Shown piece by piece: positions 1 to 50,222 of a stretch of DNA of 50,222 nt. The DNA is taken from positions 1 to 50,222 of the forward strand of contig JAIEAO010000057.1 of assembly GCA_029071345.1 (NCBI GenBank), read 5' to 3'. Every line of letters begins with the position of its first letter. The stretch's first letter is position 1. The position numbers were made by a program, and so were the translations under genes. The notes under the pieces are model-generated. The model made no database searches. It had not been told where the DNA came from and was given only the letters and a program-made list of their open reading frames with translations. The stretch comes from Muribaculaceae bacterium (GTDB lineage Bacteria > Bacteroidota > Bacteroidia > Bacteroidales > Muribaculaceae).

Positions 1-44
1 ACTGGGTATCAATCCTTTTAACTATAATTGTTTTAATCCACAAA

Positions 45-92
45 TGTTTGTCTCCGGGTTGTTGAGGCGGTCGCGGCTTGCCGCGACCCTAC
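45..92. repeat. dispersed repeat unit with 20-bp palindrome (copy 1)
   Basis: A 15-bp word (tgtttgtctccgggt) followed by a spacer, the near-palindrome GGTCGCGGC-TT-GCCGCGACC at 69-88, and CCTAC. The same unit recurs at 5970-6018. It leads directly into a 7-bp tandem array. It lies downstream of the GH43 gene. Confidence 0.8.
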
Positions 93-122
93 TTCTCACT
101 TATCACTTATTACTTATTACTT
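93..122. repeat. heptanucleotide array (TTATTAC family)
   Basis: Units TTCTCAC, TTATCAC, TTATTAC, TTATTAC in exact 7-bp register. The GH43 stop codon (complement of TTA at 117-119) lies inside the last unit. On the sense strand the unit reads GTAATAA/GTGATAA, which puts stops in all three frames. Confidence 0.85.
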
Positions 123-1763
123 AATCCCGCTTTCCTTCACATCTATCCATCCGCGGTCGGAAACTCCGGCGGGGGTGATGCTGTAGAATCCCATCTTAGC
201 GCCGATCCATTTTCCGGCGCGGGCCGTGAACGATCCCGCCTCGCGGAATTTCTTGCCGTCCTCGCTATAACTGAAGGTGCATTTGCCCCCTTCGGTCACC
301 GATACGCGCAGCCAGATGTCGCACTCCATGTTGGGATGCAGACCGGCGTTGTAAACACGGGTAGGCTTGATAACGGCGATCTCGCAGGTCTCCTCCGCTC
401 CACCCTGCTCGGCATCCTTGCAGGTGGTGAAGGTCATGACGAAGTTGTCACCCTTTTTCATAAGACCTAAGCGGGCGTAATCCCAACCCATCACCACCAA
501 TCCCGAAGAGACACCCTCGGCGTTGGCCTTTGCGGATATCTGCACTTTTGAGGTGAAAGTGAATTTCTCGGCGGGGAATTTCTGAAGCCAGAGGTTAGGC
601 ACTTCCCAAAGATTCACGAAGCCGTCAGAAACCTTATGACCGTAGATGCGCATGAGAGCATCGTTGGAAGGGAATCCGAACATTTCGTTATAGTTTCCAT
701 GCCATTGATAAAGCATAGAGGGGTTATCGTTGATGTCACCCTCAATTTTCGCTGATGTTTTAGCAATCGAGGGCTTGCGCCATTTTCTCACCGGATCGCC
801 GCAACCGTCGCCATCCTTGTCGTTGCCGATCACGGGCCAACCCTCTTTCCATTCCATCGGGTTGAGATGGATGATGCGGCCGTAAGCCCCGCGGTCCTGA
901 AAATGCACGAACCAGTCTTCTCCGTCAGCGGTCGTTACCCATGCACCCTGATGAGGGCCGTTGATGTCGGTCTTGCCCTGCGCCATCACGATCTTGCTCT
1001 CGTAAGGGCCGTAGATATTTTTAGAGCGCATCACGAGCTGCCATCCATCGACAACACCGCCTGCCGGAGAAAAGATATAATAGTAATCACCCTTGCGATA
1101 GAGTTTCGGGCCTTCGATCGTATGATTCACGCCGTCGTTGCCGTCAAAGACAATAACAGGGTCGGAAATCAAGCTCTTGCCGTCGGCGCTCATCTCGCTC
1201 AGAGTGATGATGCTGTTGAATCCCGCACGGGAGGCCGCCCAACCGTTGGCGAGGTAAGCCTTCCCATCCTCATCCCAAAACGGCGTGGGGTCGATCCAAC
1301 CTTTTCCTCCTTTCACCAATACAGGCTCGCTCCATTTCCCTTCGGGGTTCTCGGTCTCAATCATGAAGACACCGAAATCGGGATCGCCCCAATAGATGTA
1401 ATATTTGCCGTTGTGATAGCGTATGCAGGGTGCCCACACACCTTTGCCGTGACGCGGCTCGGCGTTGTAGAAGTCCTTCGGGGGAAGAAGCGGAAGCGCA
1501 TAGTTCACAATCTCCCAGTTCACCAAGTCGGTGGATTTCAGGATAGGAACACCGGGGGCGGAATGAAAGCTGGAGGCCGTCATATAGAAAACCTTCCCGT
1601 CGGGGGAGGCTGTAACGTCCGGGTCGGAATAATCCGCGCAGATGATGGGATTGGTATAGTCACGTCCCGACAGATTCGCAGGATTGGAGACCAATGTGCC
1701 CCCGAACGCTGCAAACACCTGCAGGAATGCAAGAATGAGATATGTAGGAAAACGTCGGTTCAT
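117..1763 (-). CDS. secreted glycoside hydrolase family 43 (arabinofuranosidase/xylosidase type)
   Basis: A 548-residue enzyme with an N-terminal signal peptide (about residues 1-22). The GH43 five-bladed propeller fills roughly residues 35-330. The triad is visible: base Asp47 in SDPD, pKa-modulating Asp158 in WIDPTPFW, and acid Glu217 in HTIEGPK. A C-terminal concanavalin-like sandwich (about 350-545) is typical of the beta-xylosidase/arabinofuranosidase subgroups. By family it should remove arabinose or xylose from side chains of a plant glycan in the periplasm or at the surface. It is the last gene of the PUL and has its own candidate ECF promoter at 2040-2070, giving a leader of about 270 nt with a hairpin and two palindromes. 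Its stop codon lies in a 7-bp array. Exact linkage specificity cannot be read from sequence. Confidence 0.9.
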   Translation of the reverse strand: MNRRFPTYLILAFLQVFAAFGGTLVSNPANLSGRDYTNPIICADYSDPDVTASPDGKVFYMTASSFHSAPGVPILKSTDLVNWEIVNYALPLLPPKDFYNAEPRHGKGVWAPCIRYHNGKYYIYWGDPDFGVFMIETENPEGKWSEPVLVKGGKGWIDPTPFWDEDGKAYLANGWAASRAGFNSIITLSEMSADGKSLISDPVIVFDGNDGVNHTIEGPKLYRKGDYYYIFSPAGGVVDGWQLVMRSKNIYGPYESKIVMAQGKTDINGPHQGAWVTTADGEDWFVHFQDRGAYGRIIHLNPMEWKEGWPVIGNDKDGDGCGDPVRKWRKPSIAKTSAKIEGDINDNPSMLYQWHGNYNEMFGFPSNDALMRIYGHKVSDGFVNLWEVPNLWLQKFPAEKFTFTSKVQISAKANAEGVSSGLVVMGWDYARLGLMKKGDNFVMTFTTCKDAEQGGAEETCEIAVIKPTRVYNAGLHPNMECDIWLRVSVTEGGKCTFSYSEDGKKFREAGSFTARAGKWIGAKMGFYSITPAGVSDRGWIDVKESGIK

Positions 1764-1787
1764 ATTGAGGCGTTAGGTTTTATGTAG

Positions 1788-1807
1788 GGACGCACCATGG
1801 TGCGTCC
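1788..1807. repeat. perfect 20-bp palindrome
   Basis: GGACGCACCATGGTGCGTCC is self-complementary. It belongs to the same family as the GGACGCGATATATCGCGTCC elements: identical ends, different core. It pairs with the palindrome at 1827-1846 inside one element framed by GTAGGG...CCCTAC. Confidence 0.85.
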
Positions 1808-1826
1808 GAAATCGTATTTTTTAAGC

Positions 1827-1846
1827 GGACGCTCCATGGAGCGTCC
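1827..1846. repeat. perfect 20-bp palindrome
   Basis: GGACGCTCCATGGAGCGTCC is self-complementary and is followed by CTAC. It differs from the neighbour at 1788-1807 by a compensating pair of changes (A/T to T/A), so the dyad symmetry is kept. Confidence 0.85.
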
Positions 1847-1887
1847 CTACTTTTCATTGATCAACATCGGTCGTTGTTTTGAAAGTT

Positions 1888-1914
1888 CAGGTTGTCGGAT
1901 TAACCGACAACCTG
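1888..1914 (-). terminator. 11-bp stem hairpin in GH97-GH43 spacer
   Basis: Arms CAGGTTGTCGG and CCGACAACCTG are perfectly complementary around a 5-nt loop. The downstream tract on the minus strand is only mildly T-rich. It could be an attenuator or an mRNA-stabilising hairpin rather than a true terminator. Confidence 0.5.
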
Positions 1915-2039
1915 AGATAGAACCATAACTACTAATTGTTTTTAGGATCAAAAAACAACCTTTACAAAACTAATAACCTTTGTTAACCAAATCTACTACT
2001 TTTTCTGATGATGACTTGTTTGTCATCTTTTACATCTGT

Positions 2040-2070
2040 TAATACGCGCATCTCCCGCTACACACTCAAT
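2040..2070 (-). promoter_or_regulatory. candidate ECF sigma promoter, GH43
   Basis: On the minus strand: ATTGAGTG, 16 nt, CGTATTA. It matches the sites before both tandem paralogs exactly in both boxes and in spacing. The -35 box overlaps the stop codon of the GH97 gene. Confidence 0.65.
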
Positions 2071-3931
2071 AGGGTTGAAATTTTATTGCAACTCCACCGC
2101 GCGGTTTGAGGTCGAATTTGAGTTTATCTTTGGCGCTTACCTTCTTATTTGTAATTTTAACCTTTGTCTTGGTTTTGATTTCATCCCCTCCATCTTCGTA
2201 TATTTCAGCCATATATCGTTTGCCGGGTGTAAGGAATGAGAGATCGATCACCTCCTGACCGCCATCGTTATTGGCAAGAGAGGCAGCCCACCATGTCTCA
2301 CCTTTTTTTCTTGCGATGGTGATACCTTTTCCGGGATAACCGCTCAAAACTTTCGTATCGTCAAACACTGTCTCCAGATCCTCGAACCATTTCACCTCCG
2401 GCTCGCCGTTGTAGCGCGTGGGGTTGTCATACCAGAAGATGGTCTGCAGGGGGCTATAGAACACTAACGATGCCGCCAACTGATGCGCGTGGGTGTTTTT
2501 GAGGCGCGGATCGAAATAGCAGATGGTGTAGTCGGCTGCTCCGTTGAGCATACGGGTGAACGGCAGGGTCGTGTTGTGGGTGGCGTCGGGGAATTCCTCG
2601 TTTCCGCAGATACCCTCCTGGGTCAGGAGGTTGGGATAAGTGCGTGAGAAACCCGAAGGACGGAACTCATCGTGAATGTTCATCATCAGTTCGTTTTCAG
2701 CGGCCTTGCGCACCATATCGTGGAGCCAAGTGGCCCAGCGATGGGAGGCATACTGCACAAATCCCGATTTCACACCTGCAATTCCCCACTCCTTCAGCAG
2801 CGGGAAAAGTTCGTCCATCTGCTTCATGAGGGCATGCTGGTTGACATAAAGCCAAACGCTCACACCCTTCTCCTTACCGTAGTCGGTTATACGCTTCATG
2901 TCGAGCTTATCGATCACTTTCGTGGCATCGCCGTCATGGCTGGTGCAAGGCACATACCAAAGCCAGTCGAACAGCATATAAGGGATGTTGTGCTCGGCAC
3001 AAAAGTCAATGTTCTTCAGTCCGGCCTCGGTGGTGAGTGTGGTGCATCGCATGATCTTGCCCGGCTTCACCCAAGAGAAATCTCCCTGCGCCGGAGGGTT
3101 GAGGTTGTTGACAATATCATTATTTTCAAGAAGTTGAGTTGGAGTGTCGGCAGTCATGATTATCTTCCACGGAGTGGCGTAATAGGTCACGATATCCACC
3201 GGTGAATACATCACCGATGAGAGGGTGTTGGGCTTGCCGGCGCGTGCCTGCAATTTCGTAAGGCACCAGTCGTCGACATCAGCATCCAAGAGGGCCACCC
3301 ACTGCCCTGACGGAGTTTCGAGAGTCAATGCACGCTCCACCGGGCGCTGAATACTGTCGACCGGGGTATAGTCAAACGTGGATTGCGCCCATTTCTCGCT
3401 CCATGCCATCGTTCCCTCCGGGAAGGTATAATCGGTTAGGTCTTCGCTCACCTTATGGAAGATAGCGGCGGGATGTTCGGGGAAGAAATAGCGGAAAGCG
3501 AGACCTTCATCGTAGGCGCGCACCTCCACGTCGAGGCGATAGTAGCTCTTATCCTTGCGCGAGGTGTGAAGAGTGGCGGAATTGTAGCGGTCACGCACCG
3601 TGGATCGTTCACCGTAGAGGGGATGCCACACAGAGTCTACCGGCGCATGGTAAGTGACGGAATCCACCGTGAGCATATCCATCCAGCACTCCGGCTGCTC
3701 AAGGTCGCGCTTGCCGAGGGCCATCTCCCAGACCCAGTTGTCGAGGTTAAGACCCGCGCGCGAGGGCAATATCACATCCTTGCCGTCGACGCTGACAGAA
3801 TAAGTCAGTTCGTTGGCAGGTTTCGAGAACTCGATTTTGTTGCGTCCATCCGGCGATGTAAGGCTCAATACATTCGGATTAGCCGAAACACCCAGAGCCG
3901 GAATCAACGCAAGTATCAATAATTTCTTCAT
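2066..3931 (-). CDS. secreted glycoside hydrolase family 97
   Basis: A 621-residue protein with a signal peptide (about residues 1-17), an N-terminal beta-sandwich (20-280), a catalytic barrel (about 285-555) and a C-terminal sandwich, as in SusB-type GH97 enzymes. In retaining GH97 alpha-galactosidases the nucleophile Asp sits in a GVKxDF context. Here residues 386-391 read GVKSGF, with Gly at that place. Acidic residues are present in HDE (420-422), QEG (439) and NEEF (444-447), as expected for inverting alpha-glucosidase-like members. Family knowledge therefore favours an inverting alpha-glucosidase or related activity; specificity is inference. It lies between GH127 and GH43 on the same strand, with a 5-unit 7-bp array just upstream of its ATG. 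Confidence 0.88.
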   Translation of the reverse strand: MKKLLILALIPALGVSANPNVLSLTSPDGRNKIEFSKPANELTYSVSVDGKDVILPSRAGLNLDNWVWEMALGKRDLEQPECWMDMLTVDSVTYHAPVDSVWHPLYGERSTVRDRYNSATLHTSRKDKSYYRLDVEVRAYDEGLAFRYFFPEHPAAIFHKVSEDLTDYTFPEGTMAWSEKWAQSTFDYTPVDSIQRPVERALTLETPSGQWVALLDADVDDWCLTKLQARAGKPNTLSSVMYSPVDIVTYYATPWKIIMTADTPTQLLENNDIVNNLNPPAQGDFSWVKPGKIMRCTTLTTEAGLKNIDFCAEHNIPYMLFDWLWYVPCTSHDGDATKVIDKLDMKRITDYGKEKGVSVWLYVNQHALMKQMDELFPLLKEWGIAGVKSGFVQYASHRWATWLHDMVRKAAENELMMNIHDEFRPSGFSRTYPNLLTQEGICGNEEFPDATHNTTLPFTRMLNGAADYTICYFDPRLKNTHAHQLAASLVFYSPLQTIFWYDNPTRYNGEPEVKWFEDLETVFDDTKVLSGYPGKGITIARKKGETWWAASLANNDGGQEVIDLSFLTPGKRYMAEIYEDGGDEIKTKTKVKITNKKVSAKDKLKFDLKPRGGVAIKFQPY

Positions 3932-3936
3932 ATTAA

Positions 3937-3971
3937 TTTAGGCCTTAGGCCTTAGATTTTAGGTTTTAGAT
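3937..3971. repeat. heptanucleotide array (TTTAGGC family)
   Basis: Five units in exact register: TTTAGGC, CTTAGGC, CTTAGAT, TTTAGGT, TTTAGAT. It starts 5 bp upstream of the GH97 ATG and so forms its 5' untranslated region. Confidence 0.85.
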
Positions 3972-4023
3972 AATTCTAATAGATTTTTGTATAAGCCGCG
4001 AGCTTTAGCGAAGCGGTTCTTAC

Positions 4024-4054
4024 TTATTACTTATCACTTATTACTTATCACTTA
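4024..4054. repeat. heptanucleotide array (TTATTAC/TTATCAC)
   Basis: TTATTAC, TTATCAC, TTATTAC, TTATCAC, TTAG. The array contains the GH127 stop codon (4041-4043) and encodes the last residues (Ser-Asp-Lys) of that enzyme, so it extends into the coding region. Confidence 0.85.
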
Positions 4055-5969
4055 GCTCCCAATAGACCACATAGCGGCAATGGTGAGCATCATAGAGCGG
4101 GAGGAGCTCGATACCTTCCGAAGTGCGGAAACGGAGATGTCCGGCCTCGCGGGTGATGCTCTTCTCAGGATGCGCCTTATCCAAAGCCAAAGATGTGGGG
4201 ATATTCGCGGGGATATTGTAATTGTAGGTGTAATAATCGTTGCGGACGGTAGGATCGGAGAAGGGTGCAGGGGCCGCCATACCCTCGGTGCCGACATTGC
4301 CGGCAAGCACAATCGGACCGTACATCACCGCTGCCCTGCTCGGGTCGTCGGGAGTGGCTTCAACGCGAAAACTCATCGGGTATTCCACCTCAACCTTGTC
4401 TCCCTTATTCCATTTCCTATTGATCTTGATATATGATCCCGGTTTCTCCTTGACATTTACCTTCTTGCCGTTCACTTTCACTGTTGCCTTTCCGCTCCAT
4501 GAGGGATAACGGAGCGCAAGTGTGAACGCCTCAGTCGGTTGGGATTCCACCGTGAAAGTCACGTTGCCGTTTTGCGGGAATGCCGTGGTCTGACGCAATT
4601 TAAGACCTTTCTCTTTCCAGTTCAGCACAGAGGGTATGACGAGATTTACGGCTAACTCATCATCGTTATGGTAATAGATTCCCTCGGCATATTTGGCGTG
4701 GCTCTCGAAACCGCTGCCGACACAGCACCAGAACGACTGTTCGGGCGTTGAATAGACCTTATAGGCACCGCTGAGGAGCGGTAGGAAATAACATACCATA
4801 CCTGTCACTGTGTCCTGCTGCGCGAGGATATGATTGAAGAGTCCGCGCTCGTAATAATCAGCCACTTCAGGGCTACCGTCCTGGCAGAAAAGGTGACGCG
4901 AAAGTTTGAGCATATTATAGGTGCAGCAGGTCTCGCCCGTATAGCCGTTGATAAATTTAGACATCTTGTCGGGGTCGAAATAATGCTCTTTCTGACTGCT
5001 CGAACCGGTTACAAACGAATGATGGTGCATCATCTCGTCGGCAAAGAGATTCGTGATGTCACGACTGCGGCTATCGCCCGTCAGCTCGTAATTACGGCTC
5101 TCCGCTATCACCTTGGGGATGAAAGTGTTGGTATGCTTTGTGCCGAAATCGCGGTTTCCCTCGGCCAAGGGGTCGATCACATCGTTGTGATAGAAATATT
5201 GTGCGAGTTCGCGGTAACGGTCATCGCCCGTTACGGCATAGAGATTGTAGAAAGCCTCGTTGACACCGCTGAACTCGTTGCGGAGCATCTTGCGTCTAAC
5301 CTCCTCCGGCTGCCCGATGAGCTTGCCATAGGCCCAGTCGCCCATCTTTTTAGCTACCTCCAACGCCTCCTGATTGTCGGTATAGAGGTACTGGTCGATG
5401 AGTCCGGCGAAAATCTTGTGCAGCGTATACCACGGTGCCCAGACGCTCTCGCCTCTAAGGTTGCGGTTGATAAGTTCCTCGGGATAGGCACTCAGGTAGC
5501 CGTTACCTAACGCTTTCTGCACCTGAGCAAGCCCCGACACTATGCTGTCACCTTTCAGCTTAAAAAGCTCGTCGCCCGTGGCTGCGTACATCAATCCGTA
5601 GGACGACATTAGGTGTCCGGTGGTGTGACCGCGCAAGTCGCAGTCCAACGATTCCCAACCACCTAATTTCTTCACGCTCTCATAACCACCCTCGACCCCT
5701 GCGAACACACCGGCATTGTTGCGGAAGCTATGTAGCAGACGATTGACAGAAATCGAGGCCATCCATGCGGAGTCGCGTTTCAAGTTATCATGAACGCGCC
5801 CGGGGAGCAGACGTACATCCCTGAGGTCGAAGCTCTTATATTTTACAGGGCTTTTGACTTCAAGGGCCATCTTCCCTTCGTGCTGACCGGGATAAACCGA
5901 CTGCGCAGCTACAGGAAGCATTCCCGCGGCAAGAATGCCAACTGTCGCAAAAAAGATTATTCTCTTCAT
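4041..5969 (-). CDS. secreted GH127-type beta-L-arabinofuranosidase
   Basis: I place the start at the ATG at 5969 (642 residues, MKRIIFFATVG...). The reading frame is open 12 codons further upstream, but those codons come from the palindromic repeat at 5970-6018 and would precede the signal peptide. After the signal (about 1-23), an alpha/alpha toroid carries the GH127 zinc/cysteine site: Glu346, Cys348 and Cys349 in GETCC, and Cys415-Cys416 in WCCVGSG. In the characterised family member one Cys of the WCC pair is the nucleophile. The expected reaction is release of beta-L-arabinofuranose from arabino-oligosaccharides or glycoproteins. Together with GH43 it marks an arabinose-bearing substrate. 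Confidence 0.92.
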   Translation of the reverse strand: MKRIIFFATVGILAAGMLPVAAQSVYPGQHEGKMALEVKSPVKYKSFDLRDVRLLPGRVHDNLKRDSAWMASISVNRLLHSFRNNAGVFAGVEGGYESVKKLGGWESLDCDLRGHTTGHLMSSYGLMYAATGDELFKLKGDSIVSGLAQVQKALGNGYLSAYPEELINRNLRGESVWAPWYTLHKIFAGLIDQYLYTDNQEALEVAKKMGDWAYGKLIGQPEEVRRKMLRNEFSGVNEAFYNLYAVTGDDRYRELAQYFYHNDVIDPLAEGNRDFGTKHTNTFIPKVIAESRNYELTGDSRSRDITNLFADEMMHHHSFVTGSSSQKEHYFDPDKMSKFINGYTGETCCTYNMLKLSRHLFCQDGSPEVADYYERGLFNHILAQQDTVTGMVCYFLPLLSGAYKVYSTPEQSFWCCVGSGFESHAKYAEGIYYHNDDELAVNLVIPSVLNWKEKGLKLRQTTAFPQNGNVTFTVESQPTEAFTLALRYPSWSGKATVKVNGKKVNVKEKPGSYIKINRKWNKGDKVEVEYPMSFRVEATPDDPSRAAVMYGPIVLAGNVGTEGMAAPAPFSDPTVRNDYYTYNYNIPANIPTSLALDKAHPEKSITREAGHLRFRTSEGIELLPLYDAHHCRYVVYWELSDK

Positions 5970-6018
5970 TGTTTGTCTCCGGGTGTTTTGAGACGGTCGC
6001 GGCATGCCGCGACCCTAC
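5970..6018. repeat. dispersed repeat unit with 20-bp palindrome (copy 2)
   Basis: The word tgtttgtctccgggt, a short spacer, the perfect palindrome GGTCGCGGCATGCCGCGACC at 5995-6014, then CTAC and a 7-bp array. This is the same order as at 45-92. It lies directly before the GH127 ATG. Confidence 0.8.
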
Positions 6019-6089
6019 TTATTACTTATTACCTATTACTTCTTACTAATTACCTCTCACTTCTCACTGAAATTCTTCTCACTTCTCAC
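6019..6089. repeat. heptanucleotide array (TTATTAC to TTCTCAC)
   Basis: Seven units in register (TTATTAC x2, CTATTAC, TTCTTAC, TAATTAC, CTCTCAC, TTCTCAC), an 8-bp slip, then two more TTCTCAC units. The heparinase-like gene's stop (6079-6081) and its last residues Ser-Glu-Lys lie inside the array. Confidence 0.85.
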
Positions 6090-8361
6090 TAACCTTGATT
6101 TTCACCATGTCGCCGTCACGCTTCACAATCATTGGCGCACCATTGACCGTAAGCGTCGAGGGGTTGCCTTTTACTTTAAAGTTCATCTTGGGCTGACCGC
6201 TGACCGCCACGTCGAGTTTCTTGCCGTCGGGTTTAGCCACGACATTGAGCTTCGACAGCGATGAGAACCACGGGGTGCCGTCGCGACGAACCGAACTGCC
6301 GTAGCAGATGAACATCTCATCGGGATTTGACGCGTTTCCACCTTCGGGATAACTTACGGCCAACATATAGGCATCGGTGTTCCAACCGTCGGCATCGATC
6401 CATGAATTCATGTGCATCAGTCGACCATCGGCAAGCTGATTGATATAGAGGTCGGTGATTTTGCCGTTATGCGTAATGCGCACGCCGATCCAGTCCTTAC
6501 CTTCGCGGCGCTCGAACTTCGGGAGATTCTTGTCGTCGGGAGAATCCTTGAGGGTAATGGCGGTCACACCTTTCACCTTGTCGGTGATTCCCGGCAGATG
6601 GAACGAGTAATATACCTCCTCCCCTTTCAGGTCTTCGGTCGGGGCCTTTATCTCCTCCCAATAGAGGTCTTCGGGGTAGTCATGCACGAAATTGGAGTAG
6701 GCTAACTGGCGCGGATAGAGAGGACGAAGGGCGATGGCTGACTCGCCGTTTGTGATGTTGAGGTCGAAACCTTTCTTTTCAGCCTTGCCTCCGGGATGCC
6801 AGAGCCATTCGTAGTTACCCGCCTCATGCGAACCGAGGTCGTCGATAATGTAGATCACGTTGTCGATCCACAGGTAATGACGGAAGTTGCGGTTGAGCAC
6901 GTGCGACATCGGACCTGTGCCGTCGGCCAATACATATTTTATGTTACCGGCGTCAAGGAGTCCGCTCATCGAGCCGGGGAGCATCGAGCCGTGATACTGC
7001 TGATGGCGCGGCTGACCCTGACCGTTGAACTTCACAACGTTGTGGGCGTCAGACTGGAAGAAATAGTTGCGGTATTCCGGCTTGCCGTAGCTACAGTTAC
7101 CCGCGTCTTTGAGAATATCGACACCTTTATGGAAGATAACGAAAGAATTGGCATCGGCGTGGGAGTGATTCCATGTAATACCCGACTTGGCGGCAAGCAT
7201 GGTCGCGTCCTTATCCCAGGAATCGCGCATGGTGGCCCAACCGAAGTCTTTCCAAAGATGCGATTTCGGCAGATTTGGAGTCTTGGGGGCATTGGCCAAA
7301 GAGGGCATATAGAGGAAACCGAGTGGGGTGTTGGGCATAAGGCCCTCCTTGTGCTGACCCGGAGTCACCTGAGATGCGTACCAGAGCGTAGCGGGATTTT
7401 TGTCGCCCATGGCGTAAGATAGAATCATCGATCGTTCGCCGGTCACATTCTTATGGCTGTCGCCGAAATTGATGCTGTATAGTTCCCCGGTGCGCGGATA
7501 TGCCATATAGCAGAAGAAGGGGGCAAGCTGCTCCATCTGAGGAATCTCCTCTAACTTGGCGTTGGGGTGAGAGTTGAGCCATGCCAAGCGGAAGATAAGG
7601 GCCTCCGACGAACCGAAGCTCGCATAGTTGATACTCTCGTACATACCGCCGTCGCGGTCAAAAGTCTTCGGTTTGTGCTGGATCACGTCGCCGTTGAAGT
7701 CGAACCATTCGGGAAGCACCTCGATCAGCGCCTCGGCACCTTTGCGCGCCTGTTCGTTCTCGTTGCTGATTGCGAGTGCAAGGAGTCCGCCCATCCCGGC
7801 GCATGAGGTCCACCAGTTGTGACCCATCGAATTGAGCGAGTGGATGCGCGTCGGCTCCATCACCCAGTCACCGAGCAGTGGTTCCACCGCCAAGCGGTAC
7901 ATCCCGTCGGCAATCTCCTTGTGCTCTTTAGGTGTCAGGAAATCGTAGATCACGTCATAGGCCACAGCCACCTGATAGCTACGGTGAGCCATCTGCAGTT
8001 CACTGCGCCATGCCGGAGTGCGGGCCAGCATCTCGCCGTTGCCCCATGATTTCGTCTTGGCAACTTCGAGCAGGATATTCCTGAGCTTCTCGGCATACTT
8101 CTTCTCGCCGGTCATCTGATAGGCCAACGCAAGGTGCTCGAGCTTCATTATATCCCATTTCCCTTCGAGCTGCTGGTCGGCAATACTCTTGATACCCTCC
8201 CAGGAGCGTTGCATCACGGTGTCGGTCTGCACTGCTTTCTTCGCCGCTGCCACTCGCTCGGGAGTGTGCAGCAACGAGGGATGATTGATTTTCTGCGCCG
8301 AGATGGCCGACGCCGCAAGGGATATTATCGCAGCCACAATGGCCGTAAAGATCTTTCGCAT
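6079..8361 (-). CDS. secreted heparinase II/III-like polysaccharide lyase
   Basis: A 760-residue protein with a signal peptide (about 1-22), an alpha-toroid (about 30-370) and the heparinase II/III beta-sandwich domain. Visible motifs are GHNWW (about residue 185) and SHADANSFV, the His-rich HxDxxxF segment conserved in this superfamily (PL12, PL15, PL17, PL21 and relatives). By family it should cleave a uronate-containing polysaccharide by beta-elimination, yielding 4,5-unsaturated ends that feed the kduI/kduD pathway encoded divergently. I cannot assign a PL family number. Its ATG is 1 nt from a run of six CTGAAAA-type heptamers (sense strand), which form the leader. Confidence 0.85.
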   Translation of the reverse strand: MRKIFTAIVAAIISLAASAISAQKINHPSLLHTPERVAAAKKAVQTDTVMQRSWEGIKSIADQQLEGKWDIMKLEHLALAYQMTGEKKYAEKLRNILLEVAKTKSWGNGEMLARTPAWRSELQMAHRSYQVAVAYDVIYDFLTPKEHKEIADGMYRLAVEPLLGDWVMEPTRIHSLNSMGHNWWTSCAGMGGLLALAISNENEQARKGAEALIEVLPEWFDFNGDVIQHKPKTFDRDGGMYESINYASFGSSEALIFRLAWLNSHPNAKLEEIPQMEQLAPFFCYMAYPRTGELYSINFGDSHKNVTGERSMILSYAMGDKNPATLWYASQVTPGQHKEGLMPNTPLGFLYMPSLANAPKTPNLPKSHLWKDFGWATMRDSWDKDATMLAAKSGITWNHSHADANSFVIFHKGVDILKDAGNCSYGKPEYRNYFFQSDAHNVVKFNGQGQPRHQQYHGSMLPGSMSGLLDAGNIKYVLADGTGPMSHVLNRNFRHYLWIDNVIYIIDDLGSHEAGNYEWLWHPGGKAEKKGFDLNITNGESAIALRPLYPRQLAYSNFVHDYPEDLYWEEIKAPTEDLKGEEVYYSFHLPGITDKVKGVTAITLKDSPDDKNLPKFERREGKDWIGVRITHNGKITDLYINQLADGRLMHMNSWIDADGWNTDAYMLAVSYPEGGNASNPDEMFICYGSSVRRDGTPWFSSLSKLNVVAKPDGKKLDVAVSGQPKMNFKVKGNPSTLTVNGAPMIVKRDGDMVKIKVSEK

Positions 8362-8403
8362 ATTTCAGTTTTCAGTTTTCAGTTTTCAGTTTTCAGTTTT
8401 CAG
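8362..8403. repeat. heptanucleotide array (TTTTCAG)6
   Basis: ATTTCAG plus five perfect TTTTCAG units. It abuts the start codon of the lyase gene on one side and a palindrome at 8407-8426 on the other. On the sense strand it is an A-rich CTGAAAA leader. Confidence 0.9.
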
Positions 8404-8406
8404 TAG

Positions 8407-8426
8407 GGACGCGATATATCGCGTCC
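8407..8426. repeat. perfect 20-bp palindrome
   Basis: GGACGCGATATATCGCGTCC, preceded by GTAG on the array side. The same sequence recurs at 10196-10215, 10310-10329, 12073-12092 and 28229-28248. Confidence 0.9.
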
Positions 8427-8432
8427 GCGCAT

Positions 8433-8463
8433 ATTTCGGGCTTGCGCCCTCAACACAGTCTGA
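8433..8463. repeat. 31-bp dispersed repeat with GGGC/GCCC hairpin (copy 1)
   Basis: A 31-bp word containing GGGCTTGCGCCC (8438-8449) and ending in CAACACAGTCTGA. It is identical to 43480-43510 and lies in the same place relative to both flanking gene boundaries. Confidence 0.85.
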
Positions 8464-8488
8464 ATTTAGTGATAAGGCGGAGTGTCCA

Positions 8489-8523
8489 TAACTCCTAAAT
8501 CCTAACTCCTAACTTCTAATTAT
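8489..8523. repeat. heptanucleotide array (TAACTCC family)
   Basis: TAACTCC, TAAATCC, TAACTCC, TAACTTC, TAATTAT. The stop codon of the GH28-like gene (8520-8522) is inside the last unit. It is preceded by the recurring word ggcggagtgtcca. Confidence 0.85.
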
Positions 8524-9986
8524 TTAAAAACGACATTATTCACATGCTCGCCGATGAAGATGCGGGCGAAATCGCCTGTCTTATACCATTTCGGTTTGCC
8601 GGGCATATCATCGCAGATGTGCACGCCGTTGATCACGAGGTTATCGAAGGTAATGTTGTCGACCGTGCGGTCATCGTCATAACCGGCGATTATCGACATC
8701 TCGGCGTTGTTGCCGTTGTAGGTGATATCCTTGAAAAGCACATCACTCACCTTTCCGCCGGGAGCCTTGCAGTATTTCAGATTGAACGGCAGACGGATAT
8801 TGAAGAGCTGACCCTGACGGAAATCCTCGACGCGGATATTGTCGAAAACCAAGTCGCGGACGATGTTATTGTCGCCGCAGACGATCGCCATGCAACCCTG
8901 ATAGTCGATCTGCGCCTCCTTGTGGTCGAGAATGTCGATGTTGCGGTAAGTAACATTGCTGATGGTGTCGGCCGGAGCATCCACACCGATTTCGGTAGCG
9001 GCTCCGTGCAATCCTATCATGATGGGGTGAGCCACATCGGCCCATAGCGTAGAGTTTTCCATCAGAATGTTGTCGCATCCACCACTGAAACCCTTGCGGG
9101 TGGCATAGATAGTGGAGCAGTCGTCGCTGTTTCGGCAGAAGACGTTGTTATAATGCACATTGTTGCTGGCGAAGACGTTCATGCCGTCGCCCCAGCCGTA
9201 ATAGCTTATCGATTTCACGTTGTCGATGTTCACGCCGTCACTCTTACCCACGGGAATCTGAGTCACGATCACACCCTCGGCGTCGACATCTTTCGAGCGT
9301 TTGATATAGATACCCTCGCCGCGACCTTCGGGATGAATCTCGCCACGACCGTAGAAGCGCACGTCGTTGACACCGTCAGCGATAAGTTGACCGTAAACCC
9401 TCGCGCCGCCGTCGACATAGACCGTCTGACCAGAAGCCACGCGCAGAGTATCGCCCGGCAAGCGGTGAACGCCGGGGCCGAAATAGATCAGCTTCTTATT
9501 CTTACCCTTCTGCGCAAGTTTGATTTCCTTGGCCGAGGGGCGGTGAGAGTCGAGAGGATTGGCGAAAAGATGAAGGTTATGGAAGATATCACCGTTAACC
9601 TCCACCGAGAGATTGCGCGGACGGTCGAGCGTGAAACGCAACGTGTCGCCGCACACCTCCGGCTTGAGATCGTAGGAAAGCGGACGGATACGCGCCGACT
9701 TCACCGATTCGCGGTGGGCAATCACCTCCACATCCACAGGTCCGTCAAAATCGAAATAGGCCATAGAAGCCACTGAAGTGCTGTGCTTAGCACCTATCAC
9801 TTCATCCACTTTTACAGGGTATGAGACCACCGGCTGCCATGCTCCGCCATTCTGACGCACGTTGATCGTGAAGTCATTGATCGTCGGCACACCCTGACCG
9901 GCTGGATAAGTCACCAACTCTGCATCGGCATACAGAATCCCGCACGCCAACGCCGAAAACGCTATTATTTGTCTAAATTTCATCAC
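8520..9986 (-). CDS. secreted GH28-like right-handed beta-helix enzyme
   Basis: A 488-residue protein with a signal peptide (about 1-22), an N-terminal beta-sandwich-like region to about 140 and repeated beta-helix coils to the end. The coil series with NSDDCSTIYATRKG near residue 285 carries the Asp-Asp pair expected of GH28-type (polygalacturonase) catalysis. The canonical NTDG/GHG/RIK set is not all obvious, so other beta-helix families cannot be excluded. The likely role is hydrolysis of a uronate- or galactose-containing backbone. It appears to be the first gene of a GH28-lyase-GH127-GH97 run: an intrinsic terminator and candidate promoter sites lie 110-165 nt upstream. Confidence 0.75.
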   Translation of the reverse strand: MMKFRQIIAFSALACGILYADAELVTYPAGQGVPTINDFTINVRQNGGAWQPVVSYPVKVDEVIGAKHSTSVASMAYFDFDGPVDVEVIAHRESVKSARIRPLSYDLKPEVCGDTLRFTLDRPRNLSVEVNGDIFHNLHLFANPLDSHRPSAKEIKLAQKGKNKKLIYFGPGVHRLPGDTLRVASGQTVYVDGGARVYGQLIADGVNDVRFYGRGEIHPEGRGEGIYIKRSKDVDAEGVIVTQIPVGKSDGVNIDNVKSISYYGWGDGMNVFASNNVHYNNVFCRNSDDCSTIYATRKGFSGGCDNILMENSTLWADVAHPIMIGLHGAATEIGVDAPADTISNVTYRNIDILDHKEAQIDYQGCMAIVCGDNNIVRDLVFDNIRVEDFRQGQLFNIRLPFNLKYCKAPGGKVSDVLFKDITYNGNNAEMSIIAGYDDDRTVDNITFDNLVINGVHICDDMPGKPKWYKTGDFARIFIGEHVNNVVFK

Positions 9987-10004
9987 TATTAATTCTTTTG
10001 ACTC

Positions 10005-10024
10005 GGTCGCGGCATGCCGCGACC
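10005..10024. repeat. perfect 20-bp palindrome
   Basis: GGTCGCGGCATGCCGCGACC followed by CTAC. Identical to the palindrome at 5995-6014. Confidence 0.9.
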
Positions 10025-10045
10025 CTACATTAGGCGAAGTGTCTA

Positions 10046-10080
10046 AAACTCCTAATTCCTAACTCCTAATTTCTAATTAT
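10046..10080. repeat. heptanucleotide array (TAATTCC family)
   Basis: AAACTCC, TAATTCC, TAACTCC, TAATTTC, TAATTAT in register. It is preceded by the word taggcgaagtgtcta, a variant of the taggcggagtgtcca word seen at other junctions. Confidence 0.85.
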
Positions 10081-10121
10081 TAGATACGATTAAATCTGCT
10101 TTTCCACCTAATCCTCTCCAA

Positions 10122-10152
10122 AGATACAAAATAAAAAGCAGAGACACTCATT
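10122..10152 (-). promoter_or_regulatory. weak candidate ECF site before GH28 operon
   Basis: On the minus strand: AATGAGTG, exactly 16 nt, TGTATCT. Spacing matches the regulon motif; 7/8 bases of the -35 and 4/7 of the -10 agree. It overlaps the terminator stem. A sequence matching the primary-sigma -7 box (TATCTTTG, 10119-10126) overlaps it. Confidence 0.35.
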
Positions 10153-10164
10153 GAGCATCCCTGC
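10128..10164 (-). terminator. intrinsic terminator after tandem paralog A
   Basis: A 27-nt hairpin (10138-10164, GCAGGGATGCTCA pairing with its 3' arm including wobbles), followed on the minus strand by TTTTTATTT. It ends the transcript that comes through the tandem paralogs. Confidence 0.7.
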
Positions 10165-10191
10165 AATTTAGATTTCCGTCTTCGTTTTTCA

Positions 10192-10333
10192 GTAGGGACG
10201 CGATATATCGCGTCCGTATGGTCGGAGCGACACTTGCTTGCAAGTGTCGAAAATATTATTGGCGCGGGCGGGCAGTTGCAAGCAACCGCCCCTCCGAGTT
10301 TGTCGCTGTGGACGCGATATATCGCGTCCCTAC
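10192..10333. repeat. 142-bp composite palindromic element (copy A)
   Basis: Framed by GTAGGGACGC and GCGTCCCTAC. Both ends carry GGACGCGATATATCGCGTCC; the interior carries CGACACTTGC-TT-GCAAGTGTCG and a second dyad around CAGTTGCAAGCAACCG. Copy B at 11955-12096 has the same length and the same plan. Confidence 0.9.
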
Positions 10334-10350
10334 AATAGGCGGAGTGTCCA

Positions 10351-10378
10351 TAACTTCTAACTCCTAATTCCTAATTAA
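10351..10378. repeat. heptanucleotide array (TAACTCC family)
   Basis: TAACTTC, TAACTCC, TAATTCC, TAATTAA. It contains the stop codon of tandem paralog A (10375-10377). Confidence 0.85.
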
Positions 10379-11877
10379 AAAATGACTTTAGTGGTCTTTT
10401 CTCCCTGACGCTTGATGTAAAGCCCTTTTTCAGGATTAGCGACCTTGATACCCTGGAGGTTGAAATACTCAACAGGTGCATCCTCATCGCCGAAGATCTC
10501 CTCAACGCCGGTGCCTACCATCAGCACAAGGTTACCGTTACCGTCTGATCCAAGGCTATAACCCTCGTTGGTGAGTACGAATTTAGAAGGATCCACATCA
10601 CCGATTACCACTGCATTCACATCACCATCGGCCTGTGTAGCAGTACCCACAGAAGCGAGCATATCAGCTGAAAGTGTGAGCTTGATGGGCGTCTCGTTGG
10701 TAAGGTCAGAAGCCTCGATGCTGTTGAAGGCAGTGAGGTTTACGGTAAGACCTTCATTCGCACCTGAAAGGCGTAGCATATTGTTAGTGTTAATGTTAAC
10801 GAAACCGGCTGCGTTGCTTACGGTGCAGTCATCGAAAGTAACGTCATTGAGCGCGAGCACACCTCTCTTGATGTTGAAAAGGCCGTTAGTATTGGAAGAA
10901 GAGATTTTTCTAAGGATCACCTTATCCAAGGTGAGCACATAATTAGTTTTATTGTTGGCATTGTGCTCAAATACAGGCTGGTTGCCCGGACCCTGCTTAG
11001 GCTCGAAGATGAGATTTCTGAAAGTCATGTTGCTGTTTGAGCCGGTGTTGAAAAGAAGTTTGTTATTGAAATCCTGCACAATCTTTTCATTACCTGTGGC
11101 ACCCTCGACAGTGATAGACTTCATAGCGGTTCTGTCGGCAATGATTACTTCGGGAGCCACGATAGAAAGTACGTCATTATTCACAGCTGCGTTGTAGGCA
11201 TCCATGAAATTGTCATACTTCACATTAGTAGTGAGGTTTACAACCACAGGCTCTGTTTCGATAGAAGCTTTGAGGTCCTCCTCGCTCTTATACCAGTTGA
11301 TTTCGGAAACAATAAAGCTCTTCTGAGACTCCTCGGTGATGTCGGGGATTTTAATTTCGATACGATCGATAGTAAGGTCTTCGGCAGCATCTTTCCAGAG
11401 ATTGCCTTCGATAGCCCAGTAATATGTATGATTACCGTCGGCATCCTCAATATCTCCTGTATACTTATTATTGCCCTTGTTGAGACCCCAACCTGTCTCA
11501 TTACCGATCCAAGAGCCGTCTTTATTTTCGGGGTTAAGTTTAACGCTGATATTAAGCTGGAGATTACAGCTTGCCGGACGGGACCCGATAAATTTGAGGG
11601 CAAATACGCTGTATTCACGAGAATTGATGGTGAAATTCATATCAGCACTCTTACCACTATTATAGTAGAGGTCAGCACGATATTTGGGTGCATCCTGAGA
11701 GCAAGTTATCTTAAGACCGCCGGGTACCTGTTCTGTGATAGCGTTATGACTAACGGACCATCCTGCGGGGAGTCCTTTGGCGAAATTAGCCGGAAAGACT
11801 TCATTAAAAGCCTTCTGGGCGAAAGCCGCGGTGGTTGCCATCAGCATTGCGGCGAGTGTGAGTAAAGTTTTTTTCAT
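10375..11877 (-). CDS. secreted DUF4979-like plus beta-helix protein, tandem paralog A
   Basis: A 500-residue protein with a signal peptide (about 1-20). Residues about 25-215 resemble the C-terminal domain of the Ig-like lipoprotein at 15279-16670 (shared pattern YSVFALK...; INWYKSEEDLKASI against WIRSFKSKEDAIKF), a DUF4979-like module. Residues about 220-440 form pectate-lyase-like beta-helix repeats. The end, YFNLQGIKVANPEKGLYIKRQG...KVIF, looks like a C-terminal sorting tail of Bacteroidales. No catalytic residues are recognised, so a surface glycan-binding role is more likely than an enzymatic one. It is clearly paralogous to its upstream neighbour at 12217-13707. A candidate ECF promoter lies 29 nt before the ATG. 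Confidence 0.8.
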   Translation of the reverse strand: MKKTLLTLAAMLMATTAAFAQKAFNEVFPANFAKGLPAGWSVSHNAITEQVPGGLKITCSQDAPKYRADLYYNSGKSADMNFTINSREYSVFALKFIGSRPASCNLQLNISVKLNPENKDGSWIGNETGWGLNKGNNKYTGDIEDADGNHTYYWAIEGNLWKDAAEDLTIDRIEIKIPDITEESQKSFIVSEINWYKSEEDLKASIETEPVVVNLTTNVKYDNFMDAYNAAVNNDVLSIVAPEVIIADRTAMKSITVEGATGNEKIVQDFNNKLLFNTGSNSNMTFRNLIFEPKQGPGNQPVFEHNANNKTNYVLTLDKVILRKISSSNTNGLFNIKRGVLALNDVTFDDCTVSNAAGFVNINTNNMLRLSGANEGLTVNLTAFNSIEASDLTNETPIKLTLSADMLASVGTATQADGDVNAVVIGDVDPSKFVLTNEGYSLGSDGNGNLVLMVGTGVEEIFGDEDAPVEYFNLQGIKVANPEKGLYIKRQGEKTTKVIF

Positions 11878-11905
11878 TTCGTTAGTTTTTAGGTTGTTTG
11901 CCTAA

Positions 11906-11936
11906 TAATACGAACCACCATCCCCATACACTCAAT
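11906..11936 (-). promoter_or_regulatory. candidate ECF sigma promoter, paralog A
   Basis: On the minus strand: ATTGAGTG, 16 nt, CGTATTA, ending 28 nt before the start codon. Both boxes match those of paralog B and GH43. Confidence 0.7.
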
Positions 11937-11954
11937 TTCCTTCCAAATTTTTCA

Positions 11955-12096
11955 GTAGGGACGCGATAAATCGCGTCCGCATAGTCGGAGCGACACTTGC
12001 TTGCAAGTGTCGAAAATATTATTGGCGCAGAGGGGCAGTTGCAAGCAACCGCCCCTCCAGATTTGCCACTTTGGACGCGATATATCGCGTCCCTAC
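11955..12096. repeat. 142-bp composite palindromic element (copy B)
   Basis: Same frame (GTAGGG...CCCTAC), same length and same internal dyads as copy A. The left palindrome has one change (GATAAATC). It lies 3' of paralog B as copy A lies 3' of paralog A, so it may have been part of the tandem duplication. Confidence 0.9.
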
Positions 12097-12122
12097 AATA
12101 GGCGGAGTGTATAAAATTCCTA

Positions 12123-12211
12123 ATTGCAGTCGGTCTAAGCGCCTTCGGCGCCGCGCACCGGCCTTCGGCCGACGTCCGCTCTTAGCCGACATGCGATTAT
12201 TTTCATAATTC
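12123..12211. repeat. 89-bp dispersed repeat (copy 1)
   Basis: A GC-rich element with GCCTTCGGC-type hairpins, bounded by ATTGCAGTCGG and an AT-rich ATTATTTTCATAATT end. An inverted copy lies at 46220-46308 with two mismatches. Confidence 0.9.
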
Positions 12212-12216
12212 ATAAC

Positions 12217-13707
12217 TTATAAAATCACTTTAAAGGTCTTCTCGCCCTGACGTTTGATGAAGATACCTTTCTCAGGATTAGCTACCTTTACGCCCTGGAG
12301 GTTGAAATACTCAACTGCAGCGTTCTCGTCAGCCTCGATCTCGCTTACTGCAGAACCCTCGTCAACAACGAGTATCAGATTACCCTGACCGTCAGCCTCG
12401 AGTTTGTAACCTTCGTTGGTGATCTCGAACTTATCAGCAGCCACCTCGCCGAGAACTACAGCCATAACCTCAGTGTTTTCAGCAGTAAGGGTTGCGATAG
12501 CCTCGTCAGAAAGGGTGATCTTCACGGGAGTGGTGTTTGTGAGCTCGGAAGCCTCGATGCTGTTGGCAGCTGTGAGGTAAACCTCAAGACCTTCGTTGTC
12601 ACCTGTGAGGCGGAGCATATTCTTCTCGTTGATAGTCACGAAACCTTTAGCCTCGCTTACGGTGCAGCCGTTGAATTTAACATCGTTGAGCGCGAGAACA
12701 CCCTGCTTGATGTTGAAAAGACCATTGACGTTGGAAGAAGAGATATTGTTGAGGGTAACGTTAGTCATGGTGAGTGTCTGAGCGTTTTTGCCGTTGGCAT
12801 TGTGCTCAAACATCGGCTGATTGCCGGGACCCTGAAGAGCTTCGAAAATGAGATTTTTGAAGACCATGTTGCTGTTTGAGCCGGTGTTGAAGAGGAGCTT
12901 GTTGTTGAAGTTCTGGATGATCTTCTCGTTGCCTGTTGCGCCTTCGAGAGTGATTGATTTCATCGGAGTTCTATCGGCGATGATGATTTCGGGAGCTACG
13001 ATAGAGAGTACATCGTCAGCCACGGCTGCGTTGTAGGCATCCATGAAATTGTCATACTTCACATTGGTAGTGAGGTTTACAACCGCAGGCTGAGTCTCGA
13101 TAGAAGCCTTGAGAGTCTCCTCATCCTTATACCAGTTGATTTCAGAAACGATGTAGCTCTTATGAGCGTCGTCAGTGATATCGGCCATCACCATCTCTAC
13201 ACGGTCGATTACGAGGTCCTCGGTGGCATTTTTCCAAAGGTCGCCCTCGATTGTCCAATAATAAGTATAGTTGCCGTCGTTATCCATGATGGAGCCGGCA
13301 TATTTATTATTGCCCTTGTTGAGACCCCATGCCTCGTTGTTTGGAGTGTTCTCTCCGATCCAAGACCCGTTTACGCTGATGTTAAGCTTGAAGTTGCCGC
13401 TTCCGGGGCGGTTGCCGATGAACTTCACAGCGTAAACGCTATAGTCACGAGAATTGATAGTGAAATTCATCTCTGCGTTACGAGCCTCGTTGTAATAGAG
13501 GTCGGCACGATATTTAGGAGCATCCTGAGAACAAGTTATCTTAAGACCTCCGGGCACCTGCTCAGTGATACCGTCCTGCTTAACGGTCCAGCCTTCGGGG
13601 AGACCGTTGGCGAAATTAGCCGGGAAAACTTGATTGAACGACTTCTGCGCGAAAGCGGCAGAAATGGCGAAGACCGCCATTGCGAGTGTGAGTAGAACTT
13701 TTTTCAT
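12217..13707 (-). CDS. secreted DUF4979-like plus beta-helix protein, tandem paralog B
   Basis: A 496-residue paralog of the neighbouring downstream gene with the same plan: signal peptide, DUF4979-like domain (about 25-205), beta-helix repeats (about 210-430) and a YFNLQGVKVANPEKGIFIKRQG tail. Long stretches such as VVNLTTNVKYDNFMDAYNAA are identical in both. The start is supported by the signal peptide and by a leader (AACCTAAAAACTA) also conserved before paralog A. The function is probably binding or processing of the PUL glycan at the cell surface; no catalytic site is recognised. It has its own candidate ECF promoter and follows an intrinsic terminator. Confidence 0.8.
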   Translation of the reverse strand: MKKVLLTLAMAVFAISAAFAQKSFNQVFPANFANGLPEGWTVKQDGITEQVPGGLKITCSQDAPKYRADLYYNEARNAEMNFTINSRDYSVYAVKFIGNRPGSGNFKLNISVNGSWIGENTPNNEAWGLNKGNNKYAGSIMDNDGNYTYYWTIEGDLWKNATEDLVIDRVEMVMADITDDAHKSYIVSEINWYKDEETLKASIETQPAVVNLTTNVKYDNFMDAYNAAVADDVLSIVAPEIIIADRTPMKSITLEGATGNEKIIQNFNNKLLFNTGSNSNMVFKNLIFEALQGPGNQPMFEHNANGKNAQTLTMTNVTLNNISSSNVNGLFNIKQGVLALNDVKFNGCTVSEAKGFVTINEKNMLRLTGDNEGLEVYLTAANSIEASELTNTTPVKITLSDEAIATLTAENTEVMAVVLGEVAADKFEITNEGYKLEADGQGNLILVVDEGSAVSEIEADENAAVEYFNLQGVKVANPEKGIFIKRQGEKTFKVIL

Positions 13708-13735
13708 TTCGATAGTTTTTAGGTTATTTGATTAT

Positions 13736-13766
13736 TAATACGAACTATCTCTCCTCTCCACTCAAT
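13736..13766 (-). promoter_or_regulatory. candidate ECF sigma promoter, paralog B
   Basis: On the minus strand: ATTGAGTG, 16 nt, CGTATTA, ending 28 nt before the ATG, the same distance as for paralog A. It lies just after the terminator of the upstream gene, so a promoter is needed here. Confidence 0.7.
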
Positions 13767-13774
13767 CCACCTGC

Positions 13775-13807
13775 AAAAAAATTCGGGGCACCCTTTCCGG
13801 GTGTCCC
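13775..13807 (-). terminator. intrinsic terminator after alginate-lyase-like gene
   Basis: On the minus strand GGGACACCC, loop GGAAA, GGGTGCCCC (one mismatch), then GAATTTTTTT. It begins 26 nt after the stop codon of the gene at 13833. Confidence 0.85.
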
Positions 13808-13832
13808 AAATCAATAAATTATGATGGGTGGG

Positions 13833-15137
13833 TTATTTCTCGCGGTAGAACATGAGGGTCGAGCAGCCTAACTGGTCGAAACCGCCGGTGTTCTTGTCAT
13901 ACTCTGCAGCACCGCCGTCGGGACGGAGGTATTCCGCCATCTCGTCGATATAGACGGTCTTGATGTTGTGCTTGGCAGCGTAGTTGAGGTAGATCTCCCA
14001 ACCCGGACGCTTTGTGCCGCGGCCACTTGCTCCGAGCTCGGTGCGTTCGCCGGTGGGGCAGTTGCTGTCAGGACACCATACATACGGAGTGTAGGGGAGC
14101 GAAGCAGTGGTGTGCATGAAGTCGCCTTCGCCGCCGGGAGTTGTGATGCCGGGGCGCGGAGTGTTGTACTTGGCAACATACTCGGCCATAGCGATCATGC
14201 GGTAGTCATCCCATGCGAAGAGGTCTTCGCCGATGTTGAGAGCCATCTCGCAGAACGCACCCATAAGCACGGCGCACATTGTGCAGTGACCCTGGTCACG
14301 ACCTGACTCGTTGCACTGAGCGATCTTGATGCCGGTGTCGGGGTCGGTGAAGACATTGTTGGCAGCTTTCTGATAGTTGCCTGCGCCGATACCGTTCTTG
14401 AAGTAGATGATGGCCTCGTTGATCATATCCTGATTGTCGGTGAGGATACCCATCGAGAGGATAGCGGTCATGGAAGCGAGGTCCCAGTTAAGCCAGTAGT
14501 GGTCGTAAGTGTTGTTATGACGCACGAGGAAGTCGCTTGCCTGCGGATAGAACTTGTCGACGAGCCAGTTGCAGGCATCCTTGAACTCCTGGCTCTCACC
14601 GTAGCCGTTGAATGAGCGGAGAAGTTCGAGACCATTGGCGAACTGATGCACCTGGAAGAGGATGAGCTGCTGGTTGGTGTCGCCGTTGTGGTGAATACCG
14701 TCGCAGTTCTCCACCCATGCCTTCACGTTGGCGATGGCGCGGGCTGCAGCTGTGCCGTCATCCTTGAGCACCCAGCGGAGTGCCTGCTGATAGATTGTGG
14801 CGCAGTCGCGGCCGAAAGTTGTCGCGTTGTTGGGGCACTCTGCATTTCCGTTCGTGCGGGAAATGAGTTTGGTGGGAGTAGCGGCACGGTTCGGGTCAGA
14901 ATATGCATTGGCCTCAAACTTAGTCCATGCCTCAGCCCAGACTCCGCCATCAAGATGCTGGCGTACATAATCAATATCAGACTGATTGTGCATCATAGCC
15001 GGGTGCTGGATTGTGTAGACCTGGGGCTCAGCGATCATCTCCCAGCTGTCCATGTCGTTCACTCCGTCTTTGATCTCAGAGCAGGATGCCATCGCGATGG
15101 CACCTGCTGTGAGAAGTATATATTTAAATGCTTTCAT
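13833..15137 (-). CDS. lipoprotein of the alginate-lyase superfamily (PL38-like)
   Basis: A 434-residue protein with a lipoprotein signal (MASC, Cys19), so probably anchored to the outer membrane. The rest is an alpha-toroid of the alginate_lyase type, with NNTYDHYWLNWDLASM (about 205-225) and ESGRDQGHC (about 285). The latter is a signature I associate with PL38 (glucuronan lyase) and related families. Expected chemistry is beta-elimination on a uronic-acid backbone at the surface, making oligosaccharides for SusCD. Assignment to PL38 is from memory of motifs and is moderate. It is transcribed after the Ig-like lipoprotein and ends at an intrinsic terminator. Confidence 0.75.
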   Translation of the reverse strand: MKAFKYILLTAGAIAMASCSEIKDGVNDMDSWEMIAEPQVYTIQHPAMMHNQSDIDYVRQHLDGGVWAEAWTKFEANAYSDPNRAATPTKLISRTNGNAECPNNATTFGRDCATIYQQALRWVLKDDGTAAARAIANVKAWVENCDGIHHNGDTNQQLILFQVHQFANGLELLRSFNGYGESQEFKDACNWLVDKFYPQASDFLVRHNNTYDHYWLNWDLASMTAILSMGILTDNQDMINEAIIYFKNGIGAGNYQKAANNVFTDPDTGIKIAQCNESGRDQGHCTMCAVLMGAFCEMALNIGEDLFAWDDYRMIAMAEYVAKYNTPRPGITTPGGEGDFMHTTASLPYTPYVWCPDSNCPTGERTELGASGRGTKRPGWEIYLNYAAKHNIKTVYIDEMAEYLRPDGGAAEYDKNTGGFDQLGCSTLMFYREK

Positions 15138-15148
15138 TATTATTATTT

Positions 15149-15183
15149 TTTAGGTTTTAGATTTTAGGCTTTAGGCTTTAGAT
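15149..15183. repeat. heptanucleotide array (TTTAGGC family)
   Basis: TTTAGGT, TTTAGAT, TTTAGGC, TTTAGGC, TTTAGAT in register, starting 12 bp upstream of the lyase-like gene's ATG. It ends in the same TTTAGAT unit as the array before GH97. Confidence 0.9.
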
Positions 15184-15200
15184 AAGTCTTTTTGTCTGGC

Positions 15201-15220
15201 GGACGCGATTTATCGTGTCC
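15201..15220. repeat. imperfect 20-bp palindrome
   Basis: GGACGCGATTTATCGTGTCC followed by CTAC: a decayed member of the GGACGCGATATATCGCGTCC family. Confidence 0.75.
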
Positions 15221-15251
15221 CTACAAAAACGCTCAACTCTAAGCCCTCAAC

Positions 15252-15283
15252 CATTAACTATTAACCATTAACTATTAACTATT
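15252..15283. repeat. heptanucleotide array (CATTAAC/TATTAAC)
   Basis: CATTAAC, TATTAAC, CATTAAC, TATTAAC, TATT. It holds the stop codon (complement of CTA at 15279-15281) of the Ig-like lipoprotein gene. Confidence 0.85.
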
Positions 15284-16670
15284 TGGAAGCTTTGATTTCG
15301 TCTTCGGCAAACTTGATTGCGTCTTCTTTGCTCTTGAATGAGCGGATCCAGAATACATCATAGTAAGCCGCATTCGGGTCTACATTCGCGTTGGGGATGT
15401 CGGCGATCTTCACCTGGAAGAGGTTGAAGCCGTGATAGCCTTCCCATTTGCCTACGGCTGCATCCCAGACGATGAGTCGGTTGCCGTCGCTGAGGTCTGT
15501 TCCGGCGTTATCCTTAGAGTTGGCGTCGCGGATGTCGAATGTGTTGTTACCGCCCTTGGCCACATTGGTCTTGATTGCGTAGACGGGATAGTCGCTGTGC
15601 CACCATGAGAAGAGGTTGTTGGCGCTGCAGTCGATCTTGATGTCGCGACGCCATTTGCCTGTGGTTGCGGGGAAGCTGATTCTCCAGAATTCATCACCTC
15701 TCACCTCGGGAGCGTCATTGCTTGATGTTACCCAACCGCTCCACTTGTTTTCCGGACCCCAGTAGCAGAGACCGGGAGTTACGCTAACCTCGATTGTTGC
15801 GGTTTCGCCTGTAGCGCGGCAGGTAGCCACGATGGTTGTCGAGCCGAAGCCGGTTGCGGTAACTTTGCCGCGTTCCACGGTGCAGACCTTGTCGTCGTTG
15901 GTCTCCCAATCTACCGAACCGATTGTGGCGCCGGCGGGCTGGTAAGTGACATCCACAGGGATTTCATAGCCGGGAAGTGTAAGACCTGTGAGGTGTGAGT
16001 TAACGATCACCTTCTCGACTGCGATATAAGGATCGATGTGGAGGTTGAAGTCGCCGCCAACGTTGCTCTTGTCGTGGGTGATGCAGCGGATCACTACATC
16101 ACCGGCAGCAAGACAGTTGACCTTACCGGTCTCATCCACAGTGGCCTTAGTGGGATCGCTTGATACCCAGGTCACATAATCGTAGGTATGATTCTCGGGA
16201 TAGAGAGTCTGCTTGAGCTGGATCACGTCGGTAACGTAGATCTTGCCGTCTTCACCGGCGGGGGTGGTGTTCTCAACCTTAACCTCCGAAACCTTGATCA
16301 CCTCGGGGATGACCTGAACGGTTACAGTTCCGGTAGCTCCGAAGCCAAGGCGCTCGGGCACGGCCGAAATCACGGCCTCACCGACGGATACGGCATGGAT
16401 TGTACCGTCCTGACTTACGGTTGCCACCTTCTCATCCGATGATTTGAAGATGATAGGGAGATGTGAAGCCTCTTCCGGGCCCACGGTGTAAACGAGGGTG
16501 GAGTCCATTCCAACGGCCAGAGGGAGAAGTTCACTCACCTTGAATGTTATCTCGCTGGGCACGATCGCCTCCTCATACCAGGTGGTATAGACTTTGTCGT
16601 CGTCGCACGCTGTCATGGCGAGCGCGAGAAGAGCGGCGGGGATCAGTCCTTTAAAATATTTTGCGTTCAT
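15279..16670 (-). CDS. Ig-like (Big_2) surface lipoprotein with DUF4979-like C-terminus
   Basis: A 463-residue protein with a lipobox (AMTAC, Cys22), then three bacterial Ig-like (Big_2) modules (about 35-120, 125-212, 215-297; note SSDEKVATVSQDG, SSDPTKATVDETG, TNDDKVCTVERG) and a C-terminal DUF4979-like domain (about 300-460) rich in aromatic residues. It directly follows susD, where SusE/SusF-like surface glycan-binding proteins usually sit. The inferred role is to hold the polysaccharide at the outer surface for the SusCD transporter. A candidate ECF promoter lies 53 nt upstream, so it can be transcribed apart from susCD. Confidence 0.82.
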   Translation of the reverse strand: MNAKYFKGLIPAALLALAMTACDDDKVYTTWYEEAIVPSEITFKVSELLPLAVGMDSTLVYTVGPEEASHLPIIFKSSDEKVATVSQDGTIHAVSVGEAVISAVPERLGFGATGTVTVQVIPEVIKVSEVKVENTTPAGEDGKIYVTDVIQLKQTLYPENHTYDYVTWVSSDPTKATVDETGKVNCLAAGDVVIRCITHDKSNVGGDFNLHIDPYIAVEKVIVNSHLTGLTLPGYEIPVDVTYQPAGATIGSVDWETNDDKVCTVERGKVTATGFGSTTIVATCRATGETATIEVSVTPGLCYWGPENKWSGWVTSSNDAPEVRGDEFWRISFPATTGKWRRDIKIDCSANNLFSWWHSDYPVYAIKTNVAKGGNNTFDIRDANSKDNAGTDLSDGNRLIVWDAAVGKWEGYHGFNLFQVKIADIPNANVDPNAAYYDVFWIRSFKSKEDAIKFAEDEIKASK

Positions 16671-16722
16671 TTTATTCTGTTTTAATTAATAATATTAACT
16701 CTGATGCTTCTTATTTATTTTA

Positions 16723-16753
16723 TAATACTTTGAAGCAGCTTTAAGCACTCAAT
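16723..16753 (-). promoter_or_regulatory. candidate ECF sigma promoter, Ig-like lipoprotein
   Basis: On the minus strand: ATTGAGTG, 16 nt, AGTATTA. The spacer is unrelated in sequence to those of the other sites, so agreement of boxes and spacing is not due to duplication. Confidence 0.65.
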
Positions 16754-16766
16754 TATTAATTTAAAA

Positions 16767-16798
16767 TTATTACTTCTTACCTATTACTTATTACTTAG
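16767..16798. repeat. heptanucleotide array (TTATTAC family)
   Basis: TTATTAC, TTCTTAC, CTATTAC, TTATTAC, TTAG, ending just short of the susD stop codon. Confidence 0.8.
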
Positions 16799-16800
16799 AC

Positions 16801-18501
16801 TCAGCTTGCCCAGCCGGGGTTCTGCTTGAGGTTTTTGTTAAGCAGGAGCTGATCCACGGGGAGGGGGAAGAGATAATTCTTCTCGGCCCATTTACGTCCG
16901 CTCTCCCAGATCACGCGGCCTTCGCTGTCTACGCGGGCTGCGGGGAAGTTTCTGCGGGCGAACTCAGTGCCGGTGACGTGTACACCCACGAAATCCTGCG
17001 GCATCTCAACTTCGGCTGTCTTCCAGCGGCGGAGGTCGTCGAGACGGAAGCCCTCGCCATAGAACTCTACGCTGCGCTCGCGGCGGATCTCAGTCTGCAT
17101 ATTGAGGCCGTTGGCCGCTACGAATGCGTTGGTGAGATTAGGCATATTGGGGTTCACGCGTTTGCGCACGAGGTTGAGAGAGATGTTGAGGTCGTCGTCA
17201 GAGATTTTGCCGTCGCGCTCGTAAACAGCCTCTGCGTATGCGAGAAGAACTTCGGCGTAACGGATGAGGGGAAGGTCGTAAGATTCCATTCCTCCCTTCT
17301 CAACCTTGCGCTCGCAGGCCCATTTCTGACCGAAGTAGCCTGTGCCGCTGCCGGGAGCGTAGTTGGAGATATACTTGCGGCCCTCGTCGGCATCGGTGAA
17401 GTCGCGGCCACCGTTGGGGTCGTCACCTTTCCAGAATGACTGGCCGGGGCGCATGAGGGCGTTGCTCATACGGCTGTCGCGGTTCTGCCATTCGGAATCC
17501 ATTGTGGAATAACCCTTGAAGAGGGGTGAAACCTCGATAGGGAGACCGTCGGAGCAGAGGTAGAGGTCAGCAACCTTGTGAGATACGAGCTGAGCGTTGC
17601 CGAGACATTCGGTTGTGATGTTGAAACCGATAGTCAAATCGTCGTTGTAGCGGCGTGACCAGATATACTCAGTGTTGGCGCTCTTGGTGAGGCCTGCGGG
17701 GTTGCTCTTCACATCCTCAAGGATGAACATATATTTATATGCCTCGGTGCCGAGCTCTGAGGGTTTGAAGATCGCGAATTTCTTGGAATCGATCACGCTC
17801 TTGGCAGCTTTTGCCGCTGCATCGAGAAGCACTTTGGCGCGGGTATCGTTGCCACGGAATTTCTGCCATGTTCCCTCGAAGAGAGCCACACGGGCCTTGA
17901 ATGCCATCGCAGTCTCTGTGCCTACATATCCGGCTTCAACGCTGCTGACAGAGGGGAGCAATTCAGCTGCCTTATCGAGGTCGGCGAGGATGAGGTCGGC
18001 CACCTCCGAGCGGTCGTTGCGTGCGGCATAAAGCTCGGGGCTTGTGGTGTCGATGGTGCGGGTCACGATGATTGCGTCGCCATAGAGACGAAGCAGCGTG
18101 TAATAGTTGTATGCGCGGAAGAAGTAAGCTTCGCCGAGCGGTTTGGCGATATCGTTCTGGTTGGCGAAATCCGCAGCTTTCTCGATGAGGATGTTGCAGC
18201 GGCGGATGCGGTCGTAGCTTCCGGTATAGTTGCCATCGGCGTTGGGCACGGTGTTGGTACCGTTCGAGATAGTATTCATCGAACCTTTATCCACCATGAA
18301 GTCGCTGCTCTTGTCGTTATCCTTGGCGATGCTCGACATATTGGGAGTCCAGCTGTAGAACAGATTTGCGAACGACTGGAAATCCTTGGCAGTCTGCCAG
18401 AGGTTGGGGTCGGCCATCTGTGCCTGAGGATCGAGCTCAAGGCAGGAGGTACACATCAATGCGATTGCGGCCGCCGAAATTGTCTTTATTATCTTGTTCA
18501 T
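16801..18501 (-). CDS. susD: SusD/RagB-family glycan-binding lipoprotein
   Basis: A 566-residue protein with a lipoprotein signal (CTSC, Cys20). The SusD fold is apparent: helical TPR-like N-terminal part (YFFRAYNYYTLLRLYGD at about 128-144) and the characteristic C-terminal stretch (RRERSVEFYGEGFRLDDLRRWKTA) ending in LLLNKNLKQNPGW. It forms the lid of the SusC channel and captures oligosaccharides released at the surface. It lies 20 bp after susC and must be co-transcribed with it. Specificity cannot be deduced from the sequence. Confidence 0.95.
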   Translation of the reverse strand: MNKIIKTISAAAIALMCTSCLELDPQAQMADPNLWQTAKDFQSFANLFYSWTPNMSSIAKDNDKSSDFMVDKGSMNTISNGTNTVPNADGNYTGSYDRIRRCNILIEKAADFANQNDIAKPLGEAYFFRAYNYYTLLRLYGDAIIVTRTIDTTSPELYAARNDRSEVADLILADLDKAAELLPSVSSVEAGYVGTETAMAFKARVALFEGTWQKFRGNDTRAKVLLDAAAKAAKSVIDSKKFAIFKPSELGTEAYKYMFILEDVKSNPAGLTKSANTEYIWSRRYNDDLTIGFNITTECLGNAQLVSHKVADLYLCSDGLPIEVSPLFKGYSTMDSEWQNRDSRMSNALMRPGQSFWKGDDPNGGRDFTDADEGRKYISNYAPGSGTGYFGQKWACERKVEKGGMESYDLPLIRYAEVLLAYAEAVYERDGKISDDDLNISLNLVRKRVNPNMPNLTNAFVAANGLNMQTEIRRERSVEFYGEGFRLDDLRRWKTAEVEMPQDFVGVHVTGTEFARRNFPAARVDSEGRVIWESGRKWAEKNYLFPLPVDQLLLNKNLKQNPGWAS

Positions 18502-18521
18502 TGTTTTTGGTCAGTTTAAGA

Positions 18522-21500
18522 TTAGAATGCGAGGTGAACACCGAATGTCACATTGCGGAGGAAGGGATAACGGTTAGAGTTGGTCACGTTGCGTGATGCC
18601 TCGGGGTCCCAGCCGTCCTTGATTTTCGATGTCTCCCAGAGGTCGGTGCCGGTGACGTAGAAACGCACCTGTGAAAGCACTTTCTGTCTTGCCAGGATAT
18701 GGCTCGGGAGGGTGTAGCCTACGGTGATGTTCTTCAGGCGGAGGTAGCTTCCGTCTTCAACCGACCATGAAGAGCACTGGTAGTTGTAGTTGTTGATGTC
18801 GCTTTCGTGGGTAAGCGGAGTGTAATAACCTGTGGGGTTGGTCTCGCTCCATACGTTGCCGATGAAGTGGTCGGAGAAGTTCTGGAACCATGTGCGGGTC
18901 GGGATTCTCCATCCGTCGGCTGAGTTACCCTGCTGACGCCATACTGTGCGGCGACCTGCACCCTGGAACACTACGTCGATGTCGAAGCCTTTCCATTCCG
19001 CGCCTAAGTTGAACGAGAACTGGATCTTCGGATCGTCAGTGCCGAGATATACGAGGTCGTTGCTGTCGAGCTTGCCGTCTTTGTTGATATCCTCATACAT
19101 ATTCGAACCTACGCGGATCTTGGAGATGTTACCCATTGTGGTGGTGGCTGCGTAGCGGTCCTGATATTTCTTAAGCATCTCTTCGTTCTCGATCTTGCCA
19201 CAGTAGCGGAGACCGAACACTGAGTTCAGAGGATAACCCTCCTGGTCCGAGCGGACACCGGCACCGATCGCACCCGAACCGCCGTTGTCGAGAAGACGGT
19301 TGTCGGCATAGGTGAATGTTCCGCCTACATGATAGTTGACATTGCCGATCTTATCGCTCCATGTGGCGTTAACGTCATAACCCCACGCTTTGAACTTACC
19401 TTTGTTGGCTGTCGGGGCCTTGTCGCCGAGCACACCGGGATAGATCACGTCGATAAGCATATTGTTCACACGCTTCCAGTAAGCTTCGACCGTACCGCTG
19501 AGGCGATTGCCGAAGAAACCGAAGTCGAGGGCGACGTTGTAGTTATGCACGCGCTCCCATGTGCGGTCAAGGCTCACGAGACGGCCGTTGGTGTCGATCC
19601 AAGAGATCTTACCGTTGCCGATGATGATGTTCTGATTGGGCTTGAAGTTATAAAGACCCACGCCTGAATAGGTGTCGATACCGCTCTGGTTACCAACGTT
19701 ACCGTAAGATGCACGGAGTTTGAGTTCGTTGACCCATGTGCGCGCACCCTCCATGAACGCTTCCTCGGCGATGCGCCAACCTGCCGACACACCCCAGAAG
19801 AATGCCCAGCGGTTTTCAGCCTGGAACTTGGAAGAACCGTCGTAACGTGCCTGACCTTCGAGAAGATATTTCGAGCGGAAGTCGTAATTTACACGACCGT
19901 AGTATGAAAGGAGGGCCTCCTGCCATTTGTTGGCCTTGATGGTGTGTGTGCCCTGTCCGTTGACGATCTCAAGTGAGGGGATGATGTCCTCGGTGGTGTT
20001 GGTGTTTTCCTCATAATCTGTATATGAATACTGCACACCGGCCATAGCCTTGAAGTTGTGGTCTTCCCCGAAGGTCTTCATATAGTCAAGATAGGCCTGA
20101 GCGGTGAAGAGTTCGCGGCGATCCCACCATTTCTCGTAAGTGGTCTTGTCTTCAACGGGAGATGTGAACCACACCTTATCACCGGCGTAGTTATAATAAT
20201 CCACGGCGAGGCTCTTCTTGTCGCGGGTGTTGCCGCGGTAGTTGTAACCGAAAGTGGCGTTGAGGCTGAGGCCGTTGATGATATCATATTTGAAAGCCTC
20301 GCTAACGTTCACAGACACTGCCTTATACTTGTTGTCGCCACCAAGCTCTGCCTCCCAGTTAGGAGCCTTCCAGTCGCCACCCCATCCGTAGGGCTTGCCG
20401 TCGATGGTAGATGACGGGAAACCGGGCTGCGCGGTCGACGAAGTGAGGCAGGAGCCGATACGTGTCGGAGCCACCTGATCCTGACGGTTGACAGCGATCG
20501 AGGATGTGAGCTGGAATCTCTCGTGGAATTTGAATGTGTTGTTCAGACGGATGTTGAAACGGTTATTGTGGTTGTTACCCCATTTCAAGTTTGAATCGTC
20601 ATACATATAAGCGGCCGATACGCGGTAAGTGGCCTTGTCGTTACCTCCCGACACCGCGAGGTCATGGCTGGTAGACCATGAGTTGCCCCAGAGGATGTCG
20701 TTCCAGTCTGTGTCGAAGAATGTAAGGTCGGCAGTGTCACCGAACATGCCGATGGGGTTGGACACATGGTCGAAGTTGAAATACTGATCCTTATATTCAA
20801 TCATCATCTGGCACCAGCGGATGCGGTCGTATGTATCATCGTAACCATCGTTGCGGTAAGCCTCGATCTGAGCGTTGGCCCAGTCTACAAGACGCGCGGG
20901 GCTCGGCTGGTTACCGATGAATTTACCGGTGAACGAACCGTTATAGTCCACACGCACGCGGTCGGCAACACCTTTCTTTGTAGTGATGAGCACTACGCCG
21001 CCCGCAGCCTTCGAACCGTAGATTGAAGCAGCGGCATCCTTGAGGATGTTCATTGACTCGATATCCGAGGAGTTGAGCTGGTTGAGCGCGCCCACGCCTT
21101 CATACTCAACACCGTCGATGATCACCAACGGATCGGAGTTATTTTTCGACACCGAACCGCGGATCTTCATGTTCCAACCCTCCTCACCGGGAGCAGTGTT
21201 CGAACGTGTGATGATCACACCCGGCACCTGACCCTGCATCGCCTGCACGGGGCTGGAGAGTGTACCTTTATCTTCAAGCTGCTGGCTGCCCACTACGGTT
21301 ACCGCACCGGTCATGGTAGCCTTTTTCTGCGTACCGTAACCAACCACAACGAGCTCGTTAAGGAGAGCAGACTCCTCGCTGAGCGTAATGTTCAGTGGCT
21401 GGCCGTTAAATTTCACTTCTTGTGTGGTGTAGCCTATATAACGTATAATCAGCGTGGTTCCGAGGGGTGCCTGAACGCTGAAGTTACCATCAAGGTCGGT

Positions 21501-21722
21501 TGTAGCACCCATGGTGGTCCCTTTGACAGCGATTGTCGCGCCGATCAGAGGCTCTCCGGTCTCATCTACGACCGTACCTTTGGCTGTGGCTGAAGTGGTC
21601 TGAGTTGTCTCAGCTCCCGCTGCAAACAGCGGCGACGGACAAGCTATGGCCATCGAAGCAACCACAAGCCCGCCGAACAGCGGTTTTCGCCACGGCAGGA
21701 TGTCGCACATTCTCTTGCTCAT
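18522..21722 (-). CDS. susC: SusC/RagA-family TonB-dependent outer-membrane transporter
   Basis: A 1066-residue protein with a signal sequence (about 1-34), a carboxypeptidase-D-like regulatory domain (KGTVVDETGEPLIGATIAVKG, about 49-125), the NELVVVGYGTQKK region before the plug, a plug (about 135-250) and a 22-strand barrel ending in Phe (FGVHLAF). It imports oligosaccharides across the outer membrane using TonB energy. There is no STN signalling domain at the N-terminus, so it is not an obvious partner for a FecR-type anti-sigma cascade, although an ECF sigma gene ends only 38 bp upstream. A candidate ECF promoter lies within the 3' part of that sigma gene. Confidence 0.96.
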   Translation of the reverse strand: MSKRMCDILPWRKPLFGGLVVASMAIACPSPLFAAGAETTQTTSATAKGTVVDETGEPLIGATIAVKGTTMGATTDLDGNFSVQAPLGTTLIIRYIGYTTQEVKFNGQPLNITLSEESALLNELVVVGYGTQKKATMTGAVTVVGSQQLEDKGTLSSPVQAMQGQVPGVIITRSNTAPGEEGWNMKIRGSVSKNNSDPLVIIDGVEYEGVGALNQLNSSDIESMNILKDAAASIYGSKAAGGVVLITTKKGVADRVRVDYNGSFTGKFIGNQPSPARLVDWANAQIEAYRNDGYDDTYDRIRWCQMMIEYKDQYFNFDHVSNPIGMFGDTADLTFFDTDWNDILWGNSWSTSHDLAVSGGNDKATYRVSAAYMYDDSNLKWGNNHNNRFNIRLNNTFKFHERFQLTSSIAVNRQDQVAPTRIGSCLTSSTAQPGFPSSTIDGKPYGWGGDWKAPNWEAELGGDNKYKAVSVNVSEAFKYDIINGLSLNATFGYNYRGNTRDKKSLAVDYYNYAGDKVWFTSPVEDKTTYEKWWDRRELFTAQAYLDYMKTFGEDHNFKAMAGVQYSYTDYEENTNTTEDIIPSLEIVNGQGTHTIKANKWQEALLSYYGRVNYDFRSKYLLEGQARYDGSSKFQAENRWAFFWGVSAGWRIAEEAFMEGARTWVNELKLRASYGNVGNQSGIDTYSGVGLYNFKPNQNIIIGNGKISWIDTNGRLVSLDRTWERVHNYNVALDFGFFGNRLSGTVEAYWKRVNNMLIDVIYPGVLGDKAPTANKGKFKAWGYDVNATWSDKIGNVNYHVGGTFTYADNRLLDNGGSGAIGAGVRSDQEGYPLNSVFGLRYCGKIENEEMLKKYQDRYAATTTMGNISKIRVGSNMYEDINKDGKLDSNDLVYLGTDDPKIQFSFNLGAEWKGFDIDVVFQGAGRRTVWRQQGNSADGWRIPTRTWFQNFSDHFIGNVWSETNPTGYYTPLTHESDINNYNYQCSSWSVEDGSYLRLKNITVGYTLPSHILARQKVLSQVRFYVTGTDLWETSKIKDGWDPEASRNVTNSNRYPFLRNVTFGVHLAF

Positions 21723-21760
21723 AAATGTTGTTGTTGTTTTAAGTTTATATTGATATTAGT

Positions 21761-22276
21761 TTATGCTAAAGATGCCATGTAGGTTCTGACTTCGCGACGG
21801 CTGATGCGCAGATGGTTCTCAACCGTGCGAGCCGAAAGCATGAGGCGCGCAGCGATATCGCTCACCGACTGATCCTCGAAGCGACTCATCTTATATATAT
21901 TACGTCTCTGTGGGGGAAGACACTCAACCCGCTTCATTTCGAAGGCCGCAAGATTGGCTGCATAGAACGCTGACTCGGCGCTGTCGTCGATGTCATCAGC
22001 ACGGTTGGCTGAGTCGGCATCATACTGACGGCGCGTATAGAGTTTGCGAAGATAATCGTTTACCAGGTTACACGCGATTCGATATATTAATGAGGCGATC
22101 CCGTCGGCCGATAATTCCTTGTCACAGGTCATGAGTCGCACCCATACGTCCTGTGTCAGGTTTTCAGCCTCGGCTACATCGTTGATTTTTCCGGCGATGT
22201 AACGGAGCACCTGATTGTAATACTTCTGATACGAACCGGCAATGATAGATTGCGTTCCTGTTGGATTGAGTCTCAT
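21761..22276 (-). CDS. ECF-type RNA polymerase sigma factor
   Basis: 171 residues, the usual ECF length. Region 2 is visible in the first half (YYNQVLRYIAGKINDVAEAENLTQDVWVRL, about 19-48). Region 4 is near the end: PPQRRNIYKMSRFEDQSVSDIAARLMLSARTVENHL, a helix-turn-helix. No FecR-type anti-sigma gene is adjacent. It sits between the propeller/AraC regulator (and the inserted nuclease gene) and susC. The seven motif sites of the form TTGAGTG-N16-nGTATTA around the PUL make this the likely sigma factor for them (inference). Its own promoter looks of the primary-sigma type (22331-22361), so it could be switched on by another regulator and then activate the PUL. Confidence 0.9.
   Translation of the reverse strand: MRLNPTGTQSIIAGSYQKYYNQVLRYIAGKINDVAEAENLTQDVWVRLMTCDKELSADGIASLIYRIACNLVNDYLRKLYTRRQYDADSANRADDIDDSAESAFYAANLAAFEMKRVECLPPQRRNIYKMSRFEDQSVSDIAARLMLSARTVENHLRISRREVRTYMASLA
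21898..21928 (-). promoter_or_regulatory. candidate ECF promoter for susC inside the sigma gene
   Basis: On the minus strand: GTTGAGTG, exactly 16 nt, CGTAATA, followed by ATATAT. It lies in the sigma coding region at the LPPQRRNIY codons, 176 nt before the susC ATG. Spacing is identical to the intergenic sites. Confidence 0.5.
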
Positions 22277-22330
22277 ACAGACATGATTTTAAGGTTGGTC
22301 TAATAAAGCCTTGGGCCATTGCCCACATTG

Positions 22331-22361
22331 CAAAATTAGGCACTCTTTTTCAGTCTGCAAT
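22331..22361 (-). promoter_or_regulatory. primary-sigma-type promoter of the ECF sigma gene
   Basis: On the minus strand: ATTG (one mismatch to TTTG), 19 nt, TAATTTTG, which fits TAnnTTTG. The -7 box is 54 nt upstream of the start codon. Confidence 0.5.
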
Positions 22362-22465
22362 AGTTTTTAGGTCGCTTTATATGTCTTAATATTAGTTGAG
22401 ATGAAGTTTAGTCCTACTAATTGATTATTAATTGTTTAAGAAATTGAGATTAAAAGTGTCATAAT

Positions 22466-22515
22466 AATTTGAGATTAATTTTTGGTCTTTATGTATTCCG
22501 CCGGGGTCATCCCGG
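22466..22515. repeat. 50-bp direct repeat, outer copy of regulator 3' end
   Basis: A perfect 50/50 match to 23641-23690, the last 12 to 13 codons, stop and 9 nt downstream of the propeller/AraC regulator. Here it is non-coding. It marks the far end of an inserted DUF1016 gene cassette. Confidence 0.95.
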
Positions 22516-22568
22516 GCCTCTAAAGAACGTGATTAATAAACGCAAATGATTGCGCATTATTACACCAA

Positions 22569-23618
22569 TCAACCATTATCTGACCTATTGGCAATCTCCC
22601 GATTAAAGGTCTTTATTTCATCTGAAATAAGTTGTTTGAGTTCTTTCTGCGGAACTATAAGTTTATATTCGGCAACTCCGATTGGTTTGGTGAAACCATC
22701 CAACGCGAGTTCCACCTCTACGTTATCTTTCTCTGCGCATAAGATGATACCGATTGATGGATTCTCATCAGGGCCTTTTTCCAGCTTATCAAGCAGCGAA
22801 AGATATACATTCATCTTCCCTACATATTCCGGCTTAAATTCGGAAATTTTCAGGTCAATGGCCACAAGCGAGCGTAATCCCCGGTGGAAGAACAGTAAAT
22901 CTACCTTATAGTCCTTGCCATTGTAACACAATACGTGCTGGTTGCCGATATAGGTGAAACCTTGCCCGAGTTCAAGCAGGAATTGTTTGATCTTCTCTAC
23001 CAATCTGCGTTCAAGTTCCAGCTCAAGTATCGGCTCCGTCACACCGAGAAAGCCCATACAATATGAATCCTTAAACACCTCATTGGCATAAGCGGCCTGA
23101 AGTTCCGGGAGTGTCAGCGCAAAATTGTTAGATGTGTTGGTTTCAGGCTGATGCAGATGCATCTCCATCTTTATTGCATTAACCAGCAAATCACACTTCC
23201 ATCCTTTTTCAATGGTTTTGTCTGCGTAGTACTGGATAGCATTGTCATCATCCTTCAGTCTACTCATCAACTGATTTATGTGTCTCCACGGCAAAACTGC
23301 AACGCTGCGTTGCAGTTTTTGTTCGGAATCCTTGAATCGAACATAAAATTGTTTCATGTACCACAGATTCCTCACTGACATTCCCATTTTAGGATATCTC
23401 ATTTTCAAGTCGCCGGAGAGGCGTTTTACCACGCTGTCACCATGCTTGCTGTCAAGTTTACGCTCATACAAAAGCTTGCCTATCTCCCAATGCATTTCAT
23501 TAGAAGTTGCGACGATTGCACGGGCAGCTTTGCTTCGGGCAGTTTCAATAACTCCGACAGCCTGTCGGAGTATTTCGTTATATTCTGACTCGTTTTGAAT
23601 CGAGACGATGGTTTTCAT
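22569..23618 (-). CDS. DUF1016 (YhcG-type) PD-(D/E)XK nuclease, inserted cassette
   Basis: 349 residues: an N-terminal DUF1016 helical domain (about 10-170; EIGKLLYERKLDSKHGD, RNLWYMKQFY) and a C-terminal PD-(D/E)XK nuclease domain with Asp240 in YKVDLLFFH and Asp255-x-Lys257 in LVAIDLKISEF. The family is widespread and sporadic, often near restriction or other defence genes; its substrate is not established. The gene splits the regulator and sigma genes and lies between two perfect 50-bp direct repeats that copy the regulator's 3' end. Only 22 bp separate its ATG from the nearer repeat, leaving room for a ribosome site but no promoter, so it should be read through from the regulator gene. 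Strong sign of recent single-gene insertion. Confidence 0.92.
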   Translation of the reverse strand: MKTIVSIQNESEYNEILRQAVGVIETARSKAARAIVATSNEMHWEIGKLLYERKLDSKHGDSVVKRLSGDLKMRYPKMGMSVRNLWYMKQFYVRFKDSEQKLQRSVAVLPWRHINQLMSRLKDDDNAIQYYADKTIEKGWKCDLLVNAIKMEMHLHQPETNTSNNFALTLPELQAAYANEVFKDSYCMGFLGVTEPILELELERRLVEKIKQFLLELGQGFTYIGNQHVLCYNGKDYKVDLLFFHRGLRSLVAIDLKISEFKPEYVGKMNVYLSLLDKLEKGPDENPSIGIILCAEKDNVEVELALDGFTKPIGVAEYKLIVPQKELKQLISDEIKTFNREIANRSDNG

Positions 23619-23640
23619 TTTACGAAATTATCAATAGAGG

Positions 23641-23690
23641 AATTTGAGATTAATTTTTGGTCTTTATGTATTCCGCCGGGGTCATCCCGG
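23641..23690. repeat. 50-bp direct repeat, in-gene copy (regulator 3' end)
   Basis: The coding copy: it contains the stop codon at 23650-23652 and the last codons of the propeller/AraC gene. Identical to 22466-22515. Flanking bases differ immediately on both sides. Confidence 0.95.
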
Positions 23691-26472
23691 TGATGTTTTT
23701 GAAGTGGCGGAAGAAGGATGAGCGCGATGAGAATCCGCACATTTTCGACATCGCCGTGAGCGTATATTTCGACAGATCCTCTTCGGCCACGAGGCGTTTG
23801 AACTCGTTGACACGATAGTTGTTCACATAGTCGTAATAGCTCTTTTTCATATATTGGTTGAAGATGTAAGAGAGGGAATGGCTTGTGGTGCCTGCCATCT
23901 TCGCGAGGTCTGCGCTCTTCAGGTCGGGATTGATGAATGGGCGGTCCTTACGCATGATCTCGTCAATGACCTTGAGGATGCGTTTGCACTCCTCGTCGGA
24001 AAGGCTTGTGGTGCGGTAACGTCGTGTCTCGGCATCAGAGACAGGGGCGGTCGCATCCTCGGTATTATTAGCGGCATTCACAGCCTCCTCCCATGCGCGT
24101 TCCTCCTCTTCTTCGCGGCGCCGACGGCGCATCACGATATAATATGCGACGTAGCAGGCCACGAACAGGCCTATGGCCGAGAGGATAAGCACTAATGCGA
24201 TGTTCACTCTCCTATCCTTATGTATATATATGAGTGTCTCGTTGGCCGTATGGCCGGGGAGACGCAGATGCAAAGTGTAATCGCCGGGCTGCAGGTCGTA
24301 ATAATGTATCGACTTTCCTCCTCCTACGAGTTGCCACGACATATCATACCCTTCGAGCATATATTCTATCTGGAAATGCTCCGGGTTGATATATGTAAGG
24401 TTGCCGGCATAGATCGCAAGGTCACTTTCCTTAGAATTGAGCGTGATATGGTTCTTCCCGCCGTTCTGCGTCAGACGGCTATAGATACTCTCGCCGTTGC
24501 TGTGCAGGTCGGTGACGGTGATCCGTTTGTCTTCATGCTTCATATATTCCTTCACCTTCGCCGGGTCGAGCTTGAGCAGACCGGAGGTATTTCCCATCCA
24601 GATGTTACCATCCTCGTCGGCGACGGGCTGACATAGAGTGAAAACCGGGTGTGGAATGCCGTCAGCGGCGGTGTAGAGGTGCATATCATCGGAATCGGGG
24701 ATGCAGACTGCTCCGACACCCGTACCGAGCCATTTCATACCGTTGAAGTCTTCGGTAATGAACGTCACCATCCTGTTATCCGACACCCTTATCCCGGTCA
24801 GCGGCACCACGGAAGTGAGATTGAGGTTAGAGCGGTAGACATCGCCGCGGTCAGGCACGAAGTAGAGGTTATGCTCCTTATCTTCGTAGACATCACGGAT
24901 TTTCTGCTTGTTGATGAACCCTTTCGGGAAGCGGTCGCTGCTCACGTTCTTGCCGTTCCATATCGCCATGCCGTTTTCCGTGCAAACCCATCCGCGCCCT
25001 GTGCTGTCGAAGAAAAGCTCGTAAACATTCCCTTTCGGCAGCTGCGAATTCTCGGGAGTATAGTGCGCCACCTCCGTGCCGTCGCGGAAACGGTGCAGAC
25101 CGTCGGAAGCGCCCACCCACATCGAGCCGTCGGGCCCCTCCTCGATAGCGAACACCGAGCCGGAATCAAACCGCTCCTGATGGTTTCCGAACGAACCGAT
25201 GCGCAACGTCGCGGGGTCGAACAGATACATTCCGCCGTTATAGGTGCCGATATAATATTTTCCTCCTATACGCGTAATGCAGAAGATGATATTAGAGCGG
25301 ATGTCAGGACGCTGGAAATGAGCGGTGCGCCCGGTGGCCTCGTTCACATAAAAGAGACCGTCGCGCGTACCGATAAGTTTCTCGCTGCCGTTGACCGCAA
25401 CGGCGCGCACGGCATAGTCGGCGGTATTGATGAATCCGGGATATGTGTAGACCTCGAAGATGTCGTTGACTTTCGGCGTATAGTCCACACCCATCTGATA
25501 ATAGCCAACCCAGAGCAACCCCTGGTTGTCGACAAGCATCGAATAGACCGAATTGGAGCGTAGTTTTAGCGGCGACGACGAGGCATTGATGCGCTTCTCG
25601 ATCTCCCCTTTCGCAAGATCATAAAATACCACACCCTCGCCATCCATCGAGATGTAGAGCCTTTCAAGAGGCGGATCGGCGGAAAGTGATGTGATCACGC
25701 CGTCGCCTACATCTATCGGCTGGCCGTAAGCGCGCGTTTTTATAGAGAATGGAATCACCCGACCACCCGACGTGCCGATATACAGCATACCGTTGACCAT
25801 GGCGAGTTTCGTCACATCTTTTGAGGGCGGGAGGGGATAGTTCTCGGTCGTGCCGGTGGAAGGATCGAGAAACACTACCGACCTCGGCGTGAGGGCCCAG
25901 ATTTTGCCGGAATGGTCATGCACGAGGTCAACCACTTCGTTGTCCGTCGACATTATATCGGCCGACACCGGGCGGTGCACCAGAGTGTTCTTGCCCGCAT
26001 TATAGACATATACCCCCTGACGGGTGCCTAAATAGAGATCCGATCCGTCTCCGGATATGGCTGAAATCGCGAAATCAAGTTTGTCGGGCAGAATCTTTGT
26101 CATCTCCGAGGCCCCCGGGGTGAGTTTATAGAGCCCTTGAGGATTCGCGACATATACATTTCCGGAAACGTCGAAGATGTCGTTGACACGGAGCGATGTG
26201 CCCGAACGACCCGGGAAACGGTAACGCGCGATCTGGTTGCCGTCGAAGCGGTCGAGACCGGTTTCCGTGCCGAACCATACAAAACCCTTGCTGTCCTTGT
26301 AGATGCTGTTTACAAGCTGGTCGCTGAGATTATCCGACGTGGAAAGGGTGCGCATCTGTGCATTGGCCTCAAAGCTTGCGGTGCAAAGCAGAATAAGGAG
26401 CATCGCAACGACACTCTTTAACATTTCTGATATGTTATCATAAAACCAGCTGACAAGTTTCACAGATTGCAA
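23650..26472 (-). CDS. membrane-tethered propeller-AraC transcription regulator (HTCS-like, no kinase)
   Basis: 940 residues. A signal/anchor segment (about 17-39) precedes a large periplasmic sensor of Reg_prop propeller blades (about 45-650: IYKDSKGFVWFGTETGLDRFDG, GKIWALTP, GSMWVGASDGLHRF, GNIWMGNTSGLLKLDP) and a Y_Y_Y domain (about 670-755). One transmembrane helix (about 757-780, IALVLILSAIGLFVACYVAYY) and a basic/acidic linker follow, then an AraC DNA-binding domain (about 845-940). The histidine kinase and receiver domains of hybrid two-component systems are absent, so ligand binding must reach the DNA-binding domain through the membrane as in SusR-type regulators. Met17 is an alternative start. 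It probably senses the PUL oligosaccharide and switches on the sigma gene or the divergent operon. Confidence 0.88.
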   Translation of the reverse strand: MQSVKLVSWFYDNISEMLKSVVAMLLILLCTASFEANAQMRTLSTSDNLSDQLVNSIYKDSKGFVWFGTETGLDRFDGNQIARYRFPGRSGTSLRVNDIFDVSGNVYVANPQGLYKLTPGASEMTKILPDKLDFAISAISGDGSDLYLGTRQGVYVYNAGKNTLVHRPVSADIMSTDNEVVDLVHDHSGKIWALTPRSVVFLDPSTGTTENYPLPPSKDVTKLAMVNGMLYIGTSGGRVIPFSIKTRAYGQPIDVGDGVITSLSADPPLERLYISMDGEGVVFYDLAKGEIEKRINASSSPLKLRSNSVYSMLVDNQGLLWVGYYQMGVDYTPKVNDIFEVYTYPGFINTADYAVRAVAVNGSEKLIGTRDGLFYVNEATGRTAHFQRPDIRSNIIFCITRIGGKYYIGTYNGGMYLFDPATLRIGSFGNHQERFDSGSVFAIEEGPDGSMWVGASDGLHRFRDGTEVAHYTPENSQLPKGNVYELFFDSTGRGWVCTENGMAIWNGKNVSSDRFPKGFINKQKIRDVYEDKEHNLYFVPDRGDVYRSNLNLTSVVPLTGIRVSDNRMVTFITEDFNGMKWLGTGVGAVCIPDSDDMHLYTAADGIPHPVFTLCQPVADEDGNIWMGNTSGLLKLDPAKVKEYMKHEDKRITVTDLHSNGESIYSRLTQNGGKNHITLNSKESDLAIYAGNLTYINPEHFQIEYMLEGYDMSWQLVGGGKSIHYYDLQPGDYTLHLRLPGHTANETLIYIHKDRRVNIALVLILSAIGLFVACYVAYYIVMRRRRREEEEERAWEEAVNAANNTEDATAPVSDAETRRYRTTSLSDEECKRILKVIDEIMRKDRPFINPDLKSADLAKMAGTTSHSLSYIFNQYMKKSYYDYVNNYRVNEFKRLVAEEDLSKYTLTAMSKMCGFSSRSSFFRHFKNITGMTPAEYIKTKN

Positions 26473-26543
26473 TAGAATATTAGTTCGGCATTAAGATTAG
26501 CTCACATCTCCGCATTTATGCGACACGGTGAAATTTAAGTAAG

Positions 26544-26575
26544 CAAAGATAACGTTTTTTTCAAAAATATCGAAA
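26544..26575 (-). promoter_or_regulatory. possible primary-sigma promoter of the propeller-AraC gene
   Basis: On the minus strand: TTTC, 20 nt, TATCTTTG (perfect TAnnTTTG), about 72 nt before the regulator's first ATG. The -33 box has one mismatch. Confidence 0.45.
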
Positions 26576-26619
26576 TGTTTCAACAGATTAACTATCTTTT
26601 AACCCCTTTTGACAATTAT

Positions 26620-26650
26620 TTTGAGTGAGTTTTGATGCTTGCGCGTATTA
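26620..26650 (+). promoter_or_regulatory. candidate ECF sigma promoter on divergent strand
   Basis: TTTGAGTG, exactly 16 nt, CGTATTA, 124 nt before the flavoprotein ATG. It is the only strong plus-strand copy of the PUL motif and ties the divergent gene to the same regulon. Confidence 0.65.
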
Positions 26651-26673
26651 AAGAAAGGAAATTAGGAGGATTA

Positions 26674-26705
26674 TTTGCCAGCATGTGCAATTTGAAGTAA
26701 ATTTG
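26674..26705 (+). promoter_or_regulatory. primary-sigma promoter of the flavoprotein gene
   Basis: TTTG, 20 nt, TAAATTTG: both boxes perfect for the Bacteroidetes primary sigma consensus. It lies downstream of the ECF-type site, so the gene could have a constitutive and an induced start. Confidence 0.65.
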
Positions 26706-26774
26706 CATACTGAAAATTATTCGGTATGAAATGCCGCGAAGAGCTACAGATCTCTCCTATAACCCGAAATTGTT

Positions 26775-28082
26775 ATGACCACTACAGACACCAATGGATA
26801 TACGATGGCTGAAGCCATCAATGAGGCAAAACGCTGCTTGAACTGCAAGGTTCCGCAATGCCGCAAGGGATGTCCGGTTGACCAGAACATCCCGGAATGG
26901 ATACATGAACTTTCGATGGGTAACCTCGGAAACGCGATGGCTTCAATCAACGAGCGCAGCAATCTTCCGGCAGTCTGCGGACGCGTCTGCGCTCACGAGC
27001 GACAGTGCGAGGGCAACTGCATCCTCAATAAGAAGGAACCCGGCACTCACATCAATATCGGTAAACTTGAACAATTTATCGCTGATTTCGACACATCTAT
27101 GAATCTGACCCGCGAACCCATTCCGGTGAAAGACCGGGGTCGTGTAGCGGTGATCGGCAGCGGTCCTGCCGGTCTCACCGTGGCCGGCGAACTTGCTCGT
27201 CGCGGCTTCGATGTGGAGATCTTCGAGATGGAGGGGGAAGCTGGCGGAGTGCTGCAGTTCGGCATTCCGGAATACCGCCTGCCCAAATCGGTGGTGGCTT
27301 CTGAAATCAAGAAAATCACCAACTTGGGCGTGCGCATCAACCTCCGCAAGACAATCGGCCCCGACATGAATGTCGATGAGCTTTTCGACCTTGGATTTGA
27401 CGCAATCTTCATGGGAACGGGAGCCGGCAAACCGCGACGCTTACCAATCGACAACCCCGGAGGAGCGAAAATCTGGATGGCGATCTATTTCCTGCGTCTT
27501 TTCAGCCTTTACAACTCGGGGCTCGTTTCGCGCGAGGAGGTACCCGTAACGGAAGGTGACCATGTTTTTGTGGTCGGATGCGGCAACACGGCGATGGATG
27601 CCGCGCGCAGTGCCGTGCGTCTCGGCGCGGGGAAAGTGACTATCGTTTACCACCGCGACATCTCGCGTATGGCTGCCCTGAAATCGGAATATAACGAAGC
27701 CGTGGAAGAGGGTGTGCAGTTTATGTGGAACGCATCGGTTATCGCAGCCGGCACCACCGATGGCCGTCTCTCTTCAATCACCATCGATCAGGAGGGAAAG
27801 CAGTTTACCGTCGATGCCGACCGCCTCTTTCTGGCTGTAGGCAGCCGCCCCGCTTCGCGCATCGTCTCTACGACCGAAGGAATCGAGACCGACGACAAGG
27901 GATATGTGCTTGTACGCGAGCATCCTTACGGAATGACCACCCGCAAGGGGGTATTCGCCGGCGGTGATGTAACCAACCGCCCGGCCACAGTGGTCAACGC
28001 TATGGCCGATGCCCGCAAGGTGGCCGACGGAATCGCCAAATATATCGATGCCGTGAAGCTGATGGAGGAGATCGAAGCTTAA
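26775..28082 (+). CDS. glutamate-synthase-beta-like NAD(P)H flavoprotein
   Basis: 435 residues. The N-terminal Fer4_20-type domain has cysteines CLNCKVPQCRKGCPV and CGRVCAHERQCEGNC (about 22-85), which bind two [4Fe-4S] clusters. A Rossmann FAD site (VIGSGPAGLTVAGELARRG, about 125-145) and an NAD(P) site (VVGCGNTAMDAARSAVRLG, about 262-280) follow, with GVFAGGDV near the end. This matches the small subunit of glutamate synthase and stand-alone relatives that pass electrons between NAD(P)H and ferredoxin-like partners. No large subunit is in the window, so calling it gltD would be unsafe. It heads the divergent strand and has both primary and ECF-type promoters. A redox-balancing role during uronate use is a guess. 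Confidence 0.88.
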   Translation: MTTTDTNGYTMAEAINEAKRCLNCKVPQCRKGCPVDQNIPEWIHELSMGNLGNAMASINERSNLPAVCGRVCAHERQCEGNCILNKKEPGTHINIGKLEQFIADFDTSMNLTREPIPVKDRGRVAVIGSGPAGLTVAGELARRGFDVEIFEMEGEAGGVLQFGIPEYRLPKSVVASEIKKITNLGVRINLRKTIGPDMNVDELFDLGFDAIFMGTGAGKPRRLPIDNPGGAKIWMAIYFLRLFSLYNSGLVSREEVPVTEGDHVFVVGCGNTAMDAARSAVRLGAGKVTIVYHRDISRMAALKSEYNEAVEEGVQFMWNASVIAAGTTDGRLSSITIDQEGKQFTVDADRLFLAVGSRPASRIVSTTEGIETDDKGYVLVREHPYGMTTRKGVFAGGDVTNRPATVVNAMADARKVADGIAKYIDAVKLMEEIEA

Positions 28083-28114
28083 TGCTTCGATAAGTATAAA
28101 GGATAAAGTATGAA

Positions 28115-28127
28115 GTCGCGGAGCGAC
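28115..28127. repeat. short hairpin GTCGC-GGA-GCGAC
   Basis: 5-bp perfect arms around a GGA triloop. The same design, GTGCC-GGA-GGCAC, occurs at 28200-28212 in the same spacer. Confidence 0.6.
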
Positions 28128-28199
28128 GAGATTGTGGTTAACCCCACATGATGGAGCGAAGCGACTGAGAGTGGGGAAGGGGAAATCCAAAAAAATTGA

Positions 28200-28212
28200 G
28201 TGCCGGAGGCAC
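28200..28212. repeat. short hairpin GTGCC-GGA-GGCAC
   Basis: 5-bp perfect arms around a GGA triloop, between the flavoprotein gene and kduD, upstream of a 20-bp palindrome. Confidence 0.6.
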
Positions 28213-28228
28213 GATGTTATGAATCAGC

Positions 28229-28248
28229 GGACGCGATATATCGCGTCC
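28229..28248. repeat. perfect 20-bp palindrome
   Basis: GGACGCGATATATCGCGTCC followed by CTACTGAAAACT. The join of palindrome to CTGAAA heptamers is the same as before the heparinase-like gene, read on that gene's sense strand. Confidence 0.9.
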
Positions 28249-28250
28249 CT

Positions 28251-28284
28251 ACTGAAAACTTAAAACTTAAATCAGAAAACTAAG
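28251..28284. repeat. heptanucleotide array (ACTGAAA/ACTTAAA)
   Basis: ACTGAAA, ACTTAAA, ACTTAAA, TCAGAAA, then ACTAAG. It forms the leader directly before the kduD ATG at 28287. Confidence 0.85.
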
Positions 28285-28286
28285 AT

Positions 28287-29087
28287 ATGATTCTCAACAA
28301 TTTCTCACTCGAGGGTAAGGTAGCCCTCGTAACCGGTGCCGCTTACGGTATCGGTCTCGCAATAGCACAGGCTTTCGCTGAGGCAGGTGCAAAAATCGTA
28401 TTCAACTGCTCACGTCAGGAGACTGTGGACCGCGGTCTCAAAGCCTACAAAGAACTCGGCATCGACGCCAAAGGTTATCTTTGCGACGTAACCGACGAAG
28501 AGGCCGTTAAGGCTATGGTTGCCGACATCGAGAAGACCGTAGGCACAATCGATATCCTCGTTAACAATGCCGGAATCATCAAACGTATCCCGATGGAGGA
28601 GATGAACGTTGAGGACTTCCGCCGCGTGGTTGACGTGGACCTCATCGCCCCCTACATCTGCGCCAAGGCTGTGATCCCCGGCATGATCAAGAAGGGGCAT
28701 GGCAAGATCATCAACATCTGCTCGATGATGAGCGAGCTCGGCCGCGAGACGGTGAGCGCATACGCGGCTGCCAAGGGTGGTCTGAAGATGCTTACGCGCA
28801 ACATCTGCTCCGAATTCGGCGAGCACAACATCCAGTGTAACGGCATCGGCCCGGGCTATATCGCTACCGAGCAGACCGCCCCCCTCCGCGAACGTCAGGC
28901 CGACGGCAGCCGCCACCCCTTCGACTCATTCATCATCTCCAAGACTCCGGCAGGACGCTGGGGCACCCCCGAAGACCTCATGGGCCCGGCAGTGTTCCTC
29001 GCGTCGGACGCTTCCGATTTCGTTAACGGTCAGGTGCTTTATGTCGACGGCGGTATCCTCGCCTACATCGGCAAGCAGCCGAAATAA
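28287..29087 (+). CDS. kduD: 2-dehydro-3-deoxy-D-gluconate 5-dehydrogenase / gluconate 5-dehydrogenase (SDR)
   Basis: A 266-residue classical short-chain dehydrogenase: TGAAYGIG cofactor motif at 16-23, NNAG at about 93-96, catalytic Ser146, Tyr159 and Lys163 (YAAAK), and the C-terminal PAVFLASDASDFVNGQVLYVDGG. By family it interconverts 3-deoxy-D-glycero-2,5-hexodiulosonate (DKII) and 2-keto-3-deoxygluconate (KDG) with NAD(H). Related proteins are often named gluconate 5-dehydrogenase. The neighbouring kdgK, eda and kduI genes favour the KduD role. The product KDG passes to the kinase encoded two genes downstream. The leader is a heptamer array preceded by a palindrome. Confidence 0.9.
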   Translation: MILNNFSLEGKVALVTGAAYGIGLAIAQAFAEAGAKIVFNCSRQETVDRGLKAYKELGIDAKGYLCDVTDEEAVKAMVADIEKTVGTIDILVNNAGIIKRIPMEEMNVEDFRRVVDVDLIAPYICAKAVIPGMIKKGHGKIINICSMMSELGRETVSAYAAAKGGLKMLTRNICSEFGEHNIQCNGIGPGYIATEQTAPLRERQADGSRHPFDSFIISKTPAGRWGTPEDLMGPAVFLASDASDFVNGQVLYVDGGILAYIGKQPK

Positions 29088-29095
29088 AATTTGTG

Positions 29096-29115
29096 CTAAA
29101 TGCTTTAGCATTTAG
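29096..29115. repeat. 20-bp hairpin in kduD-permease spacer
   Basis: CTAAATGC-TTTA-GCATTTAG, perfect 8-bp arms, beginning 9 nt after the kduD stop. It argues that the permease start lies downstream of it. Confidence 0.7.
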
Positions 29116-29131
29116 ATTAAACTATATTGCT

Positions 29132-30553
29132 TTGGAACAGGTATTTTCTTATATCATCGGGCTTGGAGCCGCCGTGATGATGCCGGTGATCTTCACGATT
29201 CTCGGTGTCTGCATCGGCATCAAACTCGGAGATGCCCTCAAATCGGGGCTTAAGGTAGGTGTCGGCTTCATCGGTCTCTCGATCGTGACCGCGCTGCTCA
29301 CCTCCGCCCTCGGTCCCGCGCTCAACGAAGTGGTGGATATCTACCACCTTCAGCTCAAAGTGTTCGACATGGGTTGGCCCGCGGCAGCAGCCGTGGCATA
29401 CAACACAGCCGTAGGCGCGTTCATCATCCCCGTCTGTCTCGGTGTCAACCTCCTCATGCTTCTCACCAAGACCACGCGCACTGTCAACATCGACCTCTGG
29501 AACTACTGGCACTTCGCCTTCATCGGTGCGGTGATCTACTTCGCCAGCGATTCTCTGGCCTGGGGATTCTTCGGCGCCATCATCTGCTATATCATCACCC
29601 TCGTTTTGGGAGACATGACTGCCAAGAAATTCCAGAATTTCTATAAGGATATGGACGGCATCTCGATTCCGCAGCCTTTCTGCGCCGGTTTCGCGCCGTT
29701 CGCCTGGATCATCAACAAAGGTCTCGACAAGATTCCGGGCATCGAGAAGTTAGAGATCGATGCCGAAGGAATGAAGAAGAAATTCGGACTCCTCGGCGAG
29801 CCCCTTTTCCTCGGTGTCATCGTCGGTATCGTAATCGGCTGCCTCACCTGCAAATCGTGGGGTGAGATCGTCGATAAAATCCCTTACATCCTCAGCCTCG
29901 GTATCAAGATGGGAGCGGTGATGGAGCTTATCCCCCGCGTTACAGTGCTCTTCATCGAAGGTCTGAAGCCTATCAGCGACGCCACACGCCAGCTGATCGC
30001 CCGCAAGTTCAAAGGTGCCGACGGCCTCAACATCGGCATGAGCCCCGCGCTCGTGATCGGTCATCCCACAACCTTGGTTGTGTCGCTCCTCCTCATCCCC
30101 GTAACTCTGCTTTTGGCCGTAATCCTGCCGGGCAACCAGTTCCTCCCTCTCGCTTCGCTGGCCGGTATGTTCTATGTCTTCCCCCTCGTGCTCCCCTTCA
30201 CCAAAGGAAACGTGCTTAAGACCTTCATCATCGGTCTTATAGTGCTTGTCGGCGGTCTTTACATGGTCACCAACCTCGCTCCGGCATTCACGCTGGCGGC
30301 CAAGGATGTGTATGCAGTAACGGGCGATGCCGCCGTAGCCATTCCCGCAGGTTTTGAAGGTGGAAGCCTCGACTTCGCATCAAGTCCGCTGGCATGGATG
30401 ATTTACCAGTGCACTGAAAATCTACGCTGGATAGGTGCAGGGATATTGGTAGTGATCACAATGGGAATGGTCTGGTGGAACCGCGTTCACATCATCCGCA
30501 ACCAGAAAGCGATGATCGCCGCCGACTCCGACCGCATCCAGACCACAGAGTAA
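29132..30553 (+). CDS. EIIC-GAT-like (galactitol-family) permease, probable uronate transporter
   Basis: A polytopic membrane protein with about 10-12 hydrophobic segments, related to PTS galactitol IIC subunits (MMPVIFTILGVCIGIKLGDALKSG; GWPAAAAVAYNTAVGAFIIP; DGLNIGMSPALVIGHPT). I start it at the TTG at 29132 (473 residues, Leu/Met-Glu-Gln-Val-Phe). The frame is open from a GTG at 29093, but those 13 codons cover a hairpin. No IIA or IIB subunit is encoded nearby, and a separate KDG kinase follows, so substrate probably enters unphosphorylated. Position within kduD-kdgK-eda-kduI makes a deoxy-ketouronate or KDG the likely cargo across the inner membrane (inference). Confidence 0.85.
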   Translation: MEQVFSYIIGLGAAVMMPVIFTILGVCIGIKLGDALKSGLKVGVGFIGLSIVTALLTSALGPALNEVVDIYHLQLKVFDMGWPAAAAVAYNTAVGAFIIPVCLGVNLLMLLTKTTRTVNIDLWNYWHFAFIGAVIYFASDSLAWGFFGAIICYIITLVLGDMTAKKFQNFYKDMDGISIPQPFCAGFAPFAWIINKGLDKIPGIEKLEIDAEGMKKKFGLLGEPLFLGVIVGIVIGCLTCKSWGEIVDKIPYILSLGIKMGAVMELIPRVTVLFIEGLKPISDATRQLIARKFKGADGLNIGMSPALVIGHPTTLVVSLLLIPVTLLLAVILPGNQFLPLASLAGMFYVFPLVLPFTKGNVLKTFIIGLIVLVGGLYMVTNLAPAFTLAAKDVYAVTGDAAVAIPAGFEGGSLDFASSPLAWMIYQCTENLRWIGAGILVVITMGMVWWNRVHIIRNQKAMIAADSDRIQTTE

Positions 30554-30557
30554 AGGC

Positions 30558-30585
30558 TTTAGGCATTAGGTTTTAGGCTTTAGAT
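30558..30585. repeat. heptanucleotide array (TTTAGGC family)
   Basis: TTTAGGC, ATTAGGT, TTTAGGC, TTTAGAT, directly after the permease stop codon. It ends in TTTAGAT like the arrays at 3937 and 15149. Confidence 0.85.
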
Positions 30586-30598
30586 AATAGTGATAAAT

Positions 30599-30635
30599 TG
30601 ACATTTTGACATAATGACAAATTGTCAAATTGACA
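30599..30635. repeat. 8-bp periodic TGACA repeat before kdgK
   Basis: Five pentamers at an exact 8-bp period (30599, 30607, 30615, 30623, 30631): TGACA, TGACA, TGACA, TGTCA, TGACA, each followed by an A/T triplet. It sits 23 nt before the kdgK ATG. It may be a regulator-binding cluster or a different microsatellite class; it is not part of the 7-bp system. Confidence 0.75.
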
Positions 30636-30657
30636 AAACTGAAAATCAACAATAACA

Positions 30658-31680
30658 ATGAGCAAAATAGTAACCCTCGGAGAAATTATGCTCCGACTTT
30701 CGCCCGCCGGATGCAGCAGATTCGTGCAGGTAGACAATTTCGATGTAATATGGGGCGGCGGTGAGGCCAATGTGGCCGTGAGCTGCGCCAACTATGGTCA
30801 TGACGCTTATTTCGTCAGCAAACTTCCCGAACACGAGATCGGTCAGGCTGCTGTCAACGCACTGCGCCGTTATGGTGTGCACACCGACTTCATCGCCCGT
30901 GGCGGCAACCGCGTCGGCATTTATTACTGCGAGACAGGTGCTTCGATGCGCCCCTCTAAGGTGATCTACGACCGCGCCGGCTCTGCAATCGCCGAAGCAG
31001 ATCCCTGCGATTTCGATTTCGACAAGATCATGGAGGGTGCCGACTGGTTTCACTGGAGCGGTATCACCCCCGCCATCAGCGACAAGGCTGCCGAACTGAC
31101 ACGCCTTGCCTGTGAGGCTGCAAAGCGTCACGGCGTAACTGTATCGGTCGACCTCAACTTCCGTAAAAAACTATGGACTAAGGAGAAAGCACAGAGCATC
31201 ATGCGTCCGCTGATGCAGTATGTCGATGTATGCATCGGTAATGAGGAGGATGCGGAACTTTGCCTCGGCTTCAAACCGGATGCGGACGTAGAGGGTGGCG
31301 ACACCAACGCCGAGGGATACAAGGGTATCTTTAAAGCTATGGCTAAGGAATTCGGCTTCAAGTATGTGGCTTCGACACTTCGCGAGTCGTTCTCTGCAAC
31401 CCACAACGGTTGGAAGGCTATGATCTTCAACGGTGAAGATTTCTATGAGAGCAAGCGCTATGACATCAACCCGATCATCGACCGCGTCGGTGGCGGCGAT
31501 TCCTTCTCGGGCGGTCTTATCCACGGTCTGATCACTATGCCGACTCAGGGCGAGGCACTCGAATTTGCAGTTGCAGCTTCCGCCCTCAAACAGACTATTC
31601 CGGGAGATTTCAATTTAGTAACAACAGCCGAGGTCGAGGCCCTCGCAGGAGGCGCGGCCAACGGCAGAGTGCAGCGATAA
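30658..31680 (+). CDS. kdgK: 2-keto-3-deoxygluconate kinase (PfkB family)
   Basis: 340 residues of the ribokinase/PfkB fold: the N-terminal GGGEANVAVSCANYG substrate loop (33-47) and the anion-hole/base motif RVGGGDSFSGGL with catalytic Asp281. By family and context it phosphorylates KDG with ATP to 2-keto-3-deoxy-6-phosphogluconate (KDPG) in the cytoplasm. eda, the aldolase for that product, follows after a 64-bp spacer made of heptamers. Start is supported by an A-rich leader directly after the TGACA periodic repeat. Confidence 0.9.
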   Translation: MSKIVTLGEIMLRLSPAGCSRFVQVDNFDVIWGGGEANVAVSCANYGHDAYFVSKLPEHEIGQAAVNALRRYGVHTDFIARGGNRVGIYYCETGASMRPSKVIYDRAGSAIAEADPCDFDFDKIMEGADWFHWSGITPAISDKAAELTRLACEAAKRHGVTVSVDLNFRKKLWTKEKAQSIMRPLMQYVDVCIGNEEDAELCLGFKPDADVEGGDTNAEGYKGIFKAMAKEFGFKYVASTLRESFSATHNGWKAMIFNGEDFYESKRYDINPIIDRVGGGDSFSGGLIHGLITMPTQGEALEFAVAASALKQTIPGDFNLVTTAEVEALAGGAANGRVQR

Positions 31681-31714
31681 TTAGGCGTTAGGAGTTATGG
31701 ACACTCCCTACTGC

Positions 31715-31742
31715 AAACAGAAAACCTAAAACTGAAAACTGA
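31715..31742. repeat. heptanucleotide array (AAACTGA family)
   Basis: AAACAGA, AAACCTA, AAACTGA, AAACTGA ending 2 nt before the eda ATG. The first part of the spacer (ttaggcgttaggagttatggacactcc) is the 3'-side boundary module of the same repeat system. Confidence 0.85.
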
Positions 31743-31744
31743 CA

Positions 31745-32410
31745 ATGGCAAGATTCGATAAATTACAGGTGCTCGCCAAGATGGGCGCGGCGCCGATGGT
31801 GCCGGTGTTCTATCACAAGGATGCCGCTACGGCATGCAGCGTAGTCAAGGCATGCTACGACGGAGGCGTTCGTGCTTTCGAGTTTACCAACCGTGGCGAT
31901 TTCGCCCACGAGGTGTTTGCCGAGGTGGTGAAATTCGCCGCCAAGGAATGCCCTGAAATGGCTGTGGGTGTTGGTTCGGTTGTTGACCCCGGCACTGCAT
32001 CGCTCTACATTCAGATGGGTGCCTGCTTCGTGGTCGGTCCCCTCTTCAACCCCGAGGTTTCCAAGGTCTGCAACCGTCGCGGTGTTCCCTACACACCGGG
32101 TTGCGGCTCGGTTAGCGAAGTCGGTGCGGCTCAGGAGACTGGTTGCGACCTCTGCAAAGTATTCCCCGGCGACGTTCTCGGCCCCAAATTCGTGAAAGGT
32201 ATGATGGCCCCGATGCCCTGGAGCAAGCTGATGGTCACCGGAGGCGTGGAGCCTACCGAAGAGAACTTGACAGCATGGTTCAAGGCCGGCGTATACTGCG
32301 TGGGTATGGGCTCGAAACTCTTCCCCAAAGACCGCGTAGAGGCCAACGACTGGCAGTATGTAACCGATAAATGTAAAGAAGCACTTCAAATAATAGCTAA
32401 CGCAAAATGA
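31745..32410 (+). CDS. eda: KDPG / KHG aldolase
   Basis: 221 residues of the class I KDPG aldolase family: Glu46 in RAFEFTNRG, Arg50, and the Schiff-base Lys138 in [10 protein letters not shown]. It splits 2-keto-3-deoxy-6-phosphogluconate to pyruvate and glyceraldehyde-3-phosphate. Its TGA stop overlaps the ATG of kduI (ATGA at 32407-32410), so the two are translationally coupled. It closes the cytoplasmic uronate route begun by kduD and kdgK. Confidence 0.93.
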
Positions 32411-33327
32411 AAAAGATATTTTTAAGCCTCGCCCTCATGGCCGCGGCTGCTACAGGGATGGCACAGACCTCTTACTCGATCATGCGCGCCTGTCATCCCG
32501 ACGACGTGAAGCATTACACCAACGGCCAACTCCGTTCGCATTTCATGATGCCCAAGGTGATGGAGCAGGATAAGGTCAACCTCACCTATTCGATGTATGA
32601 CCGCATCATCTTCGGCGGCACAGTGCCCGTGACCAAGACCGTCGAACTTGAGACCATCGACCCGCTGAAGGCCGAGTATTTCCTTGAACGCCGCGAACTT
32701 GGCGTGATCAATACGGGAGGTCCCGGCGTGGTTAACGTTGACGGCAAAGATTATGAGCTCAACTTTAAGGACGCCCTCTATGTGGGCCGCGGCAATAAGA
32801 AGGTGACATTCCGTAGCAAGGATGCCGCCAACCCCGCCAAGTTCTACATCAACTCTACTCCCGCTCACAAAGAGTATAAGACTCAGCTCATCACCATCGA
32901 CGGCCGCAAGGGTAGCATCAAGGCTAACCGCATGCACGCCGGATGTCTCGAAGAGAGCAACGACCGCTATATCAATCAGCTCATCACGAAGAACGTGCTT
33001 CAGGAAGGTCCCTGTCAACTTCAGATGGGTCTGACCGAGCTGATGCCCGGATCGGTATGGAACACCATGCCGGCCCACACCCACGACCGTCGCGTCGAGG
33101 CTTACTACTACTTCAACGTACCCGAAGGCAACGCCATATGCCACCTCATGGGTGAGAAAGAGGAAAACCGCCTCATTTGGCTCCACAACGAGCAGGCCGT
33201 GATGGCACCCGAATGGTCGATCCACGCCGCCGCCGGCACATCAAACTACATGTTCATCTGGGGCATGGGAGGTGAAAACCTCGACTACGGCGACATGGAC
33301 AAAATCCAATACCTCGAAATGAAATAA
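32407..33327 (+). CDS. kduI: 5-keto-4-deoxyuronate isomerase with predicted signal peptide
   Basis: 306 residues. The KduI cupin core is clear, with the zinc ligands in [16 protein letters not shown] (His224, His226, Glu231) and His273 in [18 protein letters not shown]. It isomerises 5-keto-4-deoxyuronate (DKI) to DKII. Oddly, the protein begins [22 protein letters not shown], a typical signal peptide with an AxA-like cleavage site near residue 20. The well-known cytoplasmic KduI proteins are about 280 residues and lack this. Translation is coupled to eda by an ATGA overlap, so the start is firm. If exported, the isomerisation happens in the periplasm and DKII is what must be imported, probably by the EIIC-like permease in the same run. 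Confidence 0.92.
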
Positions 33328-33335
33328 CCCCCAAG

Positions 33336-33370
33336 CCTTTAGTTCTTAGGCTTTAGGCTTTAGATATTAG
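33336..33370. repeat. heptanucleotide array (CTTTAGG family)
   Basis: CCTTTAG, TTCTTAG, GCTTTAG, GCTTTAG, ATATTAG, 9 bp after the kduI stop. Confidence 0.85.
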
Positions 33371-33390
33371 CCAAAAGGGTCTACAAGTAT

Positions 33391-33424
33391 GAGGCAGCTT
33401 GACTTCGGATAGTTAGGCTGCCTC
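33391..33424 (+). terminator. possible terminator hairpin after kduI
   Basis: GAGGCAGC and GCTGCCTC, perfect 8-bp arms with an 18-nt loop. It has no clear T-run. A second dyad, CACCTCG (33444-33450) with CGAGGTG (33482-33488), follows. The rest of 33425-33571 shows nothing recognisable. Confidence 0.45.
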
Positions 33425-33571
33425 TGATGCATTTAAGTCTCCCCACCTCGTTTAAGGAAGCGGGGGATTCGTGGGCGGAATCGAGGTGTTCGTTGAATAG
33501 TAGATATTAGGACGGCACGTAATTCACTATTTTTTTATTATCTTAGCTGAATATTTTCTAATTCTAACGAT

Positions 33572-33973
33572 ATGAAATCATTTAAATATCTTGCTCTGGC
33601 GACGGCGTTGTGTGCTTCGGCGCAGATGTGGGCACTTGATTTTCCTTGGCTCTCTTTCAAGATGAAGGATGCGTCGGAAATCACTGTAGCCGCCGATAAT
33701 CTCGTGATGAATTACTCTGACGGCAATCTCGTGCTGACCTCCGGCAATGTCAATGAAACCCTCCCTGTGGCTGACATAGCTTCGATGAGTTTTACCAATC
33801 AGCCCGCAGGCGTGGAGGAGATTGTAGCCACTCCTTCCGAATCGGCTACCTATTACACTTTAAGGGGTGTGAATGTGGGTGAATTTGCATCCGCTGATGA
33901 TGCACGCCGTGAGCTCCCTTCGGGCACATATATCGCTAAATCAGCATCCAAATCTTTCAAGGTAATTTTCTGA
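33572..33973 (+). CDS. small secreted protein with C-terminal sorting-like tail
   Basis: 130 residues: a signal peptide (about 1-21), a short beta-rich segment (LVMNYSDGNLVLTSGNVNETLPVADIASMSF) and a tail YYTLRGVNVGEFA...LPSGTYIAKSASKSFKVIF. The tail has the same layout as the ends of both tandem paralogs at 10375-13707 (YFNLQG...GLYIKRQG...KVIF), a Bacteroidales C-terminal signal-like module. Function is unknown. It is 4 bp upstream of the Cthe_2159-like gene and surely co-transcribed with it. Confidence 0.75.
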   Translation: MKSFKYLALATALCASAQMWALDFPWLSFKMKDASEITVAADNLVMNYSDGNLVLTSGNVNETLPVADIASMSFTNQPAGVEEIVATPSESATYYTLRGVNVGEFASADDARRELPSGTYIAKSASKSFKVIF

Positions 33974-33977
33974 CGCT

Positions 33978-35915
33978 ATGAAGAAATACTTTTTTATCGC
34001 AGCATTAACCCTGACAGCCATCATGGCTCAGGCGCAATCAATAAATTTCATTAAGGATGGCGTCACCTATAATTTCCCCGCCGCAACAGCCGGGGAGATG
34101 ACCTTTGACGGCGCGGCCGTAAATGTTGCCGGTCGAACCTTTGATCTTTCGCAGTGGTCGCTCATCAAGGTAACCGACTCGGAAGTGGCTTCCAAGACGG
34201 TGGAAATCACTTACTCCGGCAATTCCGGCGCAGTGATGGTAGCGGGCGATATAGCTCCTTATATCGAGGTATCCACCGATGGCGCGCACGTCACGGTTAC
34301 GCAGTCGGATCTCGTTTCAGAGTCCACTTGTGGCGAAATCACCTACGTCCTCAAAGGTGAGGCTGCCGACGGTTCGTTTAACTTAACAGGTTCATACAAA
34401 GCCACTATCGAGCTGCAGGGCGTTACGCTCACCAACCCATCGGGTGCGGCACTCAACATCACCAACGGCAAACGCATTGCAGTTAGCGCAAAGAACGGCA
34501 CCGTCAATTCGTTTACCGATGGCGCCGGTTCGCAGAAAGGTGCAATCGCCTGCACGGGTCATCTGGAGTTCAAAGGTAAAGGTGAATTGAACGTTAAAGG
34601 TAACAAATCGCACGCCATCTACGCCAAGGAGTATGTGGAAATCAAGAACCTGACCCTCAATATCACCGGCTCTAAGAAAGACGGCATCAACTGTGCGCAG
34701 TATTTCCTGATGGAGAGCGGCAACGTCACCATCGCCTCACCGGGCGACGACGGCATCCAGACCTCGTTCAAGGATGATGCAGACCGCGAGGCGGAGGATA
34801 CGGGCACAATCACCATCAAGGGCGGCACGCTGACCGTAACCATATCGGCCGATGCCGCGAAGTGCATCAAGGCTGATGCCGATGTTATCATCGCAGGCGG
34901 CACTCTCCACCTCACCACCAACGCCAACGGCATCTGGGACAGCACCAAACTGAAGACCAAGGCTTCTGCATGCATCGGTGCTGACGGCAATGTGGAGATC
35001 AACGGCGGCACACTCAACCTGAAGGCCACCGGCAGCGGAGGCAAGGGCATCTCTTGCGACGGCGTCTTTACCTCCAACGGCGGTAACACCACAATCGCTA
35101 CCACAGGCGGTATGCTCGTCTACTCCAACGGTACGCTCAACCATAACTACACCTCATCGGCGGACCGTATCAACTCCGATTATAAGTCTTCGGCAAAGGG
35201 TATCAAAGCCGATGAGGGTGTCGTGATCAACGACGGCGAGTTTTACATCACCACTGCTTCAAACAATGCCGAAGGGATAGAGAGCAAAAAGACCCTCGAT
35301 ATCAAGGGTGGAAAAATCTTCGTGAAGGCGTACGACGACGGCATCAACTCGTCGAACGACTTCAGCGTGTCGGGCGGCGACCTCACCGTAATCTCTGTTG
35401 TGGGCGATGGTCTTGACTCCAACGGTAACCTCTATATCAGTGGCGGTTATATCCGCACGATGGGTTCCGGCGGCATGGAAATGGGTCTCGATGCTGCCAC
35501 GGAAGATGGTTGCGCGGTCTACATCACCGGCGGAACATTCCTTGCCTTCGGAGGCAGCAACACCTATCCCACCAAGAGCGGATCGACGCAGGCATTCGTA
35601 AAGGCCACAGGCTCCATCACAGCCAACACCGAGGTATCGGTAAGTGCCGGGAGCACCGTGCTTGCCACCTTCACCGTGCCATCAGAATACACCCAGAGCA
35701 CTGGCAGCGGTCCGCGCTCGGAAGATCCCTCAGAACCGATCACACGTGGCCCGGGCAACGGCCCCGGCGGAGGCGGCTGGGGACCCGGCGGATCATCAGG
35801 CAGTGGCTCGCTCATGATCAGTTGCCCCGAACTCAAATCCGGCACCTCCTACACCATCACCAACAACGGCACCACAACCACCGCCACCGCCGCCCTAACC
35901 TCCTCCGGCCGCTAA
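33978..35915 (+). CDS. Cthe_2159-like (DUF4353) secreted carbohydrate-binding beta-helix protein
   Basis: 645 residues: a signal peptide (about 1-19), an N-terminal module (about 20-120), then beta-helix repeats rich in Asp/Gly/Asn (KKDGINCAQYFLMESGNVTIASPGDDGIQTSF; ADADVIIAGGTLHLTTNANGIWD; KGISCDGVF; AYDDGINSSNDFSVSGG). This is the pattern of the Cthe_2159/DUF4353 family, whose founding member binds polygalacturonate and cellulose with calcium. A Gly/Pro-rich low-complexity stretch (about 585-615) precedes the end. It supports a pectin-like substrate for the locus. It ends 29 nt before a strong bidirectional terminator. Confidence 0.82.
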   Translation: MKKYFFIAALTLTAIMAQAQSINFIKDGVTYNFPAATAGEMTFDGAAVNVAGRTFDLSQWSLIKVTDSEVASKTVEITYSGNSGAVMVAGDIAPYIEVSTDGAHVTVTQSDLVSESTCGEITYVLKGEAADGSFNLTGSYKATIELQGVTLTNPSGAALNITNGKRIAVSAKNGTVNSFTDGAGSQKGAIACTGHLEFKGKGELNVKGNKSHAIYAKEYVEIKNLTLNITGSKKDGINCAQYFLMESGNVTIASPGDDGIQTSFKDDADREAEDTGTITIKGGTLTVTISADAAKCIKADADVIIAGGTLHLTTNANGIWDSTKLKTKASACIGADGNVEINGGTLNLKATGSGGKGISCDGVFTSNGGNTTIATTGGMLVYSNGTLNHNYTSSADRINSDYKSSAKGIKADEGVVINDGEFYITTASNNAEGIESKKTLDIKGGKIFVKAYDDGINSSNDFSVSGGDLTVISVVGDGLDSNGNLYISGGYIRTMGSGGMEMGLDAATEDGCAVYITGGTFLAFGGSNTYPTKSGSTQAFVKATGSITANTEVSVSAGSTVLATFTVPSEYTQSTGSGPRSEDPSEPITRGPGNGPGGGGWGPGGSSGSGSLMISCPELKSGTSYTITNNGTTTTATAALTSSGR

Positions 35916-35944
35916 TCTCGCTACACCCGCCAATACCTCCTGAC

Positions 35945-35990
35945 ATAAAGAGACCTCTTCAACAGCGATGAAGAGGCCTCTTTATTGTTT
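35945..35990. terminator. strong bidirectional intrinsic terminator
   Basis: AAAGAGACCTCTTCA and TGAAGAGGCCTCTTT, 15-bp stem with one G-T type mismatch, loop ACAGCGA, A/T tracts on both sides. It lies between convergent genes and should stop both the plus-strand run and the polA-side transcript. Confidence 0.85.
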
Positions 35991-36038
35991 CCAAGATTGT
36001 GGCGCAAACGAAGTGCACGCTTATCTAACCAGCAGGGG

Positions 36039-36077
36039 ATTAGTGGGCGTCGAGCCAGTTGGTGGCGACACCGCAGG
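36039..36077. repeat. 39-bp direct repeat, outer copy of polA 3' end
   Basis: Matches the polA 3' end at 37840-37878 in 38 of 39 bases. Read as codons, the single difference is synonymous (GGC to GGT, Gly). It now lies downstream of the inserted AlbA_2 gene and encodes nothing. It is probably the original polA end. Confidence 0.95.
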
Positions 36078-36089
36078 TGATTCGAGAAT

Positions 36090-37817
36090 CTAATTATTAT
36101 TTTCAGGAGTAAATAAAGAGACTCCTTTTGCAGTTAGTTTATAAGCTTGTTTAGCACTTGTAGGTTTATCTGGATTCGTCATTTCAATATACTTAAAATC
36201 TATTAAAGGTAAGATTATCTTCCTTTTTAGATCTTTTGTGGATGTATAATCCAGCTTCATGGAAAGTTCCTTGGCTGAAAGGTTACTTGCATTTAAAAGT
36301 TCTAGAAGGTCAATTGTGGAGACCATCATTCCTGCTGCATTACCTTTGAATCGGGAACTATTCCATACTTGGACAAATAGTTGTTCAAGAAGTTGTCCAA
36401 GTTGAACTTTATCGATTATAACAGATTGATTAATAGACTCATGAACTTGGACAACATTCTGTCCAAGTATCTGTCTAAGTCCTTCTCCGATATGATCTTC
36501 TACATCATTAATAACATCTACAACTTTATTTACAAAACCATCTCTGCAAGGAATGGTCATTAAGAAATAGGTTCTGTCATCATCGGTTTCTATGGAAGCT
36601 CTTTCCGAGCCATTGTTTTTAAGAGCTTTTTGAATAGTTGGTATCCCGGTTGCTCTACCCTCTGTCAAATCCAATTCTTTTAGAAAATCACCTAACCTTC
36701 TATTGCGATATCTCCTGGCCTTTAATTTTCTTGCTGATTTTATAGCTTCCGAAGTTATGGATCTGTCAGGCCCAGCATAGCTTAGAATATCGACATGGGT
36801 AGGTTCTATGGTAATTTCCACCGGTTCTCGTTCCTGATAGTCTCGATGATAAAGGGCGTTTACAACCGACTCTTCAAACGATTGATAAGGATAGTTGTAT
36901 ATTTTATCTGACTTTTCATCATCTGTAGGCTTGACAATACGTTTCTTTATGACATTAGTACGAAGATATGACAAACTCTCTTTAATCATTTTAGGAATTG
37001 GTCCGGTAATCTTTGGCACTTCAATCATCAAATCAGGATTTTCAACGCTTCCTTCCGGGAAAATAACTATATCAATCTGCGTCACAGGAAAAAACTTCTC
37101 AGGATGTTCGCAAAACATCATTGCAGCAACATTCTTGATAAGACGATTCTCTGTTGGACCTGTCAATAAATCCATTTCATCCAGAACCTCTATAAGCGGA
37201 CGCTCTATGAAATTATCCGCTAATTTACTTCTTACAGCCTTAAGATGTTCATATACTAAAACCCCTGAAATGTCTTCAATCTTGATAGATTCATTTCCTC
37301 GTTCATCAAATGGTATGCGGTTAGCAAGAGCCCTAACCTCATCAAGAGTTTCGCCTCTGGCCTCAATAGTAGAGGATTTGCTCCGAACATAATATTTCAG
37401 CGGAGATTTATTTTTTGCCACAACACTCTCTGCAACACAATAAGGTCTATTAGGTCCTGTAGGTACCCAAATAGCAAGTATGGTCTGGCCATCCACTTCC
37501 TCTACCGATACCTTCGTATTGTAGGATATGGATTTTAGATTAGAAGATGAGATCTTAGCATCATAACCCACCATATCCTGAAGTATACCGTCAATAGATT
37601 CTAACGGTATGCCTTTTACAGGACGCTTCGCAATGCCATTATCGTCCTGCTCCACCCCTACAAGAATATACCCGCCTCCTGTATTATCCAAATCCGTAGC
37701 AAAAGCACATATTGTATGGTATATTTTATCAGGATTCCATCCTTTTTTGAATTCTATACGGTCTGACTCAACCTTTCTTTTATTGAGTAAATCCTCGATA
37801 TTTATTGGTAATGCCAT
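36090..37817 (-). CDS. AlbA_2-domain ATP-binding protein, inserted cassette
   Basis: 575 residues. An N-terminal AlbA_2 (Schlafen-like) domain (about 15-135: ESDRIEFKKGW, FATDLDNTGGGYILVGVEQDDNG) is followed by an ATPase-like C-terminal half (HATPase_c_4 type: YPYQSFEESVVNALYHRDYQEREPVEITIEPTHVDILSYAGP, about 315-360; GRATGIPTIQKAL, about 395-407) and a winged-helix-like end (ELSMKLDYTSTKDLKRKIILPLIDFKYIEMTNP). Such proteins are usually called putative transcriptional regulators and are frequent in variable and defence-rich loci; no function is proven. The gene is visibly more AT-rich than its neighbours. It fills the space between two 39-bp copies of the polA 3' end almost completely (12 bp and 22 bp left), with no room for its own promoter. 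Confidence 0.9.
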   Translation of the reverse strand: MALPINIEDLLNKRKVESDRIEFKKGWNPDKIYHTICAFATDLDNTGGGYILVGVEQDDNGIAKRPVKGIPLESIDGILQDMVGYDAKISSSNLKSISYNTKVSVEEVDGQTILAIWVPTGPNRPYCVAESVVAKNKSPLKYYVRSKSSTIEARGETLDEVRALANRIPFDERGNESIKIEDISGVLVYEHLKAVRSKLADNFIERPLIEVLDEMDLLTGPTENRLIKNVAAMMFCEHPEKFFPVTQIDIVIFPEGSVENPDLMIEVPKITGPIPKMIKESLSYLRTNVIKKRIVKPTDDEKSDKIYNYPYQSFEESVVNALYHRDYQEREPVEITIEPTHVDILSYAGPDRSITSEAIKSARKLKARRYRNRRLGDFLKELDLTEGRATGIPTIQKALKNNGSERASIETDDDRTYFLMTIPCRDGFVNKVVDVINDVEDHIGEGLRQILGQNVVQVHESINQSVIIDKVQLGQLLEQLFVQVWNSSRFKGNAAGMMVSTIDLLELLNASNLSAKELSMKLDYTSTKDLKRKIILPLIDFKYIEMTNPDKPTSAKQAYKLTAKGVSLFTPENNN

Positions 37818-37839
37818 CAGTTGATATTTTTGTGTGGGT

Positions 37840-37878
37840 ATTAGTGGGCGTCGAGCCAGTTGGTGGCGACGCCGCAGG
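37840..37878. repeat. 39-bp direct repeat, in-gene copy (polA 3' end)
   Basis: The coding copy: the polA stop codon (37841-37843) and its last 12 codons. The inserted gene's ATG is exactly 22 bp away, as in the DUF1016 cassette. Confidence 0.95.
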
Positions 37879-40633
37879 AGGCGGTGAGGGTGACGCGACC
37901 GTGGTAGGCGTTTTCCATCAGTCGCTCCACTATCACTTGCATCCGGGGCAACTCGTCGGGCACTACATCGAAGTTCAATTCGTCGTGCACCTGCATTATC
38001 ATCTTTGATTTCAACCCTTTCTCCTTCATCTCGTGCCAGATGTCGACCATTGCGCGTTTGATGATGTCAGCGGCCGAGCCCTGGATCGGGGCGTTGATGG
38101 CGTTGCGTTCGGCATATCCACGCACCACCGGGTTTTTCGAGTTGATGTCGGGCAGTGTGCGGCGGCGACCCATGCGCGTAACGACATATCCGTTTTCGCG
38201 CGCGTGCTCCACCGAGTCTGACATATATTTATGGATTGTGGGGAATGTAGCGAAATATGAGTCGATTATCTCCTTCGCCTCCGCGCGCGGGATGTTGAGG
38301 CGAGTTGCCAGTCCGAAGGGGGAGATGCCGTAGATAATGCCGAAATTGGCGGTCTTGGCATTGCGCCGCTCGTTGGCGGTGACCTCCTCCGGGGTTTTGT
38401 GATAAATCTTAGCTGCGGTGATGGCGTGGATATCATCTCCGTTACGGAATGCCGTCAACATTGTCTCATCATCGGCAAAATCGGCAACCAGACGTAACTC
38501 GATCTGAGAATAGTCGGCGGAGAGGAAGAGATGATCGGAGTCGGCAATGAACGCACGGCGGATCTCTCGGCCTTCGTCGTCGCGAACGGGTATGTTCTGC
38601 AGGTTGGGGGCGGTTGAGGATATGCGCCCCGTAGCGGTAACTGTCTGATTATAGTTGGTATGTATCTTGCCCGTAGCGGGATTTACGGCAGCGGGAAGCG
38701 CAACAAGATAGGTGGTGTAGAGCTTTTTGAGCGCGCGATATTTCATAATCTTCTCCACAATCGGGTGACGCGATACGAGTTTTTCGAGCACATCCTCGCT
38801 CGTGGAGTATTGCCCTGTCTTAGTCTTCTTGGCTTTCGGGTCGAGCTGGAGTTTATCGAAAAGTATCTCGCCCACCTTAGACGGCGAACCAACGTTGAAA
38901 TCCTCTCCGGCCATATCGCATATCTCACGCTCTAAGGCATTTATGCGATCGTCCATATCGTGGGCGGCATCGTTAAGGGCTTTCTCGTCAATACGCACGC
39001 CGGTAAGTTCCATATCGGCAAGCACTCTTACCAACGGAAATTCAAGGTCATAGAGCAAAGCCTCCATCCCCTCTTTCTTTACCTCCTCGGCCATAGGGTT
39101 ACGCAGGCGCAGCGTGATGTCGGCATATTCGCACGCCCACGGGGTAAGCGACATGGGTAGCACTTCGGCTGCGCTCCATATTTTCGAGCCTCGGCGCGTT
39201 GTGGAACTTCCCGGGTTGGGGAGCATATTGTAATGCAGATATGAGGCCGCGAGGTTTTCGGGGGTATGTCGCATCTCGGGCTGAAGGATGTAATGCGCGA
39301 GGGAGATGTCGTAATAATTGGCAAGCGGGTCGGCGTTGTCGGTACGCGCTCCTGCTGCCACCACCGAGTCACGTTTTGCTGAGGCCGTAACTTTCTCGAT
39401 ATCAGGACGCGCCATGAGATCAAGCACCCATGCCTTTCCTTCCGGGAAAGTTGAAGGTATATAGGCTGCCACTCCCTCAGCGAATGCCACCGCCGTACCG
39501 ACCCAACGGGCTGATACATCATTCTCACCGTCAGCTATCACGAACAGGCCGCAACGCCGAGCATCAGCACCTTTGGCCGAGAATTCATCGAGCGCGAGAA
39601 CAGAATCAATGAATTCGTAGGTTGTGTCGCCGTCAAACGATTTCATCTCCACAGGCTCCTCCGGTTCGTCGTCGAAATCGAAGAGGGAGGGGGCATCAGT
39701 TTTCGGTTTTAAGTTTTCAGTTCTCAGCGGTTTGGAATCTTGCTTTTTGTTTTCGGCATCAAGACGTCGACCCACGCGGTCGATGAGAGTCTTAAATTCC
39801 AATTCCTTGAAAATTGCGAAAAGTTTATCGCGGTCGGGCGTGCTGCGGCGCATATCTTCGAACGATACATCCACCGGTGCATCCGTGCGTATCGTAGCCA
39901 GATATTTTGAGAACATTATCTGCTCCTTGTTGTCCTCAATCTTCTTCTTGAGCGCACCCTTCAGTTCCTCGGTGTGCTCCACAAGATTCTCGACATTATC
40001 GAAATCGGCAATCAGCTTCACCGCCGTTTTCTCACCCACACCGGGGCAGCCGGGGATATTATCGATCTTATCGCCCATCAGCGCCAAGAGGTCGATCACC
40101 TGCGACGTACGCTTAAGACCGTAGCGGGCGCACACCTCCTCCTCGCCTCTTATCTCGAAATCCTGACCGCGGTAAGCAGGCTTATATTGCAGAACCGAAG
40201 GGCTTACCAGCTGACCGAAATCCTTGTCGGGGGTCATCATGTAAGTGGTAAAGCCCTCCTTCTCGGCGCGTTTGGCAAGTGTGCCGATCACGTCGTCAGC
40301 CTCAAAACCCTCCACCTCGATCACCGGGATATTATAAGCCTTCACAATCTCCTTAATGATCGGCACCGACAACTTGATATCCTCCGGCGTAGCCTCGCGC
40401 TGCGCCTTATAATCCTCAAACGCCTTGGTACGGAACGTAGGCCCCGCCGGGTCGAAACACACCGCGATGTGCGACGGATTCTCCTTGCGAAGCACCTCCT
40501 CGAGGGTGTTTACAAATCCGAAGATAGCAGACGTATTGAAGCCCGATTGCGTGATGCGCGGCATCTTGATAAGGGCATAATAGGCGCGGAAAATCAGCGC
40601 GTAAGCATCGAGAAGGAAAAGACGGTCACTCAT
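37841..40633 (-). CDS. polA: DNA polymerase I
   Basis: 930 residues: 5'-3' exonuclease (about 1-290), 3'-5' exonuclease-like domain (about 325-520) and the polymerase domain (about 540-930) with LSADYSQIELRLVADF and QVHDELNFDV (metal-binding Asp residues) and the O-helix region RNAKTANFGIIYG. In the proofreading domain Asp-x-Glu (ADGEND) is kept, but the last motif reads WACEYADIT where E. coli has YAAEDADVT, so both the Tyr and the Asp of exo III appear replaced. It fills gaps in repair and replaces Okazaki primers. A TATATTTG -7-like box lies at 40738-40745, and a heptamer array lies in the leader. The 3' end has been the target of a gene insertion. Confidence 0.96.
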   Translation of the reverse strand: MSDRLFLLDAYALIFRAYYALIKMPRITQSGFNTSAIFGFVNTLEEVLRKENPSHIAVCFDPAGPTFRTKAFEDYKAQREATPEDIKLSVPIIKEIVKAYNIPVIEVEGFEADDVIGTLAKRAEKEGFTTYMMTPDKDFGQLVSPSVLQYKPAYRGQDFEIRGEEEVCARYGLKRTSQVIDLLALMGDKIDNIPGCPGVGEKTAVKLIADFDNVENLVEHTEELKGALKKKIEDNKEQIMFSKYLATIRTDAPVDVSFEDMRRSTPDRDKLFAIFKELEFKTLIDRVGRRLDAENKKQDSKPLRTENLKPKTDAPSLFDFDDEPEEPVEMKSFDGDTTYEFIDSVLALDEFSAKGADARRCGLFVIADGENDVSARWVGTAVAFAEGVAAYIPSTFPEGKAWVLDLMARPDIEKVTASAKRDSVVAAGARTDNADPLANYYDISLAHYILQPEMRHTPENLAASYLHYNMLPNPGSSTTRRGSKIWSAAEVLPMSLTPWACEYADITLRLRNPMAEEVKKEGMEALLYDLEFPLVRVLADMELTGVRIDEKALNDAAHDMDDRINALEREICDMAGEDFNVGSPSKVGEILFDKLQLDPKAKKTKTGQYSTSEDVLEKLVSRHPIVEKIMKYRALKKLYTTYLVALPAAVNPATGKIHTNYNQTVTATGRISSTAPNLQNIPVRDDEGREIRRAFIADSDHLFLSADYSQIELRLVADFADDETMLTAFRNGDDIHAITAAKIYHKTPEEVTANERRNAKTANFGIIYGISPFGLATRLNIPRAEAKEIIDSYFATFPTIHKYMSDSVEHARENGYVVTRMGRRRTLPDINSKNPVVRGYAERNAINAPIQGSAADIIKRAMVDIWHEMKEKGLKSKMIMQVHDELNFDVVPDELPRMQVIVERLMENAYHGRVTLTASCGVATNWLDAH

Positions 40634-40643
40634 ATATTTGTAG

Positions 40644-40671
40644 GTTTTAGGCGTTAGGCTTTAGGCCTTAG
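40644..40671. repeat. heptanucleotide array (GCTTTAG family)
   Basis: GTTTTAG, GCGTTAG, GCTTTAG, GCCTTAG, starting 10 bp upstream of the polA ATG. Confidence 0.85.
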
Positions 40672-40798
40672 AAATTAAACTTCAAGCCGATTCGGTCGGG
40701 CTTTGGAAGTAAAAGCGCAACGGATCTCACTTAAATGCAAATATACTCAAATTTCGCGAAATAACCGATAGTTTATAAAGTTTACAGAAGAATTAGCA

Positions 40799-40835
40799 AA
40801 GACGGTGCGCCTAACTGTATATGGCACACCGTCTT
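40799..40835 (-). terminator. hairpin terminator after OmpA/TPR lipoprotein gene
   Basis: AAGACGGTG and CACCGTCTT, perfect 9-bp arms. On the minus strand it is followed by TGCTAATTC, a weak T tract. It lies 59 nt after the stop of the gene at 40894. Confidence 0.65.
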
Positions 40836-40893
40836 AGTATAGTTATTAACCACTTACCCCTGATTAGGGATAGAGAGTCTATTTAACCCCTGA

Positions 40894-42576
40894 TTAGAGG
40901 TAGGAGAGGTTGTATTTGGCGAATTCGAGGTCGGATTTCGCACGGTTGAGGAGCGATTTGTCGAGCTTGATGGCCTGACGGAGGTTGCTCATCACCATGT
41001 TCTCGTTGTTGGTGCGTGCGCCGAGGATGGCAGTCAGGTAATAGGTTGTCGCATCCGGGTTCTTGATTGAGGCAAGAGTGGATTTGGCAGCTGAGTAGTC
41101 CTGAGTGAGGATCTGCGCGAGGGCGGCGTTGTTGGTCTTGGAGTCGCCGAATGTGCGCACAGCCTTTGCGAGGTCACCCTGAGTGAGGTAGTAGACACCG
41201 AGAGCGTCGGCAGCTTCGGGAACGCCTGCTGCTGCACCGATCTGCTCCTGAGCCTTGTTGTAGTCGTGGTTCATCATTGAGATGAGGCCGAGGTTCATCT
41301 CAGGCTCTTTGGCAGAGGGGTTGAGACGGAGTGAGTGCTCGAAATTGCTCTTTGCGGCAGAGTAGTCGCCGGCTACGTACTGAGTGAGACCGAGGTCGTT
41401 GAATGTGCGGTAATCTTTCGGATAAAGCTCGCAAGCCTTGTTGTAAACCTCCATCTTCTTGGTGTTGTCGTCGGTGAGGGTTGCGATGTAGAGGATCTCG
41501 TCAACAGTCAGAGCCTTGGGGTCGGTGTTGAAGAGGTCGATGAGTTCCTGATCGCTCTTGCCGATCACATTGATCGATGCCATCACGCGTGAATAACGGA
41601 GCTGAGGGAGGATCTGGTCAGCGAGTTCGTTGAACACAGATGAAAGGTTGCGGATCTCCTGCTCGCGCTGTTCGGGATCGGGATACATTTTAAGCACGCT
41701 GAGGATAAGCTCTTTATCCTGGATGTTGCTCTTCTCCACGAGCTGTTGGAAACCTTCCCAGTCCTCAGGAGTGAAGGAAGATGTAAGCTCGCCGAATTCA
41801 GTGATCTTATCTTTCTTCAACTGCTTTTCCATGAACTGAGTGGTGTTTGCCTCACGTTTCTCTGCAAGCTGAGTGTTGAAATTAAGGGTACCATCCGGAG
41901 ATGCGTAAGAGTTCACAGTGATGCCTGCGATCTCCTGATTCTTGGCTGCGTTGGCCTCCTGCAGACGTTTGTTGAGGTCGATATAGTCAGCCTTGTCAAC
42001 CTGGTTGGCACGGATGTTGGCCTGGTTGATGAGGAAGTGGATATCGGCTGAATATTTCTCGTTGATGACGCGCTGGAAGTTATCTTTTGCCACAGCCGGA
42101 GTCACTGTCTGAGCCGATGCGAGAGTCGAAGTAGCGATAACGCCATAACCTACCTTCACGCGGGGAAGGGCGTACATCTTGCCGTTCTGATCAACTGCGA
42201 AATCGAGATAGAGATCGCTGTTTGACATGGCAGCCTGATAAGCCACGTTGAAAGGCACAGTCACTGTACCGCCGTTGGTGTAATTCACCACCTGACCGTT
42301 GGCGCGTACATTCTCGCCCTGGAAAAGCACAGGCTGAGCAGTAACCTCACCACCGTTCCATGTAATGACCGGAGTAGCGGTTACTTTTGCATTTTTCACC
42401 ATGAATTTAGCCGGAATCTTACCTGTAATTGTGCCGGGCACGTTCTCACCTACGGTCTCCAGCGGAGTGGGTGTCGTGGTGAAGAAATCACTTTTAAACT
42501 GGCCAAGTTTTTTAGAGCAGCCGGTCATACCTATAACTGCCACACCTAAAGCCAGGTAAAACAATTTGTTGTTCAT
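40894..42576 (-). CDS. OmpA-like/TPR lipoprotein
   Basis: 560 residues with a lipobox (MTGC, Cys20). The first half is a beta-rich domain (about 40-155). An OmpA-like stretch follows (IHFLINQANIRANQVD...GITVNSYASPDGTLNFNTQLAEKREANT, about 175-240). The last part has TPR repeats (YPKDYRTFNDLGLTQYVAGDYSAAKSNFEHSLRLNPSAKEPEMNLGLI, about 375-425). It probably sits in the outer membrane and contacts peptidoglycan or scaffolds a complex; the substrate or partner is unknown. It is a monocistronic gene with a good primary-type promoter and a terminator, apparently unrelated to the PUL. Confidence 0.8.
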   Translation of the reverse strand: MNNKLFYLALGVAVIGMTGCSKKLGQFKSDFFTTTPTPLETVGENVPGTITGKIPAKFMVKNAKVTATPVITWNGGEVTAQPVLFQGENVRANGQVVNYTNGGTVTVPFNVAYQAAMSNSDLYLDFAVDQNGKMYALPRVKVGYGVIATSTLASAQTVTPAVAKDNFQRVINEKYSADIHFLINQANIRANQVDKADYIDLNKRLQEANAAKNQEIAGITVNSYASPDGTLNFNTQLAEKREANTTQFMEKQLKKDKITEFGELTSSFTPEDWEGFQQLVEKSNIQDKELILSVLKMYPDPEQREQEIRNLSSVFNELADQILPQLRYSRVMASINVIGKSDQELIDLFNTDPKALTVDEILYIATLTDDNTKKMEVYNKACELYPKDYRTFNDLGLTQYVAGDYSAAKSNFEHSLRLNPSAKEPEMNLGLISMMNHDYNKAQEQIGAAAGVPEAADALGVYYLTQGDLAKAVRTFGDSKTNNAALAQILTQDYSAAKSTLASIKNPDATTYYLTAILGARTNNENMVMSNLRQAIKLDKSLLNRAKSDLEFAKYNLSYL

Positions 42577-42613
42577 ATTGGATTAAATAATTATATGATT
42601 CTATAACACGATG

Positions 42614-42644
42614 TAAAGTTAGCCAAAATAAATCGAATGGCAAA
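42614..42644 (-). promoter_or_regulatory. primary-sigma promoter of the OmpA/TPR lipoprotein
   Basis: On the minus strand: TTTG, 19 nt, TAACTTTA (7 of 8 positions of TAnnTTTG), 37 nt before the ATG. Confidence 0.55.
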
Positions 42645-42649
42645 ATAAA

Positions 42650-43435
42650 TCAGTAGTCCATTACGCGTATGCCGGCCTCGCGTATGCGTGCGGCTATGCG
42701 GTCGAGCTCCGGTTTCTCCACTTTCTGCAAATTTTCGGCCGGAGTGGAGCGGTCGAGGCTGTAGATCATAACCTCGCGGGGCTGAATCTTACGGTATGCG
42801 GCGATGAGGGCGTCAACTTCCTCGTCGGTGGTGTTGTCGATCGGCTTGCCGTCATATTCTCCGCGCAGGATCATCGTCTGGATGATGCCTGTGTCTTTAA
42901 ACTGACACAAGGCGTCGATCACCCTCTCTGCGGTGAAGTTCGGGTCGTTGGGGCGGTCGATGAGACGCATGGTCGGATCAATGGCAGAGTCGAGCTTGAG
43001 GATATTATTATCCACACGTTTCAGCGCATCAGCCACTTCGGGGGTGAAGATACGGGTGGAATTGGTGAGCACCGACACTTTCGCCCCGGGGAAATATTTG
43101 TCGCGCAGAGCGAGGGTGTCGTCGATAATGCCCGGGAATTCCGGGTGCAGGGTCGGTTCGCCGTTGCCGGAGAAGGTGATCACGTCGGGGGCGGTGCCCT
43201 CCGTCTTCATCTCCAATAGCTTGGCTTCCAGATCTTCGCGCACTTTCTCGCGCGTGGGGAGTCCGGCTTTTCCTGCTCCCTGAGCATTGAATCCGGCTTC
43301 GCAGTATAGGCAGTCGAACGAGCAGACCTTGCCGTCGGCGGGCATCAGGTTGATGCCGAGCGAAGTGCCGAGGCGGCGGCTGTGTATCGGGCCGAAGATG
43401 GTGGAATGAAATAATATTGTCTGGTCTTTGGGCAT
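42650..43435 (-). CDS. radical SAM protein
   Basis: 261 residues with the radical SAM motif CSFDCLYC (Cys38, Cys42, Cys45) that binds a [4Fe-4S] cluster, then TFSGNGEPTLHPEF (GGE-like SAM motif, about 91-104) and a TIM-barrel. It resembles the stand-alone YfkAB/MoaA-like group of unknown substrate. It starts after a heptamer array and follows mutS on the same strand, but there is no evidence for a shared role. Confidence 0.85.
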   Translation of the reverse strand: MPKDQTILFHSTIFGPIHSRRLGTSLGINLMPADGKVCSFDCLYCEAGFNAQGAGKAGLPTREKVREDLEAKLLEMKTEGTAPDVITFSGNGEPTLHPEFPGIIDDTLALRDKYFPGAKVSVLTNSTRIFTPEVADALKRVDNNILKLDSAIDPTMRLIDRPNDPNFTAERVIDALCQFKDTGIIQTMILRGEYDGKPIDNTTDEEVDALIAAYRKIQPREVMIYSLDRSTPAENLQKVEKPELDRIAARIREAGIRVMDY

Positions 43436-43440
43436 GGTGG

Positions 43441-43468
43441 TTTTCAGTTTTAGGTTTTCAGTTATCAG
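43441..43468. repeat. heptanucleotide array (TTTTCAG family)
   Basis: TTTTCAG, TTTTAGG, TTTTCAG, TTATCAG, 5 bp before the radical SAM ATG. Same family and position as the array before the heparinase-like gene. Confidence 0.85.
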
Positions 43469-43479
43469 AGGAGAGATTT

Positions 43480-43510
43480 ATTTCGGGCTTGCGCCCTCAA
43501 CACAGTCTGA
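43480..43510. repeat. 31-bp dispersed repeat with GGGC/GCCC hairpin (copy 2)
   Basis: Identical to 8433-8463 and placed the same way: between a TAACTCC array at a gene's 3' end and a TTTTCAG array at the next gene's 5' end. Confidence 0.85.
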
Positions 43511-43542
43511 TTATAGAGATAAGAGATAATAGATGGTATCCA

Positions 43543-43577
43543 TAACTCCTAATTCCTAACTCCTAACTCCTAATTTT
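43543..43577. repeat. heptanucleotide array (TAACTCC family)
   Basis: TAACTCC, TAATTCC, TAACTCC, TAACTCC, TAATTTT. It includes the mutS stop codon (complement of CTA at 43570-43572). Confidence 0.9.
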
Positions 43578-46200
43578 TACCGGTGAGGAGGCCTTGGAGG
43601 TCGTGGAGAGTGGTGAGAGCTTGTAGTGGCGTGAGGTTGTCGATGTTGATACCTAAAAGGCGGTCGCGGATCTGCGAGAGAAGGGGATCATCGAGTTGGA
43701 AGAAGGAGAGCTGATAGCCGTCGCGCTTCTTGCCGATGTCGGTCATGTTCCCTTTCGATCTGATAGCGTTGTCGCCGCTCTCCGATTTCGAGTTTTCCTC
43801 AAGGCGCACGAGCACCTGATCGGCACGCTTCACGATCGACGGGGGCATACCGGCAAGTTTGGCGACGTGGATACCGAAACTGTGAGCTGATCCACCGCGT
43901 TCGAGTTTGCGCATGAACACCACCTTACCTTTTATCTCTTTCACCGCCACATTGAAGTTGACAATGCGTTTGAAGCTCTTCTCCATCTCGTTGAGCTCGT
44001 GATAATGGGTGGCGAAGAGGGTCTTAGGGCGACAATGACCGTTTTCGTGAATATGCTCCACTATGGCCCATGCGATCGAGATACCGTCGTAGGTGGAGGT
44101 GCCTCGTCCGAGCTCATCGAAGAGTATCAATGATCTGGCACTCATATTGTTGAGGATAGCGGAGGCCTCGTTCATCTCGACCATGAATGTAGATTCACCT
44201 GAAGATATGTTATCGCTTGCGCCGACACGCGTGAATATCTTGTCGACAACACCGATGCGCGCCGATTCCGCCGGCACGAACGAACCTGTCTGCGCAAGAA
44301 GGGCGATCAGCGCGGTCTGACGCAGTAACGCCGATTTACCGCTCATGTTCGGACCTGTAATCATCAGTATCTGGCTGCCGTCAGAGTCAAGATCCACGCT
44401 GTTGCTGATGTACGACTCACCGGAAGGCATACGACGTTCGATCACGGGGTGTCTACCCTCTTTGATGGAGATCACCATCGAATCGTCAACCACCGGACGC
44501 ACATATTTATACTCCTCTGCCACACGAGCCATCGAGAGGAAACAGTCAGACTCCGCTACAGCGGAAGCGTTGCGCCGGATAGCGGGTACGAACGTGAGCG
44601 CACCCTGCAGAAGCTCGGTGTAGATCCGCGTCTCGATCTGCGCGATGCGGTCTTGCGCACCGGTGATCTTCTCCTCGTATTCCTTCAGCTCAGGAGTGAT
44701 GTAACGCTCGGCGTTAACGAGTGTCTGCTTACGAATCCACGTCTCGGGCACCTTCTCCTTGTGGGTGTTGCGCACCTCGATATAATAACCGAAAACGTTG
44801 TTGAACGCAATCTTGAGCGACGGGATGCCGGTGATTTCGCTCTCACGTTCCCTGATCTCTTCCAAGGCGCGACGCGAATTGGCATGAAGGTCGCGCAATT
44901 CATCGAGTTCGCCGTCTACGCCGGGGGCAATCGTCGGTGTATTACCAAGTTTTGACGGGGCATCGTCAACCAATACACGCGCTATCGTCTCGGAAAGCTG
45001 CGTGGTGTCGGCCATCTTTCCGGCCATTTCCTTGAACACCTCGGAATCGGATTCCGCCAGCATCGAGCGCAACCTGTCGGCACCGCGCAGCGAATCGCGC
45101 AGCGTGATGAAGTCGCGCGGCGTGATGCGTCCGGAAGCAAGCTTGGCCATCAGGCGCTCCATGTCGCCGATGCCTCGCAACGTCTCCTCGCATCTTTCGC
45201 GCAAGGAGACATCGCGGAAGAAATATTCCACCGCATCCTGACGTCGGTTGATCTCCTTGATATCGAGCAGCGGGAAGGCAAGCCACGAACGCAGTTTGCG
45301 TCCTCCCATCGGGGTCACGGTCTTGTCAATGACCTTGAGCAGCGACAACCCCTCTTCCGAATAGGTGTCGAACAGTTCGAGATTGCGCACCGTGAACTTG
45401 TCGAGACGCACGAAGCGGTCGCCGTCGATGCGTCCTAAAGTGGTGATGTGCGAGATCTGAGTGTGCTGCGTGAGGTCGAGATAGTAAAGCAGACTTCCGG
45501 CAGCCACAATCGCCTCTGTCATACCCTCTACGCCGAAACCTTTGAGCGACTTGGTGCCGAAATGCTTCACAAGACGCTCCTCGGCCGCATCGAGGGTGTA
45601 AACCCAATCATCGAGTTCGAAGACGCTGCATTTATGCGAGATATTATCCTCGCAGAACTGGCGCGTGCCGTGCATGCGCAACAGTTCCTTCGGGGCTATG
45701 TTCGAGATCAGCTTATCAATATATTCCTTATCGCCCTGAGCGCAGAGGAATTCACCGGTGGAGAGGTCAAGAAAAGCCACACCCACTGATGATCGGTTTA
45801 TATGGATGCCGGCGAGAAAGTTGTTCTCGCGCGGATGAAGGGTATTGTCGTTGAGGTTGACGCCGGGCGTGACCAATTCGGTGATGCCGCGCTTAACGAG
45901 CTTTTTCGTCAGCTTCGGGTCTTCCAGCTGCTCGCAGATTGCCACACGCTTTCCGGCACGCACCAATTTCGGCAGATAGGTGTCGAGAGCATGATGCGGA
46001 AATCCGGCCAGCTCAACGTATGCCGCCTTACCGTTGGCACGGCGCGTGAGCGTGATGCCGAGAATCTCGCTGGCTGCGATGGCATCTTCCGAGAATGTTT
46101 CGTAAAAGTCGCCCACACGGAAAAGCAATATGGCATCGGGATGCTTTTTCTTCATCTCGATATATTGCGTCATCAGAGGGGTCTCAGCTATTTTAGCCAT
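43570..46200 (-). CDS. mutS: DNA mismatch repair protein MutS
   Basis: 876 residues, full length. The mismatch-reading Phe-x-Glu is present in GDFYETF (about 36-42). The connector, core and clamp domains are followed by the ATPase: Walker [16 protein letters not shown] (about 615-629), Walker [18 protein letters not shown], and the signature [11 protein letters not shown]. It recognises base mismatches and recruits MutL. The stop codon comes from a heptamer array. An 89-bp dispersed repeat lies just upstream of the start. The gene itself is ordinary. Confidence 0.97.
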
Positions 46201-46219
46201 TTCTTCTAATTCTAATTAG

Positions 46220-46308
46220 GAATTATGAAAATAATCGCAAGTCGGCTAAGAGCGGACGTCGGCCGAAGGCCGGTGCGCGGCGCCGAAGGCGTTTAGACCG
46301 ACTGCAAT
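46220..46308. repeat. 89-bp dispersed repeat (copy 2, inverted)
   Basis: Reverse complement of 12123-12211 with two mismatches over 89 bp. It lies between mutS and mgtE, about 34 kb from copy 1. Relative to the flanking genes' direction its orientation is opposite to copy 1. Confidence 0.9.
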
Positions 46309-46337
46309 GAGGAGTTAGGAGTTTTAGACAGCTATTC

Positions 46338-46375
46338 TTATCTCTTATCTCTTATCACTTATCACTTATCACTTA
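46338..46375. repeat. heptanucleotide array (TTATCTC/TTATCAC)
   Basis: TTATCTC x2, TTATCAC x3, TTA. It holds the mgtE stop codon (46373-46375). Confidence 0.9.
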
Positions 46376-47737
46376 CGGCTTGAAAATCTTCATCATCAAC
46401 ACTGCCATGCCGAAATAAATGAGCAGACCGACAACGTCGTTCATAATCTGGATAAACGGACCTGTGGCCGTGGCCGGGTTGATTTTTAATTTCTCAAGAG
46501 TCAAGGGCACCAGTGTGCCGAACACCGTGGCGAATATGACAACGCAGAACAGCGCACCCGCCACTGCAAACAGCAATACATAATCATGAGGCTCGGTAAA
46601 GTAGACATACACGAACATCAGCAAGGAGATGACGATTGCGTTAAGCAGCGCGATTCGGATACTTTTCCATATCTGCTCCCAGAAATGCCCCAAGTCAAGG
46701 CGACCGTTGGCAAGACTCTGCACCACGATAGCCGAGGCCTGCACACCGACGTTTCCTCCTGTGCCGCCGATGAGGGGAATAAAGAATGCAAGTGCTGTCA
46801 GAGCCGTCAGCTGAGCCTCAAAACCGGTGAGAATCAAAGAGGTGATAATTCCTCCGGCCACTCCGATGAGGAGCCACGGCAAGCGCGATTTGACCTGCGC
46901 AAACACAGAGTCGTCGGCATCGACATCCGAGGAGATACCGGAAGCGAGCTGATAGTCGCGCTCGCTCTGCTCGCGCACCTCATCCATCACGTCGTCGACA
47001 GTGATCTGACCCACGAGGCGCCCGATACTGTCTACGACCGGCATCGCCACAAGGTCATATTTCTCGAAGTCTATAGCCACATCGTCGATCTGCGTGTCGG
47101 CCTTCACCGAGACCGGATCGGCCTCCATGACATGCTTGATTTTCGACACCGAAGGGTGCGTGATCATCTTCTTCAATGGCAACACACCTTTGAGTCGGTC
47201 GTCGTCATCAACGACATACACATAATATATATCATCAAGATCTTCCGCCTGATGACGCATCTCCTTGAGACATTCCGGCATCGACAGGTTCTCGTTGACT
47301 TTGATAAGTTCCGTGCCCATCAGACCGCCGGCCGTGTCTTCATCATATTGCAGGAGGTCGACGATATCGCCTGCCTGCTCCATGTCTTCGATGTTCTGGA
47401 TCACCTCCTCGCGTTCCTCCTCGTCGAGTTCCTGAATAAGGTCCACGGCATCGTCGGTGTCGAGAAGGTCGATGAAGTGACCGATCTGCTCCGGTTCCAT
47501 CCCTTCGAGGAGCTTCTTACGATCCTCCTCGTCGAGCTCCATCAGCACATCTGCCTTCTTCTCTTTATCATCAATGAGACTGAAAGCCCATTCGGCTTCC
47601 TTGAGCGAGAGACTCTGAAAGAGCTCTGCAACATCGGCCGGGTGCAGGTCGGCAAACACCTTGCGCACCCCGACTTCGTCGCCATGTTCGATCTGCTCTT
47701 CGATCTGCTCAATCTCTTTATCAGTTAAATCTTTCAT
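46373..47737 (-). CDS. mgtE: MgtE-type magnesium transporter
   Basis: 454 residues: an acidic MgtE_N domain (about 20-125), two CBS domains (about 135-255) and five membrane helices (about 285-452) with the conserved GGTGGNVGVQASAIVVQSLA segment of the Mg2+ pore. It imports Mg2+ down the membrane potential, with gating by Mg2+ binding to the cytosolic domains. It is followed by mutS on the same strand with a repeat-filled spacer. Nothing is unusual apart from a stop codon inside a heptamer array. Confidence 0.95.
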   Translation of the reverse strand: MKDLTDKEIEQIEEQIEHGDEVGVRKVFADLHPADVAELFQSLSLKEAEWAFSLIDDKEKKADVLMELDEEDRKKLLEGMEPEQIGHFIDLLDTDDAVDLIQELDEEEREEVIQNIEDMEQAGDIVDLLQYDEDTAGGLMGTELIKVNENLSMPECLKEMRHQAEDLDDIYYVYVVDDDDRLKGVLPLKKMITHPSVSKIKHVMEADPVSVKADTQIDDVAIDFEKYDLVAMPVVDSIGRLVGQITVDDVMDEVREQSERDYQLASGISSDVDADDSVFAQVKSRLPWLLIGVAGGIITSLILTGFEAQLTALTALAFFIPLIGGTGGNVGVQASAIVVQSLANGRLDLGHFWEQIWKSIRIALLNAIVISLLMFVYVYFTEPHDYVLLFAVAGALFCVVIFATVFGTLVPLTLEKLKINPATATGPFIQIMNDVVGLLIYFGMAVLMMKIFKP

Positions 47738-47742
47738 CTCAT

Positions 47743-47776
47743 TTAGTTAGAAGTTAGGATTTAGGAGTTAGGAATT
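47743..47776. repeat. heptanucleotide array (TTAGGAN family)
   Basis: TTAGTTA, GAAGTTA, GGATTTA, GGAGTTA, GGAATTA in near-perfect register, followed by tagacac. Its orientation on the plus strand is inverted relative to most other TAACTCC arrays, so it pairs as an inverted repeat with the array at 48239-48273 around the four-helix-bundle gene. Confidence 0.8.
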
Positions 47777-47797
47777 ATAGACACTTTTGTGAGAACA

Positions 47798-48178
47798 TTA
47801 ATTATCATCTCGAAAGCCTCTTCTTGTGGTAGCAGTTATACTACTCAATAATCTTTTTAACTCCATACAATCCTTACTCATTGAATTATATTCTTTTTCA
47901 GAAATAAACTCACCGGAATATAATAAATCAAGCCAATAAGCTGTCTCATTACATTCCTTAAAAGCAATATACATTTTATTTAAGAAATCTCTACGGCTTG
48001 AGCCGCTTTGAGCTTCTACTATATTTGCACCAACGCTGGTTCCTGATCGCAATATCTGCTTAGACATTACTGTCTCATTATTACGAATTCGTAACGTCTT
48101 ATATAAGGCAACGATTCTGAATGCAAATTTCTTGGATTTATTACTAATAATATTTTCCTTTGGTTTCTCCTTGATCAT
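47798..48178 (-). CDS. four-helix-bundle protein (23S rRNA intervening-sequence/Avd-like family)
   Basis: 126 residues, all helical. The signature LRSGTSVGANIVEAQSGSSRRDFLNKMYIAFKECNETAYWLDLL (about 43-86) is that of the four-helix-bundle family first met as intervening-sequence proteins of 23S rRNA, related to the Avd accessory protein of diversity-generating retroelements. There is no reverse transcriptase or rRNA here. The gene is AT-rich compared with mgtE and the kinase on either side, and is flanked by inverted heptamer arrays, so acquisition by transfer is plausible. Molecular function is unknown. Confidence 0.85.
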   Translation of the reverse strand: MIKEKPKENIISNKSKKFAFRIVALYKTLRIRNNETVMSKQILRSGTSVGANIVEAQSGSSRRDFLNKMYIAFKECNETAYWLDLLYSGEFISEKEYNSMSKDCMELKRLLSSITATTRRGFRDDN

Positions 48179-48238
48179 ATCATTGCCTCATCATTATTAA
48201 TTATTAAATTCTCAATGCCTCAGAAGAATATCTGTCCA

Positions 48239-48273
48239 CAACTCCTAACTCCTAATTCCTAACTCCTAATTAT
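48239..48273. repeat. heptanucleotide array (TAACTCC family)
   Basis: CAACTCC, TAACTCC, TAATTCC, TAACTCC, TAATTAT. It overlaps the stop codon of the nucleoside kinase gene (48273-48275). Confidence 0.9.
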
Positions 48274-49949
48274 TAGTAATGGAAGCTTGATCCTCCTAAA
48301 AACTCCCTCAATAATGAAGTCGATGGAACTTGGCTTGCCGGAACGGCGTGGAAGAGCTGCAGGAAGCGCAGCAGACGGTAAGCCACGGCATATTGCCGCT
48401 TGTCGTGAGAAACGGCGCGCAGCAACGGCTCGGCATACTCTTTCATCACCCCGATTTCAAATATCAGCGAGGAGTTGAATGTGGCATCGGCATTCTCGGC
48501 AAACGGGAAAATCCATTTCTCCTCCCCTCGTCTTACGCTCGGCCAACGGCGGATTGTCTCCTCAGCCGATGTGCCGCGATATTTATGGTCGCGCACGATG
48601 CGGCGGAGCAGACGCGTGTCGGAGGTTGATATCCAGTTATGATTGTCGATGCGCAGCGTGGTGAGAGCCGACACATATATCTTATAGAGGTTGCGCGGAT
48701 CGATCGAAGCAGTAAGCTCCGGGTTGAGGCCGTGAATACCCTCGATAATCAGCACATCATGTGCATCAAGACGCAGCGGTCGCGGTTTCTCGACTCTTCG
48801 TCCGAGCTCGAAACTATAGGTCGGCAAATTGATCTCTTCGCCTGCGAGCAGACGTGTAAGGTCGCTGTTGAAACGCTCCAAGTCTAAGGCGTAGAGGCTT
48901 TCGAAATCATAATCGCCCGATTCGTCGCGGGGCGTTTTGTCGCGGTCCACGAAATAATCGTCGAGCGAAATCATCTTCGGCGTTATGAGATTGGTCATCA
49001 GCTGGATTGCAAGACGCTTGCACGATGTGGTCTTGCCCGACGAAGAGGGCCCGGCAATAAGGACGATTCCGGCTTCCCCCTTTGCCCGTCGCGCCGCAAT
49101 GTCATCGCTGATACGCCCTAAGAGCTTATCGTGCATCGCCTCCGCCACATTGATGAGGTCGGCGGTCGCGCCTTTCTCTACGGCGAGGTTCAGCTCACCG
49201 ACGTTGGCCACGCGTGTGATACGGTTGAAGCGCAGATGCTCTAAAAACGCATTATACAGTTTCTCCTGTTCCAGCGGTTTGGTCGCCTCGTCAGGATTTC
49301 CGGCATCCGGGGGGAGCAGTAGAAATCCCTTCTTATAAGGAATAAGATCGAAGACACCGAGGTATCCCGTAGATGGAGCGAGAGGCTGATAATAGGAATC
49401 GGCTGTATCGCCGAGACGGTAATATGTGGTGTAAAGCTGATTGAGAGTGCCGAGCAACTGCACTTTGGCATTGAGACCTTCGGAACGGAAAACATCCATC
49501 ACCTCGGCCGTGGGTTTCTCCATGCGGCGGAACTGGATATCCTCCTCCACACATTCGCGCATCCTCGCGCGCAACGCCTCGACATCATCGGCCGAGAGCT
49601 GCACCGTTTGCGAGTCGGCATCAAGCAGACGGCAGTAATAGCCGCGCGATATCGAAAGCTCGATGCGGAGCGTGTGCATCGGGTAAAGCTCGCGCACGGC
49701 TTTGTAAAGCATCATGCAGAGAGAGCGCACATACACCTCGCGTCCTTCGGCAGAGTCTATACCTAAGAACTCCACCATCTTCGGCTGATAGAGGATATAA
49801 TCGAGAGCCTCGGTCTTATTATTAACCAGAGCGCATATCGGCCACTCCCCTTCCGGAAGCACCTTCGACGCCACCTGAAGCAGCGTCGAACCGCCCTCAA
49901 CGTCTACCGACGTGCCGGTGTTGACACACATTATTTTGATTGACTGCAT
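48273..49949 (-). CDS. nucleoside (uridine-like) kinase with TGS-like N-terminus
   Basis: 558 residues. The N-terminal third resembles the TGS and editing-domain part of threonyl-tRNA synthetase (IKIMCVNTGTSVDVEGGSTLLQVA). The C-terminal half is a P-loop kinase of the uridine kinase/phosphoribulokinase group with GPSSSGKT at 300-307, LDDYFVDRDKTPRDESGDYDFESL and LIIEGIHGLNP. Proteins of this architecture in Bacteroidetes are annotated as nucleoside kinase; the exact phosphate acceptor is not proven. A -7-like TAATTTTG box lies at 50043-50050 on the minus strand, about 94 nt upstream. The tRNA-Glu gene is divergent. Confidence 0.88.
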   Translation of the reverse strand: MQSIKIMCVNTGTSVDVEGGSTLLQVASKVLPEGEWPICALVNNKTEALDYILYQPKMVEFLGIDSAEGREVYVRSLCMMLYKAVRELYPMHTLRIELSISRGYYCRLLDADSQTVQLSADDVEALRARMRECVEEDIQFRRMEKPTAEVMDVFRSEGLNAKVQLLGTLNQLYTTYYRLGDTADSYYQPLAPSTGYLGVFDLIPYKKGFLLLPPDAGNPDEATKPLEQEKLYNAFLEHLRFNRITRVANVGELNLAVEKGATADLINVAEAMHDKLLGRISDDIAARRAKGEAGIVLIAGPSSSGKTTSCKRLAIQLMTNLITPKMISLDDYFVDRDKTPRDESGDYDFESLYALDLERFNSDLTRLLAGEEINLPTYSFELGRRVEKPRPLRLDAHDVLIIEGIHGLNPELTASIDPRNLYKIYVSALTTLRIDNHNWISTSDTRLLRRIVRDHKYRGTSAEETIRRWPSVRRGEEKWIFPFAENADATFNSSLIFEIGVMKEYAEPLLRAVSHDKRQYAVAYRLLRFLQLFHAVPASQVPSTSLLREFLGGSSFHY

Positions 49950-50069
49950 AATTAAGCCGGTTTTGGATGATTTTTCATGAATGCAACCGAGATTTTCACC
50001 TCTTCATACACCTGATTATGTATTTTTACGCACTTCTTTTGGCAAAATTAATAAAATATTTTGTTAAAT

Positions 50070-50101
50070 TTTGGTCGAATCAAAAAGAATTATTACCTTT
50101 G
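50070..50101 (+). promoter_or_regulatory. primary-sigma promoter of tRNA-Glu
   Basis: TTTG, 20 nt, TACCTTTG: perfect match to the Bacteroidetes -33/-7 consensus, about 50 nt before the tRNA. Confidence 0.75.
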
Positions 50102-50152
50102 CACTCGCAAAGTATGCTTGAGGTGGAGTCCTCGGGTAATTTTGCATATCGT

Positions 50153-50222
50153 GGCCCATTCGTCTATCGGTTAGGACGAGAGATTTTCATTCTCTAAAGA
50201 GCAGTTCGACTCTGCTATGGGC
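50153..50222 (+). tRNA. tRNA-Glu (anticodon TTC), cut by the window edge
   Basis: The cloverleaf is complete except the last acceptor base(s): acceptor GGCCCAT with ATGGGC, D-arm GTCT...AGGAC, anticodon stem AGAGA/TCTCT with loop TTTTCAT (anticodon TTC at 34-36), and T-arm AGCAG-TTCGACT-CTGCT. The window ends one base before the acceptor stem closes. Confidence 0.95.

Follow-up and report, generated by a model that had tools for sequence, protein, structure and literature searches.

The window analysed here is a whole contig (G000:C143; 50,222 nucleotides) of a gut bacterium of the Muribaculaceae whose 2.56-Mb draft genome is 86% complete, and it carries two accessory genes, each on the minus strand directly behind a host gene, in the host's orientation and enclosed by a direct repeat. 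In the first cassette, the host is a two-component hybrid with an AraC-type output domain by Pfam (23650–26472, minus strand), and the inner repeat copy (23641–23690, minus) comprises its last codons, its stop codon and 9 bp beyond. A 5′ spacer of 22 bp (23619–23640, minus) leads to the cargo gene (22569–23618, minus), whose 349-residue product matches DUF1016_N and YhcG_C, a PDDEXK nuclease domain, with PDC-S02 as its best PADLOC match. Directly before the ATG, this spacer contains TAATTTCG, which we take, by eye, to be a promoter-like motif, and the roughly 12 bp preceding the ATG align with several homologues located at other sites. Past the cargo gene and a 3′ spacer of 53 bp (22516–22568, minus) lies the outer copy (22466–22515, minus), identical to the inner one over all 50 bp.

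In the second cassette, the host is the DNA polymerase I gene, polA (37841–40633, minus; Pfam), whose end, including the stop codon, forms the inner copy (37836–37878, minus). The cargo gene (36090–37817, minus; Pfam) encodes a 575-residue SLFN_AlbA_2 protein with HATPase_c_4 and Fic-like_C regions, followed by an outer copy (36035–36077, minus) that agrees with the inner one at 41 of 43 positions (95%), the single coding difference being silent. A terminator-like hairpin recognised by eye past this outer copy (35947–35983, minus) is probably polA's own terminator, pushed away by the insert, and a hairpin soon after the polA stop codon also occurs at two other loci (L046 and L058).

Both repeats are far above chance, with random expectations at the window's length of about 1e-21 for the 50-bp pair and 5e-13 for the 43-bp pair by a crude equal-base estimate. 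The host stop codon and last codons lie inside the host-adjacent copy in both cassettes, so both hosts are intact, and the second copy sits past the cargo gene. Thus, the two duplications of a host 3′ end described in the first-pass annotation are real. Its statement that no recombinase is present was also borne out, as each interval holds one long ORF, overlapped by shorter ORFs on the opposite strand, and no recombinase or transposase is among the Pfam matches of the two inserts; an Rfam scan of the window returned one tRNA and nothing else. The start codon had further been placed exactly 22 bp from the inner repeat in both cassettes, a distance that holds for the second only if its repeat is trimmed to the last 39 bp, since the full 43-bp repeat leaves 18 bp.

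Recurrence across gene families

An early look at 41 DUF1016 and AlbA_2 loci of the genus, for which 111 genomes including the window's own were searched, revealed many gene-spanning repeats. We then counted as a cassette any gene flanked by a repeat of at least 28 bp and at least 80% identity, lying at most 700 bp from either gene end and with no second gene inside. The repeat scan that had been proposed as a check, run here on samples, found an excess: DUF1016 genes lie between repeats at 22 of 102 testable Bacteroidota loci (Fisher p 5.6e-12), the window's own (L003) being counted among the 22, compared with 6 of 416 sampled genes, one of these six being itself a DUF1016 gene and the others DUF2807, MatE, IS200-like transposase, hexapeptide transferase and DUF6198 genes. 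The DUF1016 cases comprise 9 of 45 loci from the genus, 5 of 29 from further named genomes and 8 of 28 from an order-wide set, for which the requested genome completeness was 99% or more and which includes one locus from the window's own genome (L405). AlbA_2 genes are flanked at 7 of 37 loci (Fisher p 1.7e-5), RhuM genes at 3 of 26 (Fisher p 0.012) and PDDEXK_2 genes at 2 of 26, while acetyltransferases gave 0 of 26. The cargo preference is thus for a few candidate defence families. Of the cargo genes at 71 longer loci, 15 are flanked, compared with 4 of 250 other genes at the same loci (p 8e-8), so local repeat richness is not the cause.

The family loci in these counts are top-scoring or taken down the ranking rather than drawn at random, and the counts leave out nine duplicates (eight named, one from the order-wide set), seven loci with no ORF, and 29 with flanks shorter than 300 bp (11 AlbA_2, 10 DUF1016, four PDDEXK_2, three RhuM and one GNAT). 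A simple ORF caller was used throughout; it miscalled one plasmid locus, where it took an opposite-strand ORF, and other single loci may be misjudged. About four fifths of the DUF1016 loci have no repeat, and these may be old, decayed or derived by another route.

The window's own genome contains further cases. One is a DUF1016 gene that follows dprA; in another (L444), a HepT-like/nucleotidyltransferase pair occupies the tRNA-Gly 3′ end, 40 bp of which recur on the far side of the pair; a third (L448) is a gene with an Abi_2 match under the Pfam cut-off inside a 79-bp, 99% repeat. A repeat scan of this genome, on contigs partly picked by known content, gave 15 entries, five of which are defence or toxin-antitoxin candidates (the window twice, L119, L444 and L448). 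The remaining ten are four further window entries, L104, L120, L122, L454 and two small-gene entries at L448; by eye, the four window entries, L104 and L122 resemble interspersed palindromic repeats. With stricter limits (36 bp or more, 90%), a scan over 400 kb of three other genomes of the genus found no cassette.

The relatives of the window's DUF1016 protein are mostly records labelled Muribaculaceae or other Bacteroidales. On complete plasmids from various phyla, 1 of 10 DUF1016 loci, evaluated with annotated genes, has a repeat: on a Polaromonas plasmid, DUF1016 lies behind hsdS, and a 38-bp stretch near the hsdS end recurs at 82% past the DUF1016 stop codon, a degenerate repeat whose score was reached by none of 100 shuffles. 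Plasmid DUF1016 genes were also found inside type I restriction operons.

Empty sites in relatives

At two sites, comparison with relatives demonstrates insertion with target duplication, the empty relatives having one target copy. AlbA_2 lies behind guaA in five separately assembled species (G063, G065, G066, G090 and G091), and in four others (G067, G068, G071 and G072) that position is taken by different genes. When G065 is compared with the AlbA_2-free G068, guaA aligns at 87.8%, and from position 1596 the sequence realigns, at 92.7%, to guaA from position -71 and on into the downstream DNA, which corresponds to a 1.6-kb insert with exactly 72 bp of guaA present twice. G066 has a different right-hand side, where AlbA_2 is followed by a second copy of about 20 bp of the guaA end, of the terminator and of the promoter, and G091 has no second guaA end, indicating that this locus has undergone repeated rearrangement. 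In most of the ten species pairs, AlbA_2 identity parallels guaA identity, and the insert behind guaA is therefore old; the clear exception is G065 and G063, with 96.7% identity for AlbA_2 and 89.6% for guaA.

The second site is an FMN oxidoreductase/short-chain dehydrogenase pair in G004, where one base plus the DUF1016 ORF up to its stop codon is bounded on either side by a 33-bp copy of the stretch in which the two genes overlap, the two copies being identical. The joined flanks match, in one piece and with no difference in length, in G106 (800 bp, 80%) and G075 (768 bp, 75%), and G004 itself matches them in two pieces that overlap by exactly 33 bp. Both host genes are whole in G004, which is hard to reconcile with donation of a gene end. 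Close empty relatives are lacking for the window's own two sites, the polA comparison reaching no more than 77% identity; the polA matches of relatives end without running on into an AlbA_2 match, and the DNA 3′ of polA differs.

These comparisons bear on the explanation that the cassettes are assembly artefacts or ordinary tandem duplications. The chromosomal genomes with cassettes are all draft assemblies, and a repeat was seen at only one of the ten complete-plasmid loci, as such an origin would have it. Against this, the two copies differ in 29 of 34 matches (identity below 100 after rounding), AlbA_2 recurs behind guaA in independent assemblies, empty sites exist for both guaA and the oxidoreductase/dehydrogenase pair, and neighbouring genes at the same loci seldom have repeats, making an artefact or tandem duplication extremely improbable.

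Targets, insert ends and origin

Hosts identified by Pfam include polA, the AraC-type hybrid, dprA, pfkA, comM and a BatA-like gene, to which guaA in two genomes (L165 and L169) and the oxidoreductase/dehydrogenase pair are added; an OmpR-type regulator has a shortened DUF1016 ORF behind it. Gene starts are also used, as in hsdR and an AlbA_2-like gene, and at L078 the start of a Bro-N gene is copied upstream of AlbA_2 and again upstream of RhuM, indicating nested insertions. At L420, DUF1016 lies inside a 6-O-methylguanine DNA methyltransferase gene with 159 bp (98%) on both sides, the N-terminal domain of the split host being in the left ORF and its DNA-binding domain in the right ORF, so that gene interiors are hit too. 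Besides gene 3′ ends, the targets thus include starts and one interior of genes, the overlap of a gene pair, a tRNA 3′ end and DNA between genes, and they contradict the precise 3′-end targeting that the two window cassettes had suggested. In the named cases, cargo and host point the same way, with pfkA (L069) and L448 as exceptions and the tRNA case left out.

Integrative elements at the 3′ ends of tRNA and other genes, including cis-mobilizable elements (CIMEs), restore the gene end and are flanked by direct repeats. The cassettes are alike in both respects and might be such elements lacking an integrase of their own, with the repeats as attL and attR and a tyrosine recombinase acting in trans, and the tRNA-Gly, guaA, comM, dprA and polA 3′ ends would be fitting targets. 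However, the window inserts contain no recombinase, insertions also lie at gene starts, within a gene and between genes, and the repeats follow the local target, differing between most sites in sequence and in length (31–235 bp among 31 matches of at least 85% identity). A given repeat sequence recurs only at the same target in related genomes (guaA, L165/L169; Bro-N, L078/L134 and L006/L013), and by eye we saw neither a shared core in the repeats nor a common sequence at the ends of 18 inserts. We therefore regard integration by a recombinase acting in trans as very unlikely.

Other candidate signatures of the insert ends were considered and rejected. A 22-bp spacing is not a rule, the gap ranging from 0 to 325 bp over 19 cassettes. 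Transposon- or IS-type terminal inverted repeats are not general either, 16 of 18 cassettes having no terminal inverted match longer than 3 bp; the window's first cassette has 6 bp (CCTCTA/TAGAGG) and L317 has 5 bp, a slight excess, given that 5 bp is reached by 1.3% of mismatched pairs. Target and insert end share no word of at least 9 bp in 11 of 14 cassettes, the exceptions being L015 (14 bp), L407 (9 bp) and the repeat-rich L284. At L015, these 14 bp are a third, incomplete copy of the target and code for the last DUF1016 residues, and relatives end differently, a single case that hints at copying synthesis rather than cut-and-paste. The far repeat starts at most 17 bp from the cargo stop codon in 12 of 19 cassettes. 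Among 120 pairs of DUF1016 genes at different sites, the alignment reaches at most 50 bp upstream of the ATG in 103, and in 116 it stops somewhere from 76 bp short of the stop codon to 10 bp past it, a weak test of shared flanks, as non-coding DNA is often unalignable anyway at 70–90% identity.

Differences between repeat copies fall at codon position 3 in 51 of 87 cases, from pairs that include the doubtful L066 and L080. In homology-facilitated illegitimate recombination, homologous recombination on one side is combined with illegitimate joining on the other, and import of cargo together with a gene end in this way would make the two copies donor and recipient alleles. The silent-site bias (9 of 10 differences at L077, 6 of 8 at L134) fits this, as does the excess of AlbA_2 over guaA identity between G065 and G063, which indicates that cargo is exchangeable at an occupied site. 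As proof of allele import, the bias looked strong initially and has been downgraded, since one free and one constrained copy are already estimated to give about 46–50% at position 3; the observed bias lies above that, with p from 0.01 to 0.07 under rough nulls, and it is modest and mixed, L078 and comM (L149) being mostly or wholly non-silent. On this evidence, exchange with other alleles may have affected some copies. As an account of the cassettes, import with a gene end leaves the first insertion unexplained, as well as exact repeats that span two gene ends and have empty relatives, and it seems unlikely.

Leaving the capture step aside, it is quite likely that the cassettes arose by insertion with long target duplication. 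The unit would be a small one, a start region plus an ORF that often ends at or soon after the stop codon, and a target of about 30–160 bp, sometimes more, would be copied to both sides, presumably with no dedicated recombinase. As a tentative mechanism, which we put forward with reserve, the target would break or its replication fork stall, end joining or polymerase template switching would capture a short incoming DNA, and a restart of synthesis upstream of the break would leave the segment duplicated. Selection would keep inserts whose duplicated segment spans a gene end; because the duplicated end leaves the gene whole, survivors would cluster at gene edges and mimic 3′-end targeting. The cargo, judging by its families, would be retained for protecting or addicting its host.

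Known systems and significance

The cargo families had been associated with defence, and the PADLOC comparison agrees: PDC-S02 was the best match of the two DUF1016 proteins tried and PDC-S05 that of the two RhuM proteins tried, AlbA_2 proteins having partial matches only, to pAgo-associated models. The two cargo genes of the window are probable anti-virus genes. Passages of one recent study introduce PDC-S02, PDC-S05 and PDC-M05, the last a nucleotidyltransferase with a HEPN protein, as phage-defence candidates by "guilt by embedding", and describe single-gene candidates found in this way, many of them outside known defence islands (PMC12988326). As described there, PDC-M05 resembles the L444 pair. 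The PDC candidates are gene families, whereas the cassettes represent a way in which such genes get inserted, and insertion with long target duplication may be how defence genes come into unrelated operons. A broader proposition, possible although on balance doubtful, is that Bacteroidales have an active route, recombinase-free or acting in trans, that inserts bare ORF-sized defence or toxin-antitoxin genes chromosome-wide with a 30–160 bp duplication, that this is the process behind embedding in unrelated operons and placement behind core genes, and that the Polaromonas plasmid bears its trace beyond the phylum.

The duplication scar is a sequence-level signature of each entry, and scanning for it finds new cargo with no guess as to function, the HepT/nucleotidyltransferase and Abi_2-like cases having come from the repeat scan. 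Besides, it opens the way to testing, in culturable Bacteroidales, how insertion with long target duplication works.

Of the original interpretation, recurrent insertion with a long duplication and mostly single-gene cargo stands, while 3′-end targeting, the 22-bp spacing and the novelty of the mode do not. In the parts of the literature consulted, restriction-modification genes are already described as inserting with long, variable target duplications of the order of 100 bp (PMC3874152; PMC3031569), with an example from H. pylori (PMC1643837), the work of Nobusato et al. 2000 and Furuta et al. 2010 being cited here through these sources. A search of titles and abstract openings, with most subscription papers and all preprints outside its range, found nothing joining this type of insertion to DUF1016, AlbA_2 or RhuM. 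As far as those passages describe it, the known process and ours share a gene unit with no linked mobile element, a long duplication of variable length, and recognition through comparison of related genomes. They differ in cargo, which here consists of DUF1016/YhcG, AlbA_2 and RhuM genes, a single HepT/nucleotidyltransferase pair and a single Abi_2-like gene, with no restriction-modification gene identified by Pfam in the cassettes typed. They differ further in that housekeeping genes are common among the hosts here, the insert frequently stops near the stop codon, and the cases come mainly from Bacteroidales, the source of most loci sampled.

Borders and duplicated targets of the inserted genes

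Insert 1, the DUF1016/YhcG cassette lying between 50-bp direct repeats, is bordered by the six-base inverted ends CCTCTA/TAGAGG (window 22516-23640), a match with a frequency of 0.3%, and hence rare, among mismatched pairs. These ends were absent from the other inserts compared.

The guaA/AlbA_2 site exists in two right-hand versions, represented by the relatives G066 and G065. In G066 (locus L389), AlbA_2 lies between two copies of a segment made up of approximately 20 bp of the guaA end, the terminator and the promoter, whereas the duplication in G065 comprises 72 bp of guaA. At another DUF1016 cassette locus, L015, 14 bp of the target recur within the end of the inserted ORF (2505-2518), and this third partial copy encodes an unusual C-terminus of the DUF1016 protein.

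Other repeat loci and the window edge

On a Polaromonas plasmid (L459), sequence from the 3' part of hsdS recurs in degenerate form after an embedded DUF1016 gene (repeat at about 2397-2434 and 3584-3621), possibly an old insertion scar outside Bacteroidota. Locus L066 carries a 394-bp direct repeat of 98% identity (2087-2479 and 3674-4067), with one copy at the 3' end of a gene and small ORFs in between. A tRNA gene (window 50153-50222) is cut by the contig end.

Interspersed palindromic repeats

Judged by eye, palindromic repeats of the types GGGACGCGATATATCGCGTCC and GCGACACTTGC...GCAAGTGTCGC are interspersed over several contigs, occurring at window 8384-8427, 10173-10347, and 11948-12110 and at the own-genome loci L104 and L122. 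A 78-bp repeat of 88% identity, containing a CG-rich palindrome and TTACTTATTACT runs, is probably a further interspersed repeat; of its copies (window 45-121 and 5970-6047), one lies 3' of a gene and the other 5' of a second gene. An IS200-like Y1_Tnp gene adjoins one of the repeats of the first-named types, and these repeats and the gene resemble a REP/RAYT system.
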